Of a stretch of 38,110 nt of DNA, positions 1-38,110 are shown piece after piece. Each line of letters opens with the position of its first letter. Position 1 is the first letter of the stretch. The DNA is taken from NCBI GenBank assembly GCA_001438605.1, contig LIDE01000033.1:1-38110 (forward strand), read 5' to 3'. The DNA comes from SAR92 bacterium BACL16 MAG-120619-bin48 (GTDB lineage Bacteria; Pseudomonadota; Gammaproteobacteria; Pseudomonadales; Porticoccaceae). The notes under the pieces are model-generated. The model saw only the letters and a program-made list of their open reading frames with translations. It ran no database searches and was not told the origin of the DNA. Position numbers and translations under genes: made by a program.

Positions 1-72
1 GGGTAATCCCCCCACAAATTAGCTGAGGTTTTAAGTAGAATATTCTCGTAATCTATACGCAGGAGATTCTGC

Positions 73-339
73 ATGAAAAAATCAAGATATTCAGACAGTC
101 GAATCATGGCTATCATTAAGCAGGCTGAGGCTGGCACGCCAGTGCCAGAGCTCTGCCGGGAGCACGGCATGAGCTCAGCAAGCTTCTATAAGTGGCGCAG
201 TAAATACGGCGGTATGGACGCTTCGATGATGACGCGGCTCAAGGAACTGGAAGACGAAAACCGACGACTAAAGAAGATGTACGCCGAAGAGCGGCTCAAA
301 GCTGAGATCATTCAGGAGGCCATGGCAAAAAAGTGGTAA
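73..339 (+). CDS. IS3-family transposase OrfA (helix-turn-helix)
   Basis: This 88-residue protein is the DNA-binding first reading frame of an IS3-family transposase. The N-terminal helix-turn-helix covers about residues 5-45 (the stretch ending in MSSASFYKWRSKYGG is typical). It is followed by a leucine-zipper-like coiled coil with the family signature LKELEDENRRLKKMYAEERL. AGGAG lies just upstream of the ATG at 73. The gene ends in the canonical slippery heptamer A6G (327-333), read AAA-AAG in frame, followed at once by the TAA stop at 337-339. This is the -1 programmed frameshift arrangement used in IS3 elements to make the OrfAB fusion. OrfA itself looks intact. Confidence 0.9.
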   Translation: MKKSRYSDSRIMAIIKQAEAGTPVPELCREHGMSSASFYKWRSKYGGMDASMMTRLKELEDENRRLKKMYAEERLKAEIIQEAMAKKW

Positions 340-1158
340 AGCCATCTCAGCGTCGAGAGATGGCTAATACCGATTGGGAAACATAGGGTCAGCGTAAAAC
401 TGGCGTGCCTGGCATTTCAGATCAGCGAAACGTGCTACCGATATCAGCCTAAACTGAGCAAAGAAAATGCTCTAATCGCAGACTGGTTAATTCGAATAAC
501 TCACAATCAACGCAACTGGGGGTTCGGCCTGTGCGATCTCTATCTGCGCAATGTGAAAGGCTTCCGGTGGAACCACAAGCGGGTCTACCGTATTTATCGG
601 GAATTGGAGCTTAACCTTCGTATAAAGCCAAAAAAACGCTTAGTACGGGAAAAACCAAAACCTCTATTGGTGCCTGTAGCAATCAACGATTGTTGGTCAA
701 TGGACTTCATGCATGATCAGCTATCAGACGGAAGAAGTTATCGCTTATTCAACGTCATTGACGACTTTAATCGCGAAGGACTCGTAATCGAAGTCGACTT
801 CTCGTTGCCCGCTATCCGCGTTAAACGCGCATTGAATCAAGTGATTGAGTGGAGGGGGAAGCCACGACAAATCCGCTGTGATAACGGGCCTGAGTATATC
901 AGTGGATTGTTGGCCGCGTGGGCTGAGGAACATGGTATCGATTTGCTGTTCATCCAACCTGGCAACCCTCAACAAAATGCTTACGTCGAACGATATAATC
1001 GAACAGTAAGATACGATTGGTTGAGTCACTATCTCTTTGCGGAAATCGAAGACGTTCAAGAATATGCCACGCGCTGGCTCTGGACTTACAATCATGAAAG
1101 ACCGAATATGGCACTAGGCGGCATCACACCAAAACAGAAATTGGCGTTAGCTGCATAA
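333..1158 (+). pseudogene. IS3-family transposase OrfB (DDE integrase), broken by a one-base shift
   Basis: After the -1 slip at 327-333 the frame reads [14 protein letters not shown] and then hits TAG at 384-386. The rest of the protein (from [22 protein letters not shown] through the stop at 1156-1158) continues without stops in the original frame, so a net one-base indel lies near 369-378. The downstream part keeps the HTH_21 region, the rve integrase core and all three catalytic acidic residues ([24 protein letters not shown]), and ends with the usual [10 protein letters not shown] tail. A GTG at 553 can open a 201-residue frame, but this is an internal codon and not the natural start. 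The damage is recent, because no other lesion is visible. Confidence 0.85.
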
Positions 1159-1199
1159 CTCTCTACTTTTAACTTCGGTTATTAATGGGAGGATTACCA

Positions 1200-1500
1200 T
1201 ATCACTCACCCAGGCTTGGTTCGGCATATCAGGGCTAAATTTACGATCTAGAATATTGCCGGCAATGCTACCGAGCTTTCCTCCCTTCATATAGCGACGC
1301 TTGTAGCCTATTTGGGCTCTAAGCCTGTTCTCTCGCATAATCTTCGCCACACGATGAACGCTGCAGATTTCACCCGCATCACGAAGATCTCTGTGAATCC
1401 AGTAGTGTCTTTTTTTGCCTGCTTTATAGAAAAACTTTTTAGAAAAATTACCCGGTATGGTTGCCTTTTCAGTAAACTCCCAATCCCAGCAAGATCGACA
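1200..1500 (-). pseudogene. IS3-family transposase OrfB fragment interrupted by the neighbouring IS
   Basis: Read on the minus strand, this stretch encodes HYWIHRDLRDAGEICSVHRV, then AKIMRENRLRAQIGYKRRY, MKGGK and MPNQAWVSD. This is the HTH_21 region and the beginning of the integrase core of an IS3-family OrfB of a different subgroup from the element at 1-1199. The frame ends right after the first catalytic aspartate (WVSD), exactly where the right end of the other IS begins. The 5' part upstream of about 1500 is not recognisable, so the fragment is decayed at that side too. The remainder of the gene would lie beyond the left edge of the window if the target gene was intact at insertion. Confidence 0.75.
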
Positions 1501-1631
1501 GGGTACGGGGGTCTAGCCAGCCCACCATAATCGTTACTGTGCCTGCCCAGATACACAGCAAGCCCATTTCATAATCCTTCCTAGCTTATATGCATCCAAA
1601 CAATATCGGGTTTCTGCCGACCGTCACGGAA

Positions 1632-1671
1632 ATTTCATATTACTGACACACGAGCGTCATCTAACTGATCT
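1632..1671 (+). promoter_or_regulatory. Possible Pho box array upstream of receptor-phytase operon
   Basis: Four heptamers recur every 11 bases: ATTTCAT (1632), CTGACAC (1643), GCGTCAT (1654) and CTGATCT (1665). Each matches the PhoB half-site CTGTCAT at 4-5 of 7 positions, and the 11-base spacing is the known PhoB repeat spacing. The array ends about 40 bases before the receptor start. The phytase downstream makes phosphate control plausible. The matches are individually weak, so this is a suggestion only. Confidence 0.3.
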
Positions 1672-1712
1672 ATTTTCAAAAGTTCAAATAATCAATCTAT
1701 CTGGGGAGAATT

Positions 1713-4196
1713 ATGAAAAAATTAGTACTAAGTATTGCGGTAATGTCGGCTATCAACGTTATGGCTGGCAGTGTCATGGCTCAGGGAATATCTGGGCTGG
1801 AAGAAATCACAGTGGTCGGCACAAAGGCGACCTTAATATCGGCGATCGAGAAGCAACGTGAGTCGAATAACCTGATATCGGTTGTCGATTCGGATGCTCT
1901 GGGTAGTTTCGCCGACACCACTGCCGCGGAAGCCATTAGAAGACTCCCTGGAGTATCGATTGAAAACGACCAGTCGGAAGGGCGTTACGTAACCATTCGT
2001 GGCCTAAGCTCTGATCTCAACTCTATTTCGGTGAATGGCGCATCAATGGTTGCGCCGGAAAACGGTCGCAGCGTAATGCTTGATGGTTTGCCCACAGAAT
2101 TACTTGACTCAATTACGGTAGCCAAGTCGCTAACTCCTGAGATGGATGCTGACTCTATTGGTGGCCGTGTTGATTTTAAAACCAAAAACCCTTCGGCGCT
2201 AACCAAGCGTTTAGTAACGCTAAAGGTACAGAATAACTTTAGCGAATATGCCGATGAACAGATCCATCCAAAACTGGCACTGACCTACGGCGACCGCGTT
2301 ACCGATACAGTAGCCCATGTTGTTGGCCTCACTTACTCAAGTAAAGATATTGTTGCTTTTAATAATGAGACTGGCTTTGGCTGGAACAATGACGTAATGA
2401 ATGACGACTACGAGATGCGCTATTACGAGCTAACTCGCGAGCGCTACGGCTTTACGTATGATGTCGACTTTGCTGTGGGCGATGACAGGTTGTTCGTCAA
2501 TCTATTTTGGAATCAGTACGACGATTCGGAACTGCGCTGGAAGGATGAGTACGGCGATCTCGGGAAACAGGTACTGTCAACGTCGGCCTCCGGTATGGTG
2601 GTGAACGAAGTCAAACATGACGCTGAAACTCGTGTTCGCGAGGAAACTCGCACTATCGCAGCCTTTAATCTCGGCTATGAAACAGAGCTGTCTGAGTGGG
2701 CCATAGATAGCATGGTCAGCTACTCTTTCGCGGAAGAGGACGACAGCAATAATGCGGAAGCAAACTTTCGCACCAAATACAGAAATGGCGATAAGGTAAC
2801 AACCATTAATTGGTCAAACCCACAGCGCCCCTATCTGATGCCAGCAGATGCATCACTCTATGATCCAGCAGAGATGGACTTCGATGGCTTTGAAGTCACC
2901 TCCAATATTTCTCAAGACTCTGAAGTGGCATTTGTCTTTAACGCCGAAAAGGAGTTTGATTTCGGTGTGCTCAAGACGGGTGTCAAGGTCAAGAGCCGCG
3001 AGAAAGATGTGGATGACTATATTATCGTCTACGACGGTTGGGGCGATAAGACTTTAGCCGAGATGAACCCACAGACTAATACTGACTGGCGCTTTGCTAA
3101 TCAAACATTTAGCCAGCAGGCAGATCCGAATAAAGTCTGGGAAATGAAAAAATTAGTCAGTGAGATGGATGTTGATTTTGAAGATGCCACCAGCCGTGAC
3201 TTTACTACTACGGAAGATATCTTCGCAGCCTATGTTCAGAACACTTACAGCTGGGAGAAAGGTCTTGTTATTGCCGGCGTACGTTATGAAAACACTTCGA
3301 CTGATTCCCAAGCGTTTGAATACGGCAGTACCACCAAAACCCACGCCTCGAGTGACCATTCGTTCTTTGCACCCAGCGTTAATGTGAAATACTTCCTTAA
3401 TGACCAGTTGCAGTTGCGCGCGGCCATCTGGAAGGGGCTTTCTCGCCCCGGCTTCCTGGAAACAGCACCGAAGATTGATGTGTCACTGGATACAGATGGC
3501 AGCGTCAGTGGTTCTGCAGGAAACCCGAACCTTAAGCCTTACGAAGCGATTAACTATGATCTCTCCATTGAGTTTTATGGTGAGGGAATGACCTTTATTA
3601 GTGCGGGTTTATTCAGAAAAGACATCAAGAATGCTATTTATCCAACACTACAAACCAACGGGACCTATATGGGCGTGACCTTCAATGATGGTGTTGAAAG
3701 TTGGATTAATGCCGGTGATTCCACGATTAATGGCCTTGAGCTTAATGCGCAATACGGTTGGGATAATGGCTTCTATGTCGCTGCCAACGCCACATTAACT
3801 GACGGTGAAAGTAGCTTTAACTTTGAAGACGACAAAACCTTTACGACGCCATTCAGAAAGTTAGCCGATGAAGCGGCCAACATTAGTGTTGGTTACGACA
3901 AAGACCGATGGGATGTGCGTTTAGCGGCAAATTATCGCAGTGAATATCTTGACTGGTTGGCCGATGAGAATGGCAGTATCAGTGATCTGTCTGAGAACAA
4001 TATGCGTTGGGTTGAGTCCTATCTACAAGTTGATCTGACCGCAAAATACCAGGTCAGTCCAGCCATGCAGATAAAGCTTGAAGCGATCAATTTGGGTAAC
4101 CGCCCTGAGTACTATTACTGGGGTGATGATTCTCAACTGTCCCAGTACGATACTTTTGGCAGAAACTACTCACTAAGCATGAATTACAACTTCTAA
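1713..4196 (+). CDS. TonB-dependent outer-membrane receptor (phytase-linked)
   Basis: This 827-residue protein is a full-length TonB-dependent receptor. Residues 1-23 are a Sec signal peptide ending ...SVMAQ. A TonB-box-like segment LEEITVVG follows, then the plug domain (about 45-160; AAEAIRRLPGVSIENDQ, YVTIRGLSSDLNSISVNG, IGGRVDFKTKNP), and the remainder is a 22-strand-type barrel ending in aromatic ...YSLSMNYNF. GGGGAG precedes the ATG by 6 bases. The phytase gene follows on the same strand, which is a recurrent pairing in aquatic bacteria and suggests that the ligand is a phosphorylated compound or its metal complex. The ligand assignment is inferred from this neighbour only. The barrel has no visible truncation. 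Confidence 0.92.
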   Translation: MKKLVLSIAVMSAINVMAGSVMAQGISGLEEITVVGTKATLISAIEKQRESNNLISVVDSDALGSFADTTAAEAIRRLPGVSIENDQSEGRYVTIRGLSSDLNSISVNGASMVAPENGRSVMLDGLPTELLDSITVAKSLTPEMDADSIGGRVDFKTKNPSALTKRLVTLKVQNNFSEYADEQIHPKLALTYGDRVTDTVAHVVGLTYSSKDIVAFNNETGFGWNNDVMNDDYEMRYYELTRERYGFTYDVDFAVGDDRLFVNLFWNQYDDSELRWKDEYGDLGKQVLSTSASGMVVNEVKHDAETRVREETRTIAAFNLGYETELSEWAIDSMVSYSFAEEDDSNNAEANFRTKYRNGDKVTTINWSNPQRPYLMPADASLYDPAEMDFDGFEVTSNISQDSEVAFVFNAEKEFDFGVLKTGVKVKSREKDVDDYIIVYDGWGDKTLAEMNPQTNTDWRFANQTFSQQADPNKVWEMKKLVSEMDVDFEDATSRDFTTTEDIFAAYVQNTYSWEKGLVIAGVRYENTSTDSQAFEYGSTTKTHASSDHSFFAPSVNVKYFLNDQLQLRAAIWKGLSRPGFLETAPKIDVSLDTDGSVSGSAGNPNLKPYEAINYDLSIEFYGEGMTFISAGLFRKDIKNAIYPTLQTNGTYMGVTFNDGVESWINAGDSTINGLELNAQYGWDNGFYVAANATLTDGESSFNFEDDKTFTTPFRKLADEAANISVGYDKDRWDVRLAANYRSEYLDWLADENGSISDLSENNMRWVESYLQVDLTAKYQVSPAMQIKLEAINLGNRPEYYYWGDDSQLSQYDTFGRNYSLSMNYNF

Positions 4197-4239
4197 CGCA
4201 AACGCTTTATTGATCAATGGCAGGGATGCCAACGCTATG

Positions 4240-4284
4240 TTCCTCTACGACCACCGCTCAGTTAGGCGGTCTGTCGCAGAGGAA
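4240..4284 (+). other. Intercistronic stem-loop between receptor and phytase
   Basis: TTCCTCT (4240-4246) pairs perfectly with AGAGGAA (4278-4284). Inside, GACC (4249-4252) can pair with GGTC (4268-4271), with further partial pairing toward the loop. No T-run follows, so it does not look like an intrinsic terminator. A role in mRNA processing, or in lowering phytase expression relative to the receptor, is possible. It lies upstream of the phytase start chosen here, which supports that start. Confidence 0.5.
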
Positions 4285-4323
4285 CAACTATATGCACTCC
4301 CTCTTAATAGGAAAAGTGATGTT

Positions 4324-5442
4324 ATGAACTCAACAAAATTACTTCAACTCGCAAAATCGACCCTTATCTATACATTGCTTAGCTATGCACTGGCCACGGT
4401 TTGTTATGCCGACCAGGCCACCGTGACGGCACTCTATGAAACGCCCCAGGTAATATCTGAGGATGATGCGGCAGATGATCCAGCCATCTGGATTAACTAT
4501 GCGGCACCTGAGCAATCACTGGTTTTCGGTACAGATAAACAGAGCGGTGTTTATAGCTACAAACTCAATGGTGAACAAATCGGCTATAGCGAATTGGGTC
4601 GGATCAATAATATCGACAGCCGCACCTTAACGCCGGGTGACAGGGCTACGGATACCGATTCACAGACTTTTGTCTTTGCCTCCAACCGAACGCTGCAGAC
4701 AGTTGACCTATGGGTTTTATCCGACTCTGCACTTGCCGAGGCGGCCGCTAGCGAACGCTTTGCACTGCCAATTACGCGATCAGTGCAGGCTCAGTCTGGT
4801 ATTAACATCTACGGTATTTGCGCAGGAGTCGACAAAGATCTTGGGCTAATAGCCTTTGCGACCGAAGATGAGGGCCCTCGAGTAGAGCTATGGCAGTATC
4901 GAGATGAGAGCCTTCGTTTACTGATGACATTTAATAATGGTGGCGAGTCGGAAGGCTGTGTCTATGACGATGAAAACCGCACCTTACTAATCTCTGAAGA
5001 AGAGGTCGGTGGCGTATTGAGAGCCTATCAGGTTAGCGACCAGTTGGACTTTTCCAGTCCTATCATTGTTGACTCCCGTGAGGGCCACATCAAAGGTGAT
5101 CCAGAGGGCGTGGCGATCTATAAAACTAGTGATACCGATGGCTATGTGCTTCTGTCATCTCAGGGCGACTCTAAATTCAATGTCTATGATCGCCAGTCAC
5201 CCTATACCTATCGTGGCAGCTTTAATATTGTTGATGGCGCGGTGATTGATGGACAGCTTGTGGATGGAACCACTATTACCGACGGCATCGCTGTAGCCAA
5301 CTATCCCTTTAATAGTGATTTCCCCAAAGGACTGTTTGTTGCTCAGGACAATGACAACATCATTGAGCCAGCGGGAAAGCCCCGTCGCCAAAACTTTAAG
5401 TTAGTGTCATTTGCCGACATTATTGACGCACTGGAGTTGTGA
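4324..5442 (+). CDS. 3-phytase, beta-propeller type, secreted
   Basis: The protein resembles beta-propeller phytases, six-bladed calcium-dependent enzymes that release phosphate from inositol hexakisphosphate. Typical acidic and loop motifs are present: DDAADDPAIWI near the start, LVFGTDKQSGVYSYKLNG, INNIDSR, ESEGCVYDDENRTLLISEEE, and the C-terminal TDGIAVANYPFNSDFPKGLFVAQDNDN. The start at 4324 gives a signal peptide (about 22 residues: TLIYTLLSYALATVCYA) and about 372 residues, the usual length, with AGG/GAAAAG upstream. An in-frame ATG at 4210 would add 38 residues without export features and would include the stem-loop at 4240-4284, so it is disfavoured. The gene follows the receptor by 127 bases on the same strand, suggesting one phosphate-scavenging operon. 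Confidence 0.88.
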   Translation: MNSTKLLQLAKSTLIYTLLSYALATVCYADQATVTALYETPQVISEDDAADDPAIWINYAAPEQSLVFGTDKQSGVYSYKLNGEQIGYSELGRINNIDSRTLTPGDRATDTDSQTFVFASNRTLQTVDLWVLSDSALAEAAASERFALPITRSVQAQSGINIYGICAGVDKDLGLIAFATEDEGPRVELWQYRDESLRLLMTFNNGGESEGCVYDDENRTLLISEEEVGGVLRAYQVSDQLDFSSPIIVDSREGHIKGDPEGVAIYKTSDTDGYVLLSSQGDSKFNVYDRQSPYTYRGSFNIVDGAVIDGQLVDGTTITDGIAVANYPFNSDFPKGLFVAQDNDNIIEPAGKPRRQNFKLVSFADIIDALEL

Positions 5443-6058
5443 GAACTGATCAGCCCTTATATCCGATCCCGGGACAGGCTATAAAATAGTAGGCGCAGGA
5501 AATCGTAGGCTGCTAATTAAGGAAGATATAATAAATACATTTTCTGCAGAGGTTTATGAAAAGCCGATGCACAAAATCCCCTAAAGCAACGTAGGTGATT
5601 TTTTGTATGTAGGACAAAGCGGGGCAAGGCCGAGCGCGCCATGCTGATGCCGTCCCGATCGCTGAATACCTAACCAAGCAACCGCAATTACAAATCATAG
5701 TTACCTAAAGTATCGATTCTCAATCACAGCCTTTAAAGTTAGACGCCAGGCATCTGCTTACTAAGGACTGTTCCTCGGCTATTTGGTCCACTGTCATTCG
5801 AGGCTTAGCTATACCTGTGTTCTTTGTGGTGCCTGTAATCAGCCCAGTGAACTTGTGCCAGACCTATTGCGACCAGACGCAAGTGTTCATGGTGTCGGCA
5901 GTGGATAGCGCCTCATAGCATGCCGGGTAATGGGTCTTGGCGGGTCTAATATAGTGCTAGAAGGATATTGTGATAAAGGCGTAGAGCAAGCGCGTGACTA
6001 GCTAATACTCTTTGATAATATGGGAGCTGGTTAGTCAAGCGGCTATTTAGTAATGGCT
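5443..6058. other. 616-base gap without a recognisable gene
   Basis: This stretch separates the convergent phytase and glycosyltransferase genes. Only short frames occur (one of 61 codons on the minus strand at 5513-5698), with no ribosome site or family motif. Around 5800-6000 the plus-strand frames look like decayed coding sequence with several stops, but I could not name a parent gene. No clear terminator hairpin was found after the phytase. Confidence 0.5.
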
Positions 6059-7117
6059 TCAGGCTATGTGGCCGCCATCATTGATGGCAAGACTTTGGTA
6101 CTCGCCCCAGATTGTTTTTGCCAGGGTTTCAACATCTCCTCGATCTGGGTTTACAATCCAACTGGCTAGGGCATCAGCCACCTTTGGAAAGATGATCGGC
6201 CTTTCTATCGGTTGTTTTAGCCACGCTTTAAGCACTTTGCGATCAAGGCTATCCATTACAGTCGCCCGACCCATCATTTCCAGTGCAACCACATTACACA
6301 ACTGCTCATACTGACCTAAGAGTGGTTTGATCAAAAGTTTTTTGCCATAAACGAGGCATTCACTTGATAGTTCAAAGCCTGCATTGGAAATCACGCCATC
6401 ACAGGATGCCAACTGCTGGTGAAAATGATCAACCGATAGGGGATTGATCGTTATATTGCCGCGTTCTTGACGCTTATCAACCTTGGCGAAAACCTCAAAG
6501 CTAATACCGGTAAAACCGGATAAAAAGCTCACGATATCCTCAATGGCCTCGAACGCCATATATACAAGAATTTTACCACTGGGCTCATGTACTTTTGCGG
6601 CCGCTGAAACTAAAGGGGGCAGCACCGGTTGATTAAAATGGTCGTAATGAAAACCAATTTTAGTTTTAGCGGGAGCGAAAATTTTCATTATTAGTCTTGA
6701 CCCCCAGTAACCCTTTGCTCTAGGGATATCATAGTCAAAGGCACATTGGTGACTTAAGGCGACGCAAGATTTCCCTTTTAGTCGAGTACTCCAGGCCGTG
6801 ATAGGCTCAAAATCAGAGATAACTAGATCGTAATTAGCCGTATTAAGGGAGATGACATCCCCTATGAAGGTAAACAGATTGTTGGTCAATACTGTCTTTA
6901 TTATCTCCAGACGTCCGCGCTTATAGATCAGAGTTAAGCCACGAAAGACTCTGTAATTGCCATACTCTTGCATGTCAAAAAAGTCTTCCTCTGACCTGCC
7001 CGAAAAAACAAAGTCTATTTCCACGTCTTTATTCTTTAGCGCAGGAAGCAGCGCCCGAGTTCGAGCAATGTGCCCATTACCAGTTCCCTGAACACCGTAG
7101 AGTATTTTTAAGGTCAT
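6059..7117 (-). CDS. MJ1255/VC2487-type glycosyltransferase
   Basis: This is a protein of about 352 residues in the GT28/MurG-like fold family, matching the MJ1255/VC2487 group of predicted glycosyltransferases. The N-terminal glycine-rich loop ILYGVQGTGNGHIARTRALL and the segment VISDFEPITAWSTRL are in the first Rossmann-like domain. The second domain carries the donor-site sequence HQQLASCDGVISNAGFELSSEC and PLLGQYEQLCN, the usual nucleotide-sugar pocket of this superfamily. The start is placed at 7117, where ATGA overlaps the stop of the upstream phosphatase gene. An ATG ten codons earlier would overlap that gene further. The overlap implies translational coupling with the PAP2 phosphatase, and the pair probably works on lipid-linked glycans or glycolipids at the inner membrane. 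The acceptor is unknown. Confidence 0.82.
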   Translation of the reverse strand: MTLKILYGVQGTGNGHIARTRALLPALKNKDVEIDFVFSGRSEEDFFDMQEYGNYRVFRGLTLIYKRGRLEIIKTVLTNNLFTFIGDVISLNTANYDLVISDFEPITAWSTRLKGKSCVALSHQCAFDYDIPRAKGYWGSRLIMKIFAPAKTKIGFHYDHFNQPVLPPLVSAAAKVHEPSGKILVYMAFEAIEDIVSFLSGFTGISFEVFAKVDKRQERGNITINPLSVDHFHQQLASCDGVISNAGFELSSECLVYGKKLLIKPLLGQYEQLCNVVALEMMGRATVMDSLDRKVLKAWLKQPIERPIIFPKVADALASWIVNPDRGDVETLAKTIWGEYQSLAINDGGHIA

Positions 7118-7632
7118 AATAAAATGCTCAAACTTAAATAGGAGCATAGTAAGCCGAGCACAGTCCCAACGATTAGATCGGTGGGGAAGTGGACGCCTAG
7201 GAACACGCGAGAAAAGCTAATGGCACAGGCCCAACTATAGGCAAGGATGCTCCAGTCAGGATAAAACTGAGCAATTAAAGTAGCCATTAAAAACGCCGCG
7301 GCGGTGTGGCCAGAAGGCATGCTGAATTTATCGCTGGGGATAATGGCACAAAGGCAGGAGTTGATTTTTTCGAACGGCCGCTCCCGTTTCAACAACTTTT
7401 TCAACAAAATAAAGCTAGGGATTTCTATCAAAAAGGCAATCAATCCAGCGCTGGCAAATAGAAGGCCATTGTTGCTCTGCGTTAATACAGCGACAAAGCC
7501 CAACAAGGCATAAAAGTATCCATCTCCAGATCGAGACACTAACTTAAAAAAGTTAGTGAGCGGCTTCACCACCTGATAGCGGTTACAGCGGAGAAACCAT
7601 CGTGTATCAAAATCAGTTATAGAATCTAACAC
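7114..7632 (-). CDS. PAP2-superfamily membrane phosphatase
   Basis: This 172-residue membrane protein has all three motifs of the PAP2/acid-phosphatase superfamily: KKLLKRERPFE (motif 1, K-x6-RP), MPSGHTAA (motif 2) and SRVFLGVHFPTD (motif 3, SR-x5-H-x3-D). Hydrophobic segments lie between and after them, consistent with five or six membrane passes. Members dephosphorylate lipid phosphates such as phosphatidic acid or undecaprenyl diphosphate on the outer face of the inner membrane. The stop overlaps the ATG of the glycosyltransferase (ATGA), so the two are one coupled unit, and a lipid-linked sugar substrate is likely. The exact lipid cannot be told from sequence. Confidence 0.88.
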   Translation of the reverse strand: MLDSITDFDTRWFLRCNRYQVVKPLTNFFKLVSRSGDGYFYALLGFVAVLTQSNNGLLFASAGLIAFLIEIPSFILLKKLLKRERPFEKINSCLCAIIPSDKFSMPSGHTAAAFLMATLIAQFYPDWSILAYSWACAISFSRVFLGVHFPTDLIVGTVLGLLCSYLSLSILL

Positions 7633-8002
7633 GGCAGATACCTATAGAAGTTTTCAATGAATCAACTATAGAGTTGCCTTGAGTCAGTTTTTTGATTTTT
7701 TTGTTAAATATTTATGACAGCCGTGTTTAGTTGATGCTGGTTGGTGAAGTTAGACCCCAAACCGATAATGCGCATTTGCTGCGCTGTGTTTGCGGTGCTG
7801 TGCTATCTACCACTAAAGTCACGTGTGTGTTTGCTCTCATACCACTCTCTTCTAGTTAATGTACTAGAACAGAATAAGCCTCATTTATCGCGTATCAGCG
7901 TGATTTAACGCTGCTACTATTAAATGCTACTTATGATTTCCAGTAATCGCAACCGTTTGTAACTTTCTTTGTAAAACCCCCTGTTTTAGGGGTGGTTTGT
8001 AA
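7633..8002. other. Intergenic stretch with a hairpin but no gene
   Basis: The region lies upstream of the PAP2 gene and of the truncated transposase. It holds no credible frame. A hairpin is visible at about 7974-7998, where CCCC (7978-7981) pairs with GGGG (7989-7992) and flanking AAACC/GGTTT bases extend it with a bulge. TTTGTAAC-like words repeat around it (7956-8003), which could be a relic of a mobile-element end, but the link is weak. Confidence 0.4.
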
Positions 8003-8878
8003 CAGGCTTATAACTCTCAACTCTATATAAATCAATGGGTTACGACTACCAGACTACTCCCATGGAATAAAGTCCCAGTGGATCATCGTGAAGCGCTGAT
8101 TGATTTTGCTTTACGTGAAACGGATTTATCGCCGCGTGAGTTAGCGGTACGCTACACTGATGAGCAATCCTACTTTGTCTCGGAATCTACTGTCTATCGA
8201 CTCCTTAAAGCGCAAGATTTAATTACCAGCCCTGCGTATATCTTGATGGAAGCAGGAGACAAGTTCCAGCAACCCAGTCGGCGGGTAAACGAGTTATGGC
8301 AAACGGATTTTACGTACTTCAAGATCGTAGGATGGGGCTGGTATTACTTATCGACAGTCCTGGATGATTACTCCCGCTTCATTGTTGCATGGCGTTTGTG
8401 CACGACGATGAGTGCGAGTGATGTCTCTGATACCTTGGACGATGCGTTAGCTTTTACTGAACTCAATCAAGTGAAAGTCCAGCATCGCCCGCGCTTACTC
8501 AGTGGCAATGGCCCGTGTTATATCTCGGGTGAGCTCGCTGATTATCTGGAAGAAAAAGGCATGAGCCATACGCGCGGCCGCCCTTACCACCCACAAACGC
8601 AAGGAAAGATCGAGCGTTGGCATCGTTCGATGAAAAATCATATCTTGCTCAATCACTATTATTTACCGAGCGAGCTAGAAGAGCAGATCCATCGCTTCGT
8701 GAGCTATTACAATCACAATCGTTATCACGAGTCGATAGACAACCTAACACCGGCTGACGTGTATTATGGAAGAGGAGAAGCTATATTAACTCTGCGGAAA
8801 CGGATTAAACTCAGCCCCATCGCCTTACGGCGAAAAAACCATTATGATCAACACCGATCAAACAACCTGATGAACTAA
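8003..8878 (+). pseudogene. IS3/IS481-like transposase, N-terminally truncated, catalytic Asp replaced
   Basis: The frame is open from 8003 and homologous from about NKVPVDHREALIDFALRETD onwards. A GTG at 8078 could start a 266-residue product. It keeps the HTH region (SPRELAVRYTDEQSYFVSES), the rve core with the first Asp (LWQTDFTYFK) and the final Glu (HPQTQGKIERWH), and the usual C-terminus (NLTPADVYYGRG). The second catalytic position, normally in LLSDNGPCY, reads LLSGNGPCYIS at about 8500-8520, a GAC/GAT to GGC change. The N-terminal DNA-binding region of the family (roughly 70 residues) is missing; the frame is closed by TAA at 8000. The gene therefore cannot make an active transposase. 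No terminal repeats were identified. Confidence 0.8.
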
Positions 8879-9000
8879 ACCATCTCTTAAATCAGGCCGC
8901 GAACGGTCCAACTATCTTTGACGACATACACGACTGGAATCCAAAGGGAATCCTCGACTAGACACCTTGGCGTTGATCGCGAAGGGTTTGAATATGGCTG

Positions 9001-11712
9001 TCAATTGCTAAGAGAAAGTCTAATCCAATTCATATTCCACGAAGGCCCCACCGCATTAATTCGCAGCACCTGCTCACCAGCTTGCAAATCAACAGTTGCA
9101 CTTAGGGTTATCCAGTTTTGCCAGCCGCCGGTATTTGGTACTGATTGGCGATCTATTTCTGTGCCATTAGCCAGTGTCACAAAGCCGCTGCTGCCCAGGT
9201 CGCTGGCTACGCGGTATTCGATTAGGTAGCTGCCGGGGGTCTGCACGTCTATGTTGTACTGCAGCCAGTCACCGGCGTCTACGTAGCCAATATTTCTGCC
9301 ACCGCCGGTGCCGCCGCCGCTGTCAGTGGAGGCCTCGGTTTGTATGCCATTCATTGCGGCAAAGAGTTCGGCCTCTATGGTACCGGGCACCGAGAACACA
9401 ACGTCAGAATGGCCGCCGCCACTACTGGACGTGTCTAGGTTGTCGCCCAATGTGTCTATGTCTTGGTAGGTTAAACCAGAGCCATAGGCAAACAGGGGAT
9501 CATAGGCGGTGTCGTTGCGGTTGATTGCCAGCTGGTTGCCGCTGTTGGGCCAGGAGAACGATAGCTTACCGGCAAAGTCATAGTTAGTGGCGCCAGCGGG
9601 GGTTTTAAAAATTACATCGGCTATACCTCCGCCTTCGGTGCCTGGCAGCCAGGCGACCACAAAGGCATTGGAGGCGTTGAGTTCCGCATTGACCCACAGT
9701 GGGCGCCCAGTTATGAAGATTGACACTACGGGGATATCCTGGTCGCGCAGTGACTGCAGCAGGGCTAAATCGGATTTGTTGCCCGGCTGATATTCAAGGC
9801 TATTTAAATCGCCTACGCCCTCGGCATAGGGTGACTCCCCAAATACCACTATGGCCACATCTGGGGCAGTGCCGCTAAAGCTGCCGTTGGCGCTTAAGCT
9901 GGTGGAGCCGCCAGCGGCGTTTACCGCGGACTGTATGCCTGCATAGATGGAGGTGGCGCCGGGGAAGTCACTGTTGCTATTGCCAGTACCCTGCCAGGTA
10001 ATGGTCCAGCCGCCGCTCTGCTGACCGATATTGTTGGCACCACTGCCGGCTACTAGTACTTTGGCGCTGGGGGTCAGGGGTAAGAGGTTGTCGCTGTTTT
10101 TAAGCAATACCAGAGATTCACGAACCGCTTGGCGCGCTATGGCGCGGTGGGCAGCTGCGCCTATAAGTGCGCTATTGTTGGCGTGGGTGCGCTCAGAGGG
10201 TTTTACTTTGTCGGCAAAGCCGGCACGCAGTTTAACGCGCAGAATGCGGGTGACCGCATCGTCAATTCGCGACTGGGGTATGGTGCCGCTTTGTACCTGA
10301 ACTAGGGTGTTGGCAATAAACTGCTCCCAGGCAAATGGCACCATTATCATATCTACACCAGCCATAATGGCCTGGGCACATTCTGAGTCACCGCAGCCTG
10401 GCACCTGGCCATGGCCATTCCAGTCACCTATCACAAAGCCATCAAAGCCCATCTGTCGTTTTAATACATCGGTGAGCAGGTATTGGTTGCCATGCAGTTT
10501 GGAGCCATTCCAGCTGTTGTAGGAGGCCATGACTGTCTGGGCGCCAGCGGCTAGAGCGGTGAAGTAGCCCTGGCCATGGATGTCGTGCAGCTCGGCTTCA
10601 GTGATTACGGTATTGCCCTGATCCACCCCGTTCTGGGTGCCGCCGTCGCCAATAAAGTGCTTGGCGGTGGCAATCACATGGCCGGAGCCAAAGCGGTCGC
10701 TACTATCACCCTGCAGGCCGGTGACAATTTCTCCGGCATAGGCTTTGACTATTTCCGGGTCTTCTGAATAGCCCTCATAGGTGCGCCCCCAGCTGTCGTT
10801 GCGCACTACGGCCAGGGTGGGTGCAAATACCCAATCAATACCTGTAGCTGCCACTTCAAGGGCTGTGGCTTCGCCAATTTGGCGCATTAGGCTGGGGTTG
10901 TTGGCTGCGCCCAAGCCGATATTGTGGGGGAAGATAGTGGCGCCAATGACATTGTTATGGCCATGCACTGCGTCTGTGCCCCAGATAAGCGGTACGCCCA
11001 CGCCGCCGTCGCTGATATCTGTGCTGGCTTCGTAGTAGCTATCGGTCAGGTTAACCCAGTCGGCCAGGCTGGAGTTTTTGCCATTGGGCCAAGTGCCACC
11101 GCCATTGAGTACGGAACCAAGGTTATAGTCGCGCACCTGGGCGGGGCTCACCTGACTAATTTCCGCCTGTACCATTTGGCCCACTTTTTCGGCCAGAGTC
11201 ATTTTCGCCAAAATAATCGCCACTGCTGCGTCTACATCTTCGGTAACCACAGAGTTTACTGCGGGCCAGGTAAAGGCCGTGCTATCGGCAATCACGTCAA
11301 TGGCAACTGTAGCTGTAGCACTATCGCCATCTGCATCCACAACTGTGTAGGTGAAGCTATCGCTGCCGCTGTAGCCGCTATTAGGGGTATAGGTGACGGT
11401 GCCATCGGCATTGACGACCGCAGCGCCATTGGCGGCTGGGCTATCAACGCTATAGGTTACCGGGGTGTCTTCCAGACCGCTGTCATTAGTGCTTATATCT
11501 GCGTTGAGCACCGTATCCTGGTCAATGGTAAAGCTGTCGTCGACGGCAACGGGGGTATTGTCTACCGGCATTGGGGTTGGTGTGGGAGCTGCTGATCCGG
11601 AACCGCCACCGCAGGCACTTAACGTGGTCGCTATAAATACTATGCCAAGAGTCCGGCGGATACTGGCGAGGTTAATTAGTGATTTATGGCTGTTATTTGT
11701 TGGTGTTTTCAC
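9001..11712 (-). CDS. GH3 beta-glucosidase/exo-glucanase lipoprotein with cadherin-like and CBM6 domains
   Basis: The 903-residue protein has, in order: a lipoprotein signal with lipobox LSAC (Cys34 region) followed by a Gly/Ser and Thr/Pro linker; a cadherin-like/Ig tandem domain (about 50-135; PVAVDDSFTIDQDT, GYSGSDSFTYTVVDADGD); a GH3 N-terminal barrel starting MTLAEKVGQMVQAE, with the nucleophile Asp430 in GFDGFVIGDWNGHG; the GH3 C-terminal sandwich; and a C-terminal CBM6 (about 775-903; GTIEAELFAAMNGIQTE, RNIGYVDAGDWLQYNI). It resembles exo-1,3/1,4-beta-glucanases of marine bacteria. It should sit on the cell surface or in the periplasm, held by the lipid and binding glucan or xylan through CBM6. 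It stands alone, with no operon partner. Sampled lines are up to 60% G+C, above the rest of the window. Confidence 0.9.
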   Translation of the reverse strand: MKTPTNNSHKSLINLASIRRTLGIVFIATTLSACGGGSGSAAPTPTPMPVDNTPVAVDDSFTIDQDTVLNADISTNDSGLEDTPVTYSVDSPAANGAAVVNADGTVTYTPNSGYSGSDSFTYTVVDADGDSATATVAIDVIADSTAFTWPAVNSVVTEDVDAAVAIILAKMTLAEKVGQMVQAEISQVSPAQVRDYNLGSVLNGGGTWPNGKNSSLADWVNLTDSYYEASTDISDGGVGVPLIWGTDAVHGHNNVIGATIFPHNIGLGAANNPSLMRQIGEATALEVAATGIDWVFAPTLAVVRNDSWGRTYEGYSEDPEIVKAYAGEIVTGLQGDSSDRFGSGHVIATAKHFIGDGGTQNGVDQGNTVITEAELHDIHGQGYFTALAAGAQTVMASYNSWNGSKLHGNQYLLTDVLKRQMGFDGFVIGDWNGHGQVPGCGDSECAQAIMAGVDMIMVPFAWEQFIANTLVQVQSGTIPQSRIDDAVTRILRVKLRAGFADKVKPSERTHANNSALIGAAAHRAIARQAVRESLVLLKNSDNLLPLTPSAKVLVAGSGANNIGQQSGGWTITWQGTGNSNSDFPGATSIYAGIQSAVNAAGGSTSLSANGSFSGTAPDVAIVVFGESPYAEGVGDLNSLEYQPGNKSDLALLQSLRDQDIPVVSIFITGRPLWVNAELNASNAFVVAWLPGTEGGGIADVIFKTPAGATNYDFAGKLSFSWPNSGNQLAINRNDTAYDPLFAYGSGLTYQDIDTLGDNLDTSSSGGGHSDVVFSVPGTIEAELFAAMNGIQTEASTDSGGGTGGGRNIGYVDAGDWLQYNIDVQTPGSYLIEYRVASDLGSSGFVTLANGTEIDRQSVPNTGGWQNWITLSATVDLQAGEQVLRINAVGPSWNMNWIRLSLSN

Positions 11713-12085
11713 GGTTTATAGGACCCCTTAAATAATGAGTGTAGTCTTGACTAAGCTTTGATATACATAAATAGGTTTGAGATGGTTGGTGCTGAATTGA
11801 AGCTGAAAGGGTTGTTGCAGTAATTTATATAACTCGTTCACTGCGTTTGGCATACCCCGCGAAGAGCTTTGAATGCTGTATGCCAGTATTGGGTGCTTTC
11901 AAGTGACTGTAACCCTTTGATCAAACTACGGTCGTCTGGACGAGATCCTTCAACACTTGCCTGTGTAGTGCCAGTGCAGACACGTAGGCATTATAAATGC
12001 TACTTAGACACACCTCGTTGGCTGCGCTCCCGCGTGGTTCGGCTGAACCCGCTACGCTTCTTCATTCCAAAATCGAACGGCCAAT
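11713..12085. other. Gene-free stretch between the GH3 gene and the ssrA scar
   Basis: No coding region is supported. The first 100 bases are the AT-rich upstream region of the GH3 gene. From about 11990 the sequence is of the type found downstream of the tmRNA gene in related genomes, leading into the terminator at 12088-12117. A 72-codon plus-strand frame at 11869-12087 ending RSRVVRLNPLRFFIPKSNGQ looks like a typical spurious frame. Confidence 0.45.
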
Positions 12086-12087
12086 AA

Positions 12088-12117
12088 AAACCCCCAACCC
12101 TGTCGGGTTGAGGGTTT
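12088..12117 (-). terminator. Rho-independent terminator of ssrA type
   Basis: On the minus strand AAACCC-T-CAACCC pairs with GGGTTG-G-GGGTTT around a GACA loop (two 6-bp stems joined by a T.G pair), followed by TT-rich sequence. It lies 6 bases beyond the CCA-encoding end of the ssrA fragment and is therefore its natural terminator. Confidence 0.8.
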
Positions 12118-12122
12118 GTTAT

Positions 12123-12142
12123 TGGTGGAGGCGGCGGGAACT
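12123..12142 (-). other. ssrA: 3' end fragment of the tmRNA gene (attachment-site scar)
   Basis: Read on the minus strand, this is CCCGCCGCCTCCACCA preceded by AGTT, the T-arm/acceptor 3' end of bacterial tmRNA including the CCA. The match stops after about 19 bases: instead of the expected GGACGCGGGTTCGA the sequence upstream is TAAGTGCAGTT. A complete tmRNA is absent. Integrases of the P4 type often use this 3' end and leave such a duplicate at the far end of the island, on the side that keeps the native terminator. The chromosome is therefore to the left and the inserted DNA to the right. The identity rests on the short but characteristic end plus the terminator. Confidence 0.7.
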
Positions 12143-12198
12143 GCACTTATGATGTAAATCATTGATTAATATAGATTAACTGGGCTCTAAAATTCGCT

Positions 12199-12343
12199 TT
12201 TGTTACATCCTTTGTTACATTAAAAAGCGAGTAAGTACGGGCGTTTCACGCAGGTTCAACAACCTAAATCCGCTCTAAGCAAACTCCTAGCTTTCAATAC
12301 GTAATCCTCTAAAAATAGAGAATGTGTGACACATTGTGTGACA
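12199..12343 (+). repeat. Two pairs of 12-bp-period direct repeats beside the ssrA scar
   Basis: TTTGTTACAT occurs at 12199-12208 and 12211-12220, and TGTGTGACA at 12323-12331 and 12335-12343, both pairs with a 12-base period. The first, read on the other strand, contains TGTAACA, close to TGTGACA of the second. Paired direct repeats at this distance from an attachment core are what arm-type integrase or excisionase binding sites look like. The rest of 12143-12569 holds no gene. Confidence 0.45.
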
Positions 12344-12569
12344 GTCAAAAGGGATATTCAAGAGTAAAAACTTAGGATTCCTACCCGCGAAAAAGACCCC
12401 CATGGGGTCAAATATTTGGAGACTTCAAAAAGACAGGTAAACCCTCAGTTTTTGTTGTTATTTATCGCTACTAATTTGATAGCTTGATGGCCTCGCAAAG
12501 TCACTTGAATGTGATTTCGCAATAGTTCATTATACTGAAGTATATAATAAAAACTAACAGGAGAGGGAC

Positions 12570-12965
12570 ATGGAAGAATTTCAACTTTGGAGCGTTTTGA
12601 ATAGCGGATTAATCTCAAATGCAATATATCAAGCAGGTATCTTTTTCATATTATGGGTTGCCTTTAGAGCAGCAAATCAACTGACCAACGAAGACCCAAT
12701 GTTGAATAAAATTTTATTGTCTTTATTCTCTGCCGGAATTATTTTTAATGGGCTGACAGTGTCAGCAATCTTATCGTTAGTCCTTCAAAATACTGCCTAC
12801 GGACTCTCAGAAATTGGAGCGGTTAGCGTGGGTGCAACAAGTTTCATTAGCACTTGGGGTGTTGAGGGAGTTCCAGAAATGAGCCTTATTAGTAATCCAA
12901 TAATGGCTGGCTGGTGGTTAGTAGTTGCCATTATGCTTTTTGGAAGGATTTGGCAAAAAAAGTAG
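12570..12965 (+). CDS. Small membrane protein of unknown function
   Basis: The 131-residue protein starts at an ATG preceded by AGGAGAGG at a good distance. Three or four hydrophobic segments are visible: about 15-37 (SNAIYQAGIFFILWVAFRAA), 48-72 (LLSLFSAGIIFNGLTVSAIL), a weaker one around 85-100 and 108-127 (PIMAGWWLVVAIMLFGRIW). It ends with the positively charged QKK. I do not recognise the family. It is the first gene inside the presumed island end, alone, with its own promoter region and a strong terminator 27 bases downstream, so it is a self-contained transcription unit. Function cannot be assigned. Confidence 0.7.
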   Translation: MEEFQLWSVLNSGLISNAIYQAGIFFILWVAFRAANQLTNEDPMLNKILLSLFSAGIIFNGLTVSAILSLVLQNTAYGLSEIGAVSVGATSFISTWGVEGVPEMSLISNPIMAGWWLVVAIMLFGRIWQKK

Positions 12966-12992
12966 TTTCCTAAGAGGGTACTCATAGAACAT

Positions 12993-13018
12993 AGAAAAGG
13001 GGCCTATGCCCCTTTTCT
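12993..13018 (+). terminator. Strong hairpin after the small membrane protein gene
   Basis: AGAAAAGGGG (12993-13002) pairs perfectly with CCCCTTTTCT (13009-13018) around CCTATG. The A-rich/T-rich arms make it usable in both directions, but the minus-strand serine hydrolase gene ends about 130 bases away. Confidence 0.8.
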
Positions 13019-13151
13019 AACGCCTGTTCAAACCCAACATATTCATATCTACTTGCGATGTTAGTTTAGAACTAAAAGAGCAAGAGGTTTTTTATAGGCT
13101 AATGCTACACCCTCTAAATAGCTTTGCTGTATTAGTAGTTGTGTTCTTAGC

Positions 13152-14345
13152 TTAAGGCGTTTTGACAGCCTCCAGGAGACGTTTGATTCCTTCTAGCGCG
13201 CTCATTCTGGGGCCTTCCGCAAGGATATTCCAGCCAGTGAATACAATGACCATATCCAACTCAGGAATAACAATGGGGTACTGTCCACCGAAGCCGAAGC
13301 CAGCGAAAGCGACGCGTTCTTTTCCTTTGTATTGATAATGTACAAGCCACCATTTATAGCCATATTCTAAACTACGATCCTCTGTAACTGACACAAATGA
13401 TGCTATCGATGCATCCACCCAGGCTTCGGGTACAACTTGCTTGTCTTCCCATTTTCCTCGTTTCAAAAATAAGTAGGCAATCTTCGCAATGTCACGAGAG
13501 GAAATGAACAGTCCCTCTTGGGCATCAGTGAGACCATATGGGGTGCGTTTCCAATAAAAGTGGTCTATGCCTAGCGGCTGGAACAAATGCCTAACGGCAT
13601 ACTCTTCGAGATCCATGCCGGTCGCTTGATTGAATACGTGCGCCAATATTAATGTGGCGCCGCTGTTGTACTGAAAAGACTCACCTGGCTCTGATGACAT
13701 CGGTCGATTCATTGTGAACTTAACCCAATCTGGATCCAATGCCATTATAGAAAATGTGTTTCTAGGATCGTTATAGGGATAATCTTCATTCCATTGGAGA
13801 CCGGTGGTCATGGTGAGTAGGTGTCGAATGGTCATACGCCGTTTTTTGTCATCAATGTTATCGACAGTACTGGGTTTAAAGAACGTAAGAACCGGTGTCT
13901 CAAGATCTGGAAATTCACCTCGTCCAACAGCAATACCGATAACCGCTGAAACCACGCTCTTGGTGACAGATTGCATCGAGTGCAGATTTCCCTTTTTGAC
14001 GTAAGGATGCCACCAAGGATTGAAGTAGTTATAAGGACCGGTTGGGTCGCGCACAACTAGCGGGCCTGGTGTAGACGCTTCCTTTTGGTAAATGCTGCCG
14101 TAATCGCGACCATAATACCGTTCATAGGCTAGCTTGCCACTGCGAATAACCAACATAGAGTCAACATAGCCGTATTTTCCCTGCTCTATGTCTGTATCAA
14201 GTGCGGACAGCACTTTAGAATCAAGGCCTACCGATGGAGGCGTTGTTAAAGTCCATTCTTTCGTGGGCCATTCACTTTGGGCTAATAGGGGTGAGGCCCA
14301 GAAAATAAAACTAACAATTAAAAAAGTTAGATATTTATTCATCAT
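13152..14345 (-). CDS. Exported serine hydrolase, beta-lactamase class C/EstB-like fold
   Basis: The 397-residue protein has a Sec signal peptide (FLIVSFIFWASPLLAQ) and the penicillin-binding/beta-lactamase fold. The nucleophile motif S-x-x-K is Ser126-Lys129 (MQSVTKSVVS), and the Tyr motif is Tyr226-Asn (FQYNSGATLIL). The C-terminal segment FAGFGFGGQYPIVIPELDMV stands where the K/H-T-G motif usually lies. Members include esterases, D-aminopeptidases and beta-lactamases. In this setting a carbohydrate-ester esterase is an attractive guess but is not shown by sequence. It is the last gene of the minus-strand polysaccharide cluster, 135 bases after the isomerase-like gene. Start by ATG at 14345, with GGAGA upstream. 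Confidence 0.85.
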   Translation of the reverse strand: MMNKYLTFLIVSFIFWASPLLAQSEWPTKEWTLTTPPSVGLDSKVLSALDTDIEQGKYGYVDSMLVIRSGKLAYERYYGRDYGSIYQKEASTPGPLVVRDPTGPYNYFNPWWHPYVKKGNLHSMQSVTKSVVSAVIGIAVGRGEFPDLETPVLTFFKPSTVDNIDDKKRRMTIRHLLTMTTGLQWNEDYPYNDPRNTFSIMALDPDWVKFTMNRPMSSEPGESFQYNSGATLILAHVFNQATGMDLEEYAVRHLFQPLGIDHFYWKRTPYGLTDAQEGLFISSRDIAKIAYLFLKRGKWEDKQVVPEAWVDASIASFVSVTEDRSLEYGYKWWLVHYQYKGKERVAFAGFGFGGQYPIVIPELDMVIVFTGWNILAEGPRMSALEGIKRLLEAVKTP

Positions 14346-14380
14346 AAAAGTCTCCTATATTAATTACCTAATCATAACCA

Positions 14381-14449
14381 AATACCCCATCCCGTCAAAT
14401 CTGGGCTAGATCGAGGTAGGAGACATGCAGATTATTGTCGACTCTAGGG
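14381..14449. repeat. Dispersed repeat, copy A
   Basis: AATACCCCAT (14381-14390), GTCAAATC-GGGCTAG (14393-14409) and ATGCAGATTATTGTCGACTC (14425-14444) recur elsewhere in the window in the same or opposite orientation (15575-15617 and 32872-32965). It sits in the gap upstream of the serine hydrolase gene. Confidence 0.6.
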
Positions 14450-14480
14450 GAGTAAACTAGTTAGCGCACTCAACGCCAGC

Positions 14481-15389
14481 TTAACGTTGCTTGTCGCTAT
14501 TGACCGATGTTTTCGGCGATTTAAGCATCAGTGATTGGAGGCCGTTTAAATTTCTCGCTAGGGTTACTTGAACGTCTTCATTTTTGATGTGTCCTAATAT
14601 ACCAAACGGACCTTGATAATTTTTTCTTAACAGATAATCAATCATGTCTTTTTCAAGATCGCCTTCTCCTATCGGAACAATTTTAGGTCCATTTTGTTTC
14701 ATTCCGTTCAGATTTACAGACCATAGATACGGAATGATGTCGTCGATGATTTTTGAATAATTCTCTAACTGTGTGTGCCCGTGGTGGAAATTGTAGACAA
14801 TGCCGATATCGTATTGCGGTAATTTTGTAATGATTTCCAGTTGGTTTTCAGGTTCGCCAAACCATCCGCCATGATTGTATAGGGCAATTTTACAGCCCAG
14901 ATTTTTAGCTCTTTTTGCCAGTGCGGCGACCATCTCACTCGCTTTGGTCAACGACTCTACATGGGCTAAACCATTGAAAACCTCAGCATCGATACCCACC
15001 CAAATTTGCGTCAAAAGCTCTGTAGATCTGAGGCTGTCGAAGACCTTCTCGTTGGCGGACTTAAGCTTTAATAACGAGTCTTTGTTAGTGATATAGAGCC
15101 ATACCGCACTAATTTTTATGCCTGCGGCTTTAGCGATCATTAACTCTTTGGCCATCAAATTTACATGCTCTTGGCGACCTCCGAAAGCATACTGGCTAAA
15201 GCCTAATTCTTTGATCATTGCGACTCTTTGCGAGGGTGTTCGCTCGCGAGCATCAAACGCAACGATTGACCATGGGATGATATTTTGAGTATAAAATGGG
15301 GATTGGTCGGTTGAGCTATAGCTCCCAGAAGAACACCACAGGGCAGCGTTCAAGACGAGGATTATTACTGTATTAGAGGGTGATTTCAC
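14481..15389 (-). CDS. Exported sugar isomerase/epimerase-like TIM-barrel protein
   Basis: The 302-residue protein belongs to the xylose-isomerase-like TIM-barrel superfamily (AP endonuclease 2 fold). It has a hydrophobic N-terminus (NTVIILVLNAALWCSSGSYS) consistent with export; the CS could be a lipobox. Barrel motifs include FDARERTPSQRVAMIKELGF, ALYNHGGWFGEPENQLEII, YDIGIVYNFHHGHTQLENY (metal-ligand-type His) and VPIGEGDLEKDMIDYLLRK. Similar exported proteins accompany sulfatases and glycosidases in marine bacteria, and their substrates are mostly untested. It is co-oriented with the MFS permease gene upstream (234-base gap holding repeat copy B) and the serine hydrolase gene downstream. 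Confidence 0.8.
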   Translation of the reverse strand: MKSPSNTVIILVLNAALWCSSGSYSSTDQSPFYTQNIIPWSIVAFDARERTPSQRVAMIKELGFSQYAFGGRQEHVNLMAKELMIAKAAGIKISAVWLYITNKDSLLKLKSANEKVFDSLRSTELLTQIWVGIDAEVFNGLAHVESLTKASEMVAALAKRAKNLGCKIALYNHGGWFGEPENQLEIITKLPQYDIGIVYNFHHGHTQLENYSKIIDDIIPYLWSVNLNGMKQNGPKIVPIGEGDLEKDMIDYLLRKNYQGPFGILGHIKNEDVQVTLARNLNGLQSLMLKSPKTSVNSDKQR

Positions 15390-15574
15390 GGTGAGTGGTC
15401 CGTCCGAGTAATGTGCGCAAAAATGCAGTCATGGTGCGAGTAAGCGAAAACTGTGCCCTATATTTTGCTGTTAAGCAACGTACCATAAGGCGTATGAATT
15501 CAAAAATACGCTAAAACTTTCTAAAGAGGGCCGGATGAGCTGCACCTTGGGCTATGTGAGTCGGATAAGACCTG

Positions 15575-15617
15575 AATACCCCATACAGTCAAATCAGGGC
15601 TAGGGCGAGGCTACTAG
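15575..15617. repeat. Dispersed repeat, copy B
   Basis: AATACCCCAT-x3-GTCAAATCAGGGCTAGGGCGAGG matches copy A at 14381 in the same orientation with few differences, and shares TCAAATCAGGGCTAG with the inverted copy C near 32880. It lies just downstream of the MFS stop codon. Confidence 0.6.
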
Positions 15618-15623
15618 GTCTTT

Positions 15624-17057
15624 TTAGCCCTGATCCTTTGCCGCCCAGAGCGCTTCCATCTCTTCGAGTGTCTTACCCTTGGTCTCAGGGACGAGCTTCC
15701 AGACAAAAATCATCGCGACCACACAGAAAGAGGCAAAGATAAAGTATGGCAGCGCACCGTTAAAACCCTCCTGATTAAAGGTACTTTGGTTTACTAGAGG
15801 GAAGCTATTGGCAACCAGGGCATTAAATAGCCACTGTGCCGCAACGGCGATCGACATAGCGACACTGCGCACATTATTTGGGAACATCTCCGACAACATC
15901 ACCCACACCACTGGCCCCATGGACATGGCGAATGAGGCGATAAAGACCAATACAGCGATCAGGGAAACAATCCCCATCTGCTGGGTATAAATAGTCAGAC
16001 CCAGCACCGTTAAACCTGCACACATACCTATACTTCCGGCAATAAACAGCGGCTTGCGGCCCCAGCTATCGACTTTGTAAATAGCGACAAAGGTAAAGAT
16101 AAGGTTGACCGCACCCAACCAGAGCTGCTGCTTAAGGGAATCTTCTGGGCCATAGCCCAGAGCATTGCTAAAAATTTCTGCACCATAATAAAGAATCGCG
16201 TTAATACCGGTGACCTGCTGGAATATCGACAACATAATGCCAAGAAATAAAGCAAAGCCAATGCCTTTGCCAAACAGCATTGCAATATTGGGGGCTGGGC
16301 TATTGGTCAGTGATGCCTCTATATCAGCAAACTCAGAGGCCGCCTCCTGGTCGCTCGAGGTTATCTGAGCCAGCACCGTTTTGGCCTCTTCAGTGCGGCC
16401 CTGTAAGATCAACCAACGGGGGCTGTGAGGCACAGTAAAAAGCAGCGCCAAGAAAGCCAGTGCTGGCAAGAGCTCAGACCAGAGCATAATGCGCCAGCCC
16501 CTATTAACATTGTGCTCATGAAGCTGCGCAAGCACTTCTGGGGTCATATTCTGCGTGTCGCCACCGCCAATAAAATATGTCGCTAAAAACACCACAAAGA
16601 AACCAATAACCACGGCCAACTGATAGTAAGAAACCATGCGACCACGGTATTTCGGTGGCGCCATTTCAGCAATATACATAGGCGCCGCCAATGAGGCCAT
16701 GCCCACGGCAAGACCGCCAATAATACGATAGATCGCCAGCTCATTAAGGGTTGCTGCGAGACCAGAACCCCAGGCCGAGATAGCAAACAGAGCGGCCGCG
16801 AGGATCAGCGTATACTTTCTGCTTATCCGCTTAGTGAGATAACCACCCGCCAACGCACCCACTAGACAACCGTACAGCGCACTGCTGACTGCCCAACCCT
16901 GCTCGGCAGCTGAAAGATTAAAATATTTGGTGAAATAAAGCTGACTACCCCCTATCACACCGGTGTCATATCCGAACAATAAACCACCTAATGCAGCGAC
17001 AATGGTGATTTGTAAAATACTGAGTTTATTAGTGCTGGAGCTTGTGCCGATAGTCAT
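15624..17057 (-). CDS. Sugar-porter-family MFS symporter
   Basis: This 477-residue, 12-helix permease is of the MFS sugar porter family (XylE/GalP/GLUT type). Diagnostic motifs: GGLLFGYDTGVIGGSQLYF in helix 1, RGRMVSYYQLAVVIGFF with the upstream PMYIAEMAPPKYRGR, FQQVTGINAILYYGAEIF in helix 7, DSWGRKPLFIAG after helix 8, WVMLSEMFPNNVR and the terminal PETKGKTLEEME. It would import a monosaccharide with protons across the inner membrane. Xylose or galactose is typical, and xylose fits the GH10 enzyme in this cluster. GAGGGAATC precedes the ATG. It follows the FGE gene by 111 bases in the same direction. Confidence 0.92.
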   Translation of the reverse strand: MTIGTSSSTNKLSILQITIVAALGGLLFGYDTGVIGGSQLYFTKYFNLSAAEQGWAVSSALYGCLVGALAGGYLTKRISRKYTLILAAALFAISAWGSGLAATLNELAIYRIIGGLAVGMASLAAPMYIAEMAPPKYRGRMVSYYQLAVVIGFFVVFLATYFIGGGDTQNMTPEVLAQLHEHNVNRGWRIMLWSELLPALAFLALLFTVPHSPRWLILQGRTEEAKTVLAQITSSDQEAASEFADIEASLTNSPAPNIAMLFGKGIGFALFLGIMLSIFQQVTGINAILYYGAEIFSNALGYGPEDSLKQQLWLGAVNLIFTFVAIYKVDSWGRKPLFIAGSIGMCAGLTVLGLTIYTQQMGIVSLIAVLVFIASFAMSMGPVVWVMLSEMFPNNVRSVAMSIAVAAQWLFNALVANSFPLVNQSTFNQEGFNGALPYFIFASFCVVAMIFVWKLVPETKGKTLEEMEALWAAKDQG

Positions 17058-17168
17058 GATTCCCTCTAAGTTTTTTTATTATGCTCTCTTTTTTTGAATT
17101 TCTTATACTACTAATTTTTGTGGCGATTGTTATTATTGGTCTATCTGCTGTTTACTGGCACTTGGCTG

Positions 17169-18134
17169 TCACTTAGCTGTTCGAAAACCAATATGAGACG
17201 AGCCGAGCGTAACATCTTGAGCCTGTCGAGCGGCAGGACGAAAGCGTTGACAGTAGTTATCTGAACACAAAAATGAGCCTCCTTTAAGCGTTTTTACGAC
17301 AATGCCAGGCTGCTGAGGATCATATCCCTGATCACCGTAATTTCTTTTATGATCTGGCCCGTATGCTGTGTCAGTCCATTCCCATACATTTCCGGTCATA
17401 TCGTATAAGCCATAGCCATTTTCGGTAAAGCACCCAACCGGCGAGCTGCCTACAAATCCATCCTCTTTAAGATTTGTATAAGGGAAATGCCCTTGCCAAG
17501 TGTTGGCTTTCGCCTCACCCTGATGAGGAGCCTCCTGACCCCATGAGTAGGTCGCACCCTCTAAACCTCCTCTGGATGCGTATTCCCACTCCGCCTCTGT
17601 GGGCAAGCGTCGACCCATCCATGTAGCATAGGCCTCTGCATCGGCATGGATAAGATGCACAACCGGAAAGGAGCCTTTTCCTTCGATAAAGCTCTCGGGG
17701 CCAAGAGGATGCTGCCAATTTGCACCGGGTACAAATTGCCACCAGCTAGCAGTCGCAGTTACTTTTTCTGGATCTGGCGATACAAACACCATGGAGCCAG
17801 GAACCCGAAGCTCTGGCGGAACATTAGGGAATTCTTTTTTGGACAGACCCCGCTCTGCCGCAGTGACATATCCCGTGGCCTCAACAAAGGCGCTAAACTG
17901 CCTGTTGGTGACCTCAGTAAGATCAATATTGAAGTCTGCAACGACCCTGATTCCAGCGGGTCTTTCATCGGCATAGTAGCGGTTATCACCAAACGTGAAT
18001 TGCCCCCCGATAATATCCACAGTATTACCAATGTCGGCCTCAGCTAAACATGTCAGAGGCTTCGTTCTATCTTCACAAGCAACCAGAGACACTGCGAGTA
18101 ACAGGACGAGAGAAATATTATTACCTGAAGGCAT
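17169..18134 (-). CDS. Formylglycine-generating enzyme (sulfatase maturase), lipoprotein
   Basis: The 321-residue protein of the FGE-sulfatase/SUMF1 family oxidises a cysteine in sulfatases to C-alpha-formylglycine. Family motifs are GGQFTFGDNRYYADERPA, DLTEVTNRQFSAFVEATGYV, RRLPTEAEWEYASRGG, GNVWEWTDTAYG and GSSHIGFRTAK. The two active-site cysteines of true FGEs are present at Cys290 and Cys295 (GGSFLCSDNYCQRFRPAAR), so this is not merely an SUMF1-like domain. The N-terminus is a lipoprotein signal with lipobox LVAC (about residue 20), placing it at the periplasmic membrane face, which is notable because characterised actinobacterial FGEs are cytosolic. GGGGAGG lies before the ATG. It is the obvious activator of the three sulfatases nearby. 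Confidence 0.93.
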   Translation of the reverse strand: MPSGNNISLVLLLAVSLVACEDRTKPLTCLAEADIGNTVDIIGGQFTFGDNRYYADERPAGIRVVADFNIDLTEVTNRQFSAFVEATGYVTAAERGLSKKEFPNVPPELRVPGSMVFVSPDPEKVTATASWWQFVPGANWQHPLGPESFIEGKGSFPVVHLIHADAEAYATWMGRRLPTEAEWEYASRGGLEGATYSWGQEAPHQGEAKANTWQGHFPYTNLKEDGFVGSSPVGCFTENGYGLYDMTGNVWEWTDTAYGPDHKRNYGDQGYDPQQPGIVVKTLKGGSFLCSDNYCQRFRPAARQAQDVTLGSSHIGFRTAK

Positions 18135-18483
18135 CAGCCTCCCCTTTTTTAGGTATCGGCAAGTCAGTCAATCTATGACAGATTACCCCAAAGCCAGCAT
18201 TGATATGTGTTGACTATTTTTATTGAATATTTAGAACTCGGCACCGCTGTTGTTTCGCGAAAACCAAACCAATTCCATACCGGCTCATTAATATCTATAC
18301 TGTTGAGAATTCGATTCCATCCGTCTGCTACACGATTGACTGGAGCATCACCATCCACTGAGAGGCATTTCTAGTGACCAATATCGAGAGCCTCCTTCGC
18401 GTCTATGCTATTCTTTATCAACTTCAACGTATGGTATCCACGAAGATTGCTCGCAGTGCGTAGCAAGCTGATTCAAGAAGAGG
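18135..18483 (-). other. Gap between FGE and sulfatase genes with possible gene debris
   Basis: No intact gene. On the minus strand two coding-like stretches occur: one at about 18460-18370 reading LRTASNLRGYHTLKLIKNSI and on to a stop, and one at 18361-18173 reading VDGDAPVNRVADGWNRIL and then NEPVWNWFGF before a stop at 18173. The second faintly resembles the N-terminal region of GH39 xylosidases (WxxFGYDEP), but too little is left for a firm call. The last 40 bases are the FGE leader with its ribosome site. Confidence 0.3.
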
Positions 18484-19968
18484 CTATCGGCTTTCTCTCA
18501 AAATAATCAGTTGCTCATGAAGATCCGCAACAAGCGATTTATAGTCTTTATGTTCAGCCAGATTAACAGTCTCTTTGGGGTCATTTAGGTGATCAAACAT
18601 CATTCGCGCTGTTACTTGGCCCTGTTGATCAAACCATTCTGTCATGGCATAGCGATCGGTCTTAATCACATCTGCTGCATGCCAACGTGGAAACACAGCT
18701 ACTTTGCCTGGAGCATTAACATCTAACAACTGACTTACGAAGCTATCGCCCTGCAACTGCGGAAGTTTAGGCTTACCCAATAACTCGAGTACGGTGGGGA
18801 ATATATCGACAAATTCGACCAAACCCTCGGCAGTACCGACGCCTGGATTCCTGCTCGGCTTAGTTTCACTGCTTTTAGATGAAGTACCCTCTCGCAGCAG
18901 CCCCATAGCAGATTTCTCTGTCAGTTTTGTCGGCAATTTAACGATTAGCGGTGTTCTCGTTGCCACATCAAAGGGCGAGTGTTTAACCCATAAACCATGT
19001 TCGCCGAGGCTAAAGCCATGGTCACCAGCGAGGATAACAATGGTGTTGTCATCGAGGTCAAGCTGTTTTAATTTGGCCAGTAATTTACCCACCTGAGCAT
19101 CCGAGTAACTGACGCTGGCAAGATATCCATGAACCAGTTTCTTTGCCATAGCGTCGGGAACCGGGTGCGGTGCTTTGGGGATACCCTCAAATTTGCGCAA
19201 CTCACCCCAACTATGGATGGCCTGGCGAGGCGCTCCCACCGGCATAAGTGGATTACTCGCAAGATCGATATCATCTTCCCGGTAGAGGTCCCAGTAGCGT
19301 AAAGGCACAGTAAACGGCAGGTGAGGCTTTAAAAAACCCACCGCCATGAAGAAAGGCTGATCACGCTGACTGGCAGACTCAAGAGACGTGATGGCCTGAT
19401 CAGCAATCATGCCATCAAAATAATGATTATCTGGAACATCTGTGGCTTCGTAAGCCGGACCAACGCGACCCTTGAGAAAACTGGCAATGTTTTCCGCGCT
19501 CTGGTAATTGCGGTGCCCAATCCGCTTAATCTTGGGCTTAGGGTTCCAAGGCGGCGTACTCCAGCCAGCCTTAGAATCGTCAGGAAAATGCAATATCTTA
19601 CCGATACTTTGGCTGTAGTAACCCTGTTTTTTGAGGTAGCCAAACAAGGTTTCAGCGCCTTTGGCATCCTCATCAATACGCGCTTGATAACCGACAAAGC
19701 GGGTTTCTGTCGGTCTGATACCCGACATCATACTGGCTCTAGAAGCGCCACAGACCGGCACATTGGCATAGGCATTTGCAAACAGCACCCCCTCACTGGC
19801 CAAACTATCTATGTTCGGGGATTTAACGGCTGTGCTGCCGTAAGCACCCAGTTCTGGGCGCAGGTCATCGATCATAATAAACAGGATGTTGGCAGGCTTC
19901 ACGTCACTGGCAATAGCGTTAAATGCAATTGACAGGCTGCACATAAAGATTAGCAATAGATTTTTCAT
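18484..19968 (-). CDS. Family S1 sulfatase, iduronate-2-sulfatase-like, exported
   Basis: This protein of about 494 residues hydrolyses sulfate esters. It has a signal peptide (LLLIFMCSLSIAFNAIAS), the metal-site start ANILFIMIDDLRPELGAYGS, the modification motif C-x-A-S-R at Cys73 (VCGASRASMMSG), the second metal motif VILAGDHGFSLGEHGLW, and a C-terminal part typical of iduronate-2-sulfatase-like members (FPRWHAADVIKTDRYAMTEW). The modification site has Ala instead of the usual Pro, a known alternative. The start at 19968 is preferred over a GTG at 19983 because GGAAGG lies 8 bases before it. The gene lies 34 bases behind the other sulfatase, so they are co-transcribed, and activation by the neighbouring FGE is expected. 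Confidence 0.92.
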   Translation of the reverse strand: MKNLLLIFMCSLSIAFNAIASDVKPANILFIMIDDLRPELGAYGSTAVKSPNIDSLASEGVLFANAYANVPVCGASRASMMSGIRPTETRFVGYQARIDEDAKGAETLFGYLKKQGYYSQSIGKILHFPDDSKAGWSTPPWNPKPKIKRIGHRNYQSAENIASFLKGRVGPAYEATDVPDNHYFDGMIADQAITSLESASQRDQPFFMAVGFLKPHLPFTVPLRYWDLYREDDIDLASNPLMPVGAPRQAIHSWGELRKFEGIPKAPHPVPDAMAKKLVHGYLASVSYSDAQVGKLLAKLKQLDLDDNTIVILAGDHGFSLGEHGLWVKHSPFDVATRTPLIVKLPTKLTEKSAMGLLREGTSSKSSETKPSRNPGVGTAEGLVEFVDIFPTVLELLGKPKLPQLQGDSFVSQLLDVNAPGKVAVFPRWHAADVIKTDRYAMTEWFDQQGQVTARMMFDHLNDPKETVNLAEHKDYKSLVADLHEQLIILRESR

Positions 19969-20002
19969 AAAGCGGCCTTCCACTTTCGACTTTAATGGTT
20001 TG

Positions 20003-21715
20003 CTAGTGTGCTGCAGGTTTGGCTTTAGAGAGCCCTGCCCTAACCTTATCGGGTTTCATAAAGTCACGCAGATCGCGCTCGCTACCATTACGTAACCATT
20101 GGTCTGGGAACTCGGCCGCTTTTGACCGCTCCCCCTCACGGAACACTGCACCATGACTAAATTTCTCGGTGTATGGGACACTTAAGCCATCGCGAGAATC
20201 CCCAAGACGGGCAAACAACTTACCACGCAGATCGGCGACTACCGCCAAATACTCAGGGTCGTGGATCAGGTTGTGCATTTCTTTAGGGTCAGTGCGCATA
20301 TCATAGAGCTCCTCTGTATCCCAAAGACCATGATAGGTAATAAATTTATAGTCGTCTGTGCGCAGCGCAAAGGTGGTTGGTGTGCTCGGATAATTAAATT
20401 CCCAGTAGTATTCATAGAGCAGATCATCGCGCCATTCGCTTTCTGATTCGCCCCGTGCCAGAGAATACAGACTCTCTCCTTCAAATTGCTCCGGAGATTC
20501 AAGCCCAGCAATATCCAGTATGGTTGGCGCAATATCGATATTGGCGGCAATCTCTTTAACCACATGATTAGCCTTCAAGCCATCACCCCAGGCTAAAAGC
20601 GGTACCCGCATGGACTCCTCATAGGCATTACGCTTATCAATCAGACCGTGCTCACCAAACATAAAGCCATTGTCACCCATCAGCATCACAATGGTGTCGT
20701 CGGCATGGCCATTATCTTCGAGCCACTTAAAAAGACGACCAAGACTCTCGTCTACCGCAGACAACGCTCGGTGGTAGCGCATTTTGTACGCCTGAACATC
20801 CAGTGAACTGTGATAGGGAAAATCAACGCCGTGCCAGCTATTGCGCTGATTCTTAACCCACATGGGCTTACCCTCGTAATTTTCAGGGGTATCAGCTTGG
20901 CTATCAGGCACCGGAATGGTTCTGTCAGCATACTGCTGGCTGTGACGTTGCGCTGGTGCAAAATTTGCGTGTACCGCCTTGTGAGAAAGGTACATAAAGA
21001 ACGGTTCTTCGCTATCGCGACTGTCCAGCCAATCCACTGCGTAATCGGTTAACTCATCAGTGATATAACCTTTTTGTTTAACGATATCACCATTGATATT
21101 GAGCATGCTCTGCTCACCATTGGGTTTGATTGGATAGTAATGGCCCTGACCAGCAAAGCTCACCCAGTGATCAAAGCCTGGCTGAGGATCATCGAGCCTG
21201 CGTCCGGCTGGCGCCAATTCACCCATGTGCCACTTGCCAAAAAAGGCGGTGTTATAGCCGGCCTTTTGCAAGTACTCGGGGAAAAAAATCGTGCCATCGC
21301 GAGGTGGCTTGTTATTGTCGACAACGCCATGGTTATGCATATATTGGCCGGTGAGGATCGAAGCCCGACTCGGAGAGCAAAGTGCCGTGGTGACAAAGGC
21401 ATTCTTAAAGTGGACGCCTTCGGCAGCCATGCGATCCATATTCGGCGTTTCTATAATTGGATTCATAAAGCCGAGTTCATCGTAGCGCTGATCATCAGTG
21501 AGCACATAGATCACGTTCTTTGGCTTGCTGACCCTTGACTGGCCTCCAAAGGATCGATACAACCAATCCATTGAGAAATCAGATTGGTACCTTTTTTGTT
21601 CTGCGCGTTGATTGCTTTCCCCTACATCGGTACAACCAACTAGTATCGAAATTAGCATAACTACACTGGCTCTACCTAACAGCCCATTTGTCCAATTGCG
21701 TTTCAAATCATTCAT
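20003..21715 (-). CDS. Family S1 sulfatase, lipoprotein
   Basis: This 570-residue sulfatase has a lipoprotein signal (VVMLISILVGC) and about 45 residues of linker before the core. The core opens with PKNVIYVLTDDQRYDELGFM, carries the canonical modification motif CSPSR at Cys113 (TTALCSPSRASILTGQY), and has GMGELAP-type and MLMGDNGFMFGEHGLIDK metal motifs. The C-terminal DELYDMRTDPKEMHNLIHDPE-like stretch (EELYDMRTDPKEMHNLIHDP) is the usual S1 end. The sequence resembles S1 members acting on algal polysaccharides or heparan-type sugars, but the subfamily cannot be fixed by eye. It follows the GH3 gene by 42 bases and precedes the second sulfatase by 34, so it belongs to the GH10-GH3-sulfatase operon. 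Confidence 0.92.
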   Translation of the reverse strand: MNDLKRNWTNGLLGRASVVMLISILVGCTDVGESNQRAEQKRYQSDFSMDWLYRSFGGQSRVSKPKNVIYVLTDDQRYDELGFMNPIIETPNMDRMAAEGVHFKNAFVTTALCSPSRASILTGQYMHNHGVVDNNKPPRDGTIFFPEYLQKAGYNTAFFGKWHMGELAPAGRRLDDPQPGFDHWVSFAGQGHYYPIKPNGEQSMLNINGDIVKQKGYITDELTDYAVDWLDSRDSEEPFFMYLSHKAVHANFAPAQRHSQQYADRTIPVPDSQADTPENYEGKPMWVKNQRNSWHGVDFPYHSSLDVQAYKMRYHRALSAVDESLGRLFKWLEDNGHADDTIVMLMGDNGFMFGEHGLIDKRNAYEESMRVPLLAWGDGLKANHVVKEIAANIDIAPTILDIAGLESPEQFEGESLYSLARGESESEWRDDLLYEYYWEFNYPSTPTTFALRTDDYKFITYHGLWDTEELYDMRTDPKEMHNLIHDPEYLAVVADLRGKLFARLGDSRDGLSVPYTEKFSHGAVFREGERSKAAEFPDQWLRNGSERDLRDFMKPDKVRAGLSKAKPAAH

Positions 21716-21757
21716 ATATATCCCTTAAAACTTATTTTCGATTTTTTGTTGTTATGC

Positions 21758-24073
21758 TTAGTCTTTAATGCGCAGCTGAATGGTTTTTAAGTCGGCTTCA
21801 CGAGATGAGGAGCCAACCATCAAGGTGAAAGCTCCGGGCTCGACTACCCACTCCATAGCACGGTTGTAATAGGCCAGCATCTCAGGTTCTATGGTAAAGC
21901 TAACGCGCCTTGACTCGCCCGCCAGTAGATAGATCTTTTGAAACCCCTTGAGCTCCTTTACCGGTCGAGTTATTTCGCTGTAATTGTCACGGATATAAAA
22001 CTGTATCGTTTCATAACCCGCGCGATCGCCACTATTAGTGACGGTGACCGATAGTTTGGTGCTCTCGGTTTTTTCAATACTTTTGTTATCCAGAACTGGC
22101 TGAGAAAAAGCAAATTCGGTATAGCTGAGGCCATAACCAAATTCAAACAGATTGCGCGTCGGAGCATCGGCATATTTGTGTTTGTAAGCCGAGGGCTTGT
22201 GGTTATAGATCGCCTGAGTATGGCCGATGCTATAGGGCACAGTGATAGGCAATTTACCGCTGGGATTAGTCACCCCATAGATAATTTCTGCCAGTGCCTG
22301 TCCGCCCATTGCACCGGGCTCCCAGGCTTCAATAACAGCAGCACTGTTATCCACGACCCAGGGTTCAGCGATCGGTCGGCCATTAACTAAGACCACAACC
22401 ACCGGTATTCCCGTTGCGTGAATGGCCTGTACCAACTCAAGCTGTCGGCCGATAAGATTGATCGACGAGCGGGCAACATTTTCGCCGGAGGTCTTGCCCT
22501 TTTTGTCGTAGCGCAGGGGGTTTTCACCCACCACCACAACCGCGACCTGAGACTGACTCGCGCGCTTGGCGGCGCCGAGAATATCCTCTGTAGAAAGGTT
22601 TTTAACCTGTTTACCAACGTCGTAAAAGTCAACATTCTCAGGACTGCCGGCAACTGCTCTAAGTCCTTCGAGTACGGTTGTAACATTCTCCTCTGGCTGC
22701 TGCAGCACCCAGTCTCCAAGAATCGTATGGTTGTCCGCATTGGGACCAGTAACAAAGACTTTGCTATTTTTTCGTAACGGTAGAATATTGTCATTGTTGG
22801 TCAAAAGCACAATAGCCTGACGCGCCATGTCCAGTGCAGTTTGCTGGTGCTCTGCAGTAAACACCGACTGTTCAATCTGATTTTCATCGACATAGGGATT
22901 TTCAAATAATCCGAGACGAAACTTCGCTAGCAGCATAGGGCCGACCGATGCATCTATGCGCTCCTCAGAGATTCGGCCTTCATTAACCAGTTCAACCAAA
23001 GGCTCAAGAAAATCAGGCCCATGCATATGCATATCCATTCCCGCATGCACGGTTTGGTAGACCGCCTCCTTTTGACTGGTGGCAACTCGGTGAAAGGTAT
23101 GCAAGCGTTCAATGTCCATCCAATCGCTAACCACAAAGCCCTTAAAGCCCCACTCTTCGCGCAACACATCATTGAGTAGATAACGACTGCCGTGGGCAGG
23201 TTCGCCATTGATCTCATTATGCGCAGCCATAAAGGTAAAGACACCGGCATCGACAGCACGCTTAAACGGTGGGAAGAAATCCTGACGCAGACTACGTTCA
23301 GAGACATCCATGGGCGACAGATTAATACCATTGATCGGATCACCGCCGGCAACCCAGTGCTTGGCATTAGCAATGACTTTCTGTGGGCCATCGAAGTCCC
23401 CCTGTTGAAGGCCCTCAATCGTCGCCACACCCATTTCAGCCACCAGGAAAGGATCTTCACCAAAGGTTTCACCTACTCGACCCCAACGCGGATCACGGGC
23501 TATATCCACATTAGGTGTAAAACTCCAGTGAGAGCCAGTGGCGCGCATCTCGCGCGCGGTTTCGACACTTGCTTGTTTAACTAGGCCAAGGTTCCACGAA
23601 CTAGCCATACTCAGGGGCGCAGGATAGACCGTAGAACCGCTGACCATGGCGTTACCATGTATCGCATCTATGCCAATCAGCAGCGGAATGCCAAGACGGC
23701 TTTTTTCTGCGTGACTCTGCAATAAGTTAGCCTCAGTAGCGGTCAATACATGAAGAAATGAACCCACTTTACCGGTCTCAATAAACGCTGGAATTTGCGA
23801 CGAGTGGAGATCGGGATAGAAGCCATGGGCGTCACTCTTAGCGAGATCATCGATGGACATATGCTGTTCTGATTCAGCTGTGTGATCAATGCCTACGTAC
23901 TGACACATTTGCCCTACCTTCTCCTCTAGCGTCATCCGCGGCAATAGATCAGCGACCCGCTGCTCAGCGGTTAAACTGGCGTCTAGGTATGCGGGTAAAA
24001 GTTCGCTACTGATCGAGGTTAGGGATGCTGTAGATATCAGTAAACCGGCAAAAGTAAGGAGTAATTTTTTCAT
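21758..24073 (-). CDS. GH3 exo-glycosidase (BglX-like beta-glucosidase or beta-xylosidase), exported
   Basis: The protein is about 771 residues from the start at 24073, which gives a clean signal peptide MKKLLLTFAGLLISTASLTS. An upstream in-frame ATG at 24160 overlaps the GH10 stop as ATGA and would add 29 residues, so both starts are possible. The GH3 barrel begins PRMTLEEKVGQMCQYVG, and the nucleophile is Asp317 in GFKGFVVSDWMDIERLH. The C-terminal sandwich and a fibronectin III-like domain (YETIQFYIRDNYSEITRPVKEL) complete the BglX-type layout. The enzyme would release terminal sugars in the periplasm; beta-xylosidase activity is suggested by the linked xylanase but is inferred. It is coupled to the GH10 gene and followed by the sulfatases. 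Confidence 0.92.
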   Translation of the reverse strand: MKKLLLTFAGLLISTASLTSISSELLPAYLDASLTAEQRVADLLPRMTLEEKVGQMCQYVGIDHTAESEQHMSIDDLAKSDAHGFYPDLHSSQIPAFIETGKVGSFLHVLTATEANLLQSHAEKSRLGIPLLIGIDAIHGNAMVSGSTVYPAPLSMASSWNLGLVKQASVETAREMRATGSHWSFTPNVDIARDPRWGRVGETFGEDPFLVAEMGVATIEGLQQGDFDGPQKVIANAKHWVAGGDPINGINLSPMDVSERSLRQDFFPPFKRAVDAGVFTFMAAHNEINGEPAHGSRYLLNDVLREEWGFKGFVVSDWMDIERLHTFHRVATSQKEAVYQTVHAGMDMHMHGPDFLEPLVELVNEGRISEERIDASVGPMLLAKFRLGLFENPYVDENQIEQSVFTAEHQQTALDMARQAIVLLTNNDNILPLRKNSKVFVTGPNADNHTILGDWVLQQPEENVTTVLEGLRAVAGSPENVDFYDVGKQVKNLSTEDILGAAKRASQSQVAVVVVGENPLRYDKKGKTSGENVARSSINLIGRQLELVQAIHATGIPVVVVLVNGRPIAEPWVVDNSAAVIEAWEPGAMGGQALAEIIYGVTNPSGKLPITVPYSIGHTQAIYNHKPSAYKHKYADAPTRNLFEFGYGLSYTEFAFSQPVLDNKSIEKTESTKLSVTVTNSGDRAGYETIQFYIRDNYSEITRPVKELKGFQKIYLLAGESRRVSFTIEPEMLAYYNRAMEWVVEPGAFTLMVGSSSREADLKTIQLRIKD

Positions 24074-24156
24074 TATCGGTGTAAGAGGCCTTGTTGTTAT
24101 AGTGGAAATAATAAAAGTTGTTGGGAATAGACTGTTTTTTACTGAATGGCTATTTT

Positions 24157-25458
24157 TCATGACAGACTAATCTGCGCATTAACAGTGTCTGATTTTAATG
24201 GCACTGCAAAGGTACCGCCGTTAGTCGCGCTCACCTGCATATGGTAGAGCCCCTTATAGCCAGTAAAATTAACCTCTCCTCGACTATCGGTGATTAATTC
24301 AACCTCGGTAGACCAGTGTTTGTTGACTAGGTCATGCCACACCTGGCCATTGGGTTTCAATCGCAAGTTGCGATCAACCAATGCTGCATCGGGCTTTGGT
24401 ACGCTGTTTTTAGCGTACTCAAAGGGCGTCCAGGTAAGCAGTCCGGTCATCTGCGGATGACTGAAGATAGCAGTCATAAAGTCTTCGGTATAACGTGCCT
24501 GAAACTCTAAATCCGGAGTTTCAAAATCAAACTCGGTAACCTGTAACTCGGTATTTAGCGTGGCGAAATCATTCATAATAGAGAGCAATTCTTGCGGCGC
24601 TGTAGGTGCAAATCCCTTGGGGATATGTGCTTGAAACCCAATCCCTTGAATAGCCGCGCCCTGCTTCAAAAGGCCCTGTATATAATTAAAATAAAAGGTT
24701 CTGTGACGCACTGAATTCTTAGTTAGCACTCCGTAGTCGTTGATATAGCGTTTAACCTCGGGCCGAATCTGCTGCACCTGTTTGAACCAATCAACAGCGA
24801 CCTCGGGCCCGAGAATATCCATAAACTCGTGACTACTAAAAGGCTCATTGAGCACATCCCATTCAGTTAGGGGATGGCCATATTGGCTGACCATTTTGTC
24901 AATATGATTATTAAGAAGCTTGCGTAACTGCACTTTATTGCCCGAATATCTGGTATGTTCTGCTGCAGCTCGCCTGAAACCGGGCCAGATTAAACAGTGC
25001 CCGCGAACCGGGATGCTGCGCTCTGCACACCATTCCATAAAAGGTTCGATGTACTGGCTATTATTGTCATGGTGCTTCCACTTAAACGCATTCTCAGGGG
25101 TCAGTTTGTGGAACAGCAAATCGCAGTACTCTAAATGACCCTGCCTTAATTCTTGAGAGTATGGGTTGCCATAGAGGCGCCTTAAGCGCGGTGCCGCACC
25201 AAAACCAAACTCATGGCGATAGAGATTTGCTGTAACCGGAAGATTTGCCAGGGGCATGCCCGCGGCGTCTGTTATCTTGACATTGAAGCGGCCTTTGCGA
25301 AGAGTCTCAATGCGCTGCTTAGCCTCTTTTCGCCAGCCGGCACTATCTTCCATACCTGCATAAGACGTCGCTGCAGTAGAGAAGTTTTTCACCTGGTTGG
25401 CGAACCCGAAAGACGGCGTGGCAGCAGCCAAAGCTGATATAAAGCGTCGCCTGTTCAC
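24157..25458 (-). CDS. GH10 endo-xylanase with Tat signal
   Basis: The 433-residue GH10 protein starts with a twin-arginine signal (MNRRRFISALAAATPSFGFA), unusual in this cluster, where the other enzymes use Sec or lipoprotein signals. A short beta-sandwich-like stretch (about 55-90; FNVKITDAAGMPLANLPVTA) precedes the barrel. The acid/base Glu205 is in TEWDVLNEPFSSHEF and the nucleophile Glu309 in LQVTEFDFETP; RGHCLIWPGF and GLLTWTPFEYAKNS are further GH10 hallmarks. A C-terminal domain of about 60 residues follows. GH10 enzymes cut beta-1,4-xylan, with some members active on beta-1,3-xylan, so this gene defines the likely polymer. It is the first enzyme gene after the TonB receptor. Confidence 0.9.
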   Translation of the reverse strand: MNRRRFISALAAATPSFGFANQVKNFSTAATSYAGMEDSAGWRKEAKQRIETLRKGRFNVKITDAAGMPLANLPVTANLYRHEFGFGAAPRLRRLYGNPYSQELRQGHLEYCDLLFHKLTPENAFKWKHHDNNSQYIEPFMEWCAERSIPVRGHCLIWPGFRRAAAEHTRYSGNKVQLRKLLNNHIDKMVSQYGHPLTEWDVLNEPFSSHEFMDILGPEVAVDWFKQVQQIRPEVKRYINDYGVLTKNSVRHRTFYFNYIQGLLKQGAAIQGIGFQAHIPKGFAPTAPQELLSIMNDFATLNTELQVTEFDFETPDLEFQARYTEDFMTAIFSHPQMTGLLTWTPFEYAKNSVPKPDAALVDRNLRLKPNGQVWHDLVNKHWSTEVELITDSRGEVNFTGYKGLYHMQVSATNGGTFAVPLKSDTVNAQISLS

Positions 25459-25534
25459 AATCCAATTACCACCCGTATTCAGTTAACGTGAAAGCAGCTC
25501 AAAAGTAACCTTACCTGCGTACTTAAAGACTATT

Positions 25535-25563
25535 ACCCTCCCAGGGAGAACCGCCAGGAGGGT
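25535..25563 (-). terminator. Hairpin between TonB receptor and GH10 genes
   Basis: ACCCTCC (25535-25541) pairs with GGAGGGT (25557-25563). No run of T follows on the minus strand, so it may be a leaky terminator or an mRNA-stabilising hairpin that keeps receptor mRNA more abundant than enzyme mRNA, as in many such operons. Confidence 0.5.
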
Positions 25564-25576
25564 TTTAGTCGGAGTT

Positions 25577-28330
25577 CTAGAACTTGTAACGTAGACCTAA
25601 TGCATAGCGGCGGCCAAATTCACGATAGGAAATAATCCGTGACTCGTCACCCGCAAAGGTGACTGGCTTTTCGTTGGTCAGGTTAATGGCTTCTGCAGTT
25701 AACGTGAGACCGGTATCACCCACCTGATAGCTCATGCTCGCATCAACCTGAGAGTAGGCTTTGTGATAGATTGGCAGACCACCAAGACTTGAGGTAAAGA
25801 GTAAGAAGTCATCTCGATCCGTGTACGATATACGACCTGAAAAGTCCTCTTTTTCATAGAACAGCACCAGGTTCATGCTCGATTCTGAAAGCCCTTCCAA
25901 TGGCAGCGCGTTGCCAAATGGATCATTCTTAATTGTAGAGCTATCAATCATGGTGTAGTTAAAAATCGTACCTAAGCCATCAAAAGGAGCCGGAAGTTGG
26001 GTAAAATTCTGCTGGTAGGATAACTCAAGACCCTTAATAGTAGCGCCTTCACCGTTAGACGGTGCCGTGACCAAATACTCTACCGCATCACCGTTGTCGT
26101 CTGTTTCAAACCCGGGAACAACTTCGCTGAACTGAGTTGATGAAACATAGGAGCTGACGTCTTTGTAGAATGCAGCGGTTGACAGTAGTCCACCTTTGTT
26201 GAAATACCACTCCAAAGACAGATCGAACTGATCTGCAAGAAAAGGATCAAGATCGGGATTACCACGAGTTGCAGTCTGTGCACCCTGATTGACATTATAG
26301 CCTAAGGTCAACTGCTGGAAGCTAGGACGAGACATAACCTTTGCATAACCGCCACGCAGCAAGAGATCATCGTCAAGCACATAGACGACGTTTAGACTCG
26401 GCAAGACTTCAGAATAGCTGCGCTTGTCATTCAGTGGAATCAAAGCAGCGCCATCGTAGGTATTACTGTTACCGTCCTGATCGGTACTGACGTAGCGCAG
26501 ACCAAAATTGCCGCGCAATTTTTCAGTCTCGAAAGTTGCCATGGCATAGGCTGCGGTAATTTCTTCGCTAACATCCCAGTTGCTAATACCGTCCTCCTTG
26601 GCTCGAATCACTGGGGTGCCTAATTGGCCGTCAGCATCGTAGGAATAATCTTCTAAAATCATGCTTGCCGATGGAAAGAACCAAGATGAAGGCATGCCGC
26701 CAGTAACGGAAAAGTTATCAACCGGAAAGGTACTATCGCCAATATAATCTGCCAAGGTACAGCTGTGAGCATCATCGCCACAGGTCGACCCGTTTCTAGA
26801 GTTAACCGAATCCACCGCCTTGTATTGATCCTTACTACGATCACGGTATTTAGCGCCGAACTTTACGCTGGTGATCCAGCTATCATTAATCGTGCGTTCG
26901 AAATCTAACTGGGCGTACTCTTCTTCATCAGTGTTTTGTTGTACTGCGCGAGACAGATTCTGCCACTCCAGGTCGGAGGGTGCAGACACCGCCTCACCGC
27001 CAGCCAAGGTCGCAGTCAGAGTGGAGAATTGAACGCCGCGAGTATCATAGGAAACACTGCTTCCCTTTGGCCCAAAGGTTGCAAATAAAGCTGGATCCTG
27101 TTTGCCCTCACCATCGGAAGCGCCAACGCGTGCCGACACCAACCAATCTTCAGAGGTCCAATCTACAGACAGATTAACGGCTTCGGTAGAATAGTTATAT
27201 TCACGATCAAAGTTAGCGACAAAATAGCGCTGATGGAAGGATTTGTCACTGGTACTGTTGGTCACAGCAACAAAATTGTCGCCGTCGAGAACGGCACTCT
27301 CAATCAGGGTATTGCCGACACCACCTGGGGCATCAGTAAATCGATAAGCACTGTTGCTGGCGTGCTCAAAACGGGTTAAGTCAGTGGTCAAATAATCTAA
27401 CTTAACGTCGACGTTGTCATTGGGTCTGTACTGAAAAACAACGTTGAGACCTGAGCGTTCACGCTCTTCAAGACGAATATTTTGCCTTATGTCCTTGGGC
27501 ATATAGCCATAGGCAATGCCATCAACCGGTGCGGTCAACTGCGCAGGAGAACCGGCATCGCTTATCTTACCTGTAGCGGCGTCAAAACCCACATAGAGAT
27601 AGCCAAAGGATTCCACACTGTCACGGCGAAAAGGCTCTTCGGAATTATTGTAACTAACTAGAACGCCTAACTCACGACCCTGAGAGTCGACACTAGAGTC
27701 GGTAAATAGCAAAGAATAATTTTCACCCTCATCGTCGCGCAACTTATTAAACGACTGCTTGAGATTGACTACCGCGGTGCGATTTTTAAAGTTCAATGGC
27801 GAACGCGTCTTGAGGTTAACCGTTCCGCCCAGAGAACCTTCATCCTGGCTGGCCGAGGGTGTTTTAAACACTTCAAGGCTTTCCACTAGCTCTGGCGAAA
27901 TAGTGTTGTAGTTAAAGCTTCGTTCTCCACCGGAAACCGAGGTCGTTGAAATGGTTTGGCCGTTTACTGTGGCTCGATTCAATGCCGGTGGCGTGCCGCG
28001 GACACTAACTTCACTTCCCTCACCCACACCGTCGTTGTCTCCTGCACTGACGTTAGTTCCGCGACTAATCTGTACGCCCGTAACCCGCTGTAGTGACTCG
28101 GCGACATTGTGGTCGGGAAACTTACCCAGATCCTCTGATGTTACGACCTCAACAAACTCACTTGAGTTACGTTTGCGGTCAATTGATTTTTCAAGACTGG
28201 CGCGGACACCAGTCACTACGACCTCCTCTATCTCAGAGTCCTGAGCGAAGGACTGATGAGAAAATCCAGACGCAGCTATTACCGCACATAGCAGCCTTAA
28301 TTTAAATGAGCCATTGGCTAAATTCAACAT
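25577..28330 (-). CDS. TonB-dependent outer-membrane receptor of the polysaccharide cluster
   Basis: This 917-residue protein has a signal peptide (LLCAVIAASGFSHQSFAQ), TonB box IEEVVVTGVR, plug domain (SEDLGKFPDHNVAESLQRVTGVQISR; EVSVRGTPPALNRATVNGQT; LGGTVNLKTRSP) and a barrel ending FGRRYALGLRYKF. The motif ASLEKSIDRKRNSSEFVEVV following the TonB box is typical of the subclass that imports oligosaccharides in marine and plant-associated gammaproteobacteria. It is therefore expected to take up sulfated xylo-oligosaccharides or similar products. It heads the minus-strand gene set. A 12-base-arm palindrome lies about 135 bases upstream of its start, and the response regulator gene lies just upstream in the same direction. 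Confidence 0.93.
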   Translation of the reverse strand: MLNLANGSFKLRLLCAVIAASGFSHQSFAQDSEIEEVVVTGVRASLEKSIDRKRNSSEFVEVVTSEDLGKFPDHNVAESLQRVTGVQISRGTNVSAGDNDGVGEGSEVSVRGTPPALNRATVNGQTISTTSVSGGERSFNYNTISPELVESLEVFKTPSASQDEGSLGGTVNLKTRSPLNFKNRTAVVNLKQSFNKLRDDEGENYSLLFTDSSVDSQGRELGVLVSYNNSEEPFRRDSVESFGYLYVGFDAATGKISDAGSPAQLTAPVDGIAYGYMPKDIRQNIRLEERERSGLNVVFQYRPNDNVDVKLDYLTTDLTRFEHASNSAYRFTDAPGGVGNTLIESAVLDGDNFVAVTNSTSDKSFHQRYFVANFDREYNYSTEAVNLSVDWTSEDWLVSARVGASDGEGKQDPALFATFGPKGSSVSYDTRGVQFSTLTATLAGGEAVSAPSDLEWQNLSRAVQQNTDEEEYAQLDFERTINDSWITSVKFGAKYRDRSKDQYKAVDSVNSRNGSTCGDDAHSCTLADYIGDSTFPVDNFSVTGGMPSSWFFPSASMILEDYSYDADGQLGTPVIRAKEDGISNWDVSEEITAAYAMATFETEKLRGNFGLRYVSTDQDGNSNTYDGAALIPLNDKRSYSEVLPSLNVVYVLDDDLLLRGGYAKVMSRPSFQQLTLGYNVNQGAQTATRGNPDLDPFLADQFDLSLEWYFNKGGLLSTAAFYKDVSSYVSSTQFSEVVPGFETDDNGDAVEYLVTAPSNGEGATIKGLELSYQQNFTQLPAPFDGLGTIFNYTMIDSSTIKNDPFGNALPLEGLSESSMNLVLFYEKEDFSGRISYTDRDDFLLFTSSLGGLPIYHKAYSQVDASMSYQVGDTGLTLTAEAINLTNEKPVTFAGDESRIISYREFGRRYALGLRYKF

Positions 28331-28464
28331 TGCAAAATCCCCGATAATTATTAAAATTTATATTTTTATAATTGCTACGATTTCGCTGACTATAATGGCT
28401 CTTCGAGTTATCTAAAATAATCAGGAATTGCTGAAATTTAGAGTCAGATAATGGAATTTTTTAC

Positions 28465-28482
28465 TGTAGGGGTTTTCCTACA
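28465..28482. promoter_or_regulatory. Palindrome upstream of the TonB receptor
   Basis: TGTAGG (28465-28470) and CCTACA (28477-28482) form an inverted repeat with a 6-base spacer, 135-150 bases before the receptor start and just downstream of the response regulator stop. LuxR/NarL-type regulators bind such short dyads, so it is a candidate operator. No T-run suits it as terminator in the regulator's direction. Confidence 0.4.
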
Positions 28483-28506
28483 AAGGCGATAAATAAATTG
28501 AGATTC

Positions 28507-29151
28507 TTATAAAAGTAAACCTGATTTATTGGCATAGAGGATTAGCTCTGCATTGGTTGAAAACCCCATTTTTTGCATTAGCCTTGACCTATGAGTAGCG
28601 ACAGTTTTAGCACTCACCTGCAATTTTTCAGCAATATCTTTTGCTCTTTTACCTGAAGCCAGTTCAAGAAATATTTGATACTCCCGGTCTGAAAGAGACT
28701 CATATAGAGACAAGTCATCTGCATTAGAAAAGCTACGACTCATAGTATTAGCCAAAAGTCCGCCCACAATTTCATTGATATAGCGCCCACCTGCAGCAGC
28801 AGTTTTCACCGCCTTTATAATCTCTGTCTCTTCAGCATCTTTCGAGATATAGCCTGCTGCGCCAGCCTGAATCAACCTAACAGCGTATTGAGACTCAGGG
28901 TAACTGCTCAGAATCAGCACTGGCAGATGGGGCTTTTCTGACTTAATTTGTTTTAGAACATCGACACCGCTGCGGCCAGGCAGACGGATATCCAGTACGA
29001 CTAGGTCCCAGTCTTGCTTTCGAACCTGCTGCATAGCCTCGATGGCGTCATTGGCCTCAGCCAAGACTACCAAGTCAAGATTTTCAATGAGCATCTGTTT
29101 TAGCCCATTTCTAACTACAGCATGATCTTCAACAAGAAGAATGGATGACAT
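28507..29151 (-). CDS. LuxR/NarL-family response regulator
   Basis: The 214-residue protein has a receiver domain (1-120) with acidic pocket EDH at 8-10, phospho-acceptor Asp54 (LVVLDIRLPGRSG), a conserved Ser at about 82 and Lys in SKDAEE, followed by a LuxR-type helix-turn-helix at about 150-207 (LSDREYQIFLELASGKRAKD; VSAKTVATHRSRLMQKMGF). It is divergent from the sensor kinase gene, separated by 181 bases that hold a perfect palindrome. It is the evident partner of that kinase and the probable regulator of the polysaccharide genes around it. The receptor gene lies directly downstream in the same orientation (176-base gap). Confidence 0.93.
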   Translation of the reverse strand: MSSILLVEDHAVVRNGLKQMLIENLDLVVLAEANDAIEAMQQVRKQDWDLVVLDIRLPGRSGVDVLKQIKSEKPHLPVLILSSYPESQYAVRLIQAGAAGYISKDAEETEIIKAVKTAAAGGRYINEIVGGLLANTMSRSFSNADDLSLYESLSDREYQIFLELASGKRAKDIAEKLQVSAKTVATHRSRLMQKMGFSTNAELILYANKSGLLL

Positions 29152-29180
29152 TATTTCTCCTAGAAAGGGTGATTAAAGAT

Positions 29181-29201
29181 GTTACTTTCTAGTAAAGTAA
29201 C
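29181..29201. promoter_or_regulatory. Perfect palindrome in the divergent regulator/kinase promoter region
   Basis: GTTACTTT (29181-29188) and AAAGTAAC (29194-29201) are exact inverted repeats with a 5-base spacer, 30 bases upstream of the regulator start and 130 upstream of the kinase start. The position and symmetry fit an operator for autoregulation of both genes. Confidence 0.5.
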
Positions 29202-29332
29202 AGATACTTACCAAAATTAGAAACCAGAAATATTTGGTTTTATAAAATATTTACTAAAGCCTTTAACTGAATTTAACAAAGCTGTTATTTTTTATTGCTT
29301 TTTTTAACCTTGAATCTTAAGGCCCGACTGTA

Positions 29333-31087
29333 ATGATGATTCTTAATTCCGACTGTAATTTCGAGAAGAAACCTAATTTAAAAAAATCCATCCATAGAAT
29401 TAATCGGTCCCTAATGTCGGCTTCTCTCAACCTTATTTCTGCATGCGTTACTCTGTTTATAACTGTAACCATGGCCAACGCCGACGTCCAGATAAATCAA
29501 GTTGGCAGTCCTGAAAAACGAGTACTGCAATCATCACTCACCGAGCCAGAGCTTAACTGGCTTCGCAAACACAAAACGATCAGGCACGGCATTGCAAGCA
29601 ACCAGATGCCCTTCGAATATGTAGATGATAATGGCCATTATCGCGGGTTGACCTCAGACTATATCGCCATTGTCAGCGAACAGTTGGGCATTAACTTTGA
29701 GCTATTCGTGTTCTCCGACCTAAACGGACTGTCAAAGGGAATCCAAAAAAACCAAGTTGATCTAGCCAGTTATCTGCCACCGCCACGAGGAAAGCTAAGC
29801 TATAGCGAGTCAGTTATTGAAATGCCCATCGCCCTCTTTGGGCGACAAGACTCTGCGCTAATTGTTGGCATTGAGTCAATTCGGGATGAGCGCGTAGTTA
29901 TTGAAAAGCCCTCCAAAGCGGAGCAAATACTCTCTGAATTTTATCCGCAGATTGCGGTTAGCTATGTTGATACGCCAGCCGAAGGTATTCAAGCGGTGCT
30001 CGCTGGCAAAGCCGACATATTTATTCACAATGTTTTTTCCGTCGAATATTACACCCGCAAACTGGGGTTGCCGCCGTTAAAAGTAGTGTCCAACACCCCT
30101 TATACCTTTGATATTGCATTTGCGGTAACTGAGGAACTCAGACCATTTATCCCGATTGTGCAAAAAGTCCTCTCAGGTCTGAGCAAACGAGAAAGACAGT
30201 TAATTTTCGATAAATGGGTCAATATTGAGATAACAAGGAAACTCGACCTGAAAAAAACAGGGCTCTGGGCCAGTGCTGTCCTAATGTTTGTCTTACTGGT
30301 ATTTCTGGCCATTCTGCGGTGGAATAAAATTCTTAAGGAGAAAGTTGCCTATAGAACCCGAGAGCTCGAGCTATCGAGCAAAAACTTACGCAGCTTGGCG
30401 CGCCATCTGGATAAGGTGCGAGAGGAGGAAAAGGCGAAGTTAGCCCGTGAGATTCATGATGAGCTAGGCCATACCCTAATTTCTCTGACCATGGCGGTGA
30501 GGCGACTGAAAAGCACCGCAATGAAAAGCTTCAAGCAGCCTGAATTGAACAACTCTTCAAGCCAAAGCGCTGAGTTAGACAATCAACTTGATGACATCAA
30601 AGCCTTGCTACTTAAGGCGTCAAATACCTCTAGGTCCATTATGTCAGATCTGCGGCCTAGTGTTTTAGAGGATCTTGGACTAATTGCAGCCATAGAGTGG
30701 CTAGCTCATGAATTTGAAATTCACCATCAAAAACTATGCATTGTTGGCGGCACCCAACTGGCAGACACTATTCCATCCACCGTTGCTATAGCTGTATTTC
30801 GAATCGTTCAAGAGTCGCTGACCAATATCGCAAAACACGCTAAGGCCAACAAAGTTCAAATAAAGATCAGCAGTGACAATGGTCTCCTCAAAGTAAAGAT
30901 AATTGATGATGGTATTGGCCTACAGGCCGGCTGGGACCAAAAAGAAGGTTCATTCGGTTTTCAGGGAATGCGAGAAAGAGCAATGAGTTTCAATGGCGAG
31001 ATCAGCGTCGTCAATGGCAAAAACTCCGGGGTAGCTTTAATGCTTCAAATCCCCTTTAAAAAACACGACGTTGAATCTAAATACTAA
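29333..31087 (+). CDS. Sensor histidine kinase with periplasmic binding-protein domain
   Basis: The 584-residue kinase has an N-terminal membrane/signal segment (about 27-48), then a family-3 solute-binding-protein domain in the periplasm (about 75-300; IRHGIASNQMPFEYVDDNGHYRGLTSDYIA, GIQAVLAGKADIFIHN), a transmembrane helix (about 311-331), a HisKA_3 domain with phospho-accepting His375 in REIHDELGHTLIS, and a HATPase_c domain (ESLTNIAKHAKANKV; IDDGIGL; GSFGFQGMRERA). The domain order resembles BvgS/EvgS sensors but without PAS, receiver or Hpt modules. It should autophosphorylate and pass phosphate to the divergently encoded LuxR-type regulator. Its ligand is unknown; a breakdown product of the cluster's polysaccharide is a reasonable guess. 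Confidence 0.92.
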   Translation: MMILNSDCNFEKKPNLKKSIHRINRSLMSASLNLISACVTLFITVTMANADVQINQVGSPEKRVLQSSLTEPELNWLRKHKTIRHGIASNQMPFEYVDDNGHYRGLTSDYIAIVSEQLGINFELFVFSDLNGLSKGIQKNQVDLASYLPPPRGKLSYSESVIEMPIALFGRQDSALIVGIESIRDERVVIEKPSKAEQILSEFYPQIAVSYVDTPAEGIQAVLAGKADIFIHNVFSVEYYTRKLGLPPLKVVSNTPYTFDIAFAVTEELRPFIPIVQKVLSGLSKRERQLIFDKWVNIEITRKLDLKKTGLWASAVLMFVLLVFLAILRWNKILKEKVAYRTRELELSSKNLRSLARHLDKVREEEKAKLAREIHDELGHTLISLTMAVRRLKSTAMKSFKQPELNNSSSQSAELDNQLDDIKALLLKASNTSRSIMSDLRPSVLEDLGLIAAIEWLAHEFEIHHQKLCIVGGTQLADTIPSTVAIAVFRIVQESLTNIAKHAKANKVQIKISSDNGLLKVKIIDDGIGLQAGWDQKEGSFGFQGMRERAMSFNGEISVVNGKNSGVALMLQIPFKKHDVESKY

Positions 31088-31162
31088 GTTAGTAAAGGCA
31101 AAAACCGCTTGAGTACTTGACTATTTAAAGGGGAAATAAATGATTCTCCAAGGGACCTCTAA

Positions 31163-32806
31163 ATGTTCATAAGATCAACCATAGTCAGTCTTTGCCTAGT
31201 GCTGACGCTACTCACTACCAGTGTAATGGCACAGCCGCGACCGAATATTCTATTGATCATGGCTGAGGACATGAGCGCTAGAGTAGGCGCATTTGGCGAT
31301 AATGTCGCTGTCACGCCCAATCTCGACCGTCTCGCCAGCACCGGCATTCGATATCCTAATACTTTTACCACGGCCGGCGTCTGCGCGCCGAGCCGTGCTG
31401 CACATATACTCGCGGTTCACCAGATTTCGGTGGGCGCACAGCACATGCGCACCCAATCGTTTAAAGACTCTGCCTACAGATCAGTACCGCCAGCGCATAT
31501 CAAAGCCTATCCAGAATTATTACGTCACGAAGGCTATTACACCTTTACCAGCTCTAAGCTCGACTATCAGTTTAGTAACGTATCTGCCGGGTCAGGACCT
31601 TTTAGCATCTGGGACTACGAAGGTTCCCAGCCTACTTGGCAGGGTCGTGCAGAAAGTCAGCCATTTTTTGGTTTCGTGACCCTGACACAAACCCATGAGC
31701 AGCAGATTTTCCCTAATATAGTGACGTTAAATAATGCCTCAGAAACTCACTCCCAGGTAGTTAATCCCGATCAGGTTTTAGTACCGCCCTACTATCCCGA
31801 TCATCCGGATATCCGAGCCGACATTGCTCAGCACTACAACAATATTTTTGTCATGGATCAGATGGTTGGCAAATTACTGCGTCAGCTTGAAGACGATGGC
31901 TTGGCCGAGACCACCATTGTTATCTGGACCACCGACCATGGCGATGGTCTGCCCCGAGCCAAACGTGAAATCTATGACAGTGGCATCAAGGTGCCATTAA
32001 TTGTCCACTGGCCAACACGCTTTAAACCTGAGGGTTTGATTCCTGGCAGTAATGATAAAAGGCTGGTGAGCTTTGTCGATATAGGGCCAAGTGTTTTGAC
32101 CATGGCGGGGATTCCGGTGCCAGACTACATGCCTGGGAGTGCTCAGCTAGTGCCGGATGTCAGTCCAGAAAGAGACTATATTTATGCCGCCAAAGACCGG
32201 ATAGACGGTTTTAACTTTCGCGAGCGCGCCGTGCGCGATGGCCAGTTTAAATACATTAAGAATCTGCTTCCAAACATGCCAGGTGCGCAGCATATTACAT
32301 ACCGCGATCGACTGGCTACTATGCAGACTCTCTGGCAGCACTTATCTGCAGGCAAGCTAAACGCTGCGCAACGCTTTTGGTTCGAGCCACGCCCAGCAGA
32401 AGAGCTTTACGATATAGTCGCCGACCCCCATGAAATCAATAATATAGCCGATTCTGCCGAGCAGATTGACACTCTCGCTCGTATGAGGACTGCACTAATA
32501 AACTGGCGAGGCGCGATTGCCGACTACAGTGAGACAACTGAATTAGCGATGGCTAAGGACTTTTGGCCAGATGGCGAGCAACCCGTCACTCAAGTACCTC
32601 AGATCTCAATTAATAAAGAAGGAACGGCGAGCATAGTACCTTCGGCAGCCGATGATTCAGTTGGATATCGTATAAATGGCGGCGTCTGGAAGCTTTACAG
32701 CAAACCTCTGTCACTTCCCAAAAAGGCTCTTTTAGAGGCCAAGTCAGTTCGGTATGGATGGGCAGAGAGTCCATTGACCCGCGCTTCGCACACCGCTGGT
32801 GATTAA
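31163..32806 (+). CDS. Family S1 sulfatase with C-terminal accessory domain, exported
   Basis: The 547-residue sulfatase has a signal peptide (IVSLCLVLTLLTTSVMAQ), opening motif RPNILLIMAEDMSARVGAFG, modification motif CAPSR at Cys74 (TTAGVCAPSRAAHI), metal motif VIWTTDHGDGLPRAKREIYD and the C-terminal ELYDIVADPHEINNIAD. The last 60 residues (SAADDSVGYRINGGVWKLYS, ALLEAKSVRYGWAES) look like the chitobiase C-terminal-type domain seen in some S1 subfamilies, including N-sulfoglucosamine-type enzymes. AAGGGA precedes the ATG. It follows the kinase gene by 75 bases, so it may be co-transcribed with it and thus lie outside the main minus-strand operon. It presumably depends on the FGE encoded at 17.2-18.1 kb. 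Confidence 0.92.
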   Translation: MFIRSTIVSLCLVLTLLTTSVMAQPRPNILLIMAEDMSARVGAFGDNVAVTPNLDRLASTGIRYPNTFTTAGVCAPSRAAHILAVHQISVGAQHMRTQSFKDSAYRSVPPAHIKAYPELLRHEGYYTFTSSKLDYQFSNVSAGSGPFSIWDYEGSQPTWQGRAESQPFFGFVTLTQTHEQQIFPNIVTLNNASETHSQVVNPDQVLVPPYYPDHPDIRADIAQHYNNIFVMDQMVGKLLRQLEDDGLAETTIVIWTTDHGDGLPRAKREIYDSGIKVPLIVHWPTRFKPEGLIPGSNDKRLVSFVDIGPSVLTMAGIPVPDYMPGSAQLVPDVSPERDYIYAAKDRIDGFNFRERAVRDGQFKYIKNLLPNMPGAQHITYRDRLATMQTLWQHLSAGKLNAAQRFWFEPRPAEELYDIVADPHEINNIADSAEQIDTLARMRTALINWRGAIADYSETTELAMAKDFWPDGEQPVTQVPQISINKEGTASIVPSAADDSVGYRINGGVWKLYSKPLSLPKKALLEAKSVRYGWAESPLTRASHTAGD

Positions 32807-32871
32807 AGCCGATTTCCTTATCGGCGTAATGTGCCTAAGTATTCCTTTTTATAAGCGGAAAGAACTTCTCA

Positions 32872-32965
32872 CCTCAATCTAGCCCTGATTTGATCGATCT
32901 ACACGCACGTTAACGTATCTAAAATCTGGCCCTTCACAGCCCTAGAGTCGACAACAATCTGCATA
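32872..32965. repeat. Dispersed repeat, copy C (inverted)
   Basis: On the minus strand it reads ATGCAGATTGTTGTCGACTC, about 50 unrelated bases, then TCAAATCAGGGCTAGATTGAGG. Both modules occur in copy A at 14393-14449, but in the opposite order, as if copies came from a tandem array. It lies between sulfatase and IS fragment. Confidence 0.55.
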
Positions 32966-33013
32966 GGTGGAATCTCTCTCAAAGGCTCAGGCTGGTTTTC
33001 ACCCCAGTTCTCT

Positions 33014-33160
33014 CAGAAGTGGACCCCATAAATTGGACAGTGCGATAAGTGCCCCTCGGGGTTATGCCGCCATCTTGGCGACGTATTGATAGTAGACATT
33101 GTCTGGTGTCTGTCGGTCAAGTGATTGATGTCGTCTTTCAGTGTTGTAGAACTCAAAATA
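33014..33160 (-). mobile_element. IS3-family transposase 3' end fragment
   Basis: Read on the minus strand it encodes YFEFYNTERRHQSLDRQTPD followed by NVYYQYVAKMAA and a stop at 33062-33064, the C-terminus of an IS3-family OrfB. Beyond the stop, TGGACCCCATAAATTGGACA-type sequence near 33019-33038 looks like the element's terminal repeat. The remaining 5' part of the transposase is absent. The fragment abuts the integrase remnant, so the IS probably truncated the integrase and was then itself cut by deletion. Confidence 0.75.
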
Positions 33161-33405
33161 TCGCCTCAGAGAAGCAGCCTTGGGTCGATAACTATGGCAG
33201 AAATATCACTGTCCATGGTTTTAGATCTACGATGCGAGACTATCTGGCAGAGCAAACTGATATAGATCACGCCACAGCAGAAATTTGTCTAGCGCATACA
33301 GTTGGGAGCGCGGTAGAGCGTTCGTATCGAAGAGGCGATCTACTCGAGAAAAGGAGAGTCGCAATGCAAATCTGGGGGAATTTTACCGAAAGCCATGAAT
33401 CATAG
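33161..33405 (+). pseudogene. P4-type tyrosine integrase, C-terminal remnant
   Basis: About 80 residues remain, matching the C-terminal catalytic part of P4-like integrases: VHGFRSTMRDYLAEQTD (box II His-x-x-Arg), AEICLAHTVGSAVERSYRRGDLLEKRR (second His and the nucleophile Tyr) and a short tail. The N-terminal arm-binding and core-binding domains and the first catalytic Arg are missing, replaced by the IS3 fragment to the left. Any start codon upstream (for example at 33049) belongs to the IS sequence. Integrases of this type commonly insert at tRNA or tmRNA 3' ends, so this fragment pairs naturally with the ssrA scar at 12.1 kb. A perfect terminator follows 15 bases later. Confidence 0.82.
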
Positions 33406-33420
33406 AGAGGAGCGGATATG

Positions 33421-33451
33421 AATTGCTCGATCAACTCAGCGAGCAATTTTT
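33421..33451 (+). terminator. Rho-independent terminator after the integrase remnant
   Basis: AATTGCTCG (33421-33429) pairs perfectly with CGAGCAATT (33440-33448), giving a 9-bp stem, followed by TTT. It is correctly placed for the integrase gene. Confidence 0.85.
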
Positions 33452-33787
33452 CAGGCCTGCTGGCGGGTATGTCGCCAATTTCTCTAGTTCAGTCGGCTGT
33501 ATCAGTGAGGAGTCTACTCTCGACAGGTCGTTTATTCTTCCTATACTTTAAAGCCAGACTGCATAGCCGATGATTTCAGGAGGAAAGCGGTGACGTTTGT
33601 ATATATTCATACAACGATATTAGCAGCTTCGAGACTTAACTTGGCAATACCCGATATTGGGTCGCTCAATCGCTGCTGGATTGGGGTCTTCTATAAGGAA
33701 TGTTGAATCCTCCGCCAGCAACCCGGTTGGCGCAAGCAGCGCCAGCGCGATAGTTGTATTGCGGAAAAATCGGCCAACCGTCACGGT
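33452..33787. other. Intergenic stretch at the right edge of the presumed island
   Basis: No convincing gene. A 37-codon frame beginning GTG at 33590 has AGGAGG 6 bases upstream but no known motif. TTGTAT (33597-33602) and ATACAA (33609-33614) form a small palindrome inside it. No second copy of the ssrA end was found here, so the other island boundary is not located. From about 33680 G+C rises, marking the transition to the following genes. Confidence 0.4.
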
Positions 33788-34162
33788 TCAGGCTTCCTGC
33801 GCGAGGCGACGGGAGGCGACAAGCAGGATCACCGCGACCACAACTTCCACCCCGATCTGCGATGCCAACGCCGCATCATGTAACAGCCAGGCGATCACGC
33901 GACCGACTGCAGTCAACAACAGCAACAGCGCTGGCGGGTAGTACCAGGCGCGGCGCCCACTCACCAGGGCCACCAATATACAAATGCCCAGAGTGAGGAA
34001 AAAGCCCGACATATCGCCCACCTGCGAACTGAGCCCTAAGCCCTCGCCCAGTACCAGCCCGAATTCGGGTGCGATTCCGGCAGGATCTATCAGCCAGCGC
34101 AGGCCGGTGACTACAAATAAAACTGCGGGTAACAGTACCAGCACACTGAGTATTTTATTCAT
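33788..34162 (-). CDS. Small four-helix membrane protein, DUF4345-like
   Basis: The 124-residue protein consists of four hydrophobic helices: ILSVLVLLPAVLFVVTGLRWL, MSGFFLTLGICILVALVSG, WYYPPALLLLLTAVGRVIAWLL and IGVEVVVAVILLVASRRL. The loop DPAGIAPEFGLVLGEGLGLSSQVGDM is typical of small proteins of the DUF4345 type. No catalytic residues are evident and the function is unknown. The gene is more G+C-rich than the DNA to its left. GGAAG precedes the ATG. It is transcribed alone on the minus strand, 137 bases downstream of the thioesterase gene. Confidence 0.7.
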   Translation of the reverse strand: MNKILSVLVLLPAVLFVVTGLRWLIDPAGIAPEFGLVLGEGLGLSSQVGDMSGFFLTLGICILVALVSGRRAWYYPPALLLLLTAVGRVIAWLLHDAALASQIGVEVVVAVILLVASRRLAQEA

Positions 34163-34299
34163 TGTGACTTCCCTTCCGTTTAATGATTACACTATTTTCA
34201 ATTGACATAATATTAGACCTACAAATAATTGATTAAATTGGTTTTGAAAACTTCTGCTAAAAATTACTGAAAGTAACTAGGAAATAAATATACGGGTGA

Positions 34300-34725
34300 T
34301 CAAAAATTCATGATGCTCTTGGTTATTTTTGATGTAGCTATTACCTCTCCCCCAGATGTTGCGGTGGTCTCCAAAAAGGCCAGACGCTTTCCTAATCGAA
34401 TCACCTTCGATTCAAATTCCACAACATCACCAAGCTTTGCGGATCTCAATATAGAAACCTGAATGTCGTGAGTCACCGCATCTAAACCTTCATCCAAAAT
34501 ACTTAGTAACCCAAAATAGGCACACACATCACAGATTAGATAAATTATTCCGCCATGAAAAACCCCATGCGGATTCAATGCATATTCTTCTAGTTTAATC
34601 GTGATGATTCCAACACCGTCTTCTGAAGAAATAGGATTCATCCCCAAATTTTTGTGCAACTCTCGATCTACGGCTTTTCTAACTCTTGCATCCATACTAT
34701 TTAACTCTCGGCACTGTTCTGTCAC
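34300..34725 (-). CDS. Hotdog-fold thioesterase, PaaI-like
   Basis: The 141-residue protein has the single hotdog domain of PaaI/4HBT acyl-CoA thioesterases. The motif NPHGVFHGGIIYLICDVCAYFG is the active-site helix region (HGG with an acidic residue in the helix). The strands VTHDIQVSILRSAKLGDVVEFESKVI and VIRLGKRLAFLETTATSGGEVIATSK follow. It would hydrolyse an acyl- or aroyl-CoA in the cytoplasm. It lies 45 bases downstream of the alpha/beta hydrolase gene in the same orientation, and near a nitronate-monooxygenase-like gene, so a lipid- or aromatic-compound side pathway is possible. The substrate is not predictable. Confidence 0.85.
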   Translation of the reverse strand: MTEQCRELNSMDARVRKAVDRELHKNLGMNPISSEDGVGIITIKLEEYALNPHGVFHGGIIYLICDVCAYFGLLSILDEGLDAVTHDIQVSILRSAKLGDVVEFESKVIRLGKRLAFLETTATSGGEVIATSKITKSIMNF

Positions 34726-34770
34726 CCATTATTCATCTGAGCGCATCGGGATAATCAAATATCAGTGAGT

Positions 34771-35892
34771 TTATGTTTCCTCTACCAAAACCGGAATGCA
34801 TTCTGAATTTTGTACTTCAGTAAATGTCCCGCTTTCGTCAGATAACGACCACCGCACTAACTGCGCGATAACTCTTGGTTGATCATTCTGAGGGTAATGC
34901 CCGGCACACGGCAGACGCCAATAGGCAGCGCCCGCCTTTCTGTTTCTCAAGTGGTTTTCCCAAACAAAATCGGCAATTTCTGTCTTTGCAATTGGGTCTT
35001 GCTCACCCCAGATTAGAGTGGCGGGTATTTCACTACGGCTCAGCGTCTGCAGCCAGGTTTCCTCAAGCTCACGGCGGTCGTCAAGGTACCTGAGAGTTTT
35101 CGGAAACACCGTAGTGCCGCCTTGGTACTTAAATGTAGACGACATATTAAGCTGTTCTTCGGGCGTTAACGCAGGTGAATATACTTTGGCTAACTGTAGA
35201 GCGACTCTCTCAGGCGTTAAAATAAAGCGAGTCATAAACTGACCAAAACCTGGCAGGGTCAAATATTTCTGCGCAGCGGATAACTCAGCCAGAGGAAGGT
35301 ATATGCCACCGTTAAGAATGACATGGTGGTCTATCTTATAAGCAGGTGGGGCTGCTTGTTGATATAGGCTAAGAAAGGCAAAGCCAACGCTATCGCCTTT
35401 GTCATGGGTTAACAGGGTAAATCTACTAAGCCCTAAAACCTCTCGAATAAAGTGATCGACTAGCTGTGCATCATCAGGAATGGAATAACGATAGTCTCCC
35501 TTAGGTTTGTCAGAAAAACCGTACCCGGGCGTGTCGATAACCGCAATGTAGTAGTCTTTTTCTAACTCGCCTATAAGCGCCTTAAAATCATAACTGCTTG
35601 TTGGCCAGCCATGAATCATGACGATGGCTGGGTTATCACTATCGCCAAAAGTACGGTAAAAAATATTTAGCTCAGGCCATTGACTGTTTTCAGGCTCGCT
35701 TGATCGCCAACTGAAATACGAACCACCACGACCCCATAATTCTGCATCAGGCCCAGCATCAGGATTGCTAGTATAAAACTCTCCAATATTGCTGGAATTA
35801 TCCAAGGGGTTGCGTAACGAATAAATCACCAACGAAAAAACGATGACGAATACTGAAATCGCAATAGCTACAATGACGGGATGTATGAACAT
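34771..35892 (-). CDS. Alpha/beta hydrolase, haloalkane dehalogenase/epoxide hydrolase-like
   Basis: The 373-residue protein has an N-terminal membrane anchor (VIVAIAISVFVIVFSLVIYSL) and an alpha/beta-hydrolase domain. The oxyanion motif is VMIHGWPTSSYDF, the nucleophile elbow is LLTHDKGDSVGFAF (Asp in H-D-x-G, as in epoxide hydrolases and haloalkane dehalogenases), the acid lies near LIWGEQDPIAKTE, and the catalytic His in CAGHYPQNDQPRVIA. The nucleophile loop HDKGD is the usual one for this subgroup. The substrate is unknown. The thioesterase gene follows by 45 bases, suggesting a two-gene operon. Confidence 0.87.
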   Translation of the reverse strand: MFIHPVIVAIAISVFVIVFSLVIYSLRNPLDNSSNIGEFYTSNPDAGPDAELWGRGGSYFSWRSSEPENSQWPELNIFYRTFGDSDNPAIVMIHGWPTSSYDFKALIGELEKDYYIAVIDTPGYGFSDKPKGDYRYSIPDDAQLVDHFIREVLGLSRFTLLTHDKGDSVGFAFLSLYQQAAPPAYKIDHHVILNGGIYLPLAELSAAQKYLTLPGFGQFMTRFILTPERVALQLAKVYSPALTPEEQLNMSSTFKYQGGTTVFPKTLRYLDDRRELEETWLQTLSRSEIPATLIWGEQDPIAKTEIADFVWENHLRNRKAGAAYWRLPCAGHYPQNDQPRVIAQLVRWSLSDESGTFTEVQNSECIPVLVEET

Positions 35893-35936
35893 TTTCGAAC
35901 TCCATTACTCTATTTTTTGCACAACAAAAGACGGCA

Positions 35937-36216
35937 TCAAGACTCTACAATCCCAGCCAGACAGCTGCGGATGATCTGTTCAGCATCGGTTACAATGTTC
36001 TTGGCGCTCTTCACAACTGGGAATATCATTGATCAAGCCGCCGCACATTCCCACTGTCACCATACCGGCTTCAATATCTCTGGTCGTCCAAGCTTTCTCC
36101 TGATTTGCACCAGACACTAGGTGATGCACTTGGCCAAAGTCACCACCCGCGGCCTCGACCTCGACCACCTCATCCGCCACAAAGACTGCAGTCCTCGATG
36201 TCGATGTTGACGGCAC
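35937..36216 (-). pseudogene. Decayed nitronate-monooxygenase C-terminus
   Basis: On the minus strand the frame reads GGDFGQVHHLVSGANQEKAW and then GMVTVGMCGGLINDIPS, the C-terminal part of a nitronate-monooxygenase-like protein (compare GMVAGLIHDIPSVQELV in the intact gene next door). After CEE a frameshift is needed: the neighbouring frame continues SAKNIVTDAEQIIRSCLAGI to a stop at 35937-35939, the expected family ending. The N-terminal two thirds are absent. It lies directly behind the intact gene at 36268, so it is the rest of a tandem paralogue that was deleted and then frameshifted. Confidence 0.75.
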
Positions 36217-36267
36217 AATGCTAGGCTTACGATCTTGTCTATTTATTTGATTTACTGCGAACGCTGG

Positions 36268-37242
36268 CTACGAATACAGGTCTCGCAAACGAGTATTAAT
36301 AATCGTATCGGCCTCGCTCATAATGCGGTCGACGAGTTCCTGTACAGACGGTATATCGTGGATTAAACCGGCGACCATGCCGCAGGACCAGGCGCCTTCA
36401 TCGTGCTTGCCTTCAATCATGACCTTGGGATAGACGCCCGCGACCTCATCAATAATGTCTTCGAATTTCAGGTCTGCTCCCAGGGTCCGCTCTTTTTCCA
36501 GCAAGCGTTCTACGGCTGGGTTGTTCAGCACGCGCTCGGTATTTCTTAGCGGCCGCATAACCAGGCGAGTATCCAGCTCACTCGCGACGACGATAGCTTG
36601 TTTGACGTTATCGTGCACGGGCGCTTCTTGCGTGGCAATAAAGCGAGTGCCCATATTGATGCCATCTGCTCCCATCGCTAGCGCGCCTACCAGGCTGCGG
36701 CCGTCAGCCATGCCGCCAGAGGCCACGAAGGGTATGGTCAGTTCATCAGCTGCGCGAGGCAGCAAAATAAAGTTGGGGATATCGTCTTCACCTGGGTGCC
36801 CGCCGCATTCAAACCCATCGACAGATACTGCGTCGCAGCCAATAGCTTGGGCTTTCAGTGCATGGCGCACACCGGTACATTTATGGATCACCTTGATGCC
36901 AGCGTCCTTTAGCATGGGCAGATACTGCGCAGGGTTGTTACCCGCGGTTTCGACGATCTTCACGCCGCCATCGATAATGGCTTGGAACAGTCCGGGGTAG
37001 TCAGGCGGAGTAAGCGTCGGCAAAAACGTGATGTTCACACCGAAGGGTTTATCGGTCATGCTGCGACACCTTTCAATTTCTGCAGAAAGTTTTTCCGGCG
37101 TACCCTGTGTTAGCCCGGTGATTATGCCCAGCCCGCCAGCATTTGATACAGCAGCCGCAAGCTCTGCCAGTCCTACGAAGTGCATGCCGCCCTGAATGAT
37201 AGGGTGTTCAATGCCGAAGAGTTCAGTTAATCTAGTCTTCAT
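36268..37242 (-). CDS. Nitronate monooxygenase-like FMN protein
   Basis: The 324-residue TIM-barrel flavoprotein belongs to the nitronate monooxygenase/2-nitropropane dioxygenase family, related to FabK enoyl reductases. Motifs: LFGIEHPIIQGGMHFVG at the start, AVSNAGGLGIITGLTQGTPE, FGVNITFLPTL, VSVDGFECGGHPGEDD (catalytic-His region), PFVASGGMADGRSLVGALAMGADGINMGTRFIAT (phosphate-binding part of the FMN site) and WSCGMVAGLIHDIPSVQELV. It would oxidise alkyl nitronates or a related substrate in the cytoplasm; close homologues are often mis-named, so the substrate is uncertain. It lies upstream of its decayed paralogue and downstream of a broken membrane-protein gene. Confidence 0.88.
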   Translation of the reverse strand: MKTRLTELFGIEHPIIQGGMHFVGLAELAAAVSNAGGLGIITGLTQGTPEKLSAEIERCRSMTDKPFGVNITFLPTLTPPDYPGLFQAIIDGGVKIVETAGNNPAQYLPMLKDAGIKVIHKCTGVRHALKAQAIGCDAVSVDGFECGGHPGEDDIPNFILLPRAADELTIPFVASGGMADGRSLVGALAMGADGINMGTRFIATQEAPVHDNVKQAIVVASELDTRLVMRPLRNTERVLNNPAVERLLEKERTLGADLKFEDIIDEVAGVYPKVMIEGKHDEGAWSCGMVAGLIHDIPSVQELVDRIMSEADTIINTRLRDLYS

Positions 37243-37291
37243 TTTTACTACTCCAATAAATTTAATTTTCTGTGCTTAATATAAAGTCAGC

Positions 37292-37655
37292 CTATTGGTT
37301 CTGCCTACGCTCTAGTTGTCGCTGAATCTCACGGGCAAATAACCACAGACGGTCCTGCCCCCAGAGGCCAGTGTCATACAGGGTCTGGCGGTTTTGATCG
37401 ACAATGCCCTCCCACTCCGATTCTCCGAGATGCTGTTGCGCCTCATTCCAATCCAGGCAGCGGCCTCATGAGCCTTGCGCTGCACATCGAAGAAGATGTA
37501 CATCCCCTTTTCAGGCGTCGCAGGCACACCGCGCATCACCATTGGCAGTACCGGGCGTACGACAACGTTTACTCCAGTATCCCGTGCCAGTTGCAGAGCG
37601 CGATAACGACAATGATGACCGGCAGAGCGATGGTTGTGCGTAAGACTTTATTCAC
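37292..37655 (-). pseudogene. Frameshifted gene for a small membrane-anchored protein
   Basis: GTG at 37655 with GGAGAAG upstream opens VNKVLRTTIALPVIIVVIAL and then runs into a stop. The next frame continues LQLARDTGVNVVVRPVLP, PEKGMYIFFDVQRKAHEAAA, and a third frame finishes LDWNEAQQHLGESEWEGIVD and LYDTGLWGQDRLWLFAREIQ to TAG at 37292. Two single-step frame changes, near 37590 and 37465, therefore break one gene of about 120 codons with an N-terminal membrane helix. I do not recognise the family. Sequencing errors could also explain it. The gene is co-oriented with the DJ-1-like gene upstream. Confidence 0.6.
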
Positions 37656-37702
37656 TATCTTCTCCAAACAGATTGAGGCGCGATCGAAAGTAATGCACCG
37701 TA

Positions 37703-38110
37703 TTACCTGGAATTGTTAGCCACCAACTCCAGCATTCTATGCGCGGTTTCGCGGCCGGAATTCTGATTCTGCCCCGTGACAAAACGTTCTTCATCGTCAA
37801 CCACAACGAGGGTCGCAAGGAAGTCCATGATCCTGGTGTTGCTTTCAAAAATAACACCGGCTTTTCGCAGCTCTGTCTCTGGGTGCTGGGGAGTAATTTC
37901 TATTATGCCCAGCTCCTTAATCTGTTTGTCAGTTACACCGGTCATACGCCGACCGGCGATCAATGACTTACCGTCACGGTCTTTTGCATTGATGAGGCCC
38001 AATACACCGTGGCAAACGCCACCAATAACCGGTTCGTTGCTGGCGTAGTAAGCTTCACTAATCTTCTCGGCCAATACTGGTGAATAGCCGAGGTCGTAGG
38101 CAGCTCCAAA
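37703..38110 (-). CDS. DJ-1/PfpI family protein (5' end beyond window)
   Basis: About 135 residues are visible, open to the window edge (FGAAYDLGYSPVLAEKISEAY at the edge), so the N-terminal part, including the first Rossmann strand, is missing. The nucleophile elbow VIGGVCHGVLGL carries the conserved Cys of the DJ-1/ThiJ/PfpI superfamily, followed by RRMTGVTDKQIKELG, TPQHPETELRKAGVIFE and the end FVTGQNQNSGRETAHRMLEL, where the TGQNQNSG segment is typical. Members act as chaperones, glyoxalases, or amidases; the exact activity is unknown. It is oriented toward the broken gene at 37292-37655 with a 47-base gap. Confidence 0.85.
   Translation of the reverse strand, partial: FGAAYDLGYSPVLAEKISEAYYASNEPVIGGVCHGVLGLINAKDRDGKSLIAGRRMTGVTDKQIKELGIIEITPQHPETELRKAGVIFESNTRIMDFLATLVVVDDEERFVTGQNQNSGRETAHRMLELVANNSR

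Follow-up and report, generated by a model that had tools for sequence, protein, structure and literature searches.

The locus and its genes

The window, by which we mean the whole 38,110-nucleotide stretch analysed, is contig 33 of a SAR92 genome (G000) of 2.53 Mb in 111 contigs that is 99.6% complete. Matches to Pfam and NCBIfam models establish as real every component that an earlier note on this DNA had named, i.e., a GH10 enzyme, a GH3 enzyme, a TonB receptor, a porter, three sulfatases, a maturase and two-component genes:

15624..17057, minus strand: XylE-like sugar porter (PF00083, 393 bits)
17169..18134, minus strand: formylglycine-generating enzyme (FGE) with a lipoprotein-like start, judged by eye (PF03781, 238 bits)
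18484..19983, minus strand: S1 sulfatase A, S1_7-like (PF00884, 156 bits)
20003..21715, minus strand: S1 sulfatase B, with a lipobox judged by eye (PF00884, 216 bits)
21758..24160, minus strand: GH3 beta-glycosidase of the xylosidase/glucosidase type (PF00933/PF01915/PF14310), overlapping the GH10 gene by 4 bases
24157..25458, minus strand: GH10 enzyme of a divergent clade, 433 aa (PF00331, 132 bits)
25577..28330, minus strand: TonB-dependent receptor of the TonB-Xanth-Caul type, whose gene leads the operon (705 bits)
28465..28482, no strand: palindrome TGTAGG-N6-CCTACA ahead of the receptor gene, putative response-regulator site
28507..29151, minus strand: LuxR/NarL-type response regulator (Pfam/NCBIfam)
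29333..31087, plus strand: sensor histidine kinase (SBP_bac_3 sensor and HisKA_3)
31163..32806, plus strand: S1 sulfatase C, S1_8-like (PF00884, 126 bits)

The receptor gene heads a tight operon in which 118 bases separate it from the GH10 gene, the GH10 and GH3 genes overlap, sulfatase B follows after 42 bases, and sulfatase A after a further 19. Together with the response regulator, the kinase and the third sulfatase, this operon forms a core spanning positions 18484 to 32806. The sugar porter scores 480 bits against the XylE model, under its cut-off of 608, and all NCBIfam scores of the GH3 enzyme, a member of a polyspecific family, likewise fall under the curated cut-offs. Pfam detected neither GH43, GH67 nor GH115 in the 25 window ORFs scanned, nor was there a SusD family member among the ORFs covered, and Rfam and tRNA scans of the window returned no match. 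Positions 13152 to 15389 are occupied by beta-lactamase-like and AP_endonuc_2-like genes.

Genome G000 encodes a single GH10 and eight sulfatases, three of which lie within 10 kb of the GH10 gene, an arrangement with a probability of about 3e-5 under random placement when the reach is set at 10 kb, a value picked after the locus had been seen. The clustering of sulfatases around the GH10 gene is not due to chance.

Conservation of the core among relatives

The window GH10 is 88% identical to that of HTCC2207 (which we take genome G012 to be, a member of the same genus as G000), 88% and 92% identical to those of two MAGs, and 53% identical to that of SAR92 genome AG-916-D20 (G002), which belongs to a sister genus. 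The order sulfatase C, kinase/response regulator, receptor, GH10, GH3, sulfatase B, sulfatase A is identical in G000, G012, G037 and G052; the core is seen in part in G043, whose contig is cut off within the response regulator gene at one end and within the GH10 gene at the other. A receptor orthologue occurs in five of 50 genomes of the genus, and the same five carry the GH10 gene. (Contigs L010, L011, L012 and L013 were taken to be the same as those of G052, G012, G043 and G002, and were counted once.)

Flanking genes are less constant: of the three relatives within the genus whose flanks could be read, G037 alone has the FGE and porter genes next to the core (G012 and G052 do not), and none has a close counterpart of the genes at 13152 to 15389. 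The interval of 13152..32806 that the earlier note gave for the locus holds as coordinates, but gene order in the relatives confines the conserved core to 18484 to 32806. Weak beta-lactamase-like matches do occur far from the core, at 33% identity about 11 kb away in G012 and about 13 kb away in G052, and at 26% about 17 kb away in G002.

In G002, of the sister genus, a block of sulfatase A, sulfatase B, GH3 and GH10 lies beside an aldose epimerase, XylB (520 bits, cut-off 380), XylA (664 bits, cut-off 533), three more sulfatases, and a canonical GH10 (325 bits). One of these additional sulfatases is the counterpart of sulfatase C, at 58% identity. Among the three sulfatases, sulfatase B has the highest identity between genera, at 73% compared with 53% and 58% for the other two.

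Sulfatases resembling those of the window accompany this GH10 clade in all six readable contexts, the window included (G000, G012, G037, G052, G002, and G248 with a contig of 6.7 kb; G043 was left out, its contig ending inside the GH10 gene), as against none of seven neighbourhoods of distant GH10s found within the same order (G098, G105, G107, G110, two in G167, and G313), which were stretches of 14-20 kb judged by similarity to the window proteins. Not counted among the distant GH10s were G388 and those of G101, G102, G106 and further GH10s of that genus; the latter were viewed in loci of about 4 kb, which contain no sulfatase match.

Regulation

The palindrome TGTAGG-N6-CCTACA is conserved in the intergenic space between regulator and receptor in an alignment of four genomes, and the window holds one copy against 0.08 expected with one mismatch allowed. 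Exact copies, expected at 0.15 per genome from base composition, occur once per genome in all five carriers, always within the locus and before the receptor gene, and are absent from three same-genus non-carriers and from G002; these counts come from genomes that are 79-99.6% complete. The motif was picked from the intergenic regions themselves, which are related DNA; its uniqueness and its place carry more weight. With a single site per genome, placed before the receptor operon in every carrier, the two-component system looks dedicated to the locus, with the palindrome as the putative site of its regulator, and the proposal that the locus has a two-component system of its own gains support. 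No relatives of the regulator or kinase were found in the 40 kb stretch of G002.

Sulfatases and maturase

All three sulfatases retain an intact C-x-[PA]-S-R activation motif, in the forms CGASR, CSPSR and CAPSR. Among solved structures, the nearest to sulfatase A are 6hhm (256 bits), 5fql (242 bits) and 6ioz (241 bits), with the next at 122 bits; 5fql and 6ioz are iduronate-2-sulfatases, which we take to be S1_7 members. The nearest to sulfatase C, again among solved structures, are 9bb9 (240 bits), 9bbd (225 bits), 9bba (167 bits) and 4mhx (111 bits, presumably an S1_8 member), with the next at 83 bits, and its closest relatives are S1_8A and S1_8B of a lambda-carrageenan locus. Judged by these alignments, sulfatase A is closer to S1_7 members, and sulfatase C to S1_8 members, than to any others of solved structure. 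Sulfatase B matches 7p24 (282 bits), 5g2v (268 bits), 7lha (226 bits) and the S1_25 enzyme 6hr5 (218 bits). The first two are, we assume, S1_11 members; 7lha is an S1_11 exo-L-galactose-6-sulfatase, and 6HR5 is a rhamnose-3-sulfatase. The nearest resemblance of sulfatase B would be to S1_11, but because the matches grade smoothly into S1_25 (282 to 218 bits), the two are weakly separated and the subfamily is not settled.

Structure 6HHM is P18_S1_7, a 2-sulfo-D-xylose sulfatase, and the ulvan enzyme P32_S1_8 has the same activity, according to excerpts of PMC9096561. However, S1_8 members also take the 2-sulfate off galactose, as described in part of PMC12549532, so membership in this subfamily is no proof of a xylose substrate. 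On the endo and exo roles of the ulvan xylose sulfatases, the relevant portions of PMC8360166 and PMC9096561 disagree.

The solved structures nearest to the maturase are formylglycine-generating enzymes, with 222 bits to 6muj and 5nxl and both cysteines of its C-x4-C stretch aligned. Paired cysteines are the active-site residues of such enzymes. Among ten genomes searched with PF03781, an FGE of this type occurs in only G000 and G037 (85% identical), the same two in which it lies beside the core; a different PF03781 protein, 676-690 residues long and lacking the cysteine motif, is present in G000, G012 and G002, matches similar to it in length and score were found in G043, G052, G013, G017 and G036, and G248 had no match. 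This search and the flanks of the relatives rule out the maturase as a core member, and the claim that it belongs to the conserved set has to be dropped.

The GH10 enzyme

The GH10 enzyme, predicted to fold like GH10 xylanases, has its catalytic pair at E205 and E309, in N-E and T-E-x-D contexts; both residues are invariant in 12 aligned GH10s and align with those mutated in 7D89 (E182 and E280). Its start is twin-arginine-like by eye, and it carries PF00331 alone, with no fused sulfatase domain. After a conserved tryptophan, all six clade members read W-P-x-F-[RK]-R, as opposed to W-H-x-Q in the canonical GH10. Distant GH10s that lack neighbouring sulfatases also have W-P and one arginine and have likewise lost the canonical S-W motif, which leaves F-[RK]-R as the sole mark of the clade. 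The clade might be specialised for sulfated xylan, its basic residues helping it to cut the backbone with the sulfate still on, while the sister genus would pair it with an ordinary GH10 acting on unsulfated stretches. We regard this specialisation as doubtful; if true, a sulfate-tolerant GH10 clade would represent a new GH10 specificity and a gammaproteobacterial cascade for planktonic sulfated xylan.

The likely substrate

From the genes, their motifs and conserved order, the unique palindrome and the predicted GH10 fold, we infer a substrate, an order of steps and a mode of regulation: this is probably a PUL-like locus for a sulfated xylan, or for some other sulfated glycan rich in xylose, from algae. 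The kinase would sense a periplasmic ligand and phosphorylate the response regulator, which would bind the single palindrome and switch on the operon of receptor, GH10, GH3 and sulfatases B and A. Sulfated oligosaccharides would be imported by the TonB receptor; sulfatases C and A, activated by the FGE of the locus, would strip 2-O-sulfate from xylose residues, and sulfatase B would remove another ester. The GH10 enzyme would cut the backbone, GH3 would release monomers, and xylose would enter the cell via the XylE-like porter.

A xylose substrate, as originally guessed, gains support from two sides, since the sister-genus locus encodes a canonical GH10 along with xylose isomerase and xylulokinase, and since sulfatases A and C are nearest to subfamilies with 2-sulfo-xylose activity in the published excerpts. 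Counting against it, xylose isomerase (TIGR02630, E 0.001) has no match in G000 or the other four carriers of the genus. An FGGY kinase of G000 is cut by a contig end (best model XylB, at 212 bits where the cut-off is 380), and a C-terminal piece stands at the start of another G000 contig. ILVD_EDD enzymes number two in G000 and three in G043; because those of G000 resemble IlvD and Edd on inspection by eye, there is no obvious xylonate dehydratase in that genome. Sulfatase B, if S1_11-like, also counts against xylose, because known S1_11 members cut 6-sulfates and xylopyranose has no O6. Also against the sulfated-xylan reading stand the lack of GH43, GH67 and GH115 in the window scan and the polyspecificity of GH3, whose scores fall under the curated cut-offs.

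Were sulfatase B a true S1_11 enzyme, the substrate would hold a 6-sulfated hexose, and the target might be a sulfated glycan of xylose and such a hexose (e.g., sulfated xylogalactan- or xyloglucan-like), with sulfatase B as the hexose-6-sulfatase. The proximity of sulfatase B to 7p24, 5g2v and other S1_11-like chains, 7lha among them, argues for this, as does its being the best conserved sulfatase between genera; but the core lacks any galactosidase or galactanase family and the gradation of its matches into S1_25 blurs the assignment, and we judge such a mixed glycan unlikely. That same S1_25 match, to the rhamnose-3-sulfatase 6HR5, would fit an ulvan-like or other sulfated heteroglycan of xylose and rhamnose, whose Xyl2S oligosaccharides, made by other organisms, the locus would trim, and the published portions cited above place the ulvan xylose sulfatases in S1_7 and S1_8. 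No GH78, GH88, GH105 or polysaccharide lyase (ulvan lyase) is present among the 25 window ORFs and eight sister-locus proteins, however, and sulfatase B scores higher with S1_11. GH10 is also not known as an ulvan enzyme, and we consider an ulvan-like target quite unlikely. Plain xylo-oligosaccharides could be handled by GH10, GH3 and the XylE-like porter alone, leaving the sulfatases to some unrelated purpose, but the spacing of sulfatases B and A behind GH3 on the same strand and their company with this GH10 clade, in six of six contexts compared with zero of seven for distant GH10s, make a plain xylan locus highly improbable. A sulfated xylan, or another sulfated glycan rich in xylose, is the reading that we prefer, and HTCC2207, with the same core, offers a compact system in which to test it, comprising a single receptor, GH10, GH3 and candidate promoter site plus three sulfatases.

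Comparison with known systems

Sulfated xylans are a predicted food of bloom bacteria, an assignment that, in the portions of published work at hand, rests on gene content and expression rather than enzyme tests. Excerpts of Krueger 2019 (PMC6794258) describe two "sulfated xylan" patterns in marine Bacteroidetes, one with a sulfatase-GH10 fusion, GH3 and two more sulfatases, and one with GH30, three sulfatases, PL9, GH10 and GH43_1; those of Kappelmann (PMC6298971) describe four beta-xylose PULs with sulfatases; and those of Francis 2021 (PMC8371827) describe sulfatase-free xylan clusters in three Alteromonadaceae and sulfatase-bearing ones in a single species out of three of the gammaproteobacterial UBA7434. 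The notion that xylan loci rarely carry three sulfatases, and that sulfated-polysaccharide loci mostly lack GH10, does not survive the recurring combination of GH10, GH3 and three sulfatase domains in PMC6794258, and three sulfatases beside a GH10 are, given the examples in these three papers, not unusual. The excerpted text of PMC8371827 names no xylan cluster for its 22 SAR92 species, the corresponding parts of PMC9122927, PMC8857213 and PMC11573768 hold nothing on this gene set, and a SAR92 sulfated-xylan locus was not found in the excerpts consulted of open-licence full texts.

Two systems share individual enzymes with the locus, as far as their partial descriptions show. The Formosa agariphila ulvan PUL (Reisky 2019, via PMC8360166 and PMC9096561) likewise has S1_7 and S1_8 members, whose substrate there is 2-sulfo-xylose, but also ulvan lyases and GH78/GH105, none of which is among the SAR92 ORFs scanned, whereas the SAR92 locus has a GH10. 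The Pseudoalteromonas distincta U2A lambda-carrageenan locus (PMC12549532) contains the S1_8A/S1_8B 2-O-sulfohydrolases that are the closest solved relatives of sulfatase C, but targets a galactan, with GH150/GH110/GH2 instead of GH10/GH3. The UBA7434 xylan cluster (PMC8371827) is also gammaproteobacterial and combines xylanase-family genes with sulfatases. The sulfated-xylan PULs predicted for Formosa, Polaribacter and Aurantivirga of the North Sea (PMC6794258; PMC6298971, PUL136) have GH10, GH3, several sulfatases, TonB-type uptake and the inferred substrate in common with the SAR92 locus. By their published description, these Bacteroidetes PULs have SusC/D pairs and, in one pattern, a sulfatase fused to GH10, whereas the SAR92 locus keeps its three sulfatases as separate proteins, has a single TonB receptor with no SusD among the ORFs scanned, and includes a two-component system. 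Cumulatively, and to the extent that the excerpted descriptions allow, the locus is a variant of the published sulfated-xylan gene sets, from which it differs in having no fusion, no detected SusD, and its own two-component system.

Sulfatase activation and maturases in relatives

The activation motif was intact in the sulfatases read from the same-genus core carriers G012 (taken as HTCC2207) and G052, from SAR92 AG-916-D20 of the sister genus (G002), and from G248, a 6.7 kb contig with the same GH10 clade, with the motif of one G002 sulfatase being recognised by eye only, as CSPTR. A search for PF03781, the Pfam family of the formylglycine-generating enzyme (FGE), found FGE-type maturases in only two of ten genomes, that of the window and the same-genus carrier G037: the PF03781 proteins read from G012 and G002 lacked the cysteine motif, and G248 had no PF03781 protein. 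The anaerobic maturase model TIGR03942 matched none of the ten genomes at E 0.001. G012, G052, G002 and G248 keep the sulfatase activation motif, yet the ten-genome search found neither maturase type in them.

Additional genes

Outside the core, the window encodes:

1713-5442, TonB receptor, then a phytase-like gene
9001-11712, second GH3, which also carries a Big_9 and a CBM6 domain

The former are possibly an uptake pair for phytate or phosphate; for the latter, none of the compared loci showed a separate counterpart. The sister locus has a 419-aa protein (L054:13802-15061), flanked by two sulfatases, without Pfam or NCBIfam matches at the limits used.

Genomic position and possible mobility

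The locus seems to have changed place within the genus: it adjoins a folD-like gene (identified by eye) in G012 (L047), G052 (L051) and G002 (L053), representing two genera, and occupies another site, away from that gene, in G000 (the window's genome) and G037. Mobility is hinted at by an integrase-like fragment directly past sulfatase C, together with two rve ORFs:

553-1158, transposase-like rve ORF
8078-8878, transposase-like rve ORF
33049-33405, fragment matching the C-terminal end of integrase model PRK09692 (32 bits)
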